64,000 nucleotides of DNA from Bryum argenteum (Eukaryota > Streptophyta > Bryopsida > Bryales > Bryaceae): contig CM073322.1 of NCBI GenBank assembly GCA_037043015.1, forward strand, positions 19,603,601-19,667,600. Direction: 5' to 3'. The notes beneath the pieces are model-generated. The model had not been told where the DNA came from, ran no database searches, and was given only the letters and a program-made list of their open reading frames with translations. Numbering within the stretch: the first letter of the stretch is position 1; every line of letters begins with the position of its first letter. Below are positions 1 to 64,000 of the stretch, in pieces. Both the position numbers and the translations under genes were made by a program.

Positions 1-185
1 ACTAGCCAATAGATCTTGCAAACTACCAGACCTTGTTGTTGTAAAAAGTCGAGATAATAGATATGTTGATTTTAACTAAGCAGTTTAGGACATAACCAAG
101 CTGCATGATGGCATATGTGAATGAATTTCAAAAAGACAGGGGCAGGAGTTGTTTTGTACACCAGTTTGGGAAGGTAGTGGATTAA

Positions 186-1375
186 TCCCTAAATAGTTTG
201 ACTCATTTGTAACAAAAAAAAAACAGATTCTCAAAGAAAATGTTGTAAATGAAAACAAAGGTGAGTTATAGATCTCAACCGTACAATCTTGTAGTAAACA
301 TATTGTACATCAAGTAGGTTGAATTTTGGGTCATGAGGCCTCGTGCTTTGCAAGATCATAACATATTAGTACTCATGAAGATCACAAGATTTCATTGTCT
401 TCATTTTGAAGTGCAAATGTTACCTAGAGACTTATTGCAATGAAAAAGTCACCAGCTAAAAAATTGTTTTTCTTCATCGTAATACCCTCCTTGCATAGTT
501 ACAATCCTTGCATACTTACAATGATCATTGTATTTTACATCGAAACCTTCTTATATGTTTAATACGAGATAGACAAAAATGAACCTTTATATTTGATTTG
601 GGGTTAAGGTTCGGTGATTATTGTGATTGTGACAATTATTGATAAGTTTAAACCTCAGTTCAAACCGACTAAAGTTGCTAATGCCTCCTTGTACCAAAAA
701 AGTTGCGAGAAAACTTTTTTCATAACTTTCTTTAAAAAAATAGAAAATTGCCCACATAATGGCCTTGCAATGGTGGAAAGTGCCCTAAATTTTACAAAGG
801 AGTAAATGTTTAAAACTAGATCCTTTGCACATAAATGAATGACACAACTTCCTTACATTTTGGATGGATTTAAGGTTTGTACCACAAAAACCACACTCAA
901 ATGGGAATCGAAGTCAACAAAAAAAAATTGAATCTAACAATGGATGAAGGAATTCTAGCTCCTCAAAAATCATACATTTGTCCTTTTATTGTAGAAACAT
1001 CGTAGCAAATCCAATACTAGAATCATTTGGATCAAAAATCTCCCAACTAGAAAGTTGTTGGTATATATCTTAAGATGATGTTTATGCAATAAAATATAAA
1101 CATGTAGAACTGATCAATAATTGGCACAATAGATGATTGGCTAGCAATGGTAAAAAATGCCTAAAGTTTGAAAACTCAAAAACAAGAGTTTCCTTACCTA
1201 AAATGCATGCCTTGAATTCATACCTCATTTCATGAGACTGCAACTTTCACTGCACAAACTAGACTTGATTCACCTTGACTCAACCCAAGTGACTTTGTAA
1301 AAACGGAGCCCTAAGAAAGAAATAACTTCTCTCAAAAGTTTTTGCCTTTCATCCGAAATGTTGTTGTTGGGGAAT
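186..1375 (-). repeat. Degenerate copy of the ~975-bp TTAA element (family A)
   Basis: TTAA at 182-185 is followed by TCCCTAAA. The body (TAGATCTCAACCGTACAA, the AAAGTCACCAGCTA block, the TGATTTATTC-like tail ending CATCCGAAATGTTG) follows the clean copy at 13110-14084 in order. The 3' tip is lost. It is older than the 13.1 kb and 34.3 kb copies. Confidence 0.65.
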
Positions 1376-1617
1376 TTTCAGCCAAAAAATCTTTTTTTTT
1401 ATTTTTAAATGACATAGATGAAAAAGAAAGATAAGCTCTTCAGATCTCAACCATACAGATTTAGAAGAGACTTTTATAAAATCATGTGGACCAAAACTTG
1501 ACTCGTGGGACCTTATAGATTGCAAGATTGTAAGAGTCAAGTGCGCAAAACAGGCTACAGAAAACTATTACTTTTAGTTTGAATTGAAAATACTACCAAC
1601 ATGAAATTGCAATTATA

Positions 1618-1702
1618 GTGGTACATGGATAAGATCAACCTCATTAAGATCAACGTCTACTTAGTTAAGAACGTTGTCCCTATCCCTTTATTATGCAAAG
1701 AG
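1618..1702. repeat. Dispersed repeat, copy 1
   Basis: GTGGTACATGGATAAGATCAACC through AACGTTGTCCCTATCCC and TTTATTATGCAAAGA recurs at 3351-3416. It marks an unknown element cutting family A DNA in both places. Confidence 0.6.
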
Positions 1703-2056
1703 GTATTGTTTCGTTATGGTCAACGCTTGAATAAGAGCAATGTTTTTGTCTGTCCGAAAACGTTTATCTAATCCAAGCACCACTGTAAAACATTACCAAC
1801 TAGACAGTTGTTTGTCTTCATCTCAAAAACCCTATTGTACCAAAAAAAATAGTCAAGAAAAAAAATCTTGGCTCAAATAGTAGCCTTCCAATGGTGAAAA
1901 GTGCCAAACATTTTACAAAGGATAAATAGTTCAAAACTAGACCCCTTGTACTCAAATCCATGCCTTATCTTCAATACATCCTCCATCAGGTCAATGTTTC
2001 TACCACTAAAACTAAACTAAAACTCAAATCCATCCCAAAAAAATAACGTCAAAATC

Positions 2057-2669
2057 TGTTGCGGACAGCAACTCCAAGGCAGGATCAAAGACAAGATTGA
2101 GGGGAGACTCCAAAAGGAGACCAAGATAAACTAGAAGTGAGAGGATTCCTCACACAAGACTCAGAACGACACTCAAAGTAAAAGAACAGAGAGTAGTATT
2201 GATGACTGGAAGAGTGGGTACAACTGGTGTTGAAGAGAGTGAAGAACAACGACCTTTAACTCTCTATATATACTAGGCTAAAAGAAACTTCCGGAGTAAG
2301 GTCCTAGAAGCTCCTATGGAACCTTCCGGAGACTCGTGGGAGCTTCCGGAATCTAGGAAGGTCAAGCGGAACCTTCCGGAAGTTTACGGAACCTTCCGGA
2401 AACAATTGGATCCTTATGGAACCTTCCGGAAGCTTAGAGAAGCTTCCGGAAACTACTAGAACTATCTGGAAGCTTGTGGAAGCTTCCGGAAACTACTAGA
2501 GCTATACGGAAGCTTGAGGAAGCTTTCAGAAACTAGTGGAAGGTTCTAGAACCTTCCAGAAAACTTGAACTTGCAAAATATACGGAAACTAGGAAATCTT
2601 TGAGAAGTAGGGCTGATCACGGTAAACTCATGGGGTGTGGATAATACCCTGTATGGCATGTCCGTGACA
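2057..2669. mobile_element. Solo LTR of an LTR retrotransposon (fossil)
   Basis: The 613-bp unit starts TG and ends CA, with short inverted ends (TGTTGCGGACA / TGTCCGTGACA). It is flanked by an exact 5-bp duplication AAATC (2052-2056 and 2670-2674). A TATA-like TCTATATATA lies near 2263. Its middle (about 2285-2545) is packed with tandem units built on GGAACCTTCCGGAAG. No internal coding part is present, so this is a recombination remnant. It landed in an older family A copy. Superfamily (Copia or Gypsy) cannot be told from an LTR alone. Intact ends and target repeat suggest moderate to young age. Confidence 0.78.
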
Positions 2670-3350
2670 AAATCTAACGGTGGATAGAAAATATATAGAT
2701 ACAGCTCCTCAAGGATCATTCATTTTTCACTTTTCTCATCGTAGAATCATCATTGCAAATCCAATACGAAAGTTATCCGGATCAAAAATATTCTAACTAC
2801 AAAGTTGTTGGGAGACATCTAAAGATTACACTAGTGTAAAAGATATCCATGAATAACTATGTTTGATCTCACATAATTGGCTCACATTTACCACATACAA
2901 AAGACGTGATTTGTGACCCAACCCAAGTAATTTCATCCAAAACAAAGTCTAACTAAAGAAATTATAACTCCTCAAAGTTTCTACCCTTCATCCAAAATGT
3001 CGTTTTTCAACACCAGGGACGTTTAGGTTAGTTCTTAGAAGTCATTTGGACATGCTTCCATATAACATCCCAAGGTCCTTAGGTTGAACCCATGATCAAG
3101 TAATTCCATGTAGGAACAAAAATTTGACTTGCACTTGGAATAATCAACCCACTCATGCCAATTTCAACCGAGGTTGTAAAAGGCAATGAATATAAAGTAT
3201 TAGCATCTAGTTACAAGTTGGCCGGTTGATTTTAAGAATTTTCGAGTGTAATAGATTTTATTTCACTTTTTTAAACCGATGAAAATTACAAGAAATTTTC
3301 AGTATAACATGAAGCAATTGCTAGAATAGTTTCATGAAAAACTGGCTACA

Positions 3351-3416
3351 CTGGTACCTGGATAAGATCAACTTTTAGTTAAGAACGTTGTCCCTGTCCC
3401 TTTATTATGCAAAGAA
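3351..3416. repeat. Dispersed repeat, copy 2
   Basis: A shorter version of the repeat at 1618-1702, in the same orientation, with a small internal deletion after GATAAGATCAAC. Confidence 0.6.
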
Positions 3417-3811
3417 AATTTAGAGAAAATTACTTTCCAAACCGTGATAAGAAGTTGCAGTAAATCAAAAAAGTAAGTTAGGGAGGGAAAGTAAAATAGT
3501 TTCAAGTAACCACAACAACAAACATGATGGTGAAAAGGACTAGGACATATAATGACAAAGGCATCCCAATTAAACATGCATGAAACCAAATAATTATTTT
3601 ATTATTGGAGCCTATTTAAATATGATGAACTTTAAAAATGAGTAAAGAACTCAAGTGGGACTTAGAATCTTGGTTTTTCTTGTGGAACCCATATTGAAAT
3701 ATTATGGCACCTCAAAGACACTTTGAAAATTTACAACAAGAAGAACAACCACCCATTGTCACATAGGTTAATGTGAAATAATCTGCCAAAAATGTTTTAT
3801 TTTTCCCTTAA

Positions 3812-4747
3812 CCCCTAAGCATACATGAAAATCGATTTGGTTTTTTGAGATTTCGAGCAGCTCATTTTAAGGGTTTAAATTGATATTTTTGCGTAAGATT
3901 TTTACTGGGGGCTCCCCATATTGTAATGTGTATGTGGTTTAATTTCAATTTTAAAACCTTTGTATAGAAATTTTAGGTTTCAAGTCCAAAACCGGCAGTT
4001 TAATTTAGCTTTTTTGAGTTATTCTTTATTGGCAATATGTTCATTACCAAATTACTATTCAAATTCCAAAAAGTCCAAAGTCAAAAAGTTTACCAATTGT
4101 ACAATGGTAGCCTCCAAAACTTTCAAAAACAATCTTCACAATTTCTACTAATTTTACAATTTTTTCTTTCAAAAATTGCCAGAATTTGAGACTTTGGATT
4201 TTTTCCAAGATTTTTTTTTTGAAATTTACATACTCTTAAAGGGCACCTATTCACCGTTCAATTTTTCTTGAACTAAATATATTATATGTGGTGCTTGTTT
4301 TACTATATTGTTGTTTTTAGACCTTCTTTCATAAGATAATGCACATGAAGGTCAAAAACATGGAATGAGTATCTAAAATTTTGCAGAGCGTACCCAACTT
4401 GATTACCTACATGGGAAAAAAATGAGGGAAAATTGATTGGAGTAACAATCATCCCATTGCCCTTGGCATCATGTAGACAATGCCTCTCGGGCAATGGCAA
4501 AAAAAAGTGTTGGACAAACTTTGATCTTTACGGTCTCACAAATGACAAACATCCAACGGTTGAAATTTTTACCGGTCCTTTGTATACATGTTAGGTATAA
4601 GATCTTACGGTTTGAAGTCTACAACTATGAAAAAAATAAAATAAATAAAAATAAACCACCATTTCCCCATTTCCCCATTTCCCAACGAAGGTGAAAAATA
4701 GCAGTTTTTGGTTCTAGAGGTCAAGAAAATGCTTAGAGTTTCAGGGG
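3812..4747 (+). repeat. TTAA element, family B (~935 bp)
   Basis: Flanked by TTAA at 3808-3811 and 4748-4751. The 5' tip is CCCCTAAGCATAC and the 3' tip is GCTTAGAGTTTCAGGGG. It shares nearly its whole length, in the same orientation, with 62700-63631, including CAAGTCCAAAACCGGCAG and TCATTACCAAATTACTATTC. No transposase is encoded. Open frames inside are short and not shared with the second copy. Confidence 0.8.
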
Positions 4748-4751
4748 TTAA

Positions 4752-5971
4752 AGAACTAGTTACCCATTCTACAACAAGAGAAAAAAAAACTTTTTCTCCA
4801 ACTTTGAGTATTCAGATCACACAATTGCTAAGGAATTCGAGTATGAGATTTGATACACATATACGCATTCAAGTTAAGTACTCGATATATGGTTATATAC
4901 CTAAAAAATATGTCGAAATTTGAAACTTTCACTTTGCATAAAATAAAATAAATAAAATTTCGCGGGCCTAGAGTCTTTTTAGGGGTTTAATGTGAATGCA
5001 AACAATGAAGAGAATTTACTATAAAAATATATACTTGTATAAAACAATGCTTATAAGGGTTTTGTTTTGAGGTTCGCTTTTTAAGTTTTATATTTGGATT
5101 ACAAATTTTCAATGCTGAAAATATTTTACTCTCACAAAATAGCAGTCCACGTTTTCACTTTATTTGTTGCCTAAGTGCAATAAGACCCTTTTTTGTTTTT
5201 TTAATTTATGTTCTTAAAAACCAAACAAGGTATAATTGAAGAATGCATCATTACCCACACCCACCCAAAAAAGAGCTTGTAGAGGCTCTCAATACTCAGA
5301 GTCACACCAATTATTTATTCATTATTATATATTCCTATAGCCAATAAATGTACACCTATTTTATGAAAAGACACTTTCACGTCAAAGCATTTACTAGGAA
5401 TTAAAGTTACAAAAGGAACAACAACCCACACTCCACATGTGTGTGTCATGCATTTAATTACAAGCCACCACACCACAATTCTATTGCTTAAAATATTAAA
5501 TCCAACATGTGTCAACAACGGAGGGGTCATCTTTTTACCATTCAATGCATGGGAATGTGGGAAAGCCCCCTCCATTCCTCACAATCAAGCCCCATACATT
5601 AAGTTGCATGACATTAAATTCTCCTACTTGGTAACATTAATTCATGTAAGTTTTCAAATGATCAATTAATTTGGCTAAGCACATGGTAACTTAATTGTGG
5701 GTGCCATTAAGTTAGTGTAAATCTAGTTGCCAGGATTCTCAAAGTTAATGAATTGGGAGTTTGTTTGATTTTAATTTGGTTGGTTAAATTAATCTCTTTA
5801 AGGGGGCCCCATTAGTCTTTGGGAAATGGGAGGAAATAATGGTGGCAGTGTTGGCTCACCGATTTTCTTCCGTACGTTAGTGTGTCTTATACTATTTAAG
5901 ATATGCCCCTTGGATGTAAGCGCCCACTTCGTAGTATGACAAACTTGGTCTAGGTGTACTTCTATGGGAAA
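4752..5971. other. AT-rich intergenic DNA, no gene seen
   Basis: No recognisable gene or clean element. Two overlapping open frames on opposite strands at 5315-5669 are reverse shadows with no family match. Confidence 0.5.
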
Positions 5972-5975
5972 TTAA

Positions 5976-6397
5976 CCCTTAAACGCCCAAGCAAGCGCGA
6001 GGGGCTTTTTTTTCCAAGAGAATCTGCTCTGTAGATCTCACTGTACTCAACTTTTCACTTATATTTTGATGTCAAACTGGTCACCTTCTTATGAAAGTGA
6101 AATTTTACATTCGAATCACAATTTGTATGAGTGATTTTGTGCTTTGAAAAGATTGTGGTAGGTAAGGTAGGAGTGGCTAAAACCGTCCAGCCCCAAAAAC
6201 CGCACAGCAGGGTTCAAATATTCATAGGAAATTATAGGATTACTCAAAAAATGTCTTTTTTTTTTGGGATGGATTTGCACTAGCTTTGCAAACTGTCAAA
6301 AAATAATTAATATTTTACACCACTATTCCAAGTATGCAAAGCTGAAATTCGGACGGTTTTTGGGGCTGGACGGTTTTAGCCACTCCTACCTTAAGGG
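5976..6397 (+). repeat. TTAA element, family C, interrupted by a MITE
   Basis: TTAA 5972-5975 then CCCTTAAACGCCCAAGCAAG; the 3' tip is TTAAGGG with TTAA at 6398-6401. The body (TATTTTGATGTCAAACTGGT, TGATTTTGTGCTTTGAAA) matches the 361-bp copies at 44005 and 56767. After GTGGTAGGTA the sequence switches to a separate MITE (6165-6391), and only the last few bases of family C remain beyond it. Confidence 0.8.
6165..6391. mobile_element. MITE with TA target duplication (Tc1/mariner-like), 227 bp
   Basis: The ends are near-perfect inverted repeats of about 38 bp, beginning AGGTAGGAGTGGCTAAAACC and continuing through GTCCAGCCCCAAAAACCG. The element is flanked by TA on both sides (6163-6164, 6392-6393). 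A second copy lies at 36559-36784. It is non-coding. The TA target and short length suggest a Tc1/mariner-mobilised MITE; the tips are not those of classic Stowaway. Confidence 0.88.
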
Positions 6398-7342
6398 TTA
6401 ATTTACATTACTAAGATTGATATCACAAGATATTAAAGAAGAAGCTTAAGGGTATGATATTGCGGAATAATTCCTAAAAAAAAAAGAGAGAAGTCCAAAT
6501 CGGGTCCATTCGCTTAACTACTAAAGTCTGACTTGCCTCGAAACAGCCAAAAAGTCAGAGAATTGGCAAAAACTACGCTCTTTTAATCTAAGGTGAATAT
6601 TTTAACGTACTTTTAGGGGAGTAGTTGTAAGGTGAAGTATCCAACTTGTATGTGTATATGTCTATCGAATCTCATATTCAAATTTCTTATGGATTGTGAA
6701 ATCGTGATGTTCAAAGTTGCAGAGAATGTTTTTTTCTCGTCCTGTAGAAAGAATAATCTAGTTTTTGAGGTTGAAAAAATCGTTTGGTGAAAAGTTTGAT
6801 ATAAGGCCCTTCATATTCTAGTTCCTAGGTGAGTTAGGAACATGTCTATGCAATTTTTACCCACATACAAACTACAAAACTTTAAAAAATTATTGATTTT
6901 TTTTTATTGAGGTATATTGAAACTCAAAATTTGAAGGCCTCTATTTGAAAATAAAAATGGCATGTGAAAAATCATTGGATTCAAATTCCAAACGCTGAAA
7001 TTAAGCCTTAAATCCTTATTTACATGTACAAAAAACAATGCTTGAAAAAATGTAAAATCTCAATTTTTGGTGAATTTTTGAAGTTTTGCAATTTAATTGA
7101 TTTTGGGCAGATTTTAGGAATAAATGAGTATATCCTGCAGTTTGGGCAGTTTAGGGCAAATTTCAAATAGTGTTTTTAAACTCAAATTGTGAATATCTCT
7201 TAAAGTATGAGGAGTTTTAAAATGTAAAATGACTTTTCTAAAAGGTATAGAAAAACTCTACAACCCACCAAAGGATTCAAGTTCATACGAGCTAACAAAA
7301 GCCAAAATGCACACTATGACCTTAGCGACTTTAGGGGGCTAA

Positions 7343-8290
7343 CCCTAAATGTGCCAAATGTCAAAATCGACATTTTGGACATTTTAGAAACTTTGATAAG
7401 CATTGACTTCTAGAGTTCGTTTTGGATATAGGGTAAAAACCTTGAAGAGCCACAACCTCTTCATCAGTAGTCCGTTTTGGATGAAGTCACTTGGGTTGAG
7501 TACCAAATCAAGTCTACTTTGTTTGGTAAAAACTGCATACCGATAAATTGAAGTAGGAATAAATGGCATGCATCATAGTAAAGGCAGCTCTTGTTGTTGA
7601 GCTTTCTAATATGGGGCATGTTTTACCATTGTTAGGCAATTGTAAGAAAATACAAAGATGTTATCATGAACTTTTTTTACACTCTAGATCTAAAGATGAA
7701 GGCTAATAACTTTCTAGTTGGATGATTTTGATCCAAACACTTTTGGTCGTGAATTTGCTATGATGTTTCCGCATTGAAAAAACTGAATAAATGGATGTTT
7801 TTTGAGGAGCTATATCTCCATCATCCACGGTTGGATTTTGAATCTACTTTTTGGGATGAATTGCAATTGGAGTCTAGTTTTAGTAGGAGAAAGCTTGACA
7901 AGATTGAAGATGTATTGAAGATAAGGCATAGATTAGAGTGTAGGGGGTATAGATTTGGACAATTTTTTCTTTGTAAAATGTTTGGCATTCTTCACCATTG
8001 CAAGGCCATTATTTGTGCAAAGAAATTCTTATCTTGAGTTCTTTTAGTTCAAGGGTATCATTGAGGTGAAGTTTGACAACTTTGTAGTTGGGGGGTTTTT
8101 TCATTGCAATTGGTAGCATTTTTACTTCAAAGTGAAAATGCTTAGATTTTGTGATATTTTTGAGTACTAATACGTTATGATCTCACGATCTGTGAGGCCT
8201 CGTGACTCAAATTTTATCCCACATGATGTACATTATGTCTAGTACAAGATATCTAGTACATTATCCCAACCTCTAACTTTTCTTAGAACC
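7343..8290 (+). repeat. Family A TTAA element, diverged copy
   Basis: Begins CTAA then CCCTAAATGTGCC and follows the 34266-35237 copy through CGACATTTTGGA, the AATGATGTTT region and TTATGATCTCACGATC. It keeps an 87-aa open frame (7774-8037) at the same place as the 82-aa frame of the cleaner copies. The far end is lost near 8290, where other repeat DNA begins. Confidence 0.7.
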
Positions 8291-8515
8291 AAAAATGGAT
8301 TTTGGAGGTTCACGCATTATACCTCCAACTTTGACCATCATGATCTCATAGATGAAATAAGAATCAAACGATTCAGATCCGTTGAGTTAACTTTGAGATT
8401 CTATGGTTGAGTCATGTTTATAATACCTAGATTGAGCTTTTGTAGGTCCGAAATAGAAGAAGGTCATTTTTGTAAATTAGGCAATTTTGCACCAAGGTTT
8501 AAAAGTACGATGGCA
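8291..8515. repeat. Eroded family D-like repeat
   Basis: Scattered family D landmarks (TTTGACCATCATGATCTCA, AGGCAATTTTGCACCAAGG) without clear ends. Compare 39222-39486. Confidence 0.4.
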
Positions 8516-9479
8516 CATGTTTACAAGGAAAAGACGAGTCTTTGACTCAAATTTATCACACTAGTACTGTAGCTAGTTTTGTGGGTATTAGTGGAGTTGC
8601 AGGAATTTGATTGGGTTGACTGGAAGAAAATTTACGATTGGTGGGAAGTGGAAGATTTTCTTTAGACTGGACGCTGATTTCTATAACCAAATATAAAGTA
8701 AAGTACTCAGACATATCATTCATTTGCTCAGGAGCTTCGGTGCATTCAATGGCTCCTCCCCCCAGAGCCATTACACATGAGAAAGCTCACCCAAACTTAG
8801 TGTTTGTCTATATTCGTCTCACAATAACAATACTGGCCAGCCATGTATAAATACGGAAATAAAAAGAGAATGTATCTCACTCTGAGAAGTTTCAATAATT
8901 TTGCAACCAATAATTATGTGTCGGAACTTGAAGCAATGCAAAGACATGCGGAAGGGACACTTTACATGGGCAGTCAAGTCGTTTATAAGCCCAATGGAGG
9001 GCGGAAATTCCTCTCGGGTGATTAGTTCATTCTTCGAAGTTCACCAATCACACGAGAGGGAACTTTTTTCCTCCTTCCGCCCCATATATAAGTTGATTTT
9101 CCATAGAAAGCGTCCCTAAGAAACTCAGGAGTTATGATAAAATGTCTTATTACTAATAATAAACGCAAAACGGTAATCTTTGTCCTTAGTTTTTGATGCA
9201 TAGTGGCCACAAAACCCATACATACAAACAACGCTTACTAAGAAAGTATGAAAATCCAATAAGACAATCCAAGTTGGAAGTTCCTTTCTCCTAAACGAAA
9301 TTTAAAAAAAAAAATGCAAGGTGGATGTATACAAATGGAAGGATATTTTTAGGTGAGGAATATAGACTCACCCTCTTTTGTCCATGTACTACTTGGTGCA
9401 ATACATTCTCCCAAAAATTCCCCTTGCAAAAATCTGGGCAGCACGGGCAGCAGGAGGAAAAAAAAAGACGGAACGTTTC
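8516..9479. other. Intergenic DNA upstream of the JASON-like gene
   Basis: Many short overlapping frames on both strands, none with a recognisable product. No element ends are seen. Confidence 0.5.
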
Positions 9480-9852
9480 CCGAGTTGTCATGGTGATGGT
9501 GGTGGTGGTCGTCGTCTGTGGGCGTCTGTCGTGATTCTGGAATTCTCAGAAAGGGCGCCGCCATCTTCGCCCGTTCGCTACTGCTGGCTCGGTCGTCCGC
9601 CTTCCCTCACTCCCAAATTTGGGCTCCAAAGCAACACACTGCAAGGGCATTATTGTATTGGATCAGGCATAGCTTAGAGTAACCCAAGCAAGCAAGCGAA
9701 TAGAGCAAGCTTTCTCTCCCGATGACATGGTCAGAGCACGCACACGAACGAATATCTCCCTTATCGCCCTGCCCCAGCGCCGCTACTGACCTAACGCACT
9801 TGCTTCATTCCCTACAAGCATGAGTTGACGATTCTGGCTCTGGCTCTGCACG
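9480..9852 (+). promoter_or_regulatory. Probable promoter / 5' UTR of the JASON-like gene
   Basis: The 370 bases ahead of the first ATG are clearly richer in GC and CpG than the AT-rich repeats upstream, with several CG dinucleotides between 9510 and 9600. This fits the start of a transcription unit. I see no convincing TATA box, so the transcription start is not placed. Confidence 0.4.
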
Positions 9853-12272
9853 ATGGGGTGGCTGTGGATGTGTCTTGGAGGAATCAGGGGTAGCAAATCA
9901 GCTCGCCGAATTGGGGTATGCTTGTCACTGATCGAAGTATGCGACTGTCTCGCTGCTTGAATTGGCATTGAATTGTGGGTGCTTCTTTCAGGGAAGAGTG
10001 AGCAGCGATACGTATCTTGCGCCCCAATTCGACCCTACCAAGACTCCGCGTATCGAAGGTACGTGCCTTGTCGGGAAAGGTTTGGTGTGTTTGAGGTTAC
10101 GTTTTATTGATGGGTTGAGTTGTGTTGCAGATTACTTGCAACCTAGACAAGCAGGCTATGGCCATTCAAGCCACAAAGATCTGGTTCCTGCTACTAAGGT
10201 AGTGCTCTTTTTTCAATTGCTCGAGGAAAGCTCAATTGGTTCAATAGTACCAAGATTGAAACGAAAGTTGCTTGTTGCAGACTGGTCTCAAACCCGAGTA
10301 TGGACCCTACTGGGGCTACTCGGACGACATGCCCAATGGGGACGACTTCGTCTCCATCGAGTTTCCGCGGATACCTCCCGGTGCTCGCAAATCATTCAGC
10401 GAGCTTTTGATCGAGACTGACACTCTTGAACAAGGTCCACTGGCACTGTAAGCACGGCCCCTCTTCTGTTTTCTAGCTGTTTCTGGAATCGATTGTTGAT
10501 GGGATGTTGCGTTACAGGGCTGCCATGGCTGCTGCTGCTGAGAGAGCTGCGAGACTCAAAGGAGGGTCCGCCACATTTCCAGGCTTCCAAGTCAAGGTAT
10601 GATAGCGAGCTAGCATGATTATGGTAGTCACGGAATTGGTGAGGGTTTTGATTGCGTTGCTTTTACAGGAAGGACAGAAAGTGGACAGCAATCGAAAAGC
10701 GGGTGACGATGACACGGAGAGCCCTGCACCAAGCATGTCAGCTCTCTCCAAGGAGCATTCAGAAGCTTCGAAGGTAGTAGCGGCATTCAAGGAGAGTCGA
10801 AGACAACAGGCTCAAGAGTCGAATCCTTCGTACATTGGTAGCTTCTTTCGGTCGTCACGTAAACGTGCTGCTTCTGTGCCACTTCGAACGCGGCAATTGT
10901 CACCCGTGCCGGAAGTTGATCGAAAGAGCGTGGACACGGTTTCGAGTACTAAAATGGAATCACTTTCTTGTGACGTGCCTAAACCTTCGTTGGAGGTTCC
11001 TTCCGAAGACTGGGACGATTACGTGCTTGTGGAAAGCAAACCAGAACCAGAAACACTACAGCAAGATGGAAACAGCAGCATCGATGGCCGCATCCTTGAA
11101 GAAGACGTGATATCTGAAGCAGCAGCAGCAGGGACAGCATTGCAGGATGATGCAACATCGTCGACTCCAAGTCAGAGTGCTGCAGTAGTGAATTTGAATG
11201 CAGATTGTGAGGAGGATGATTCGCACTTGTTGCGAACTCCAGCTCGAGACATCCTCGTCGCCCCCGAAGTGTTCATCTCCCCGAAAACCACCCCTTCTTC
11301 GGAGTATAACTTCATGCGTGTAAACGACATGAATCCTGAGGAGAGGCCCATCTTCGGCTCCCTTGCTGATCACTGGGAAGCTGCGTTGACCACCAAGCGC
11401 CCCGTTTGGGATGGCAGAGGCATTCTCAACGACACCAACAAGTACAGGGAGGTCAGTCCAACTACCTCATCACATACCAACGATCTCTTGATCGAAAGAA
11501 TCAGACTTGTAATTGGAGAGGTCGAAGGTGTCCAGAACAACTATTCTGGTGGAAGTTTCAATCATTTGAGCAAATTCTGTGTGTTCAAAAAATCATGTGG
11601 TGAGAGTGTAACAAGTACAGGGAGGTCACTTCATTCAGACTTTTAGATACCAAGAATTGCTTGAAACAAGCAGATGGCCAGCCTCATTGTCCATACAACA
11701 CCTGATAGTGTCTAGGACGATTTTCAGAAACTTAGAGATACTATTCTTTTAAGCAACTTCTGTCTGTGGTAATCGTTAAGCCATTAGTGGACCTTTTCAG
11801 GAAGAATGAGGCTCTTGATGTGGAGGTTTTATGATTAATGCTTGCAGGACCAGAAAGTTATGTGGCACGCGGTGCCATTTGAGGAGCGACTAGCTCAAGC
11901 ATTAGCAACACACGAGGATCCAGGTCTTCAAAGGTAAGTCAACATTTTTCTTAACCTTTTTGCAAGTACAATTAAGACGAGTGTCAGTCGGAGCATTCTA
12001 CGAAGTGGTCAGAAGAAAGTGTGAATTGTCAATCGTCAGAATGCTTTGGTAATCTCGATAAAGTGTAACGGCCCTGACCAACTTTTGAGTGATCACATCA
12101 CCCATCTTTGTCAATCATTTTCTTTAGTTAACCTCCAGTCATTCTTTCTGAGTTCCATCGTTTTGTGGAAATATCATCGAATGTATTTGTGGTGTGCAGA
12201 CGGAGCAATTTCAAAACTTCAACTAGTCGATTATCTGGATCCAGGAGTAGCAGGAGTTTACGAGCGCATTAA
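9853..12272 (+). CDS. JASON-like protein, 8 exons, 461 aa
   Basis: Hand-built exons: 9853-9915, 9992-10058, 10131-10198, 10281-10447, 10518-10596, 10669-11451, 11848-11933, 12200-12272. All introns are GT-AG, phases agree throughout, and the total of 1386 nt gives 461 aa plus TAA. The N terminus begins MGWLWMCLGG, short and Gly/Cys rich. Exon 6 encodes a long acidic, low-complexity middle region. The strongest match is at residues about 373-424: RPIFGSLADHW, WDGRGILNDTNKYRE, then across the intron DQKVMWHAVPFEERL. From memory of Arabidopsis JASON, this resembles its conserved C-terminal block (IxGxVAAHW, WWDGNGIPNSTxKYKEDQKVSWHATPFEERL). JASON controls spindle position at meiosis II and the organelle band in Arabidopsis; the role outside flowering plants is unknown to me. 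The C terminus is basic and Ser/Arg rich. The family call is good; function is inferred from the family. Confidence 0.78.
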
Positions 12273-13105
12273 CCTTTTTCTAACAATAGTTTTGAATCTT
12301 TTTCGGTGGTCTTATTTTGATATCGAGGAAAACTGAATCGGAGTCCCTCGAATTGTGACATTTTTGTATAGATTTTCTGGGCAGGTCTGCACGTGTGAAA
12401 GAAAGAATGAAAGATGTGCCGTACCTGCTTGACCATGTAAATTCAGCCTGTTGATTGACCCTTAGTAAATTGCTGCTCAACAACAATGACGGCACTGTTA
12501 AGCATTATCTTTCATGGTTACTATCTTGTTTTGGCAATCTTGTTCTAATAGTTGCGCCATGGTACTGTGGAGGGTTTCGTAATGTGCAATATATGATGTG
12601 TTAGGTGGTAGCGAGTAGAACTTGAGAGTTAAATGAATTGCAATGTACGGAGTTAGAAGGTTGTTTTAGGGCTGGTCAAGATCTGCTGTCAGGCATCAAT
12701 TATGTATGGATGTGAGCAGTGTTATAGATCATAACAGTCAATCACACAAGTAGCATGCACCATTTCTAGTGATGTAATTACGTTTTTGATTAATTTTGGC
12801 AAGGGTGTCTTTAATCTGTAAACTTTGTTGATTTTATCCTTGCAAGGGGGTGTTTAAATTGTAAACTTTGAAGGTTGCAACCGTGGGAAGGTGGGATATT
12901 TCAAGAAATTACGCTTATGTAGAGTGGTGATTGGAGATAGTGTTGTACGGGTATGGAACCAAACGAATTGTGGTGCTGAAATGTGGCGATTATGTTAGGT
13001 TGCAGATGAAATGCATGTTAGGTTGTAGTTAAAATGTATGATAGGTTGCAAATAAAATGTATGCCATGATTGATATTATCTGCACCAATGTAAGGAGGGT
13101 ATAAT
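12273..13105. other. 3' UTR of the JASON-like gene and intergenic DNA
   Basis: The first few hundred bases are probably 3' UTR, but no single clear polyadenylation signal stands out. A small local duplication (ATGTTAGGTTGCA/GTAG, ATGATAGGTTGCA) occurs at about 12990-13050. No gene is seen. Confidence 0.5.
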
Positions 13106-13109
13106 TTAA

Positions 13110-14084
13110 CCCCTAAACGTCCCAGCCTATTTTTAGCAGAAAAGCACATTTCCATAGAATTCGTCATAAATGAAAATCAAGAGAAGCTATTAAGATCTCA
13201 ACCGTACAAACTTGTAATGGACTTACTGAAGCTCATGTGGACCAAAATTTGAGTCATGAGGCCTTATAGATCGGGAGATCATAACATATTAATACTAAAA
13301 ACAAACTGCAAAATTTCATCATTTTCACTTTGAGGTGGAAATGCTACCAATATACCTATTGCAATGAAAAAATCACCAACTAGAAAGATGTTCACCTTCA
13401 TCTTAATAAGTCCTTTACCCAAAAAAAATTCATCAAAAAAATTTCTTGGCTCAAATAAAAGCCATGCAATGGTAAAAACTACCGAAAATTTTACAAAGGA
13501 GAAATAGTCCAAAATTGGACCCTTTGCATTCAATTTCATGCCTTATCTTCAAAACATCTTCGATCTTGTTAAGGTTTCTACCACTTAGACTAGACTCTAA
13601 TTGGAGGATATCCCAAAAAATTAAGTTGAAATCCAACGGTGGATGAAGGAGATATAGCTCCTCAAATATCATCCATTTTCTCACTTTTTTTGTTGACAAA
13701 ACATCATTGCAAAGCCAATAGCAAAATCATTTGGATCAAAAAACTTCTTACTACAAAGTTGTTAAGAATCACCTTAAGATCATGACCATGAAAAAAAAAA
13801 AACACTAAAAACTATTTTTGGTTTCACATAATTGGCTTGCAATGGTAATACATGCCCCATGCTTGGAAACCCAAAAACAAGAGCTGTCTTCACTAAAGTG
13901 CATCCCATTAATTCATAATTTATTGTATGGGCTTGCAAATTTTTACAACACAAACTAGACTTGATTTGGAACCTAACCCAAGTGATTTAATCCAAAACGG
14001 ACCTCGGATGAAGAAGATATGGCTATTCGAAGTTTCTGCCCTCCATCCAAAATGTAGAAAAACGACATTGGGGACGTTTAGGGG
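13110..14084 (-). repeat. TTAA element, family A, complete copy (975 bp)
   Basis: Exact TTAA at 13106-13109 and 14085-14088. The tips are CCCCTAAACGTCCC and GGGGACGTTTAGGGG, a perfect inverted repeat of about 14 bp. It is the reverse complement of 34266-35237 with only scattered differences, so both moved recently. It carries an 82-aa open frame at 13451-13699 on the minus strand, the same frame as in the other copy. Confidence 0.88.
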
Positions 14085-14310
14085 TTAAAGTGCGTGAAAA
14101 TTGTCACTTTAGAGAGCCTACCATAAAATTCGGAATAAGAGGGTTTGAGCCCTTGTTGATCATTACTTCTTAGTGATACTACTTCTTACTAAAAACATAC
14201 CTCGTGTTTGAGTTAATTGAATAAATGTTGGTAATTATGAGAACTTTGAAGGTAGTTGGCCCTACCCTAGAGTGGACATAGAATTTGCAACAACAAGGTG
14301 CACTGGCCAT

Positions 14311-14432
14311 GTTAGAGTGAGAACAATAAACCCTTTACCGGCTAAGTTAGACTGAGAACAATAAACCCTTTACGGGCTAAGTTAGACTGAGAACAATAAA
14401 CCCTTTCTGAGAACAATAAACCCTTTAGCAAT
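14311..14432. repeat. 36-bp tandem repeat, about 3.5 units
   Basis: The unit GTTAGACTGAGAACAATAAA + CCCTTTACGGGCTAA is repeated almost exactly, with the last unit shortened. Confidence 0.85.
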
Positions 14433-14454
14433 TCTATTGCCTTGAACAAGTTTA

Positions 14455-14672
14455 GATAGATAGATAGATAGAAACTCCGGTCCCTTTCTAAGGGGCCGGC
14501 GTGAATGAAGTGTCCGTTCGTAATGCTAATATCCCGATGGCCACCGGACAAGGGGAAATTGGAACAATACTACTTCCCCCTCTCGAGGGTGGACACTGTA
14601 ACTACGCTAGTTTCTAGCCTAGTTACTAATGCCTTGAAGATACTTGACATAGTATCCCCCCAAAGGGCAAAA
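14455..14672. repeat. Dispersed ~200-bp repeat with (GATA)n end, copy 1
   Basis: Starts in a GATAGATAGATA run, then GAAACTCCGGTCCCTTTCTA and GAGGGTGGACACTGTAACTA. It matches 19341-19546 over about 200 bp in the same orientation. Read on the minus strand it ends in (TATC)n, like some LINE/SINE tails, but I find no pol III promoter boxes or target repeat. Confidence 0.75.
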
Positions 14673-15483
14673 AGAACAAGTTTACATCATACTAAACTTC
14701 GGTGCTTGGCATGGTGAAAAAATTAGTGAAAATGGGACTTTTTGGTAAAAACATGACATTCGCAAGACAAAGAATGTGTGTAACAAATTTGTCAAGTGTT
14801 ACCTTATAAATGGATTAGAAATTTGATGGTTGAAGAGATAAGTTAATGTCGATGTGACAATGTATGAATTTGTCCTGTCCCTGCTGAAGGCTCAACATCA
14901 AATCAAAAGCTTGTTTCCGAGGTTTAGGGTTCAGAGCTCCGCGATGGCGGACCCCTGCACTTCTTATCCATTGTAATTACTTCTAGTTCGCACTGCGCGG
15001 AACATCTCAATTTGGTTCGAGAAATTTAATCTATTCTGTGTGATTCATCGATCGGTTGTGGAGGTAGTATTCGCTATATCAAAGAATCTCGAAAGCTCAT
15101 TCCGTGAGTCTGCTTGAAGTCTGCTACTAACGCTCCCTCCTCCATGCTCCGAGTATAGTTCGGGTCGCATTGGATCACCTGTTTTGTTTCGAAAGTGGCC
15201 CACGTGGAGTCTCTCTACACAATTGCGGGAACAGGACGACAAGACATTCAAGGAACGGGAACTTGAATCTTGTTTCCCACTCCAATCTTCCTTAGCATTG
15301 CAGGTACTTACAAGTAAAAGTTGCCCTGCGAACGTTCCAACGCGAGATGTTGTTGAGTGTTCGAATGGTTGCTTGATTTGGTATCCGGACATTCTACTTC
15401 GGTTCTACCTTCACCACCGCCTCGTACATTTTGAGTCGAATATAAGATGGACTATGTCCAATGTCAGGAACATGAGCAGCTTC
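14673..15483. other. Intergenic DNA upstream of tRNA-Thr
   Basis: Moderately GC-rich unique sequence. A 10-codon frame beginning MADPCTSYPL at 14944 follows a plausible leader but ends at once. No gene is recognised. Confidence 0.5.
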
Positions 15484-15555
15484 GCCTTTATAGCTCAGTG
15501 GTAGAGCGTCAGTCTTGTAAACTGAAGGTCCGGTGTTCGATCCACCGTGGAGGCA
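15484..15555 (+). tRNA. trnT-UGU: tRNA-Thr, anticodon TGT, 72 nt, no intron
   Basis: The full cloverleaf can be drawn. The 7-bp acceptor stem (GCCTTTA with TGGAGGC) includes two G-T pairs. The D arm is GCTC-AGTGGTA-GAGC. The anticodon stem TCAGT/ACTGA encloses loop CTTGTAA with anticodon TGT at positions 34-36. The variable region is AGGTC, and the T arm is CGGTG-TTCGATC-CACCG with discriminator A. The internal A box (TAGCTCAGTGG) and B box are intact. CCA is not encoded, as expected for a nuclear tRNA gene. It stands alone in unique sequence. Confidence 0.94.
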
Positions 15556-15580
15556 ACGGCGAAAAGAACTGTGAATGCAC

Positions 15581-15588
15581 TTTTTTTT
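15581..15588 (+). terminator. RNA polymerase III terminator (T8) for tRNA-Thr
   Basis: A run of eight T on the sense strand begins 26 nt after the tRNA 3' end. It is the first run of four or more T downstream of the gene. Confidence 0.8.
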
Positions 15589-17281
15589 CATTTTGATTGT
15601 CCCCTTCATTGCTTTTGTCGAGTCCTCTTCATGGTGCAAGGGTTTCGATCCCAATTTCATGATCGTCGTTGTGGCGTATTAGGGTTACGGGAATTGAATC
15701 CTTGAACCCAAGGTTTGTTCCTGGAGCTGCCACCAGGGTAACATGTTTACTCGTTGAATTACAAAGATAGAGAATTACGTTCCCTGCATTGATGCAATGA
15801 ATGCGTGCTACATGAGAGGATTAATTGCGAGTGTCTTCCTTCAATGGAAGAGTCCATCTTGAACATCAAACTGGGAGTGCATGCGAGAGTACCGCAGCTA
15901 TGGTTCGTGGAGATATTCTAGTACCCCATACGCATTGCTTGCCCGCTCAGTTTCTGCTTGTACAAGTTCCACCAGGGCTGCCGTCGCAGCCGGGTGCTCA
16001 GCACAAGCGAACTATTCTTTCGCCTTTTACTAAAGAATACCGTGCGCTGGGTACATTTACCGGCATACCCCATTTTTTGGACTGCTCCTAACGGGGCCCA
16101 TCAATGCAAATGCATAACAGGATGAATCCAGACGTCTGTCTCGTGCCCGTCTAGAACTAAACCAACACCCGCCCCACCGGAAAATAACTCAGTGAAAAGT
16201 TCCCAGAGGGATTGAGATTCACCTCTTTCGGTTCATTGCCGATTCATGAATTTGTTATCCATTGCCAATTTCAACATGAATCGGTTATATAGCAGTGTAC
16301 CTTGCGAAGTAAGATCTCCCTGCAAGTGCCTATTGGCGAGGCGCACAGCGGATGGTCTTAGGATCTATACATACCACCCACCTCTGAATATCGCATAGTT
16401 GGCATATAATCTTTCATCATCTCTTTGGCAACTACCATTGTAGTATCTATAATGTGATCACTGTAAAGAATTGAATTTGTCAAATTCTTGATAGCTGAGG
16501 AATATTTCCAACCACAGCAAGCAAACAGACGACTGTTTACTGGTTCAGGGAATGAACCTCATGTCCGGGAGACGTTATCATGTATGAAAGTGCACACTAA
16601 GCGTCAATGAAAGTGAACACATGATTCTTTGCCTAGTAGGGCGCTACTCTGTTTCATGCATGTATTTCTCTCAATTGATTATTACATTAATTGGTTGAAA
16701 GAAAAGAAGAAGTGAGCACATGAGAACCGCATGTCCAACCTCGTTACTCGGTGGAGAACATCGGCCCATCGTTAAGGTAAGCTTTTGCTGTTTGTTTGGC
16801 CCAACCCAATTTCATCATGTCTCACCAACGTGGTCACTTAATTTCCATGGTCTTCCCGGGGTCAAGTAGTTTGGTCAAAGACGTGCATTGCATGCATGAT
16901 TCTCAATTTTCTCCGAATGAACTCGGGAGTATATGAATCGGAGCTACCACATTAAATTTCGTTCCTTAATCGCTGATTTTCCTTTGAAGAGCTCCTGGAA
17001 TCCAAGCAATTTCGACAACACCAAGTGCTGCCAATTCAATCTGAAGGTATGCCTTCAAAACATCCATATTTGTTGCTCCTTTCACTGCAGTTACACTTGC
17101 ACTACTCCAGTATAATGTCATAGCAACAGGACGAGATCGTACTTTGATGTGGCAACCAGTATCACTGCAATGACTTACCTCTTCTTAGAATCAAGTGCTT
17201 TCCCGTACTGTAATGTGCACACTCCTGGAATCCATCTCATATTGTACACTTACAGTTGCGGAGAAAACATCAACGCGCAAA
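15589..17281. other. Intergenic DNA and presumed promoter of the dehydrogenase gene
   Basis: No recognisable gene. An 88-aa open frame at 15825-16091 has no family match. The last few hundred bases presumably carry the promoter and 5' UTR of the dehydrogenase gene; no TATA box can be assigned. Confidence 0.45.
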
Positions 17282-19268
17282 ATGAAGGTGGAACAGGGTC
17301 AAGTTGCTATCATCACTGGTGCCGCCACAGGAATCGGTACAATCAATCAAGTTGTTCTGATCATGCCATTGTATTCACTCCATGACCTAGTTGCAGAGAA
17401 TGTTGTGGCTTAGCTATGACAAGAATCCGGCAAGCGTTCAAATATAGCTCCTGAACACAACACCAACCCGATTCGCATAATTTTTCTATCATTACAAAGA
17501 TGGAACTATAACTCGATCATAGAAGTGTGTCTGTGATGTGTGGCAGGGAGGGCTCTGGCTGTGGCTCTGGCCAGCAAGGGTGTGCACGTTACAATAGTGG
17601 ATTTGAAGAGCAAGGAAGGAGAAGAAACCGTGCATCTGGTGGAAGTGGAGCATGCCAGAATCTCGTACCTGCCAACCCTCCCTTCGGCGGTTTTCATTCA
17701 ATGCGACGTAACCAAGACTGGTAGGCACACCAGTTGCTTGAATGTGAATCGTGCTTAATCCTCCAATTTAACAACCTTCTTCTTAAAGTTTTCAGCAGCT
17801 TTACTCACGTTCTTGAAACACCATCTGAGCTCAATTCACAATCAGTCCATTGCTAAGAAAAAACATTCGTGAACAGTTAATGTTGTGGTGTAGTCGGGCA
17901 CGCCTCTAAATTTACCAGAAGCAGAAGCTGAATTAGTCGCGGGCTATAATGTAGAATATTCTTCGATGGGTTTTGCTCTTTTATTTTTTAGGGGAATATC
18001 ATGCTCTTGGAATTTTTGTGAACAGCACTTGGTGAATCATGCCTTAACTGAGAGAAGATAGTCTGAATCAAAAAACTTCAGAATTCTCAGCACTTATTTG
18101 CAACGTTCGTGCACAATCTGTCGTGAACATGCTTTCAGATTCGTTGCTGGTGGTGTGAGCCGGGACCCATCTAGTCATGCTCTTAAATTTGTGTAGACAG
18201 TTCTGTAAGAGTGGTATGTTCGGATTGTGTGCTTGATGCAACAGAGGAGTTGGCTGCGGCATTTGCCCGTCACCAGGAGGTATTCGGGGCGCTACACATA
18301 TGTATCAACAACGCCGGCATATCAGGAGGAGGGCCATTCTACGAGACTGACTCGTGGCGCAAAGTGATCGAGGTCAATCTCATTGCAGTCATCGACGGCA
18401 CCAGCAAAGCAGTAAGTTCCACTTCACGCATCTTCCAACCCAATTTCATCACTGCTGCACCGCTTAAATCCATAGAGTACTTCTTCAGACATATACAGAC
18501 GTTCTCAGCAATGATAAACATACATTGCCCAATTGGATTCAACGAAAGCGAAAGTCAGAGTTTTGATCTCTCGTACTCGTTTCTGCACAGATTCAAGCGA
18601 TGAAAGCGCAAGGAGGTTTGATATTGAATGTGGGATCCGCAGCTGGCTTCATTCCGTTGCCGTATGTACCCACTTACAGTGCAAGCAAAGGTCAGATTCC
18701 TTCTCTTATTATCAAGTTCACAGACAGCAAGATCGATATCAATACGTACATGATGCAATGCAGGTGGTGTTGTCATGTTCACAAGGTCGCTCGATCGCTT
18801 GGGAATGGGGATTCGTGTAAATGCAATATGTCCCGAGGTTGGCCTCTTAACTTCATCTCCTCGATCTCATATATGATGTCAAATGGCAATCCAACTGATT
18901 GCATATGGTATGCAGTTTGTGGAGACAGCTCTTGCGACAGCAGTGCCGGCTATCCGAGACTACATCCGGGACCACGTAGGTTTTATCGCCATGGAAAGAG
19001 TGGTAGCAGGTAATCCTAACGTGAATTATCAATTCGACTTGTGATTCATTATCAAGAGCTACATACATACATTTCAATTTATTCCCTTTCTTACTCTTTG
19101 ATGTGATTGAGTGCAGCTGGTTTTTCTCTGCTTGACGACGAGAGTAAGGCAGGTGAATGCATGTGGGTACCAGCTCTTCGACCCACACAAATATGGCCAG
19201 ATGATGAGACAAAGAGCAAGTATCAGACTTACAAGAAGAATGAAGTGGCCTTCAGAACAGTACATTGA
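17282..19268 (+). CDS. Short-chain dehydrogenase/reductase, 15-hydroxyprostaglandin dehydrogenase-like, 7 exons, 271 aa
   Basis: Exons: 17282-17336, 17547-17720, 18245-18411, 18591-18690, 18764-18837, 18916-19009, 19117-19268. The total of 816 nt gives 271 aa plus TGA, close to the 266 aa of human 15-PGDH. Classical SDR features are complete: the Rossmann motif TGAATGIG (12-19); Asp at 37 after the second beta strand, predicting NAD rather than NADP; CDV (71-73); NNAG (98-101); and catalytic Asn121, Ser148, Tyr161 and Lys165 (YSASK). The spacing from CDV to the FG before NNAG equals that of human 15-PGDH, which supports the exon 2/3 junction. The final 45 residues are specific to this protein and carry no motif I know. 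The expected reaction is NAD-dependent oxidation of a secondary alcohol; the substrate is not shown by the sequence. The intron 5 donor (GTTGGC) is weak but keeps the frame. Confidence 0.87.
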
Positions 19269-19340
19269 CCTGAATGTGTAATACTGTATATTACTGGATA
19301 GGAGATGGCTTGGGCTTCTCTGGGGTTATAAAGGCAGATA

Positions 19341-19546
19341 GATAGAAACTCCGGTTCCTTTCTAAGGGGCCAGAGTGAATGAAGTGTCCGTTTGTAATGC
19401 TAATATCTCAAATGCCACTGGATAAGGGGAAATTAGAACAATACTACTTCCCCTTTTCGAGGGTGGACACTATAACTACGCTAGTTTCTAGCTAGTTACT
19501 AGTGCCTTTGAAGATACTTAACATAGTACCCCCAAAAGGACTTCGA
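19341..19546. repeat. Dispersed ~200-bp repeat with (GATA)n end, copy 2
   Basis: Same repeat as 14455-14672, beginning in AGATAGATAGAAACTCCGG, about 75 bp beyond the dehydrogenase stop codon, so it probably lies in or next to that gene's 3' UTR. Confidence 0.75.
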
Positions 19547-21123
19547 GATACCCATACAACAAGGTCCAAGGACCTCATCGTAGTTGGGTGGACTATGTTG
19601 GTGAGCACCACACTGGCATGGAGAATAGAGTCCACGACCTCCTCGTCCGGGCCATGAGCTCCAACCACCAAGCCAAGGCCTCTGGTACCTTCTATACATT
19701 AGGCACTTATATTTTAGATCACCAAATGTTTATCAACAAGATGAATTTCCAAATATTGAAATTGTTGGGATTGCTATTAAGCTGTTACACATGTTGACCA
19801 CGGTACATGGCTTTATGTGGTACTACCACCATATTTGACTTAGATTCATGCTATTTGTTGTATGTGAATCTCAATGTGAAATGACTTGTTATTTGTTTGT
19901 TGGGAACTTAGTGGTTAGTGTAAAGTAAAGGGCTGTTTCCACCCGGCTCTTTAAACCTCATGGTATGAATATGACTTCTGCTAGAATAGATTAAATCCGA
20001 ATGCATTTACACAACAAAGATGGCAGGAGTTGGAAAGTTAGTTCGGTGGGAAGTTTTGTAGGTTGATATTCACACGGAGGGGATGTAGGTGTTGATTTAT
20101 TTTTGAGTTGCAAATTGATTCTCATGTTCGCACAGGGGTCATTTGTTTGTTAATTCAGCGATGTTGTTACAACACATAGCGTCGTCAGATTGGTTGGAGC
20201 GTGGCCTCCGAGAGTCCAAGCAACCTTGAGATGTCTGAGTCCGAGAACGCACTCGGTTGACCAAGGCAAGGAGTCTGAAAGTAGAGGATGTCGAAAGGCA
20301 TGAAGTGAGACACACTTGTAGTGGGACCACTCTACTCTTAAGGGAAGTAGTTACAAATTTCTTAACAATTCTTGCTTCGCCTCTATTGGGTTATCAAGTT
20401 CTACTTCCATTCACCTCTTCTTGCCCCATCTGGGTGGAAGAAGAAACATTCAAGTACCGTCAGGTTGTGCTCTGTGGAGTTGCTTGAAAAAAATAGCCTA
20501 CAACTCATTTATTACCACCCACATATTAATAAAAGGCCATCAACGGGCCTAGTTTTTTGCAATAATTGAAATTGGCCCTTCTAAGCTCATATTGAAAAGA
20601 GCCTCCCAATTTCTGAGAAATCAACGTTTCGAGAAGATGGGTGAATTAGCAAGTACTCTGAACCTTTTCGGTCTACCTTCTCACCACCTCCTCAAGGTGC
20701 ATAGTTATATGTTCCTTAACCAAACCTATTAGCTTTAGAATATCTTTTTGATGAGCACACCTATTTTCTTAGTTCCTTATGTACCTCCATGTGTCTATGC
20801 TCACCTTGAAGTGGGTTTGGATTTCTTTCTCTCCTTAAGTGTCTTTGATGTGCACTTTATTCCAATATTATATGGTGTTGTTTTAGGACTTAGATTTGTC
20901 CCTGGAATAGGGCAACAATAACAATTTACTATTCTGCCAAACACATTGTTCACAATAAAGCATTACCTTTAGCTATATCTACTTTTCCGTATTCTAAAAT
21001 TTTAATATAATTTCTATCAAACCAACCATCCAAATATGATATATCATTTGCATCACATTATTTGAATCCAACTTGTCATTCTTGTATATTGAAATATACT
21101 TAAAGACTTCTTTCATAAGGACA

Positions 21124-21124
<1 letters not shown>
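19547..21124. other. Intergenic DNA, no gene seen
   Basis: A coding-like 69-aa plus-strand frame at 19588-19797 (GEHHTGMENRVHDLLVRAM) continues from the repeat at 19341 and may be a transposon remnant. The rest is AT-rich with no recognised feature. Confidence 0.45.

Positions 21125-21187
<63 letters not shown>
21125..21187 (+). repeat. Uninterrupted A63 homopolymer
   Basis: 63 A without a break. No target duplication matching its 3' flank (CGTCGAGGGATACG) is visible upstream, so a retro-insertion tail cannot be shown. Confidence 0.95.
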
Positions 21188-21188
<1 letters not shown>

Positions 21189-21210
21189 GTCGAGGGATAC
21201 GAATCAAAGA

Positions 21211-21363
<153 letters not shown>

Positions 21364-21424
21364 AATATCATTATGTCATTATGCCAAACCTCTTTTATTA
21401 TACCAAAACAAATTACATTGGTGC

Positions 21425-21495
21425 ATCACCATTTTAAGTGAATCTACCTTCTGCTAATAATATTGCGCACAAAGAGGTGTCGGTGACACGTCGAC
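21425..21495. repeat. Short dispersed repeat, copy 1
   Basis: CATCACCATTTTAAGTGAAT through GTGTCGGTGACACG resembles 35305-35375 in the same orientation. It contains a small palindrome GTGTCGGTGACAC. Confidence 0.6.
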
Positions 21496-21737
21496 AAAGC
21501 CAACGTGTTCAAAAGAAGTCCGCAGGCATCAAAGAGCCACCGTGGCAAAAACGAGATGCCCAAAATTTGAGGATCTGAACAGAGGAACTCGATCAGCCCT
21601 TCGAATTCCAACAGCAGTTTCGGTTCATCGTTCTCAATTTCGGTGTTTCCGACCCACCGCCTCCGCAGTTGCTGGTGTAGCAATTTAGGGTTCCGTGCCC
21701 GAATCGTTTCAATTCTGTCAACAGAGGCTTGGGAGCC
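21470..21737 (+). promoter_or_regulatory. 5' leader and presumed promoter of the PTGES2-like gene
   Basis: CpG-containing, GC-richer DNA separates the (TA)n run and AT-rich repeat remnant from the first ATG. No TATA box in a usable position is seen. The (TA)72 tract ends about 380 bp ahead of the ATG, so its length could affect this promoter. Confidence 0.35.
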
Positions 21738-23768
<2,031 letters not shown>

Positions 23769-25699
23769 TTTTCATCGCGACAGGTTATCAATCTATGATC
23801 CACTCTCAATTGGTAGCTTCCAATAAGCACAGCTTGTCACGTCTCTGTGATCACAGTTTGTAGGCCCGGCTTAGTTAGAAGCGCAGGTACGTTTTGCACT
23901 GTAAAGAGGATAAATTTAGAAGACTTGTGGTTACTTGGGCCCGTGTTGTTATCGTCCAAATTCAAGGGGTTTTGAGTTTGTAGCATTTTCCTGACCACTT
24001 GGACACGTCCTCCTCTTCTGAAGAGTTAGTTACTGTTAGTCACATATTAGTTTCTTGTAGGTAGGTAGCCAGTCATCACCATTCTTTGGATAGTCCAGAA
24101 GTACACGCATTTACTCGTTTCCTAGACCTGTCCTTTTGAGGGGGCATATGGAGGAACTATTATGTTTTATACTATGAATGAGAGGACACTTCTTCTAGCG
24201 ATCTTTGCGAAAGCATGTCTATGTATCCAGGATGCAATGCAGGATGGAGGTTTAGTGCCTGCCAAAAATGAGCATGGAGTTCAACAGACAATGTAAGAAT
24301 TTGCATGTATGAGGTGACGTACTCAATGAGCAGTGGCTGTTAAATTCTTGAAGTTGGATTTACTTGATTAGCACAAGAGAAACCAATTCAATCATCTGAT
24401 TAGAGCATCTAAATGATTTGCCCTTATCAATTGTCACAACATTCAATAAGCATGCAAGTTTTTCCACTCACTTGGGTTCTCAGCAATTCTCGTTGGTTAT
24501 CATTTTTTTTCTTTTGTAATTGTCAAAACACTTTCTGATCACTTAAAATAATGTAATAGTATGTACGCATACACCGGTTGTGAGAATCACGAGTACTGTA
24601 ATTGATAACCAATTCTTTTAGTGTACTGGACTACTCACGCGGTTGACAACAACTGGTGCGACACTCCGTTGCATGAGACGACGCTGATCACTCCGCAATT
24701 GAATTAGAAATCTAAGCGTCATGCTGCTGGCCTCTAGTTTCATAAAGTTTCAAAGGTAACATGTGTGATATGCGCAAGTATACACCAAAGCTCAATACTG
24801 CAACTTAGTTTCCCAGTCTAGCAACAGCACTGAAGGACCACTCTAGCTCCTCCCAGCATCCAAGAATCATTCACAAAATCAATGCACAGACAGCCAAACA
24901 CTTCGATAGAGCTTGAAACTTACCTTTTTGAGGGTGATCGATGATGGTTCGAACGTTCGATATAACTAACTGAGAGGATTCCTCATCATCCACTTCATGC
25001 AAATTCCGCCAGCTACAATCGCACTCCCTGAATCTCACAACACACAGACAATCATCAAATAATATCGACCATAGCAAAGCGTACCAATTTCGTAAGGATA
25101 CTCAATGACTAGAAGCAAAGGAGTACATCGTGATAGCAATTGAAAAAGCATCCGCCAGAGCTCGATTAGCACGAGCCCATCTACGCACAATATCCACCAT
25201 GTTTTTATCCACAATCCGGAGAGTTGAGAAATAAACTGTAGCACCTGCGTTTAGATCAAACTATCTCAAGACTAAAAGTCAGAATTTGCAATGTTGCCCT
25301 CGTCAGTTCATTCAAGTGTCGTGACAAGGGGGTACATTCAGATTGCCAAAGGGCTATATAAGCACATTATATACCAGAGCCATTAGGACTCTCCTCGATC
25401 GTCCTATTCAAAATCAAATGAGGACTTGCAATATGCAAAAAAGGGCCTGAAACCAGAACCTTAAACAAGCTAGTCTCTGCCATCCAGCTTGGAGCACATC
25501 ACATCAGTTGGTGAACATTCAATTCCCACCATGTACTCTAGAGCTACATGGTCTATAGAAAATCAGTGAAAACATCAAATCTAATCAACCTGCCCACATG
25601 CTCGTAACATCACATTCAAGAAAAACCCTAAAACGAGGGAAATGCGAATTTATGTCATTATTGGACATGTTGGACAATTGTCCTTTTACTATTTTTACA
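23769..25699. other. PTGES2-like 3' UTR and intergenic DNA
   Basis: The first 400-500 bases are likely 3' UTR. Beyond that the sequence is unique, moderately AT-rich and without a recognisable gene. Two short overlapping minus-strand frames at 24871-25244 have no family match. Confidence 0.5.
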
Positions 25700-26042
25700 G
25701 CATTGTTTTAGAAGTTTCTTGCTATATTAAGTCTGAAGTTGTTGGTTGAATTTCAGAAGTTGTTGTTTTGACTTTCAAGCTACTGCTTCCAAGTGGTGTT
25801 GTTGGAGCTGTGAAGGTGTTGGAGTTGTAAAGGTAGTTCTGCTTCAGTAGTTGTTGTTGTTACGGTGCCCTCTCCAATAACCGCCGCTAGAGCCACCGCC
25901 GTAGCGACCATCACTTAGAAGGAGAACCACCTTCACAGCTCAAACACCACCACTTGGGAGCAACAGCTTGAAACTCGAAACAACAACTTCCGAAATTGAA
26001 ACAACTTTAGACTTGATAGCAAGCAAATTTTCAAAACAATGC
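25700..26042. repeat. 343-bp foldback with ~130-bp imperfect inverted arms
   Basis: The left arm (25700 to about 25845) begins GCATTGTTTT and the right arm (about 25915-26042) ends AAAACAATGC. The arms pair along their whole length at roughly 80%, with small indels and one local duplication in the left arm (GTTGGAGCTGTGAAGGT / GTTGGAGTTGTAAAGGT). The loop is about 70 bp and GC-rich (CCGCCGCTAGAGCCACCGCC). It may be a foldback MITE or a hairpin RNA source. No clear target duplication is seen. Confidence 0.85.
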
Positions 26043-28295
26043 ACTAACTACCGGATAGGAAGACACCAAAAAAAATCTTTGAACTTTTACACTTCGTACT
26101 CTACAGATGGTAGAAGGGAACTAAAAATACCAATGTAATGTTAAAAGAAAGATGGGTGTGTCATCTGAAGGGAAGTGTATTATCAAGAACTAATCAACTC
26201 AATAAATGAGTTTATGCACCGGTCAACGATTCCTTCTTATCAGAAGGGAAATCAACAATTAGTTTGACCTACCCGTATAGACTACAGAGCGAGCATCACT
26301 TATAGTGCGGACAAAGAATTAGTGTGGACACAAGATAATTAGAGTGGACATAAAATATAGTGCACAGAAAACTAGGAAATGTCTATAAATTGAATACTGC
26401 GGTTAGAAATTAGTGTGATTGCAATATATAATTAGGGTTAGAAAATCACAATCAAAAGCTTCAAAAACTCTAAAATAGGATAAAATGCTATAATACACAA
26501 ATATAGCTAAATTAGGCTATAAATATAGAACTAGAACACGCTTAATCTCTAAACTCAACTAAATACATAGAACTTTGAAAAAAATATAGAATTGAGTCAT
26601 TTGTACGGCTTACAAGATATATCAAATGGCATATGACTTTCTCACGCCTCCTTTATTGGAATTGAGCAATTTTGAGGAAAAAATCATATCATATTTTGCA
26701 AAAGACGTAATTGCATATTGTGAATGGAAGCCTTCTTGTTGATTACATGCTTGGGCCACGAAATTATTGAATGGCCACAAGATGAAAAATTTGGTCATAT
26801 CTTGTTCATGCTCAAATTTCTTGTATGAGAAGTTGGGGAAAACTCTTTCTATTGTTTATGACCATACAAGCTCAAGCTCAAACCCATGGTGTTAAGATAG
26901 AAGAATGAGTATGTGGTGGTGGTGTAGATGATCATGATAACAAAACAAGGGGAAAATAACCATATGATTTGCTTCTAAGATTTTATATACTTTATAAAAA
27001 CCTTTTTACTCTTAGCAAGAGTATATAGCTCATAACTAACAAATTAAATGATAACCATTCGAGGCTTGCAAAGAGTGGCTAATTCCGTGAGGTGAAAAGT
27101 GATGACAAAAGAAAGTACAAAGTAGTTAAAAATAGGATACTATCAACAAGACCAATGAATATAAAAATGTTTCCAAACCTTCAACATTGTATAAAAAATC
27201 CAACATCTCTTTGCTTAGGTTACCTTACATAATGACATGTTACGCTCATGGTACAAATTTGAACAACTATAGCACTGATAAAAAGACAAATTGCACATGA
27301 ATGAAGCCCCTTATAATTTGTATTTGCATTTGTTAGAATACAAATTTCTTCCCAAATATATCATGCAAGGCATACGTCACCATTCTAAATTACAACTTAA
27401 ACATGTACTATTCAAAATTTTAATAGAATAATGTTCCAAGTACCTTTTTGTAAAATATCACCTTCGTGTACGAATTTCAACATACCCACGTAAACATTTC
27501 AAGCTCTCCTCTAGTTTTTGTAGGTCCTATGAGGTAAATGGGTTTGCAAAAAATGGTTAATTCAAAATTTAACATTGAAGTTAAGGTAATTGGGGGTCCT
27601 TTGTTGGCAATGGGTGCCATAATTGAGAGGGGATTGCTTAAGATTGTGAGATAATTATGGGCCTCAACAAACGATAATGAAAGATTTAATGGCTCACATA
27701 CATGGAAGGTTGAGTGATGACCATGTCCCAACTAATGAAGAGTACCATTTTAATGGCCAAGGCCCATGGAAAAGGACCCATGACAAGTCCCTTGCCTCTC
27801 CAGATTTGGAGTACCTTCTCACCAGATTGGGCAATTGAATGACACCTTTTGTACAAGAAATTTAACAATTCTACTTCAAAAGTTTCTTCATATGTGATCA
27901 ATTGTATTTGATGTTTTGTTTTGTGGGAGGAGCTTCATTTTGTGACGTTTTTGGATGTGTGGAAAATCTATCATTCTTTGAATCTAATCCAAGGTCTAAA
28001 TAAAGTGCAATTTTGGATGGTAAATGAACGTTTTGGGACTAGAAGGGCATTGAGTTTGTATTATGGTAATTGATCGATGAGGAGCGACAAGATATTTGAA
28101 ATATTCCTTAGTATGTTATTCTTGATTTTTTAGTCCATCATCCTTAGAATCTCGTAGTGTTTCCTTTTGAAAGCTTTGCACATATTAACGTTTAAAGAAC
28201 AAACTTAATTCCGTGGGTTGGGTCTTCTTGGTACATGAACAGTTTAAGATTTACTATGACGAATTTTAACTTGGTACATGAACGCTTTGAGTTTT
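26043..28295. other. AT-rich intergenic DNA, no gene seen
   Basis: Very AT-rich, with no open frame of note and no recognisable element ends. Confidence 0.5.
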
Positions 28296-28696
28296 AGAGC
28301 ATTCCCACCCATCCTGAAAAATGGATGAACTCAACTTATATTGTGAGTGACGGCCGTCAAAAGTGTCCCACCCATCGTGCAAAACGGATGAACTCAACTG
28401 GTTTGGGGGTTAGAAGTTGAGGTTGACCTGCAAATTGGGGTCATTTTGAGGGGCGGAGCTCCAACCCCAAAACAAAAAAGGAGCCTACTAAAGGACAAAG
28501 GACAAACAAAGGACAAACTCTATATTCCTCTCCGATTTCCAAGGTGCCAATGAGATTCATCTTGCTTTTGTTTTTTCGTTGTTTTATCACCATGTATACA
28601 AGTCATGGGTGAGGCACCCGGCTTGCAAACCAACTCAACTCAACTTATTGTGAGGATGATCCACCCTCCCTTTTCTGGAATGGGTGGTGATGCCCT
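28296..28696. mobile_element. Probable MITE with GCATTCCCACCCAT ends, ~401 bp
   Basis: The left end AGAGCATTCCCACCCATCC and right end GGAATGGGTGGTGATGCCCT are imperfect inverted repeats (about 15 of 19 match). Internally GATGAACTCAACT recurs. A similar single end lies at 49889-49911. No target duplication is clear. The tips recall GAGCATYCCC-type plant hAT MITEs, but the superfamily is not proven. Confidence 0.55.
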
Positions 28697-29215
28697 TCGT
28701 GGGGTTTATTTCATAAAGGGTAACAAAGAACAGTGGACAAAATGAGTTGTTTTATCCGTGTAAGGATATTGAAGAGAAAGTTATGTGTACGGTTTGTGGA
28801 TGAGCATTCTTAACATGATGAAAGACTCTTGAACCGCACTTAGAGGCTAGAGCCTTTTGAAAGTTAACCACCCTCGCAGAATATATTCTCTGAAGAAGGC
28901 ATTATTGATTGTTGCGTAAAGGTTGAAATCTCTCTAGTGTTGTTTTGACTTTGAACACAAGTAGACATTGCTAATGATTTAGGAAGGCCCGAATGATGTA
29001 TCACCAAGCATGTTTTGGTCACGTTTTGGAGAGCTACGCCAAGCCAAAGTTCATTTTGCTCCTTATCCCAATCATGAAAGCAACTAAAATTAGACTTTTA
29101 TTCATTATCTTGTTATACATGCAATGAAATTCATCAAAAAGGATCGTTGTTCACTAAACACACTAAACAAATTTCTTTGACATTTAGTATTTTTAGCATC
29201 ATATTTGTACATTAC
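28697..29215. other. Intergenic DNA, no gene seen
   Basis: Unique AT-rich sequence between a MITE and a tandem repeat. Confidence 0.5.
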
Positions 29216-29234
29216 ACACCATTTGGCACGTATA

Positions 29235-29390
29235 CGCACACAATCTCTTTCTCGTTGTTTATTCCCTTTTTTTGGAGGCACAGTCTCTTTCTTGTTGTTT
29301 ATTCCCTTTTCGAGGCACAATCTCTTTCTTGTCGTTTATTCCCTTGTCAAGGCACAATCTCTTTCTTGTTGTTTATTCCCTTTCTTAAAG
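29235..29390. repeat. ~38-bp tandem repeat, 4 units, with two more units at 29955-30015
   Basis: Unit: CACAATCTCTTTCTTGTTGT followed by TTATTCCCTTTTCGAGG, with small differences. The array resumes at 29955 after about 560 bp, part of which is the later retro-insertion (29487-29872). The runs of short cysteine-rich open frames here are just translations of the repeat. Confidence 0.85.
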
Positions 29391-29486
29391 GTCATAGATA
29401 TCAATGACTGAACCCTCCACTTAAATTTTTCACTTTCTCAATTTTGTGTACTACATGTACCAAGCTCACAAAGCCTGAAGTCATTT

Positions 29487-29838
29487 CATTTCTCCAGTAA
29501 GCTCGTTCTTGTTAAGATCGATAACTGTGAGATTCTCAAAGTGGATGCGAGTTACAGGGTTGTGTCTGCTGTTACAGGGAGCGGAAGAGAAAAAAGTTCG
29601 AGGTTGTGGTCTACGCGTTGAAGACTACGGTAGTGTATGGTTCGCATTCAAGGCCTACTAGATGGTTCAAATTCTTGGAGGGGTCCCTTGCTGGAGTGTC
29701 TTCGTAGCCTAGGAGCTAGGAAGGAGTAGCTTCATAATCTTACCTTGGTAGTAGAAGATTTCAAAAAATATCGCCGGGCCCTCTGGTGCTCTGGTTCCCA
29801 ATGTATCAACATGCAATTGATTAATACATTAATTATTT

Positions 29839-29872
<34 letters not shown>
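29487..29872 (+). mobile_element. Recent poly(A) retro-insertion (LINE 3' end or SINE), 386 bp
   Basis: About 353 bp of unique sequence ends in 33 uninterrupted A. It is bounded by an exact 13-bp duplication CCTGAAGTCATTT (29474-29486 and 29873-29885). An uninterrupted relative of the target lies at 32360-32456 (CTAGAGTCATTTACAATG), giving the empty site. There is no pol III A/B box pair and no reverse transcriptase, so a 5'-truncated L1-type LINE is the simplest reading; a retrocopy of a cellular RNA is possible. The intact tail and target repeat mean a young insertion. Confidence 0.88.
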
Positions 29873-29877
<5 letters not shown>

Positions 29878-30015
29878 AGTCATTTACAATGGGCGTAATT
29901 TACTTTGTGAGGCAGCAAGTCCTCTCCATCACTAGCATTAACATTTGAAACGCATACTCACACAATCTCTTTCTTGTTATTAATTCCCTTTCCGAGGCAC
30001 AGTCTCTTTCTTGTT

Positions 30016-30819
30016 TGGAGACAATTGATGCACTTTTTTCTTGATGGATGACCCAACGGATGTTTTTTTCTGCACACACCATTTAGAAGTACTTTCAAAT
30101 CATAGTTTCAAATCCTTGTAAAAGATATATTCATTTCAATCGATTTCCAACGGTGTAGCATGAACACACATATTGAGACATTAAGGTGATCCATATTGTG
30201 TTAGTTCTATGGTAGAACCACCTCAACTAATAACTCTCGTGATGTGTAATGTCTACAACTTAATTGTTGAAATTCAATGTATGACTATGATGATGTACAA
30301 AAACAAAAGCATTCCAATGTATAAAGAAACATGTGATATAAATATTTCATACAAAAGCCATTAAAACTCAAAGTTTGATTGGAAAACATTGTAAAATCCA
30401 AATCCATGCCACTTGTTAATATCCCAAAAGTCTCATTTTTACACCTTTCATATCACCACACCAACATCATTGGTATATATGTCCAAAGAGACCTTTCGTA
30501 TCCTTTCTACAGCGCTAGCAAGAGTGTTTCAACTATCCCCTCAAACCCACTTGAAGTGCCTAAGAAATCCATCACAAATTCACAATGTAGCTTGAAAGTC
30601 TTTAAGTTCTATGGATTGTTCTGCTCATTGGCCTAGCAATGTTGGCATGGACCATCTAAGCGAAACCCATTTGAAAACAAAAGGGTCAGAACAAATTAAT
30701 ACTATGAGATACCGCTTGAGAATCCTGCATTATTCACAAACAAGCACTCATAGTATTAATTTGTTTTGTTCCAAAATGGTACATAGCACTAACATAACAA
30801 AATCAACAAAGAGAAAGTA
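30016..30819. other. Intergenic DNA downstream of the RWP-RK gene
   Basis: AT-rich, possibly including the 3' UTR of the minus-strand RWP-RK gene near 30650-30819. A short inverted repeat AATTAATACTATGAG / CTCATAGTATTAATTTG (about 30692-30765) could form a hairpin with a loop of about 40 bp. Confidence 0.45.
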
Positions 30820-31026
30820 TCACACAGTTACCATCAAGTGTTGAACAGCCGCAAGATAACCATCAAGGTACTCCTCTTTGTCTTTCTTGAGTGCGTCACG
30901 GAGTTTTGTAAGATACTCTAGTTTACATCCTCTTCCTCCTTCGACAATCATGTGTGCTAAGGCATGCACGGCCTTCTCAAGACTTCGCATCTGTGTGAAA
31001 AAAAAAAAAATTAAAAAAAATAAAAT

Positions 31027-31061
<35 letters not shown>

Positions 31062-31835
31062 ACATGAACAAACTCCGCAATTTCTTTTGCAATTAACAAG
31101 ATTGTGGTGCGAAGAGAACCTTACGCCCAGGCCAACGCCAAATGCCAAGTTCCCTCATCCTTGCCTTGAGGTGCGAGACAGACACACCCAACTTCCTAGC
31201 CGCTATAGATAGGTTTAGCGTAAAATATCGACATATGTTTGACATTGTTAAAGGAACCAATCGCGTTCGGGTCCCACGTCGCTAGTATACATCCAAAGAC
31301 AAAAAAAAATTAGTAGACAGAGCAAAAATAACGAATTAAAAATGCTTGAGCGTACGAAAATGAAAAAGAAAAAAAAACTCACGTTTTTGCCAAGTCTTTT
31401 GACAGGAGCCATCTCTTGCGCATGTGTAGGAGCCATCTTCGGTGCTATGTCTTGTGCGTACGTGGGAACCATCTTTGGTGCTACATTTGGTGCATACGGT
31501 TGAGCCATCTCCGGAGCCAATTCGAGCACGTAAGTTAAAGGGCCTTGAAGAGCCACTACAGGGGAGAGAACTTTCTTCGCAATCGGTTTTACATTCTGCT
31601 TATCCACCTCTGTAATGCTTGTGTTAACAATCTCCTCGTGCAGAAGAGCGAGTGCAACAACATTGTCAACTGTAAGCTCTTCACAATCCTCCTTCGTATC
31701 ATCACCTTGGATATAGACGCCGATGTCTTCATCGTAAATCGGCGCACCCTCTGGAGCAATCGTCCATAAACTGCCAAAAGTTGGAGCATTGAAGAAAAGC
31801 TCACCTATGTTAACGCAATTGTCTAGATCCTCCAT
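30820..31835 (-). CDS. RWP-RK domain transcription factor, 3 exons, 261 aa
   Basis: Minus-strand exons: 31835-31383 (151 codons), 31281-31120 (54 codons), 30990-30820 (56 codons plus TGA), joined at GT-AG introns in phase 0. Exon 2 is an RWP-RK domain: LTMSNICRYF, then AARKLGVSVSHLKAR, MRELGIWRWPGRK, ending in the signature RWPGRK at residues 200-205. The splice then gives MRSLEKAV, matching the usual basic/Ser/Leu continuation. Exon 1 is acidic and ends in imperfect repeats of the form APKMxPTxAQ. RWP-RK proteins bind DNA; the small RKD class controls egg and germ-cell identity in land plants, including Marchantia. This one has no NIN/NLP region or PB1 domain, so RKD-like is the better guess. 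A strong acceptor lies just upstream of the chosen ATG (about 31849), so a further 5' exon is possible. Intron 2 holds an (AT)n run. No stop interrupts the model. Confidence 0.86.
31031..31059. repeat. (AT)14 microsatellite in RWP-RK intron 2
   Basis: Follows an A-rich stretch. It sits near the polypyrimidine tract of the acceptor used for exon 3 and leaves the splice signals intact. Confidence 0.9.
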
Positions 31836-32459
31836 AGCTACCGCCGACACTACAAAACAAAACAAAAACCTATTCTATACCAAACATTCCTTCACCAAGT
31901 ACGAAAGGAACTATACGCAACTTCGCACAGACAAAGCGGTACATAACCCCCTCAAAATACAACCTCCAAGTGTGAACACACACCTCTGGTACAATTTGTA
32001 CTCGAGTACGATTAACTCCTAAGAGCTCAATTTGGACGCCTCTAGTCTAAATAAGGAGGGTAAAATGTACCCATGTAATAAAGGGGGCAAGATGATAGCA
32101 AGCAGCTTTTGAAGTAGAAATTATTTGTTTTCCATGTGTCACACAATGACATACGAATTTTAGGTACCAACTGTAAGAAATGTTCGTGCTTGAAGGCTTC
32201 TCGTGAACAATCTATAAATCCAAACGAGGTTCTGTAAATTGGATGTCGTTCTTAACTCTCCAAACTTGCATATAGTAATCGATCAATGTAACTTGTTACC
32301 GTACATCACCAATTAGGGTCATCGATACCAATGACCCGATCCACCACATAATGGTTTCACTTTCTCAAGTTCGTGTACCACCAAGCTTACAAAACCTAGA
32401 GTCATTTACAATGTTTATAATAATTTACTTTGTCAAGCAAGTCCTCTCCAATGCTAGTA
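31836..32459. other. RWP-RK upstream region, then a dispersed repeat
   Basis: 31836 to about 32300 is the 5' flank of the RWP-RK gene and may hold a further 5' exon. 32318-32456 is the uninterrupted relative of 29393-29950. Confidence 0.55.
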
Positions 32460-32463
32460 TTAA

Positions 32464-32799
32464 CCCTTAACCCCTAACTCTCCTTGTTGCAAATTGGTCT
32501 AAGTCACAAAATTTGACCTTCCTTTAGATTCAGCTCAAAAAATCTCAATCTAAGCATTATTTGAAAGATTCAACCGTAAGATCTCAAAGTTCACTTGACA
32601 TTCATCTCACATACAAAATTTGAACCGTTCATTCTTCCTCATTTGTGAGATTATAATGGTCAAAGTTGGCTGAGATTTTCTCCTGCAGGAACCTCCAAAA
32701 CCCGATTCGGGTTTTAAGGAGAGTTAGGGGTTAAACGTCCAAGCATGCCCCTCGGGCTTGGTTTCCAGTGTATTTTCAGAGGGGCTTGGCATTTGAGGG
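32464..32799. repeat. TTAA mini-element (family E), split by a family D element
   Basis: Outer ends: TTAA 32460-32463 plus CCC, and GAGGG plus TTAA 32800-32803. Without the insert the outer element is about 72 bp and reads CCCTTAAACGTCCAAGCATG at its start, like the intact 60-bp relative at 33418-33477. The insert sits exactly at the TTAA within CCC-TTAA-ACG and has duplicated it. Confidence 0.88.
32471..32730. repeat. TTAA element, family D (260 bp), nested
   Basis: Tips CCCCTAACTCTCCTT and AAGGAGAGTTAGGGG are a perfect 15-bp inverted repeat, flanked by TTAA 32467-32470 and 32731-32734. The body AAGATTCAACCGTAAGATC and GAGATTATAATGGTCAAAG is shared with 43748-44000, 33148-33388 and 37322-37581. 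Confidence 0.9.
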
Positions 32800-32803
32800 T
32801 TAA

Positions 32804-33143
32804 CAAGACCACCAATAGTCACCTTCTTTGTACAACTAATGTTTATGAAGCAAAGGTTGTTCTATGCAATCGAACATAGTTAGGTTTGAATGTTGGGGTC
32901 ATGGTTTCTACATTTAGCCTTGACCGTTTCTCCATTTAAGGCCCTTGCGTCGATATGTCACCGGAAGCAAGTTATTGGAGCCATTGACATTGGTTATATT
33001 TTTAGTCAGTGATTTGCATCGTGCTGAAAACATTGGGAGCGGAGTATGTGGCATCCCATTGAGTTGGTAGAATGGTATGGTTGAAGGGTTGTTTGTACTG
33101 TACATGTAGTACACACAATGTGTTTGGCACAATGGAAAGAAAT
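32804..33143. other. Intergenic DNA between TTAA elements
   Basis: No gene. A 100-aa minus-strand frame running through 33216 is partly inside the next element and is not conserved. Confidence 0.5.
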
Positions 33144-33147
33144 TTAA

Positions 33148-33388
33148 CCCCGAAAGGTTCTTGATGCAAAATTGTAAAAATGGACGTTCCCTTACTTCAG
33201 GCCTAAAAACTCTCAATCTAAGAATTATTTGGAAGATCCAACCGTAGGATCTTGAAGTTACCTTAACCTTCTACTCACTTGCCAAAATTGAACCGTTGAT
33301 TCTTCTTCATTTGTGAGATTATAATGGTCAAAGTTGGCTGAATTTTGGACTCCGTAAAGCAGTTTTCGCTTTCCTTGACCTTTAGGGG
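33148..33388. repeat. TTAA element, family D variant (241 bp)
   Basis: TTAA 33144-33147 and 33389-33392. The tips are CCCCGAAAGGTTCTTGATGC and CTTGACCTTTAGGGG. The internal AGATCCAACCGTAGGATCTT and GATTATAATGGTCAAAGTTG match the other family D copies. Confidence 0.82.
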
Positions 33389-33417
33389 TTAAACATACAA
33401 ATTCATACATTTATTAA

Positions 33418-33477
33418 CCCTTAAACGCAAGAGGCATGCTTTTTAGTGTATTTTCAGAGGGGTTGGGCGTTTAAGGG
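33418..33477. repeat. TTAA mini-element, family E, intact (60 bp)
   Basis: TTAA 33414-33417 and 33478-33481. Tips CCCTTAAACGC and GGGCGTTTAAGGG are inverted repeats; the core TAGTGTATTTTCAGAGGGG is shared with 32770-32785. One of the shortest MITE-like units I know how to define, it serves as the empty-site comparison for 32464-32799. Confidence 0.85.
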
Positions 33478-33825
33478 TTAATGGATCCAATACCCCATCA
33501 CACGTTTTGTATTCAAGAAACCAAGTATTAAATTCCATGAAAATTAGTTAAAGTAGAGTATAAGGAACTCAACCTTCTGAACCACCTCATACAAATGGTG
33601 TTGAGAGCTTCTCGATTTGTGTGCATCTTTCAACATGGAAGAAACTAAAATCGACTTAGTTTATGGTGTACTTTGGCACCTACTGATTAGAACTTTAGCC
33701 TATCAACACAAAATAAGCTATAATTGACTTAATGCATGGTCTAGTTTACTACCTACTCATCGACAAGTTAGGCGTTGCAATATATTGGATCAATGTAAAT
33801 CACTGCTTCAAGTGTTTCTAGAGGG

Positions 33826-33970
33826 CAAAGGTAGGGGAGGGGTAAAGAGCCCCCTAATTTTTCAATGTGTAGGCTTAAAGTGACAAAGAGTAGGCTTTAA
33901 GACTAATTCGGGGCCCTAGGCCCTATTTTTGAATTCAAAATTATCAAAAACGGCCGTCGGGAGGTCGGAA
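33826..33970. repeat. Dispersed repeat related to 54095-54240
   Basis: GGGGTAAAGAGCCCCCTAAT and GAATTCAAAATTATCAAAAA are shared in order and orientation with the MITE at 54074-54271; the ends of this copy are gone. Confidence 0.6.
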
Positions 33971-34265
33971 TCGAAAAGTCTAGGGATTTTGAAGAAAAAA
34001 TTTGATTTGCTTGATGGTGCTCTGAGAAACGTTGGTAGCGCTTATTTACAGGCACCCCTATATATTCTTGGAGAAAACATATGCACGGATGGAAAACATA
34101 TACGCCAACTTGCACAAGCGCTTTATCATATGCAACACACCACTATAGGATGATATAACCAATTATAGATGAGACTGTTAAAATATGAACAACCAATCTC
34201 AATAGGAATTTTAAAATCCTTTCAGATAAAACTTTGGTCCTAAATACTTTTGCATACAATATTAA

Positions 34266-35237
34266 CCCCTAAACGCGCCGAATGTCGAAAAACGACATTT
34301 TGGATGGAAGGCAGCAACTTTGAATGGCCATACTTTCTTCATCCGAGGTCCGTTTTGGATGAAATCACTTGGGTTAGGTTCCAAATTAAGTCTAGTTTAT
34401 GTTGTAAAATTTGCAAGCCCATACAATAAAGTATGAATTAATGGAATGCACTTTAGTGAAGACAGCTCTTGTTTTTGGGTTTCCAAGCATGGGGCATGTA
34501 TTACCATTGCAAGCCAATTATGTGAAATTAAAAATAGATTTTCATGATTCTTTTTTCATGGTCATGATCTTAAGGTGATTCTTAACAACTTTGTAGTGAG
34601 AAGTTTTTTGATCCAAATGATTTTGCTATTGGATTTGCAATGATGTTTTGTCAACAGAAAAAGTGAGAAAATGGATGATATTTGAGGAGCTATATCTCCC
34701 TCATCCACCGTTGGATTTCAACTTAATTTTTTGGGATGGCCTCCAATTAGAGTCTAGTCTAAGTGGTAGAAACCTTAACAAGATCGAAGATGTTTTGAAG
34801 ATAAGGCATGAAATTGAATGCAAAGGGTCCAATTTTGGACTATTTCTCCTTTGTAAAATGTTCGGTAGTTTTTACCATTGCATGGCTTTTATTTGAGCCA
34901 AGAAATTTTTTTGATGAATTTTTGTTGGGTAAAGGACTTATTAAGATGAAGGTGAACATCTTTCTAGTTGGTGATTTTTTCATTGCAATAGGTATATTGG
35001 TAGCATTTCCACCTCAAAGTGAAAATGATGAAATTTTGCAGTTTGTTTTCAGTATTAATATGTTATGATCTCCCGATCTATAAGGCCTCATGACTCAAAT
35101 TTTGGTCCACATGATCTTCGATAAGTCTATTACAAGTTTGTACGGTTGAGATCTTAATAGCTTCTCTTGATTTTCATTTATGACGATTTCTATGGAAATG
35201 TGCTTTTATGCTAAAAATAGGCTGGGGCGTTTAGGGG
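34266..35237 (+). repeat. TTAA element, family A, complete copy (972 bp)
   Basis: TTAA 34262-34265 and 35238-35241. Tips CCCCTAAACGCGCC and GGCTGGGGCGTTTAGGGG. Nearly the exact reverse complement of 13110-14084. Open frames of 82 aa (34648-34896, MSTEKVRKWMIFEELYL...) and 86 aa (34808-35068) are shared with that copy. Confidence 0.88.
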
Positions 35238-35304
35238 TTAAATTACAAAATCAACTTATACAAAGATCTGAAAATCCCCATAGAGAAAGGTAATCGCATC
35301 CTCA

Positions 35305-35375
35305 AAATTCACCATTTTAGGTACCTCTACCTTATACAATAATGATGCTCACAAAAAGAAGTGTCGGTGTCACTT
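35305..35375. repeat. Short dispersed repeat, copy 2
   Basis: Matches 21425-21495 (AAATTCACCATTTTAGGTAC through GTGTCGGTGTCAC). Confidence 0.55.
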
Positions 35376-36556
35376 GTCCCGAGCTAAATCTACTTTACAC
35401 TAAAAGTTCATAGTGTAAAGCAACCTGAAATAATCCAATGAGGGACATTTTTTTAAATTTTTTCAATGAATAATTTAAATTTAATATAAACTCAATAATA
35501 AGCATAGAAAATAATTTACTAATAAAAAGAATGAAAAGTACCGTTAGCAGATACCAAATCTCTAATTTTCAGTAATTCAGCGGGTAGACCCAATTTGATT
35601 AAATTAGATGGAAGTAGCTAAAGAGGAAATTGTTATTGCACTGAAGCAATTAATGAGGCCGAATGTGCACTGCAGTACATGAGGTGTCATGAAGACTTTA
35701 AGATTTGCTATGTTGCATGAGTTGTACTGTACGAACAACAAGTCCATTGACCAAGTTTTCCAATTTCAATTTGTGCTTGCGGGTCCAAGTGCTAGTTTTA
35801 GAAAGATTTAGCGGCTTATGTATTGGAAAAATTAAGTTTGTTTTAGGTCATAATGTTTCCTTGTTCATTTAAGAGCTTTTCTAGAGAATCATAGGACCTA
35901 CAAATTGGAGAAAAACTAACCCTAATCCCTGTTGGAATGACATCAATGATCTAGCTAAATCCGCTTCTTAGAGTTTGACCCAATTTACCTTTGTACCGTA
36001 TGTATCAACATAATTGGTTTTTATTAACACTTTTAGAAATGTGTGTTTGATAAGACCACATAAGCACTTCCAATACTTGCAATTTATGGTGTGCTTGTGT
36101 GGCCTACTTAGAGCATTGTTGTGTTGCTCGGCAAACAATCCCGGCTAGGTAGTGAGCGGGGCTTGGCCAAGAAAATTGTGCCACGACAGAGTGACCGAAG
36201 TAGAGGGTAAACAAAGTGATTTTAACGCCAACTTGGTGTTGCTTGATGGATCATGGTATAGCCTTGTTGAGAATATCCGCGGCCCAAAGAAGAAACAAGT
36301 AATCCTCGCTATTAAAATGACGCTAAAGATTCCGAAAGGAGGTGCGTAATTGCCCTCTTTTTTACTCCTCCAAAGGGTACCTTTGTACGGTAATGTCCCC
36401 ATGTTATAAAGTGGCGACACCCGCGGGAGCTTTTCGAGGAAGGACACACGTGGTCATTCTTACAGAGGGACATACATGAACTAATTTCAGCTATTCAATA
36501 TACATGAACTAATTTCAGCTACACACCTCTTACCTCTTACCGAGGCAACACAAGCC
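35376..36556. other. Intergenic DNA, no firm gene
   Basis: A 65-aa plus-strand frame at 36152-36349 (NANLVLLDGSWYSLVENIRG) looks slightly coding-like and may be a transposon fragment. Nothing else is recognised. Confidence 0.45.
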
Positions 36557-36558
36557 TA

Positions 36559-36784
36559 AGGTAGGAGTGGCTAAAACCATCTAGCCCCAAAAACCGCGCA
36601 GTAGGGTTCAAATATTCATAGGAAATTATAGGATTACTCAAAAAATGTCTTTTTTGGGGGGATGGATTTGCACTAGCTTTGCAGACTATCGAAAAATAAT
36701 CAAAATTTTACACCACTATTCCAAGTATGCAAAGCTGAAATTCAGACGGTTTTTGGAGCTGGACGGTTTTAGCCACTCCTACCT
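36559..36784. mobile_element. MITE with TA target duplication, second copy, 226 bp
   Basis: Same element as 6165-6391, same orientation, about 95% alike by eye, with TA at 36557-36558 and 36785-36786. This copy stands alone, which confirms the element's ends independently of the nested one. Confidence 0.9.
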
Positions 36785-36786
36785 TA

Positions 36787-37317
36787 CGTATATGACAATT
36801 TTATGACAAATTTTTGAGGAATGAAGTCTGGTGATTTCAGGTAACCTTTGACTGCGTAGATGTCTCATATTGGGAGGTCCGAAAAGTGAGAGCGATCAAG
36901 AAATTTTTTAACCAACTTGCAGTCGGATGCAGGTTCCTCTTTCGGTAACTGCAGAATCACACATGAGCAACAGACTGGCATTTCCTTCCACATACATCAT
37001 TAATGCAATCCGCTCACAAGAATGAAGTTGAATGAAATCTGCAAAGCAACTGCCAGCGGAAATGATACATAGTCACGAGTTTCATCATCATCATCCCTCT
37101 GGGCATGAACATTGCCTTGTTTCTGGTGCTCATACAATGAATGTACATCCATGTCTCATAACTCACTTTTTATCAATACTGATGGCCTCTACGCAGAGTG
37201 AAAAGGTAAAAAGCTGCAGGAGGCACTTCAATCTGCAAGTGTCATGATACCGGTCAATCCAATACAACGACCAATACATTGTAAGATAAAGCAACTGTGA
37301 CACAATCATGAAAAATG
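36787..37317. other. Intergenic DNA, no gene seen
   Basis: Unique sequence, slightly GC-richer than the repeats around it. No frame with a recognisable product. Confidence 0.5.
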
Positions 37318-37321
37318 TTAA

Positions 37322-37581
37322 CCCCTAAAGGTCCCTGATACAAAATTCTTTAAATTATGAAAAAGAACCTTCTTCTACTTCATGTGCAAAGAAACACAAT
37401 CTAAGCATTGATTAGAAGATCCAACCATAGGATCTTGAAGTTAACTTGACCCTTTTCTCGAATGTCAAATTTGAACCGTTAATTTTTCTCCAATTTTGAG
37501 ATTATAATGGTCAAATTTGGCTGAATTTTCTCCCTGCGGAAATTCCAAGAAGCGATTTCCGCTTTCTTGGACCTTTAGGGG
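37322..37581. repeat. TTAA element, family D (260 bp)
   Basis: TTAA 37318-37321 and 37582-37585. Tips CCCCTAAAGGTCCCTGATAC and TTGGACCTTTAGGGG. Same body as the other family D copies. Confidence 0.87.
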
Positions 37582-37594
37582 TTAATAGGGTTAA

Positions 37595-38173
37595 CCCCTA
37601 ACTCTCCTTGAAGCCCGAAATGAATTTTTGCAATTCCGGGCAGCCTAAATGAAGGGGTTAGAAGTAATATTTTTGCCTAAGAGTTTTATTGGGTCCTCCT
37701 TATACTGCAAAGTGTATGTGTCAAAATTCGCAAAGTCAAATTCCAATTTTTGAGTCTTCTAGGACGACCCTTGGGTTGCAAGCCAAGATGGAGCAGCTTC
37801 AAAAAGTAACTTTTTTGAAGTTTGTTTTTTGAAACATGTTCATTACTAAATCACTACTCAAATTTCAAAGTGAGTCAAGTCAAAAAGTTTACCAATTTTA
37901 CAAGGGCAGCCTCCAAAAATTTCAAAACCAATCTTTGCAATGCCCAAAAAAGCTTGGGAGACAAACTTTGGATGTTATGATATTTCAAATGGTAAACATC
38001 CAACGGTCAATTTTTTGAACAGTAATCAAGCATATTCTTGAGTACAAGATCTTACGGTTGAAAGTTTTAAAAAAGGGAAAGAAATTGGTTCACACCCCCC
38101 ACAAGTGCTTAGAGGTAGAGAATCGCAGTTTTGAGGTTTCAAGCTCCCAAAAAAAACCAAGGAGATTTAAGGG
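37595..38173 (+). repeat. TTAA element, short family B relative (579 bp)
   Basis: TTAA 37591-37594 and 38174-38177. Starts CCCCTAACTCTCCTTGAAGC and ends AAGGAGATTTAAGGG. The internal TCATTACTAAATCACTACTC and AAAAGTTTACCAATTTTACA correspond to family B (3812, 62700), with a large part missing. It begins only 5 bp after the TTAA of the previous element. Confidence 0.8.
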
Positions 38174-38177
38174 TTAA

Positions 38178-39217
38178 TAACAACATATAAAATAGAAAGG
38201 ATAGAAAATTAGATTAAAAAGATTCAGAGATGTCCAATGTAAATGAAGTGTTTATTCAATTCAATTTTAGAGTAAGTGGTATTTGAACAAGCTGAAAACA
38301 CTCTAGTATGAGGCTATAAAACACATGTTTAGCGATACACGACTCTATTATTTTCTATTTCTCAACAAAAATTCTACATATATCTACTAAGTACTTTTAG
38401 GTGCCAGTAAAGAACTACCATGAACATAGTTGTCATGAAGTGTGCGTTTGAAGATAATAAGTTACAACAACAAGGCCATTGTTTATTTTTTTAGTTTATC
38501 AGCTACAAGTCATCATGAATATGTATATTTTAAACAAGGGGTAGACATGACTGTGTATCCCTACAGACATATATGTGTTGTGTATACATGGCATATGTAG
38601 TTGAAGCCTTGAAGAAATCCAATAATGAGTTCATCAATATTAAACTTATACATCCATGTGAATTTATGGTAAAGGGTCCAATCAACAAGACTTTTAAAAC
38701 CAATTTGTTGATGATCTCACATGTTGCACTTCATGATGTGTGCACTATTGAGTACCAAATTCAAATTGACACTAAGAACATACTCACAAGTGGCTTAATA
38801 ACTTAATACTGAGGTATATTTTAGATTTCACTTGTGTAGTTTAATTTACCTATAATTAATTGTTTTACAGGGTGTGGGGTTATGGGTATTCGGACCGCTC
38901 TCAACTTTTAAAACTCTATCAGATTTATAGATTGTTCAAAAGAATGCATATGGAATACTCTCCCACAAGCCTTATACATTTCTTAAAAAGTATTTAGCTC
39001 CTACATATGTGAACTTACTAATTTAATATGTTGATTGTGACTTAGTTCTTCACCTTACAATAACAAACATATACTAGCAACATCTTCTTGGTGATAATAT
39101 AGTTTAATACTCCTATTAGGTGAACACAATAATACATGAAGTACTAAACCCAACAAACGTTATCATTAAACTTGTTAGGACTCTACCTTCACTAGTGCTT
39201 AGGTTTTGGCTTTACAA
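38178..39217. other. AT-rich intergenic DNA
   Basis: A 77-aa frame at 38573-38806 (VVEALKKSNNEFINIKLIHP) is the only stretch with a coding look; no family recognised. Confidence 0.45.
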
Positions 39218-39221
39218 TTAA

Positions 39222-39486
39222 TCCCTAGAGATGCTTAAAAAGCCAAAATGACTTTTAGGGGGTCCCACATACAAAGAAGACCAACCGTGAAAAATGGTCA
39301 ACCAACTTTGACCATTATGATCTCACAAACAAAGAAATATCAACCGGTCAAATTGCATACGTCAGTAAAATGTCATGTAAACGTTAAGATCTTACGCTTG
39401 GATTTCAACCGTACTTCAATGAATATTTTTTAGCCTAAAAATAGGAGGTCATTTTTGGTAATTTTGCATCAATAATCTTTTAGGAG
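39222..39486. repeat. Degenerate family D element
   Basis: TTAA 39218-39221 then TCCCTAGAG; ends CTTTTAGGAG followed by TTCAA. Internal CAACTTTGACCATTATGATC and TGGTAATTTTGCATCAA are family D landmarks in reverse orientation to 33148. Confidence 0.6.
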
Positions 39487-40093
39487 TTCAAAATGATTGA
39501 ATAAAAGACACGTTTTCTAACACTTGATTTTAAACTAAATATAAAGCCAAATGTTAGTGTAAAGTTTTTGAGTTGCTTATGATAATGTTTAGTGTTCCTA
39601 CTATACATCTCATTTTAATATACCTTTTAATAACATCATTCTTTCACACAAAGAGATACATATTGTACATGACGGTTGACCACATCGTAACCCCCTCCTA
39701 GAAATAAACCTTTGGGGTTTGTGAGGCCCTCCCTTTGTGGAATGATCTTGAAGCATTGTAGTTTTGTATAGGCTCACAGGGAATTCCCTTTGAGCCTACA
39801 CAAAACTTTTCCCCTTTGATTTGGTAACAATGAATTTTTCTTTTGGGCACCTTGATTCATTATTACTTTTTTGGGTTAAGGAATAAATTACACAATTGCT
39901 AAATATGGTATCAAGAGGTATAGATTATTCAGTTACAGACTCACTGGAAAGTCTTGTGAACAACTGCAATTGCAATTTTCCGTATTCATAGCTTTTCAAA
40001 ATGTATGTAGCAAAACCATAGTGCTCTTTCAAATGTATGCCCATGTAAAGTAACAATGAGAAACTACACAACTATGCTATTATGACTCAACGT
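39487..40093. other. AT-rich intergenic DNA
   Basis: Contains an imperfect inverted repeat around GTAGTTTTGTATAGGCTCA / TGAGCCTACACAAAACTTT (about 39757-39808), a hairpin with a loop of about 14 bp. No gene. Confidence 0.5.
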
Positions 40094-41498
40094 CTACTTT
40101 TCCATCAAATTCTTTAACACACCTATAAAGCTGAAATTACCACCATTGATATTGAAATTTGGCAAGAACCGATTTGGTTGAATTTCAAATGCACAAAATC
40201 CTTCAAATTCGCTTTTGGAACTTCTCTCTTGACAAGCCATCTTGCTTGTGGGCACTTGTGGAACCTCCGTCTTGACAGCCATCTCGCTTGTGGGCGCTTC
40301 ATCATGCATAATACATTTTCTTTTGAAAGACCTGGAAGTATCAATTAACTTAGCCCTTTTCGCATCTATCGCGTGGAGACACACACAAGCGCATGCACAA
40401 GTATATATGAGTACAACATGTCATAATATGTGATTGTATTCAAAAACAAAACAAACACAAACTTTACAACTATCTACCTATTTAGAACGAATCTTCTTCT
40501 CGTCGTCTTCCAAGATTTCAGAGTATGTAAATAGTCTCACTGTCACATCTACGGCATCAGTCCCGAAGATTTTTCTTTGGATAACCTTATTGTCTTTTAT
40601 CTTTGGAAGAGCATTAAGCTCTTATAATATTTATAGTGATCATCCCTTTCTTGGCAAGTACCAAAGACTCCTTCATACGTGGTATACCAATCTTTCAAGC
40701 ACTTCTGTTTCCAATGATTATTCCTTCTGTCTGCTCGATCAAACTCAATGTCACTTTGGCAAATGTGTTCTTTCCCATAGGTTTCTTAACAAACGAAATG
40801 TTATCACTTTGTTTGATTTTCAATTTCGGTTGTAGAAACAAGGGCTCCAGCTCTCCTATGAATTCATCAAGGTCTTCATGGCTAAAGATTGCGCGATGCA
40901 TCATCATCTCTTTGGAAGTATTTATCAAATCATGCTCATAGCAATCAATAGGTTTTTGCAAACTATGGATTGAACAATGATGAATGTCTCTTTTGACATT
41001 TTTGGCCATTCGAGGTGAATGTTTTTTTAGAAATACACATTCAAAATTGAGTTAATTAAGGATCATACTATTGTATACTATATTACTAATGCTTAGTACA
41101 AGAAAGAGCTTGGAAAAGAAAGTACCTTAACAAATCAACATTGTCATTGTCTAATAGAAGCTCAAACTCGTTACTGTAAGTTAGCCTCAATTCCACCATC
41201 CCTTGAATAAAGAGGTTCTTGCATGACATATAGAAGAATCTACAACTTAAACCTTTCGGAGTTGCCAATGAACACCCAAGAAGATGTGAGCATGAGGGCT
41301 TCCTCTTCCCGAATCAAAATGGCACTAGAAGTGAATTCCTTGCCCAAGCCGCTTCTACTCGATTCTTTCGCAGCTGTTTCTCATGTCTGCAAACCTTGGG
41401 TCCTTCATGATTTCAAATGGGACAAGATTAACTCCCATTGACTCGCGAATACGATCTTCTTGCTTGTCACGTGTGACCCTCCCAATCGCACGCATCAT
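40094..41498 (-). CDS. Probable multi-exon gene of unknown function
   Basis: Several consecutive minus-strand stretches read as protein and can be joined. Exon a 41498-41359 starts MMRAIGRVTRDKQEDRIRE and contains NLVPFEIMKDPRF. It joins in frame to 41239-41126 (KNLFIQGMVELRLTYSNEF) and then to a stretch beginning 40989 and running to about 40705 (EDLDEFIGELEPLFLQPKLK). Further coding-like segments lie at about 40615-40484 (FGTDAVDVTVRLFTYSEIL) and 40384-40094, the last with an NLS-like KRAKLIDTSRSFKRK and a doubled PTSxMA motif. I recognise no family. The last joints are uncertain, because the frame changes near 40705 and there is a stop after 40484. It may be a host gene, a captured gene in a transposon, or a decaying copy. 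Confidence 0.4.
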
Positions 41499-41514
41499 GT
41501 TCGGCAAACTGCCT

Positions 41515-41870
41515 ATCATTCAAAATGCAAATAATTAAAAATACACCGAAATCTGCCCAGGGTTTTATTTCTATGAGGGGGTTACGTCGGGTAAGCCCCC
41601 CATCGTCGGTTCCCAGCTGCTTGTGTCCCTTCCTCGTCCGGCTCCCGCCCTCCTCGGGTTGGGTCCCTCACATGCCGGGAGCCACTTCGATGGAGGCCTC
41701 CCCCTTTACCTCACACATCCTATAACGGTGGAGTGACATGGGATAAACTTTTGATGTTTTCAGACAACATCCATTTTAGTCATGTACGTTCAAGGATTAT
41801 GTCGAGTTTCAAATTACCATAAACAACTACTCGGAAGATTCCCCATTACATTGCGGACTGATTACAACTC
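41515..41870. other. GC-rich patch upstream of the unknown gene
   Basis: About 41570-41700 is unusually C-rich for its surroundings. It may be promoter or remnant; no feature is assigned. Confidence 0.4.
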
Positions 41871-41884
41871 GTAATTCCCTGTTA

Positions 41885-42800
41885 TGGTAAGGTGTCCTAT
41901 AATGGCGCAATTTTCAGCACAGAAAATCTACTGGAATGTTGCGAGTGCACGCAATTTTGGTGCATGGGGAAAATTAGTAGAAAACTAGAGCAAGTGGAAT
42001 CATCATTTTTCGACTCTTCTACAGTGAGTAATGAATTTTTAAAGATGGAAATATAGGTGTTCCTAAAATGGTGCCCTAAAGTGACGCCCTACAATCTTTG
42101 CAGAGTGTACATGGTACTATTGTAAGGAGAAGCTATTATGTACGTGACAGTGAAGATTACTAGGGCTCCATTTTCGGCACCGTGCCATTTTTGGCTGCTC
42201 TACCATATGTGGGATTTTCCTCACAATAGGTGATGACAGAAAATTCATGCATCCAATTCCAAATTTCATCGCATTCTTAGATGATTTGTCTCGGAAGTTT
42301 ACAACGAGCAATCAAATGCCTTCTTAGATGATATGAAAATAAATCTTCCTCCTTGTTGGGAGATTCATTTTCATATCACCCTTGTGGTGGGTGATTACCC
42401 TATACGTAATTCTGGGTAGTATGAAAAATTTGATCCAGCGGCTCTCAAACTAGGTGCATTTTTTCCAAAACTTTTGCCACTTTAGAAAGCATTATAATAC
42501 TAGCTAGCCTGATCCCAAAATTCATGTGGTATTTTGGTAGACTTACCTCGAAGGAGAGTGCTCAAAACGAGAGCAGTATCAATAATGGAGCACTAGGCTT
42601 CTTCGCTCCTAGGTACACAATACCTTCTTCATTCAACACTACTCAATGCAAACATTTTAGGGTGTCGAATTAGGGCACCATTTTAGAAACACCTATGAAT
42701 CCACTGTCAAATATTCAAAACAAGTTGTAGAAGAGTCCAAACTTCATGAATGGGCACTTTGACCATATTTCTACTTACTTTCCCCACTCATGAAAATTGC
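41885..42800. repeat. Eroded element with long imperfect inverted arms
   Basis: The left arm (about 41930-42110: TATAGGTGTTCCTAAAATGG, GACTCTTCTACAGTGAG) pairs with the right arm (about 42655-42800: CCATTTTAGAAACACCTATG, GTTGTAGAAGAGTCC) read in reverse. The left arm recurs at 61515-61745. A foldback-type transposon remnant is likely. Confidence 0.65.
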
Positions 42801-43743
42801 TTTTGCTGTTATCTTCACCCCAAATCTGAAATTTGAGCCATTTTTGAGCACTCTCCCTTAACCTGATTGCAGCCATACAAAATAATGCTTGTCTTTTGCC
42901 TAATCTATGAGAAACGATGTTTTAACCAAAAAAATAATAAAAAAAAAATTCTTTGCCTCAAGGGGAAGGCACTGTGGTGCACCTACGGCAAATGGCCACC
43001 TACCAGGCGCATGCACTATCAATGCAGAAGTGTACTTTGACGGCTAGTGATGGAAAAGGATTGAAGTTTCCAGAGTTAACACAAATGACACAAAGTTAGC
43101 CATCAAATATCCACTGAGAATGTTGCTTATACTTAGACCTTGCTTCATTCTTTTAAAATGTGATTTCCTCCGAGCAGAGTTGATTCTTGCTCCGACACCA
43201 TACTGCATGCAAACAACTATTTGCTCACCTTGGTACAGGTATACAGCCCTCAACTCATAACCAAATATGGCAAAAGACTTTACCCAATCAAGCACCATTC
43301 TGCATTTAGGTGCAACCCATATCAACTGTTGATAATCCAGATTACATGACGCACCCAGTGTCTCCAAAGTCGCCTGAAAGACTCCATACAATTTGCTAAT
43401 AAACTGTTGAATACAGAATGGCTCATCTTAGCTGCTTGATTATGATCCAATTGCATCTTCGGCTTCCTTCCAGAGGGATTCAACAGCAGCTTGATTATGA
43501 TTGGTGAACCAGCATAAACCCCTCGTAACTCCAAGCAGATTCACATCCAGATGTAAGAAAATCCAGATATTCAGACATTATCCAAGGGATTTTAACTATA
43601 TGAAGACCAGAGCTCAAATTACTGCTTCAAATCCTCTCCCATAGCCATTTCACACACCCAAGGGTCCACGAAGGAGTCAACTGCTACCTGCCATCAAGAT
43701 TTCCAACCGATTTTAACGATTACGAGAGATTTCCAACTGATTA
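42801..43743. other. Intergenic DNA, no gene seen
   Basis: A 115-aa minus-strand frame (43044-43391) and an overlapping 70-aa frame have no recognisable product. No element ends. Confidence 0.45.
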
Positions 43744-43747
43744 TTAA

Positions 43748-44000
43748 CCAATTTTCTTGTTGCTAAACGGTCTAAGTCACAAAATTTGACTTTCCTTCAG
43801 ATTAAGCTCAAAGATCTCAATCTAAGCATTATTAAAAGATTCAACCGTAAGATCTCAAAGTTCACTTGACATTCTTCTCACATACCCAATTTGAACCATT
43901 CAATCTTCATCATTTGCGAGATTATAATGGTCAAAGTTGGCTGAGTTTTTCTCTTGCGGGAACCTCCAAAACCCGTTTGGGTTTAAAGGAAAGTTAGGGG
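43748..44000. repeat. TTAA element, family D (253 bp)
   Basis: TTAA 43744-43747 and 44001-44004. The 5' tip is eroded (CCAATTTTCTTGTTGC); the 3' tip is GGAAAGTTAGGGG. The body matches 32471-32730 closely. It shares its right TTAA with the next element. Confidence 0.82.
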
Positions 44001-44004
44001 TTAA

Positions 44005-44365
44005 CCCTTAAACGCCCAAGCAAGCCCGAGGGGCATGATTCCAACAGAATCTTCCCTGTAGCTCTCATTGTACTCAACATTTCACTTATATTTTGATGTC
44101 AAACTGGTCACCTTCTTCTGATGCATTCAAAAAGTGAAATTTCACAATTCAAATCACAATTTGTATGAATGATTTTGTGCTTTGAAAGGATTGTGGTAGG
44201 TAGGTTGGGGTGGTACATAACCTTGTAGGAGGTTGCAAGCTCATCATTGATTGGTCTATTTATGATGCCCAAGTTCAAAAAGTGCACTATTCATGATGCC
44301 CAAGTTCAAAAGATGCTGTGATCCAATTTTGGGCTGCCCGTTTCAAACCCAAGGGCGTTTAAGGG
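44005..44365 (+). repeat. TTAA element, family C, complete (361 bp)
   Basis: TTAA 44001-44004 and 44366-44369. Tips CCCTTAAACGCCCAAGCAAG and AAGGGCGTTTAAGGG. Equal in length and nearly in sequence to 56767-57127. Contains a local direct repeat CATGATGCCCAAGTTCAAAA. Confidence 0.9.
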
Positions 44366-44369
44366 TTAA

Positions 44370-44934
44370 CTATTGCCAGGATTTCCAATGGATTAATTAC
44401 TATTACTAGCAACTGAACCTGGTTTAGGTTTTCGTTTGCCTTCATGCCTTACACAAGTACCCAACAAACTCCTTGATTCATGATTATGGGCAATACAACG
44501 TCGAAGGACACCATCAACTGCCATATCTACCCGGTCCACGTTCCAGATTGCATGGTCCCATAGCCAAGTGGATGAATGCAGATGGATATGGACGGATGAA
44601 AACTAGCGCCTCCAGCGTCAATAAATACGAGGGGGAGGAGGACGACGAGAACAGAAGCGCAGGGGACCACGCCAGTGGCAGTGCGAATCGGGAGGCCCAA
44701 TGGGCAGTGGGTGCACCATCATGGTGCATGGGGGCTGCCACTGTTTTTAGCCTTGTTGCCAAAGCAGTCCAAAGCAACGCAGGCCTGCCGAGGGTCGTCG
44801 TAGTATCATTCTCGGTTCTAGTGCTGACCCTCCCACTTTCGTAGCGTTTCTAGACTTTATTGCCACGACGCGGGCCGCTCTCCGCCTTCAAGTCCCCCCC
44901 GGACGACTCCTTCAGAGCTTTCACCACTCCACCA
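44370..44934. promoter_or_regulatory. Upstream region of MIR171
   Basis: The sequence shifts from AT-rich repeats to GC-rich unique DNA at about 44500. A 123-aa plus-strand frame (44473-44844) overlaps it but has no family match and is opposed by an equally open reverse frame, so I treat it as chance in GC-rich DNA. Confidence 0.4.
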
Positions 44935-44943
44935 CTATAAGAG
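44935..44943 (+). promoter_or_regulatory. TATA box, likely for pri-miR171
   Basis: CTATAAGAG lies about 135 bp ahead of the hairpin, in GC-rich unique sequence with a C-rich stretch just upstream. A start of transcription near 44965-44975 would place the hairpin about 100 nt into the transcript, a usual arrangement for plant MIR genes. Confidence 0.5.
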
Positions 44944-45069
44944 CCTTGTGAGCCTCCTCGACTGTACCAATTGAAGCTTGAGAACCTCGCTCTCATTAGC
45001 CTTGGAGAATGTTAATTTACTGGTGGTGACTGCGGTTCAGTTCCGAGAAGAGGTGGTATTTCCTTGAGG

Positions 45070-45155
45070 TATGTGATGTTGGTGGCGCTCAATCAGATGA
45101 CTATGCCTGTGAGTCAGGCGTCGCCATCAGATTGAGCCGCGCCAATATCACATCC
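45070..45155 (+). ncRNA. MIR171: MIR171 precursor hairpin
   Basis: The 3' arm carries the miR171 core TTGAGCCGCGCCAATATC, beginning at 45132; the usual 21-mer would be 45132-45152. The 5' arm (45072-45092) pairs with it almost throughout: a run from the base, two G-T pairs, a symmetric 2-nt internal loop, then GCTCAATC against GATTGAGC. The stem continues with scattered mismatches to GCCTG/CAGGC closing a 5-nt loop. The star strand is therefore on the 5' arm, as in known MIR171 genes. miR171 cleaves mRNAs of HAM/SCL-type GRAS transcription factors throughout land plants. In the alternative register starting two to three bases earlier, the first base would be A rather than U, so the later register (5' U) is more likely dominant. 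Confidence 0.94.
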
Positions 45156-46643
45156 TTGCCTTTTCATTATATCTTTGCTCGGTCTGTGTGCTGCATTCTC
45201 TTATTGCGTTGGAGCCCCAGGTTGTCGTTGCCGGTGTTTACCGACTGGAAAGAATGAAGTAGTCTTGTGTAGATACGATATTTTTGTTTGTATTTGCATG
45301 CATTGGTGTTATCTTTCAATGTGGGTTCATTCCGATGTTATCTTTACACAGGTTTTTTGTAGAACGCAATGGTGAGATGGCGATACACTGACAGGGTGAG
45401 AGTGTAATGCCGTTAAAATGGAAACTGGTTTGCCGCATTTCAAAATCGAGTTCCTACATCGTGGTGGTAGACGATTAGGTCTGAGGTGGTGGATGATGAG
45501 AGACTGTGTTTTGAGTATTGCATGTTAACTTGTTTGTAGAAAAGTGTTTCATATCCTTAAGTCGGACGTTTGTGTATGTGTTACGAGAGTCTTGTAGCAC
45601 TTTCCGACTTGTCGGGATTGTTGGAGAAAAGTGCTTGACAGAAGTTGGCACGCTGTCCGGAGCGTGAACGCTCGATTTCTTATCTTTACATCGCTGTCTA
45701 AGAACTTCTCACACGCGACTGTTACTTTCCACCTGAACTACTGAACATGGCACGCAACCTGATTTTTTGGAATATGAGCGGAAGGAACTGAAATTTTTTA
45801 TTAGACGGTTCTCGTGCCAGATGCTGCACATTCACCTGCACTGGGCTAGTCCGTTTGTGATGTGACAAATCAGTGCAGTTCACGAGTCTCAGGTGGAGCC
45901 GCTCCTTCTGATCAGTTTATTCATAGACTCTACAGGATCAGGGCCTTGCCTGGCGCAACAAGCGCTCCCTTCACATCAGTTGTATGAACTTCACCAGCTT
46001 TCATTCGCGTGACGAACCGGTCGGTCCGCTGCAGCATGATAAAGAGGGCGCTAGTGTGACGTGACGAATCGATGTGTTTGATACAGAGTCGGATAACGAG
46101 GTGACGTATTTATTTCATCCGGAAGGCAACTGAAGTGTTGTATGTGGGAACGAAAGTAGTCGGTGGGACCCAGGTAGCCGTCGCAGCACTAAATCTTGTC
46201 GGCGATTCTGTCGGGAACATTCTTCAATAACGGCTTCCTCATCGTATGTGTAATCGCAGGTGATGTCATGAAGCGTGGCGTAGCCTGCTCTTCCCTATTA
46301 TAACCTAAATGAAGCTCACCCCCACTAACAACAAAACCCTAGCTAACTAACTACAGTAACAAAAAGCCGTCGGCCTTCAGGATACGTGAACAGCCAAGGT
46401 AACTTTGAATAACTTATGTAACTTAGATCGAAAAAAGAAACAGTGACAGCCCAGTCGGTTCCTAGCTACTGAATATCATTCTTTTAGGACCTCCGTTTCG
46501 TTCCAGACGCTGTATGACCTGTGTGTGTCGGTGATTACAACGACCAATAAATCGAACCTGTGTTTAAGATCGGCTCGATGCGTGAACGCATCCAAAGAAC
46601 GTGAGAGGAATGGCATCCTTGTACGTCGAAGTAAAAGCTACAG
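45156..46643. other. GC-richer unique DNA 3' of MIR171
   Basis: Probably includes the rest of pri-miR171. No open frame of note and no repeats. Its composition resembles the gene islands rather than the element-rich DNA, so other non-coding transcripts are possible. Confidence 0.45.
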
Positions 46644-46645
46644 TA

Positions 46646-46960
46646 TGGTAGACTGTCCTAAAAGCCCCACCTTAAGAGATCTGACCTATTTTTAGCACTA
46701 CTAAATTCAAAATAAAACTATGACCATATTCGAAATAGGTATTTGGCAGGATTGCAAAAATTTGCAACATGTAATTCGCATTTGTCAATTTTATACGAAA
46801 TTCCAAAGTGCTAAGTAAGATTTGACCCAATTGCGTTATATACAAATGAGGTACATCTGTATTTTCACAATCTACAAATGAGGTACATCTGTATTTTCAC
46901 AATCTACAAATGAGGTACAGATCGCGTTTGGGTACAGAGCGTTTTTAGGACTGGCTACCT
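46646..46960. mobile_element. Probable MITE with TA target duplication, ~315 bp
   Basis: Ends GGTAGACTGTCCTAAAAGC and GCGTTTTTAGGACTGGCTACC are imperfect inverted repeats, flanked by TA (46644-46645, 46961-46962). It contains a 32-bp tandem repeat at 46843-46925. No second copy in the window. Confidence 0.6.
46843..46925. repeat. 32-bp tandem repeat, 2.4 units
   Basis: Unit ACAAATGAGGTACATCTGTA + TTTTCACAATCT, repeated exactly. Confidence 0.9.
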
Positions 46961-46962
46961 TA

Positions 46963-47930
46963 GTCTAGCTTCGGCGGAGAAGTAACATAACTTAGTATGT
47001 TTTGACTGTCGGAAAACGCAGCGGCTTACACATCCTCTCTACGCTGGACATGAAACTCAGGTTGAAACACTACAGTCACTCGGAAAATCAACAATACGAC
47101 GTTCTGGTCCGGTTTTTACAAGGAGTGTCTCATTCGCAGCCACTCGTAAAAGTAATAGTAGCACGGGGCGATGTCTACAGGAACTCTCGTTCGCAGTTGC
47201 GATGTGGTGAAAAATAAAGTCGGGATAGAATAACTTTTACGCTAGGATGTAATACTAAAGTGTGAGCCGAGTGTCAGTACGATAGCTAGAAAGCCAGGGA
47301 ATCTCAGTAGCCGGCTAAATATAGTCCAAAACTGGTAAATGCACATAGAATTAGAATCGGAGGGGGAAGCCAATGGAGGAGGCTGCATGTCCCGGAGCAT
47401 TTATGTTACGATGCTTTTAGGTGTCGTGCTTGGAGACTTGCTCGCTCCACTCGTCCTGCCAAAAGCTAAGCTATGGTCAGCCCAGCTACTCGTTCTTTAG
47501 TCTGCGCTGGACGAGCATTGCTGCAAATTGCGGCACTGGATTGAAGAATTCTTTGAATCTGCTTGTTCTTAATGCCTCTGACTCATGGAATCAAATTGTA
47601 TGTATCTTCACTTGAATCTTCAAAACAGCTCTAGGACGGTACTGCTAAAAAACTCTTAGGCACGTTAGAGTTTATTGATTCTTACAAAAGCGGACTGGAT
47701 TTTTACCGTTCTTATCCTCATTTTTGTAACATACAGCAAATATGATAATCATTCTTGTATGATTGAAACTTGAATAGCTTACCTTCATTTCTGTCAATAC
47801 ACTGACTCAAAATTAATTTGAAAATTCATGTTTCACATTCAATATTAGCGTTTGTCAATCCAACACTAGTATGAAAGTGTCCATATCACACCGCAAGACC
47901 CATGACAACACCCCAAGCGCTTAGTACACT
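46963..47930. other. Unique intergenic DNA, no gene seen
   Basis: Moderate GC at first, AT-rich after 47640. Short frames only. Confidence 0.5.
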
Positions 47931-47934
47931 CCGG

Positions 47935-48072
47935 GTGCTTTGTACACCCATGTGACTTGCGCATTGAGTACACTTGTGTGTATCGAATACACCCTCGTCT
48001 ATTGAGTAGACCCTTGATTATTGAGTAGACCCTTGTCTACTGAGTACACCCTTGTGTATTGAGTACACCTGC
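47935..48072. repeat. ~20-bp degenerate tandem repeat
   Basis: Variants of TATTGAGTAGACCCTTGTCT / TATTGAGTACACCCTTGTG repeat about six times, cleanest between 47995 and 48070. Confidence 0.8.
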
Positions 48073-48240
48073 AAATGTAAAACACCTTTGTGTCAGAATG
48101 TGTCACAAAGACAACCTTCTAAATTCTTAAAAGCAGTCCTTAGTGTACTAGCTTAGTCTAGTCTACATCAGACACTATTGTATTAGTGCAAGGTGACGTT
48201 TTGACTTTGTAAAGGAACATTTTGAAGAATAGAATATAAG

Positions 48241-49060
48241 CCCTTAAACTCGCCTGATGTAGGAAAATGACATTTTAGATAGTAAGCAGAAACTTAGAGA
48301 CATTCTTCATCTAAAATCCCCTTTTGAATAAAATTACTTGGGTTGAGTCCCAAATCAAGTCTAGTTTATTTTGTATAAATTGACAAAATTATACGGTGAA
48401 GGACAAATTAGTGGCACTCATTTTGGTGAAAGCAGCTCATGTTTTTGGGTTTTCAAATATGGAGCATGTTTTATTGTAGCAAGCTAATCATGTGGATTTC
48501 AATATAGATTTTTATGAATTTTTTTACATAATGATGATATTCAGATGAAATCCAACAACTTTGTAGTTGAAAGATTTTTAATTTTTAAAATTTTGGTATT
48601 AGATTTGCAATGATTTTTCTCTAAGGAAAGAACTAAAAAAGAACATGGTTCTTGAGGAGGTGTTTCTCCTTAGTCTACTCTTGGATTCCAACTTGGATTT
48701 AGTTTATGTGGTAAAAACCTCAATCTCATCCAAGATGTGGAAAATACATGACCTGCATTTTATTGCAAGGGGTCTAGTGTTGGACTCTTTTCCCTTTCAT
48801 TGTAAATTTTTGAGCAATTTTCACCATTGCAAGGTCACAATTTACACAAAGAAATTTCTTTCATCATTTTTTTATGGTTTAAGGGTGTTATTGATATGAA
48901 GATGGACAACTTTCTCCTTGGTGATGTTTTCATTGCAATAAGTCTATTGATAACTTTTTTACTCCAAAGTAAAAATAATGATTTTTAATGATTTTTTCAG
49001 TACTAATATGTTATGATCTTGCAATCTATGAGCCTTCATGACTCAAAATGTGACCCACGT
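48241..49060 (+). repeat. Family A TTAA element, diverged and end-truncated
   Basis: Starts CCCTTAAACTCGCCTGATGT and follows family A through the middle, including an 84-aa open frame at the family's usual position (48645-48899). The sequence stops matching at about 49060. Confidence 0.7.
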
Positions 49061-49910
49061 TTGAGAAGTTTGTCTTGGTTCTACCACACTTGTTTTCTCC
49101 CACAACATTATTCACTTTCCTGTGAACTCTACCACATCCGTTGCATGTAGCGCTTCTTTGATTACTATACTTCTATTTGATATGTAGGGGGAGAAAGATG
49201 GGTAGAGGAAGGTGGTGGCAGAGACAAGACAATGGCAACAAGACCGGAGTTAGGGTTGTGGACAACGACTTTCAGGAGGACGGCTTGGAGACGACTGCCA
49301 GTGGAGGTGGAAGGTTTGCTTACATCCTAGATGAGAGCTTTGTGCTTATCGCATGCCCACCCTTAGGGTGCCCTGAATTGAATCCAGCATACGCATCTAG
49401 TGAAATCCGTCACCCTGAATAGTGAGGGCGGAGGAGGAGCCCCACCCATGAACTCATGATCCAGTGAGAGCGAGAGAGGTTGAAGAAGAAGCTCAACAAC
49501 GACAAGATGGAGGGACTACTTAAATTAGTGGTGTTGGTGCCACCTGGAAGGCGAGGTCCATGAGGGAACTACGAGCTGGTCCCAAGTGTACCACACATCC
49601 AGACAGTTTGAGCATAACCGGGATAGTCAATCGCTAAACCACAACAGACAAGCGCACAAAACGGAATCTGAGTTAGAAAGGGCCCATCGCATAGACCTAG
49701 CTATGTAGTTTCCTCCGCAGAAAAATCAGTTTCGTAGTTCAAGTTAGTCTTCTTCCTTGCAAAAGGGCTCGCTTTTGCAGGTCACACTGAGAAATATGGA
49801 TGAATAGTAGTTTAGTTCAGGGGTTTTGCCGGTTGGTGGGGCATTTTCGCCTTGAACTGAACTAACATACATCTAGTATTCAGTTCAGTTTGCGATGGGT
49901 GGGAATGCTC
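49061..49910. other. Intergenic DNA with an 81-aa open frame and a MITE-like end
   Basis: The frame at 49177-49422 (Gly/Asp rich, GRGRWWQRQDNGN) has no recognised family. At 49889-49911 GCGATGGGTGGGAATGCTC resembles the end of the element at 28296-28696. Facing TTAGTTCAGGGG and TTGAACTGAACTAA (about 49812 and 49853) can form a hairpin. Confidence 0.4.
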
Positions 49911-50432
49911 TTAACCACTTAAGTCAAGAATGTCTTTGTTGAATTGCAACATCTTAAACCCATGGTTTGCTCTCGGGCAGTTGCGTGCTGCCATACCATA
50001 GGATTTGATTCGTGCTGCTCCAATGCTATTTGAATCCCACGCTTCATAAGGTGTGCACTGCTTCCAGAGGGGCCGACTTTGCCTGCTGAAGGCCTCCAGG
50101 AACACGACATCAATGAACGATATTGCCTGGAGCTTTGGTTCGAAGAGAAATGGCCGCAAGAACAGGATAGCAGATACAACGTGAGGGATTGCATAGACGG
50201 AGATGATTTTTGAAGGTGTTCCTTGCAGTATGTGGCAACCTTGTTTTTTTATGTGATCATGAAATCCTACCATAAATATAATCTGTGCAACGTTCACGTT
50301 TAGAGGCAAGTATCGGAACCTCAAGACATGCGCATATATTGGCATAAATTTTATTCTTCTTCTCACGTTTTTGTGAATATATGAATCATCATGTGATACG
50401 TTCGTTTCTAACACCATTTGACAGAACCTCAA
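49911..50432 (-). CDS. Unidentified 173-aa open frame
   Basis: This is the longest uninterrupted frame outside the recognised genes that is not low-complexity. The translation shows one hydrophobic patch (IPHVVSAILFLRPFLF) and no family I can name. It has no neighbours to give context and abuts a MITE-like end at its 3' side. It could be chance or part of a transposon remnant. Confidence 0.2.
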   Translation of the reverse strand: MRFCQMVLETNVSHDDSYIHKNVRRRIKFMPIYAHVLRFRYLPLNVNVAQIIFMVGFHDHIKKQGCHILQGTPSKIISVYAIPHVVSAILFLRPFLFEPKLQAISFIDVVFLEAFSRQSRPLWKQCTPYEAWDSNSIGAARIKSYGMAARNCPRANHGFKMLQFNKDILDLSG

Positions 50433-53400
50433 TTTTGTTAAAATGGCACTATGCCATGTGCCATTTTGTCACACCAAATCTTACATATGTGCTCACATGG
50501 AATGATGTATTCTGTAATATCACAATTTTTCTGATGATATCACTCCTTTATATACATTGTCACTCATTTTCCACAATATCACCTTCAAATTCTGTTATAT
50601 CACATGGTTTTGAACTACAGTTCAAAAAGTTCAGGTGTGCCATTTTAGCGACATAACGCCATTTTAACGGAATTGGGGATACAGAAGTATCATTCAGATG
50701 GCCAAAAACTCAAAAGCCACAACTATTAACGAAACTGTAAATCGACAACCCAGGTTTTGCTCATTGTTGATTTCGTGCTAAAACCTAAGTTGTCCTTACA
50801 GATTCAACATGAAAAATTCACTGCAATTGATATATCGATGATTTACTGCAAACCACACCACTTTCACGCCGAATTGGCTCAAAGTCACACCAGCACATAA
50901 AATCTTGAACCCTAACCCTGAATCCTCTGCTACACAAGGCAAGGGTGGTAAACGCAGTGAGCGATTATGCAAAGACCATGCAAGTCTGCAAAATAAATAT
51001 TAATCATTCAATCGGATCCTCGCCACTCTCAACTCAAGGCAGGCAGCCGATTAGAGTACAAGCATTGGTAGTGCTTGCCATTCGAAGGAGACAAACCACA
51101 AACAGCAAGGTCCATGCAGAATCCTCAATTCACAAGATCTCCAGAAGCATCGAGGTATCTGAACGCAAGCATCCACTGGCTGAACATCTAGATCTACCTC
51201 ATCACATGTAAGTACACTTTGAGCCCTCGCACATCATTGTCTTGATTGACCACTGATCACATGATGAGTGATACGAAATGGTTGCTTGGAGTGTCAAGGC
51301 CGTGATTTGAGCACAGAACCGGATTTTCCTGGCTGTGTGCTTCAGAGCAGATTTTGAAGGCTATAAGTATCAAATCTGAAATCTTAAACTCGGAGCAGAA
51401 GCTATAATTTCTAAGACCTACTGCCGCTACCTCTTCGGAGGATAGCACGGTTCCTTCGCTGCTCCAGGTTCGAAACCTGGCTGTTCCATTACGACTTTTC
51501 CTCCTCTCGTTTATGCCGACTGGCACTTGCCCTTCCAAAATGACAAAGACTGGTCGTCCTTCGTTGAGCTCAATGCTATCCATGGCGCCATGTTCACACC
51601 ATTTACCAAGTCCTGCTTTAACAATACACTTTCAGTTACCTAGCTCTGAATCACCGTAGCATAGCTTAGGGTAAGCAGATTGAATAATATTCTTCTGCAG
51701 ACTTGGTCTTAGCATAATCGTGGCATGGTTTACTAGCCTCGCCGTGCTGCAGTGGTTTCAGGGTTAGGGTTTCGGATATATGTGCTGGTGTGAGTTATAA
51801 GCCGATTCGGTGAATTATCGATATAATTGCAATGATCTTTTCATGATGAATCTGGAAGTCCGACGTAAGTTAGTATGAAATCGACCATGAGTAAAACTAG
51901 GTTGAAGAATCACACGTTCAAGCATACTTGTGGCTCTTGAGACTTTGGCCCTCTGGCAAGTGGTTGTTAGAACGAACGTATCACATGATTTAAATAGCTC
52001 TGAAACCGAGTCTTCAGTTGTTCGCGAAGCTTGGATCTCACCGACACCCTGCTGTTTTCACTTAAGGAAGCGACGGAGATTATTTATTAAACAGAGGTTA
52101 TGCATCTCATGATTTCACTAGTATTCTCAAGTCTTGCACCACTTAAGTCTCGGAAGTGCAGTAATCGACAGACTGGATGGTAACTATGAAGCAGACCCAA
52201 TTTGAATCGAGGAGATTTTGGTAACGAGCCGCTCCACTCGCTACATGTATATAGGCTTCCGTCTCCTTCTCCGATCCAATCTGTACATCAAACATCAACG
52301 CTTTCGTCATGTTTCCTGTTGAACAAGAAATGCAAGGAACAGAGTCGTTCTCTGGTTCTTACGATCTTCATTGTCCATACAGTCTTTGTAAGGAAAGTAG
52401 AACTTTGATCTCTTATCTTGAACAATCTAATCAAGGTTACAAAGAAGAGCTTTAAGAGGTACACGTAGTTGATAAAAGCGGAAAAGAGTCTCGCGAAGTT
52501 GCACGAAGGATTAGGTTGTAGAACGATCTTGCTCTCAGATTTCTAATGCACTAGTTATTCATCGTTCACGAAGATTTAGTGTTCGTACTAGCTTAACTGC
52601 AAAAAGACAAAACAGAGAATTCTCTGAACCGAAATCCAAAAAATTTAATCGAAGAAAAGTACATAATATTTAGTCTTCGGAGAGCCTGGTGAGATTTAGT
52701 TTCATCAATCAGGATCTCCTTAAAAGAGTCTTTATCATTATGTAAATAGAAGACAGCTGATAGCAGACAGTATTTACATCTTCGGATCTACATCTTTTGG
52801 CTAGTTTACAAACATTCTTCATTCCTGGGTCATTGAACACCTGCACAGTGCTATGCACGTAAGGATTGTTTCTTTTCGAGGCATGTCGTGGCTTGGGATC
52901 ATTCAGCTGAAAATTTATGAAAATGAGAGTTTTCCGTGAACTTAGGGACATTCAAATTCGGATTCGATTGCTAACCTTAAGAGCTTTATATTGTTCTCTA
53001 GGAAATTGCTGTGTGCCGATCGACTTCCATAGCTATGAGCACGCATTTCCGCTATCATGCACTCTTCATCGTAGGCCGATATTTTCTATATGATCACCGG
53101 CACTCAATTTTGATCTATGCTGAAGCCCTTATCTGAATTTACGACTGCTGTATGCGAAGTTCGGCTATGTCACAGCATGCGCTCCTTGCCGTCCAAACCT
53201 GGTGAATATACACATCGAAAGACAAACACTGGTCAGTTCTTCTTGAACCGGATCTGCACACAATGAGACCACAATCTATAGTTTTTTAGTTGTAACTGAA
53301 GGTTCCTTTGAATCAGTCACCAATGAATGCATTAATTACCAGAGTTCCATGCCGTTAATGCGGAGATAGCTATTTGTATATACCTGGACTTCATCTGGAC

Positions 53401-54073
53401 ATAGTTATACATCGTTAGATCGGAATATCAAGCAGAATAGAACGCATTAAGAGGCTTCATAAGTTTCCTTACGCTGAAGCCTCCTCGATGATTCTATCTT
53501 TATATAAATGAACCTAATTCATCGCAGATCAGCATTGTTGTAACACATGCGCCGGAAGTAAGCTGGTCCCAATCCTTAGCCCAGACCAGGCACATGAGGC
53601 TTATGCAAGGCGGATCCGTCTCACGTCAGCTCAACATGAACCCTGTTATCTGTGTATGTCCTTCTCCTAGCGGGGGGAAAACACGTCGCCAACATCTGCC
53701 AGGGTTCGCTGAGTTGGGTGGCACTTCGCCGTAACTCTCCAGCAGCCTCCGCCCCACCGCACAGTGCCAGAGACATGTATGGGCAGCTAATTACAAATAT
53801 CGAAGCCACCCAAGGTGCTGATAAACGCCGGAAGGAGCGAGCGGCGTCTGGCTAAAAAAAAAGGTCTCACCGAGCGCAATCTTGTGCAGGTGCGTAGGCT
53901 ATGTGTTGGTTGTGAATGTCATGTTGGTGTTCATCGCCTCATCTATGGTTCGAGCCCATCTATCGTCGATGCCTGGCCTTACTTTTGTGAAACTTTCTTT
54001 TAGTTACAAGTAATCATTTAAATTACCTGTAAAGTCGTGGGGGGTTTGCATCCAGTTTGAGGGGTAAGCGTTC
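50433..54073. other. Long GC-richer region without a recognised gene
   Basis: Unique DNA with few repeats. Frames are short; the 108-aa minus-strand frame at 51257-51583 (MDSIELNEGRPVFVILEG) starts plausibly but no family is recognised. A TATA-like TGTATATAGG is at about 52246. The composition is like the gene islands, so unannotated non-coding transcripts are possible. Confidence 0.4.
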
Positions 54074-54271
54074 GTAGCAGCTACCAAGGAGGATGGAGAT
54101 GGAGGAGGGGTAATGAGCCCCCTAATTTTTTGATGTATAGATATTGAATGCCAATGAGTAGGCATCCAAGGGTAACTTGGGGTGGCACACCTCAAATTTG
54201 AATTCAAAATTATCAAAAATGGCCCCCAGAGGTCCCCACGGATTCTAGGGTGCCTCCTTGGTAGCTGCCAC
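54074..54271. mobile_element. MITE, ~198 bp, ends GTAGCAGCTACCAAGGAGG
   Basis: Inverted ends GTAGCAGCTACCAAGGAGG and CCTCCTTGGTAGCTGCCAC match at 18 of 19 positions. A partly matching internal copy lies at 33826-33970. No clear target duplication. Confidence 0.7.
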
Positions 54272-54525
54272 AAACCATTGCCCCAGTTTGAGTCTTAAAA
54301 GTAAGGCAAAATTAGACAAGGTTAAATTGGCAATGCTACCAAGGATTTGTCCTAAAAGAGCAAAGAATGTCGGCTCATGGGAGCTTTAGGATACTCTTTG
54401 GATATGTAAAGAACTCTATGGGTACGATCTTAAGGAAATTCGTGGATTCTTTGAGAGAGCTTCAGGGAATTTCATGAATACTTTGGGGCACCTTTAGCTT
54501 GCTATTTTAAATTTCTTTTTGGCAG
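54272..54525. other. Intergenic DNA, no gene seen
   Basis: Contains one more CTACCAAGGA (54337-54347), perhaps a stray MITE end. Confidence 0.4.
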
Positions 54526-54778
54526 TTGTCACCATTGCAAGGCTATTTTTCAGAGCCAAGAAATCTTTTGATAAAATATTATGACTTTTTGAAAGTACTA
54601 ATACATTACGATGTCACGATATATTAGTCCTCGTGATTCCAAATTTGATCCACATGACCTATAACATGTTTATTACAAGATTGTATGGTTGAGATTTAGA
54701 TAATTCACCCATTTTCATCTATGACACTTTAGAGGAACTTGTGTTTTAGGCTTCAATCCCCCTTGGGGCATTTAAGGG
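54526..54778 (+). repeat. Family A TTAA element, one end only
   Basis: Matches the right quarter of 34266-35237 (TCACCATTGCAAGGCTATTT, TTACGATGTCACGATATATT) and ends GGGGCATTTAAGGG then TTAA 54779-54782. Confidence 0.72.
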
Positions 54779-54782
54779 TTAA

Positions 54783-55353
54783 CTTAGGTTGAGCTTTACT
54801 TCAAGATGCTTCCTTCTAAAGGCTGTTAAACCCAAGAAAATATCCCTTTGGCTCTTTCTTGACATACAATTGGGTCATGACCTTGAGGATCCCCTTATGT
54901 AAGGTGTTTGTTGACTTTAGAGATTGTATCAATTGAGTCAAATTGTATGGATGTTGGTTAGAATATGAGAAATTATATATCACAATAAAGACAAATATGT
55001 ACTATGGATTCATAATACTTAAGACAAAATTGGGGTAACCAAAAGCACTCAAAAATACATATTTCACAATTGCCATTGTGAAAAGGAGGGTGATATAATA
55101 AAGAGTGATAAAGATACTACAAGAAAAAGTGACATATCATAGAAAGCCACCATATTGCATAGCTTAGAACACATTTAATACGTAATTCGTTATAATAGTA
55201 ACATTCACTGATTTTGAGAAATGGGGGTTTAGCTCGAGTTGAGCTAAATGTACCTACAGAGTTGAGCTCAATTGTCATCGATATGATAATTTGAATATTC
55301 CCATTATAACAAATTACGTGTTATTTATAGAACTGAGTTTGCTAGTAATAATC
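54783..55353. other. AT-rich intergenic DNA
   Basis: Inverted repeat TAATACGTAATTCGTTATAA / TTATAACAAATTACGTGTTA (about 55176 and 55303). No gene. Confidence 0.45.
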
Positions 55354-55357
55354 TCAA

Positions 55358-55615
55358 CCCCTAAAAATCGTTGATGCAAAATTGCCTAAATTATTAAATA
55401 TGACCTTCCTCTACTTCATGACCAAAAGAACTCAATCTAAGAATAATTTTGAAGGTCAACCATAGGTTCTTACAGTTAAATTGACATTCTACTTTCATAC
55501 CAAATTTGAACCGTCTATTCTTGTTCATTTGGGAGATTATAACAGTCAAGGTTGGCTGAAATTTCTTCCTGCAAAAACACCAAAACCCCTCTTAGGTTTT
55601 AAGGATCTTTAGGGG
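55358..55615. repeat. Family D element flanked by TCAA (258 bp)
   Basis: Tips CCCCTAAAAATCGTTGATGC and GGATCTTTAGGGG, body as in other family D copies. The flanks are TCAA on both sides (55354-55357, 55616-55619) instead of TTAA. Confidence 0.85.
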
Positions 55616-55619
55616 TCAA

Positions 55620-55924
55620 GAGCAAGGTTGTAGTAGGTGATAAGGTCATGAGATTCTACTAAAGCCTCATCAAATGTATGCCATACAAACTCCTCTCAAA
55701 AGTTCTAGTAACAACCTTTGTCAATTTTTATAATGATTGATAACTCTTTATGGCCTTGCATTTATTTGTATATGAAAAATTATAAAAGGTCACTAGTTCC
55801 ATAAGAGAGTGGATGTGAATTAGCTTATATATTGTAGTAAAAACACGATAAAGTCAACTTGGATTTGTACCACAAGAATCTTGAACTATAATGATTGCTA
55901 AATGTGAAGTAGTAATCTCCGACT
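55620..55924. other. AT-rich intergenic DNA
   Basis: Nothing recognised. Confidence 0.5.
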
Positions 55925-56381
55925 ATAAAGTTGTTCACATTCATCTCTCAACACTCTTACACCAAAACAATCATGATAGAAATTTCTTGACTCAAACAAT
56001 AGCCTTGAAATGGTTAAAACTGCTCCAAAATTCACAACTAGAATTGTGACCAAAAGCAACCCCTTTTCGGTGTCAAAAAGACATGGGAGAAATAACCATA
56101 TAGAAGATCCAAACTAGGAAGTAGGCCTAATTACAATTCTTGGGGCCTCATCATCATGCACTTTTGTTGTCATGGAGGACAAAAGTGCTGTTCTTGTCAT
56201 TTTTTCCTCCTATCCTCCCCTGGACTTGAAAAGTACAAGTCTAGAGTGGCATTTCTTTGGCTTCTGAATTCCTAAGCCTCCCTACAATGGCTCAAATGAA
56301 ATTTCTCTTCGCTTCTCACTTCTAGTGTAAAGCAACCCAAAGTTAAAAGGGCCAAAATCTAGTATCACCCATATTTAGGGG
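55925..56381 (-). repeat. Family A TTAA element, partial
   Basis: AAGTTGTTCACATTCATCT and TTCTTGACTCAAACAATAGC match family A; the 3' tip ATATTTAGGGG is followed by TTAA 56382-56385. The part in between (56050-56340) is different sequence, so the copy is rearranged. Confidence 0.6.
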
Positions 56382-56385
56382 TTAA

Positions 56386-56762
56386 ATCAGACTAGCTATC
56401 AACCAACCAAGTGTAACACTTAATTACCTTTTTTTACCTTAAGTGCTCCTTAGTTCCAAAAATTCATAGTACACACCTTTTCTTCTTGTACAATGGGGTC
56501 CAATAATGTTTTAAATTCCTCTCTGGAGCAGATTTTGAAAAAAGTTCAATAATTGTATGTGTACTCGAAAATGATTGTTTTTGAAAATTGTAAAGTGCCT
56601 TGTAATAATACAATACCATGGCAAAAAATCACTATTTCTTTGTGATAACACTCAACAAATTGGGATTTCTATGTGCATTGTATGCCGTTGACTACCTCAA
56701 CTTATTGCTTCAATTACAACGTTCATTTCACTTGAAAATTTGATGTGTTTTAAAAGTTGTTC
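56386..56762. other. AT-rich intergenic DNA
   Basis: Nothing recognised. Confidence 0.5.
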
Positions 56763-56766
56763 TTAA

Positions 56767-57127
56767 CGCTTAAACGCCCAAGCAAGCCCGAGGGGCATGA
56801 TTCCAACAGAATCTTCCCTGTAGCTCTCATTGTACTCAACATTTCACTTATATTTTGATGTCAAACTGGTCACCTTCTTCTGATGCATTCAAAAGTGAAA
56901 TTTCACAATTCAAATCACAATTTGTATGAATGATTTTGTGCTTTGAAACGATTGGGGTAGGTAGGTTGGGGTTGTACATAACCTTGTAGGAGGCCGCAAG
57001 CTCATCATTGATTGGTCTATTCATGATGCCCAAGTTCAAAAAGTGCACTATTCATGATGCCCAAGTCCAAAAGATGCTGTGATCCAATTTTGGGCTGCCC
57101 GTTTCAGACCCCAGGGGCGTTTAAGGG
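56767..57127 (+). repeat. TTAA element, family C, complete (361 bp)
   Basis: TTAA 56763-56766 and 57128-57131. First bases CGCTTAAACGCCCAAGCAAG, last GGGGCGTTTAAGGG. Same length as the 44005 copy and differs at only a few sites. Confidence 0.9.
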
Positions 57128-57131
57128 TTAA

Positions 57132-58694
57132 GATACTTGAGCTCATTCTTGATGATTCATTGATTCATTTCTTGTTTATTTTTTTACCTTAGAGGTATTC
57201 CTTAGAAAGTCCTAATGACCAATAAAACTTTATATAAACCTTTGAAAGCCCTTCACACTGGTCACTACAAATTTTCAATGTGATAGGTATTGTAGTACAC
57301 TCCGATGTGATTACACCGCACTTCACGGTTCTCACAGATGATTTCTGATTATGCAAGCAACTTTTGAATATCTCAAATATTTCAATCATTTTTGGACATG
57401 AGTGTACAGTAAGAGATGAATCATGATTGATGTGAACAACCTTTCTAATTCATCTTCTAACTAAAATATTGTAGTAACATGAAGAGAAACAATCTGCAAA
57501 ATTGAAGCCTTCTAAACACCAATTCACTACATTGTTCAAGATGGAGATCTTTCAATAGTATTGGAATCAATGATCTTGGTAAATATTCATGTCTCCAGTA
57601 GAAATTTATAACATATTCAAATCTTAGATATACCTAAAACTAATTAACAACTCTTGTGCATGTAAAACCTGATAAATATGGTTGGGTGGATAAACTTCCA
57701 CGCTGGATCTCTAGGTAAAATGCCTTCATAAGGCTGAACATTATTAGAAGGCTCAATATTATCATCTCATGAAACATGGAACTGACTTATTTTAACATGT
57801 GACTGAGTCATATGTGACTTGGCCTGCCTGTCTGTCTGAAGCCTATCCGCTTCTAATTCAATCCCTGTGAACTAAATCAGGCTGTGTACACTGATATTCA
57901 ACAAGCCAACTCAGCTCTCTTGAATATAAAAAAAATTCTCATCATCGGAACCCATCGAAATCAGCACCCATACTGAGAAGGAAGAAAAATGGCGGATTCC
58001 ACACAAGAAAGGGAGCAATTAAAGAAAGAGAAGCTACTTCAGAGTATCTATTTCGTAATAAGTAGATTCCTTTTCTTTGCTCTCTACTAGAGATGGTTCC
58101 GCCGTGCTGAGTGACTTACTTCAGTGGATTTCTACCATGCTTGATGAAATAAGAAACTCTTGATAGAAGTATTGATGACAAGTTGGGTGGAAGTATCACA
58201 CTTCTTTGCTAGCACTAGCTCACAGCAATAGCAAGCAATTTAGATAGAAAGTGCAACCAATCTCACTCAATATGACTCACAATATGACTCACAACACACT
58301 GGTAGAAAAGTGGCTTGAGAACACCACACACTATACTTAAGAGTACAAGACAGTGCTACTGTGACAATTAACATCCAAGGTGGATATAAAACGCCTCTGC
58401 ATTTAATTGGGGTGTATTCATGTGGTATACTGACGCCACTTTTCTACTAGTGTCAAACTTAAACATGAAATGAAACATGAAATCGAAGACAATGTGCATC
58501 GTTTCTGAGGTACACTTACTGTTAACCTAGATTCCATGAGGTTAGTGATCAGACAGTGATGAAAGAGACCCACATGAGCACTTCAAATTCCTAACAGCTC
58601 ATTACATTCCGCTGCAATAAGAAAGATATGAGGAATCCCTAAATTGCATTAGAGTCTGCAGCATGCATGTATGGAACAAAAGCCAAGACACCAT
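57132..58694. other. Intergenic DNA, no gene seen
   Basis: Unique, AT-rich. AATATGACTCACAATATGACTCACAA is a small direct repeat near 58268-58292. No product recognised. Confidence 0.5.
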
Positions 58695-58820
58695 CATCGA
58701 CTGGATCACACCCTACATTCTGCAACAATGCTTTAGCACAATTCAAGTACAGGCATCGACTGGAACACACCCTACATTCTGCAACAATGCTTTAGCACAA
58801 TTCAAGTACAGGCATCGACA
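58695..58820. repeat. 59-bp tandem duplication
   Basis: Two copies of CATCGACTGGATCACACCC ... TTCAAGTACAGG differing at one base (T/A), plus the first bases of a third. A short (GA)n run follows at 58851-58865. Confidence 0.93.
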
Positions 58821-61514
58821 ACAGTCTACAAACAGCAAAAAAAAATTAAAGAGAGAGAGAGAGAGTTGATAATCACGTGAGTTATGAGGAGACGGGTGTA
58901 GTTTTGGAGAGTAATTGAGTAATTATGGGTGTTATTTGAGGGACGGACGGGAAGTACATTTGGACTGGGGACAATGGGAGCATCCAGATCGTGCGCATTC
59001 GTCCTGGAAGCAGGAAGTCGAACGGCCGTCGAAAGAGGACGTGAAGGTAGTAGAAAGGGAGACAGCAAGCGACACTAGTAAATTCGAACTACCGCAATCC
59101 TCACCGATCACATGGATCAACATTCTACAACTAGCCTGATGACAACTCAGATTTGGAAAAAGCACGTCGTGGTTCGTATATATAACTCTATTTCAATGAT
59201 CCGTCACTAATCTTTCTTTCGTAAGTTAGCCTAGCCCCGGGACGTATATTACTACTATTCTCGAGAATTCCAAGCAGTAAATCCACACGAGCTTCGTGTT
59301 GTAACTTCTACCCTCCACAAAGTTACATGAAGTTGAGATGTTACGAGATAATCGATGATATTCGGTGAGCTAGCTCCAGCATCTGTTCGAATGAGCCGTC
59401 AGTCAGATCGATTCATGAGCCGCGCATCATACCGACTATCTTCTTTCTTTGTATCCACTTGGCAGTTGAGCCTTTCCGGTGTCGGGAGGGTTGCAAGTTA
59501 TGTTGAAGAATTCACGTTCGTAGGACCCAACCTGGCAGAATATCAACAGAGTACCAATTTTCACGACTAGTTCTAGTACCAGTAAGAAGAAAAACCTCAC
59601 AATCGGTACAGTTTCATTCTGGGTAATGAATCAACCCATCTTCAAAGGTCCTGCTTCTGGAGCTCTCAAATGAACACCGACACCACTCTAATGAGTAAGG
59701 CTACAAAAGTGCTATATTACTACTGTCAGAACCAAAACTTTCGGTTGGAATACAAGTATTTTGAGGTTGAGAGAAAGCGGATACTCTATCGGGGTTGGAG
59801 TGTAGGTTTGAAGCAAATGCGAAACACGAATAGTCTTCTTTAGGCTGATGCTAAGTAAGGATGGTTTCAACACGAAAGAGACGCTTACATGGTTGGTTGA
59901 GTCTACAGTCGTCGGTCGCGGACGTCTAAGTTGGGTAACAGGCGGTCCGAGCTTAGAGAGGCGAAAAACGACGTTGATTTGCGGAGATGCGTGCTGTAGC
60001 GTCGGTGGTGATCACAGCTTGCACGGCTTGGAGCAGCATCCATTCCACTACAACTGATAGTTGCAGTCAGCTTACTAGCGATCAACAAACAAAGCCGCTA
60101 TCGCTCCGAAAAAACAAAACAGCGTACGATCACAATTTCGAACAGACCAGGCCGGCACAAACGATGGGATAGATATGAGGCCAAACGCCTGCGGCCAGCC
60201 AGCCAGAGATGGATGGATAGATAGGTATCAGCGAGCAGTAAAGCCACAATCTGAGGATTTGTGCAACAAGCCCCGAGATTAGAGATGTTGAGCAATCTCA
60301 CGCAGCCTCTTATCTGACCTGACTTGTTCAGGTTATATACATCGATCTGGCTAAGAACAAAAAGGGTAAAAAATCGATAGCTCTAGCTCTTCAATGCTTT
60401 TACCCGAGCTCGCGAAGGCATCGATCCCAATTGACCAAGACTTTGTTTACCAGAGTCAGAGTTAGTTGAATCATGATGAGTCACAGAAGCGAGGGTTCAG
60501 TGGAGAGATGTTGGAGGTACAGTGCCAGATTGACGTTTGCAGGCCAAGGACAGGCAGACACACTAGGCGCTCTGATTTGAAAGGACCCACCGCCTGACCT
60601 TTTCAGACAGTCCTTTTTGACCTTTCCTGAGAGATTTATGTGTTAGCTAGCGCCCAAGTACAGTACACAAATCTGCAAGCTTCGATCAAACTGATCTCAA
60701 AACAAACTTACTTACTTTGATCAAGTCGTCTAATTACTGTTCTCATCCCGACCATGTGTCGCCCTCGTAGTACCATGCATCCTGAGCCATGCTATCTATT
60801 GTGGTGTTTGTGGCGAATGTGGCCGATGAATAAAAAATTGCCAATGAGTCCGCCGGGGGTGTCGGTTGCCGTGATCTAGACACCAGCTGTAAGTTACACG
60901 AATTCAGGCTTTGATGATCATGCTACCATTTCAATATGTCTAATAATATTGCAGCACTGGATTTCTGTGAATCATATGGACCACATTCTAGTGATAGATT
61001 GTGTACGCCACCATCCTACCCATGCAAAACAAAAATATCCAAAACTTCGCGGCGTGTACTAATTCTGCAAAGATTCCATCATGGATGACCCAGCGACCCC
61101 TCCCTCGCAGTATTAATATATCTCATTATTGTTCATGCAGTTTTCTATAAACTCCCAAGTATGGTTACTACTGGAAACCCGGCTGTCCCGGCAATCAGCT
61201 ACCGTCGCACTGTTCATCGTATCTCAGTAACAGGATAGGTATGAGCTAGCTACGTGGAATGCCTACAGGTACCTCATAGCATTCAATTATTCCGCACGGT
61301 CGTAGGTGCTCCGTTCCCACTTCCACGGTCCCATCTCGTCGTTTCATGTTGGGAGCAGCCCAAGAGCATAGGGCTCCACCCATCCACTAAACCCATGGCC
61401 CAAGAACTTTTGTGCTTTTTGATATTCCCTGCCCTAGCTTCCACTCATCTCTACATTGAAGTGTTCCAGTGGCCAATTTCAATAACTCGATGTCAAAGTA
61501 AACAAGTTACTTAT
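58821..61514. other. GC-richer unique DNA without a recognised gene
   Basis: Similar in base composition to the gene islands. Short overlapping frames only, the longest 87 aa (61254-61517), none with a family match. No known miRNA core found by eye. Confidence 0.4.
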
Positions 61515-61745
61515 TAGAAAACTAGAACATGCAAATCAAGGGAGAAGTAGAGATAGAGGGAGAAGCAAGCGGAATCATCACATCTTACTATACTCTTTCT
61601 GAAGTTGGAGGTATAGGTGTTCTTAATTTAATGGTGCTCTAAAGTGATACCCTATAATGTTTGCAATGAATACATGGTACTATTGCATGGAGTCTAATCT
61701 ATTATGTACATGTAAGTGAAGATGAATAAAGCTCCATCACGTTAC
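61515..61745. repeat. Dispersed repeat matching 41930-42180
   Basis: GAAAACTAGAACATGCAAAT, GTATAGGTGTTCTTAATTTA and CATGGTACTATTGCATGGAG follow the order of the left arm of the element at 41885-42800. Confidence 0.65.
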
Positions 61746-62423
61746 CTACTCCACTTTAAACGACTCTACTATAAATTAACCTCTAAAGGAGAAGCTCAAC
61801 AGTTACCTCCAAACAGCCATATCTGAATTCAGCAAACACAATATTTTAGAATTTTATTTTGGGAAATTCAACAATAAGGTCTTGTTTACAATTGTCTAAT
61901 TACTTTGCCCATCAACTTTTATCAGATTTTTACCATATAGATCTTGAGATACATTGAGTCAAAGTTTCAATTTTTATGCAAACAACATGTTATTAATGGC
62001 TCTTTGGAGCATTAGGGTTAATGTTTCAAATCATACTCCACATGACTAGTTACTTGAGTCTAGGTGGTAGAAATTGGAAATTCCCTACATAAGCAAGTAC
62101 GCGAACTATAGCTGTTGTTCGACTTTCATGCCATCTCGGTACAATCGAGGTACACATTCAACCTCTGGCCACGAGCTTCTTGTGTCGTTTATATATAAAA
62201 CAATCGAATCGTTTCGAGCAACTTGAGTAGGCTTCGTTCCCCAAGGAGAGACCACCAATCTAATTACTTTCAGAAAAATCTTTTGACATGTTTGGTTGTT
62301 CAGGAATTACTGCAGTCAATCCTCTTTTATCTATGAGGTCTATTGTGCTAAAGTGACCTACGACTCTACGAGTGATTCTTTTTGAAATCGATGTGTAATT
62401 GTTTCTTACAAAATTGAGTATTC
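61746..62423. other. AT-rich intergenic DNA
   Basis: Nothing recognised. Confidence 0.5.
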
Positions 62424-62560
62424 TGAGTATTTTGACCTTCGGATCTTGTTCAAGAATGTTTAATCTTCAAGTTTTATTTGATTTGAAACGTTTAAACGTT
62501 TGAGTATTTTGACCTTCGGATCTTGTTCAAGAAACGTTCAAGTTTTATTTGATTTGAAAG
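62424..62560. repeat. Local ~70-bp direct duplication
   Basis: TGAGTATTTTGACCTTCGGA followed by TCTTGTTCAAGAA and GTTTTATTTGATTTGAAA occurs twice, the second copy slightly shorter. Confidence 0.88.
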
Positions 62561-62699
62561 TAATGATCTTGAAAGATATTTAAGATTTAAGGGGTCTGGT
62601 GTAGTAGCCTTGGCTACAATTGCTTGGAAATGGTGTGCAAAAATTCTTGTTAGTAAGCTTGCTAAAGAACCTAGTAGGCCTAGACGGCAAAACTTTAAT

Positions 62700-63631
62700 T
62701 CCTAAAAATCTAGGAAAACCAATTCAGTTTTCTGAGATTTCGGGCAGCTCATTTTAAGGAATTAAATTGATATTATTGCCTAATATTTTTACTGGATGCT
62801 CCCTATACTGTAATGTGTATGTGGTAAAATTTGCAAAGTCAAATTTTAATTTTATAACCTTCATCTAGAAATTTTAGGTTTCAAGTCCAAAACGGGCAGT
62901 TTAATTATTTTTTTTTTTTAAAGTTTTTTTTTTTTTTTGGAAATATGTTCATTACCAAATTACTATTCAAATTCCAAAGTATCCAAAGTCAAAAAGTTTA
63001 CCAATTTTACAAGGGCAGCCTCCAAAACTTTCAAAAACAATCTTCACAATTTCGAGTAATTTTACAATTTTTTCTTTCAAAAATTACCAAAATTTGAGAT
63101 TTTGGATTTTTTCCAAGATTTTTTTTTCAAAATTCACATTCTCATAAATGCACCTACTCACCGTCCAAATTTTTCTCAAACTAAATATATCATATGTGGT
63201 GCTTGTTTTACTATATTGTTGTTTTTAGACCTTCTTTCATAAAATAATTTACATTAAGGTCAAAAAGTGGAATTGGTCTCTAAAATTTTGCATGAGCGTA
63301 CCCAACTTGATTACCTACATGAAAAAAAATGACGGAAATTTTTTTGGAGTAACAATCATCAAGTTGCCCTTGGCACCATTTGGACAATGCCTCTCACGCA
63401 ACGACAAAAAAAAGTGTTGGTCAAACTTTGATTGTTATGATCTCACAAATGACAAACATCCACCGGTTGAAATTTTGACCAGTCTTTTGTATACAAGTTA
63501 GGTACAAGATCTTACGGTTCAAAGTCTAAAACCAGAATAATAAAGTTTCTCCATTTCCCCATTTCCCAACGAAGGTGAAAAATGGCAGTTTTTGGTTCTG
63601 GACGTCGAGGAAACGCCTGGATTTTTAGGGG
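62700..63631 (+). repeat. TTAA element, family B (932 bp)
   Basis: TTAA 62696-62699 and 63632-63635. The 5' tip is TTCCTAAAAATCTAGG (first bases mutated from CCC); the 3' tip is CCTGGATTTTTAGGGG. Full-length match to 3812-4747 in the same orientation. Confidence 0.82.
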
Positions 63632-63635
63632 TTAA

Positions 63636-64000
63636 ATTAGCCCCCAACCTTAATTAAAAGCAAATGAATGCATTTTTTGTTACAGAATGCCCAACAGATG
63701 TTATCATGTTAGTAGGATTTGGAATCTGCTTTGTGGTGTAATTCTTTGGACCTTATGGTGAGAGAGTAATGATATCGTTTTCAACAATTTGAGTTAGACC
63801 TAGGCGAAACTAGAGCTCTTTCTATGGATGGGACTTACAGTGGACTATGAAAAAGTAGCTTGGTGCAGAGTTCAAAAACTATGCGCCAAACATCCTAGAA
63901 AGAGTGAAGAATTGATTGAGCAGTAAAGAGAGAATTGGTTCTCGAATGGATTTTCTGCTACTTGGGGTGGAGATTTCCCCTTGGCGACCCATGGATACTT
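63636..64000. other. Intergenic DNA to the window end
   Basis: Nothing recognised; the window may end short of another feature. Confidence 0.45.

Follow-up and report, generated by a model that had tools for sequence, protein, structure and literature searches.

The short TTAA-flanked families A–E of the window, a stretch of 64,000 nucleotides from Bryum argenteum, are interpreted with a probability of about 95% as non-autonomous piggyBac elements (MITEs) that are moved by the transposases of endogenous 4.5–8.4 kb elements of several lineages, each with its own CCC tip. The observations comprise the tips, a 4 bp target duplication, long tip-bounded elements that carry a DDE_Tnp_1_7 domain with its catalytic aspartates, terminal matches of families B, C, D and E to particular lineages, and recent near-identical copies. 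The transposase would bind the CCC...GGG ends, excise the element, presumably precisely, and paste it into a 4 bp target, nearly always TTAA, which would be duplicated in the process; present-day transposases probably act in trans on the MITEs. An earlier note on this DNA had proposed that a piggyBac-type system mobilizes, or recently mobilized, MITEs here. The piggyBac assignment is supported by plentiful transposases, by long elements with such tips that enclose them and by the lineage ends shared by families B–E, but there is more than one system, with seven transposase groups and lineage-specific tip variants.

CCCYTAAA...TTTARGGG tips adjacent to TTAA are common to all five families in the window. 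The exact left tip (TTAACCCYTAAA) occurs six times and the exact right tip (TTTARGGGTTAA) 11 times, forming six pairs no more than 1.1 kb apart, five of which are single elements (A1, A2, C1, D3 and E1) while the sixth spans D3 and B3. The shared boundary grammar that the note had described is thus borne out, as 100 dinucleotide-preserving shuffles of the window gave a mean of 0.04 tips and no pairs. With up to two mismatches allowed, the window holds 22 left and 26 right tips versus 8 and 7 matches to the reversed patterns, so that part of this looser list reflects chance. Across the whole 259 Mb genome the tip occurs 23,184 times (11,520 + 11,664) versus 401 times (207 + 194) for the reversed pattern.

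Fifteen copies can be listed (two of A, three each of B and C, five of D and two of E; Table 1), and the previously suggested number of about 20 is fair only if A-like fragments are included. The tip is altered in B1, B2, C2, D1 and D2, and B3 and C3 are length variants. Including both TTAA, the lengths are 983 and 980 bp for A, 944 and 941 bp for B, 369 bp for both C copies, 268 bp for D and 68 bp for E. Subtracting 8 bp from the longest or typical copy of each family leaves bodies of 975 bp for A, 936 bp for B, 361 bp for C, 260 bp for D and 60 bp for E, in line with the sizes given before (about 935 bp for B). The bodies differ less completely than had been supposed, since PB2-type sequence is common to B and D, and C has PB1-type tips in common with E. 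Folded as a single strand, C1 gave a z score of −3.2.

Table 1. MITE copies identified in the window.
Copy	Family and type	Length (bp)	Positions	Strand	Remarks
A1	A, complete	983 (with both TTAA)	13106..14088	+	Exact TTAACCCCTAAA...TTTAGGGGTTAA
A2	A, complete	980	34262..35241	-	Exact tips; 95.3% identity to A1
B1	B	944	3808..4751	+	One base changed in each tip; 83.5% identity to B2
B2	B	941	62695..63635	+	Mutated left tip
B3	B-like, internal deletion	587	37591..38177	+	Matches both ends of L028
C1	C, complete	369	44001..44369	+	Exact tips; matches PB1 elements L009/L010 at both ends
C2	C	369	56763..57131	+	One left-tip base changed; 96.8% identity to C1
C3	C-like, length variant	430	5972..6401	+	5' end matches PB1; left tip TTAACCCTTAAACG
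D1	D	268	32467..32734	+	Sits in internal TTAA of E2 left tip
D2	D	249	33144..33392	+	
D3	D	268	37318..37585	+	Exact tips
D4	D		43738..44004	+	Left end decayed or lost; right TTAA common to D4 and C1
D5	D		55354..55619	+	TCAA on both sides; TCAACCCCTAAA ... TTTAGGGGTCAA
E1	E	68	33414..33481	+	Exact PB1-type tips
E2	E		32460..32803	+	Split by D1: left part 32460-32466, right part from 32731

A search of the genome for DDE_Tnp_1_7 (PF13843), which the note had recommended, was positive: 116 of 776 first-look candidates were scored and all 116 exceeded the cut-off (best 7e-82), while the same profile matched none of 14 control genomes. By hand count, 93 of the matches have no internal stop and 23 have one. 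DDE_Tnp_1_7 was the sole Pfam family above cut-off in each of four long transposase frames, and a phmmer comparison with solved chains returned piggyBat (9c0f; 3e-28) and 6x67 (4e-25), which we take to be Trichoplusia ni piggyBac. The first catalytic aspartate is present in all 30 domains compared, the second in 29 (L015 has glutamate) and the third in every one of the 30 frames, 28 of them by pattern matching and L010 and L011 by visual inspection. As regards the C-terminal cysteine-rich domain of the piggyBac superfamily, visual inspection showed CxxC...C patterns near the ends of many frames (e.g. L012 and L019; uncounted), whereas the frames of L022, L025, L033 and L062 lack them; some frames lose the C-terminal part. 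The 30 domains fall into seven groups at 60% identity, and several pairs are 97–98% identical at the protein level. Ka/Ks is 0.05–0.14 in seven of 16 pairs, those with a measurable Ks above 0.3, and ranges from 0.20 to 1.21 in young pairs. At 12 loci an open frame of 200–500 codons, putatively coding, lies upstream of the DDE domain, 500 codons being the edge of the DNA that was read. The genome also contains GRAS genes, which point to a land plant, and dynein heavy chains, which point to flagellate sperm and were matched below cut-off in three of the 14 control genomes.

Twenty transposase loci were read over 6.9–11.7 kb, and both ends could be set in 16, delimiting elements of 4.5–8.4 kb that have CCC tips and enclose a piggyBac transposase; the note had recommended a search for such longer elements. 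Only the 3' end was set in L033, L035 and L023, and neither end in L015; four of the 16 delimited elements are near-identical copies chosen for their equal scores. Homology between copies begins and ends at the tips or within a few bases of them (L009/L010, L019/L020, L021/L029 and L062–L065). The tips vary with lineage (CCCTTAAA, CCCCTAAA/C, CCCCTCAA, CCCCTGAG, CCCCAAA and CCCTGGAA). The ends of C and E match one lineage (PB1) and those of B and D another (PB2): the last 40 bp of D3 match the 5' end of the PB2 element L019, the subterminal sequence of B1 matches L028, and positions 1–167 and 374–587 of B3 correspond to the 5' and 3' ends of L028, respectively. Among 100 listed PB1-type tips, neighbouring pairs no more than 6 kb apart face inwards in 23 cases and outwards in one. 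Tips were present in nine of 30 1.5 kb 3' flanks (P = 0.0002 versus genome density, P = 0.15 versus window density), and since the latter comparison is not significant it is the elements delimited at both ends that carry the argument. A 1,083 bp difference between L021 and L029 was considered as a filled and empty TTAA site and was rejected, as the insert has CACTA ends and a 3 bp repeat. The telomere heptamer is indeed present in CCCTAAA-type tips, as had been pointed out, but the PB1, PB3, PB4 and L011 lineages lack it in their tips, and tips of other lineages read CCCTTAAA, CCCCTCAA and CCCCAAAA; the likeness is therefore incidental and a telomere link is rejected.

The target duplication is 4 bp and nearly always TTAA. 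The flanks of the 16 delimited elements are TTAA/TTAA in 14, ATAA/ATAA in L063 and CTAA/TTAA in L029, and the length of the duplication follows from L063 together with the TCAA/TCAA flanks of D5. Insertions nested inside PB1 tips provided 41 right boundaries, of which 26 could be paired with a left boundary and 15 had no partner; 18 of the 26 paired inserts are of family size (seven A, six C, three B and two D) and eight are of other sizes. These nested insertions, whose target is known, likewise speak for a duplicated TTAA. The junctions of D1 within E2 read TTAACCC + TTAA + CCCCTAAC ... GTTAGGGG + TTAA + ACGTCC.

Tourist/PIF-Harbinger MITEs of plants likewise have short inverted ends and an AT-rich short target, but their duplication is 3 bp and their transposase is DDE_Tnp_4. 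Tourist-like elements of this kind (TWA) or mariner-like elements (TA) could appear to be flanked by TTAA through target context, as T-TA-ACCC...GGGT-TA-A is indistinguishable at TTAA targets, and PIF/Harbinger transposases are also plentiful in the genome (150 scored of 420 candidates). The flanks of L063 and D5 nevertheless fit a 4 bp duplication and reject one of TA or TWA, and the 16 long elements that bear these tips encode a piggyBac transposase. Four of the 150 scored Harbinger loci were read over 4.9 kb each; two have tips nearby and none could be shown to end at them. Of the two findings that the note had set against its reading, flanks other than TTAA duplications and tips tied to a different transposase superfamily, neither emerged: the flanks are 4 bp duplications, and no such tie was shown in these four loci. 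In L073 inward-facing TTAACCCC lies on both sides of the transposase, but within inverted repeats (137 bp, 93%; overlapping 707 bp, 99%) that continue outwards past it, so that it probably does not mark where the element ends. At L072 a single tip of this type lies downstream, with no upstream partner in the 4.9 kb read, and L074 and L075 have none. Harbinger as the source is not supported by these four loci, and a PIF/Harbinger or mariner origin appears extremely improbable.

Scarcely more probable is that the families are fossils alone, left by a long-dead system with no recent movement. Many copies in the window are only ∼65–80% alike and the stops in 23 of 116 transposase matches would agree with decay. 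Against this, four selected 5.70 kb copies (L062–L065) with different flanks are 99.8% identical, differing by 1–5 mismatches, so that movement has been very recent, in support of the earlier proposal of present or recent mobilization. The best 40 of 6,580 genome candidates for family A, A1 included, are full-length or nearly so at 96–100% identity, and the transposase pairs with 97–98% protein identity also argue against an extinct system.

Movement by piggyBac transposases is less directly traced for family A. No parent of A was found among the transposase loci read, with which A has the tip grammar alone in common; copies of A lie outside the elements in the flanks of L033 and L037, an A-like fragment lies within an insert in L021, and A has a weak 46 bp match to L020. 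The whole-A genome search scored 40 of 6,580 candidates and so cannot reveal a parent. Kolobok and Sola3 are superfamilies that also duplicate TTAA, and one of them might move A while piggyBac moves the remainder, which would account for the lack of a piggyBac parent among the loci examined. This is considered unlikely, as the first 14–15 bases of A (TTAA included) equal the 3' tip of the piggyBac locus L035 and A-sized inserts (seven of 26) occupy the PB1-tip TTAA with exact duplication. A is probably mobilized by a further piggyBac lineage.

piggyBac is usually presented as an animal story. The moss elements share with piggyBac (T. ni; 6x67/6x68) and piggyBat (9c0f) the DDE_Tnp_1_7 domain, the conserved aspartates, the CCC/GGG ends and the duplicated TTAA target, and differ from both in their land-plant host, their lineage-varying tips and the putative 200–500-codon frame before the DDE domain. 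At 4.5–8.4 kb they are also longer than piggyBac, for which passages of one report give ∼2.4 kb (PMC2874221). Several MITE families of corals (CMITEs), among them one that seems to descend from a piggyBac-like element, are similarly ascribed to piggyBac machinery in excerpts of their description (PMC2872659); in these animal families conservation is stronger in the interior than at the ends, whereas here the ends tie families to lineages. The piggyBac that serves as a tool in rice is an introduced insect element that, according to portions of two reports (PMC4309413, PMC5505980), is excised in plant cells, whereas the elements described here are endogenous. Within the passages available from the literature, piggyBac in plants so far appears as passing listings or traces. 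With its several lineages, its passengers in the thousands and its nearly identical long copies, this genome offers a native plant source for studies of piggyBac spread, silencing and MITE birth, in which the pairing of transposases with the MITEs that they move becomes testable.

The TTAA within the tip of one lineage receives insertions at about five times the rate of a single control TTAA. It is possible, though doubtful, that native, currently moving piggyBac elements of this land plant tend to insert in each other's ends, with the PB1-tip TTAA (TTAACCC-TTAA-ACG) as a favoured landing site, so that the system would kill or stack its own copies and hence limit itself. If this hotspot in the tip is real, it would give a transposon a simple means of self-restraint.

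Exact tips (TTAA-flanked CCCYTAAA...TTTARGGG ends) number six on the left and 11 on the right in the window, against a mean of 0.04 tips and no pairs in 100 shuffles, and five single elements carry an exact tip at each end. The measured element sizes match those given in the earlier note for its families A–E; relations among the families were taken from a self-comparison of the window. In the whole genome (258.8 Mb, 25 contigs; window at C2:19603601-19667600), TTAACCCYTAAA occurs 23,184 times, both strands combined, and the reversed pattern 401 times. Among the first 100 listed places, neighbouring pairs within 2 kb comprise 14 facing inward and three outward (expected ∼0.7 each), the inward sizes including 264 and 268 bp, 930–936 bp (three) and 978–982 bp (four), which are the sizes of D, B and A. 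Tips of the type carried by transposase lineage PB1, with an internal TTAA (TTAACCCTTAAACG), number 5,945 against four for the control. Pairing of 100 listed PB1 tips (94 on contig C1 and six on contig C2) gave 23 inward pairs and one outward pair within 6 kb, with inward sizes of 242–243 bp (six), 370 bp (eight) and, once, 5,199 bp, corresponding to the long element L010. Among the genome-wide pairs listed, the 242–243 and 1311–1315 bp classes are additional MITE sizes outside the five families of the window.

A genome profile search with PF13843 (piggyBac transposase) produced 116 scored matches from 776 first-look candidates and none in 14 control genomes; by our count 93 of the 116 are stop-free within the match, and the surrounding open frames span 447–1,331 codons. 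The catalytic aspartates are conserved in the piggyBac domains, and the frame of locus L062 is similar in sequence to the solved transposases piggyBat and 6x67. The 30 fetched domains form seven groups by single linkage at 60% (see table). Ka/Ks over 16 pairs, with stop codons skipped, was 0.05–0.14 in the seven pairs whose Ks was measurable and exceeded 0.3 (one of them close to saturation), and 0.20–1.21 in eight young pairs; one was not measurable. A predicted open frame of 200–500 codons (500 being the edge of the DNA read) precedes the DDE domain in the 12 loci inspected; it is similar inside lineages, with weak or no likeness across them, and no Pfam domain exceeded the cut-off there in the four frames scanned.

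Twenty loci were read over 6.9–11.7 kb and 16 were delimited at both ends. L018, L016 and L019 had more than one possible left tip, and the one backed by homology or an inverted match was chosen. The 3′ tip alone was found at L033, L035 and L023, and no tip at L015. The insert in L021, a CACTA-type element inside the piggyBac element, contains A- and B-like fragments. Six PF13843 rows were equal in score, four of which (L062–L065) were fetched deliberately; these are 5.70 kb long and 99.8% identical (1–5 mismatches, 6–10 gap positions), with differing flanks on contigs C4, C8, C9 and C2. L063 is flanked by ATAA on both sides and the window copy D5 by TCAA on both sides; thus, the duplication comprises four bases and the ends begin at CCC.

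Transposase groups, long elements and other features (positions in the window unless stated)
Feature	Position or length	Remarks
Group PB1		9 loci
Group PB2		12 loci
Group PB3		L016, L023, L037
Group PB4		L017, L021, L029
Single-member groups		L011, L015, L035
L009, L010	4,950 bp, 5,199 bp	Likeness begins at left tip and reaches right tip; inner stretch unlike
L019, L020	5,758 bp, 5,469 bp	Like blocks start at tip and stop within 2 bp of tip
L021, L029	6,570 bp, 5,474 bp	Like blocks as L019/L020; L021 with insert; L029 left end CTAA
L018, L024, L028, L016, L011, L037	L011 8,392 bp, L037 7,623 bp	Delimited via homology or matching inverted tips
Insert in L021	3296–4378 of joined stretch, transposase orientation	1,083 bp; ends CACTACAAGGA...TCCTTGTAGTG; 3-bp repeat; absent from L029
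Split TTAA in PB1 tip	32460–32803	Example; genome-wide, split ∼5 times more than one control TTAA
Inverted repeats	L073 642–1348 and (L076 joined) 4899–5601	707 bp, 99% identical; enclose PIF/Harbinger transposase
Array	2315–2557	Units of 10 bp, imperfectly repeated, e.g. GGAACCTTCC GGAAGTTTAC
Reading frame	21681–22112 and 21211–21364	Resembles prostaglandin E synthase 2-like genes; lies close to long stretches of A and of AT

The earlier note had proposed that a piggyBac-type system mobilizes, or until recently mobilized, several MITE families, and likeness to the long elements, consistent with this proposal, varies by family. Copy C1 of family C matches L009/L010 at both ends (36 bp at 92%; 41–44 bp at 86–88%), and copy B3 matches both ends of L028 (169 bp at 68% and 216 bp at 74%), the pattern expected of an internal deletion. 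All five D copies are similar to the 3′ subterminal sequence of PB2, and in three of the five the last 37–46 bp are similar to its 5′ end. E and PB1 have only tip sequence (17–27 bp) in common. Among the loci compared, A matches other A copies or fragments, located within an insert or outside the elements, and shows weak likeness to L020 over 46 bp. Family A is young: among the genome matches listed at least 40 rows, including copy A1 itself, are 96–100% identical, the 41st being a 75% fragment.

Copy D1 occupies the internal TTAA of the tip of copy E2 in the window. Genome-wide, the junction TTAACCC-TTAACCCYTAA occurs 431 times against 32 for its control, and the far-side junction TTTARGGG-TTAA-ACGCCC 162 times against none; 26 of 41 right boundaries could be paired with a left one in the range listed for both. 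Assigned by size alone, the 26 paired inserts comprise seven of A size (978–982 bp), six of C size (369–370 bp), three of B size (921–937 bp), two of D size (268–269 bp) and eight of different sizes, the largest 6,057 bp. The pre-insertion sequence is a PB1 tip with one TTAA, and thus elements of A–D sizes duplicate TTAA precisely. The 431 split PB1 tips compare with 5,945 intact (6.8%), the intact count requiring ACG after the tip, and a control TTAA in the A body with eight split and 621 intact (1.3%), an odds ratio of 5.6 (P = 3e-10) that involves one body site, unmatched in age and local sequence. This suggests that the PB1-tip TTAA is an insertion hotspot, the reversed control of the split pattern itself being found 32 times. 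Two back-to-back elements share the outer TTAA joint at 273 places (∼1.2% of the 23,184 tips).

A very unlikely alternative is that the tips belong to PIF/Harbinger transposases, for which the genome profile search gave 150 scored matches from 420 candidates, with matches in one of the 14 controls. Tips lie near nine of 30 piggyBac transposases (P = 0.0002 when set against the density in the genome, 0.15 against that in the window), so that tip counts alone would not decide between piggyBac and Harbinger. No Harbinger element ending at tips was seen at four fetched loci; L073 carries TTAACCCC on either side, within inverted repeats extending beyond it, and L072 has a single downstream tip without a partner. 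At 707 bp, these inverted repeats are long for a PIF/Harbinger element.

In the portions of the literature searched, no plant was described as carrying an active endogenous piggyBac; a broad survey (Bouallegue, 2017) lies outside these, and an earlier plant report may exist. The excerpts considered record piggyBac from plants, fungi and animals (PMC10140906; PMC10813416), describe it in plants as probably inactive (PMC2874221), list it as a superfamily in a plant review (PMC10794571) and tabulate, for the fern Ceratopteris, 1,230 copies making up 0.00% of the genome (PMC6890710) and, for the grass Stipa, one 75-bp copy (PMC8319324). The excerpt of a moss genome paper (PMC10619864) was rejected as a record, the match being the word 'piggybacking'.

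Profile searches of the genome also gave 57 GRAS pieces (best 5e-140; 0 of 14 controls) and 35 dynein heavy-chain AAA_6 pieces (best 5e-75; matches below the cut-off in three of 14 controls). GRAS genes are a mark of land plants, and to our knowledge flowering plants lack dynein heavy chains; the host is probably a bryophyte. The largest contig (C1 of G000, 44.1 Mb) is piggyBac-poor, with 2.1 PB1 tips per Mb against 27.2 elsewhere and five of the 116 transposases against 19.8 expected. It also holds one of the 57 GRAS pieces against 9.7 expected, and is a candidate gene-poor or sex chromosome.
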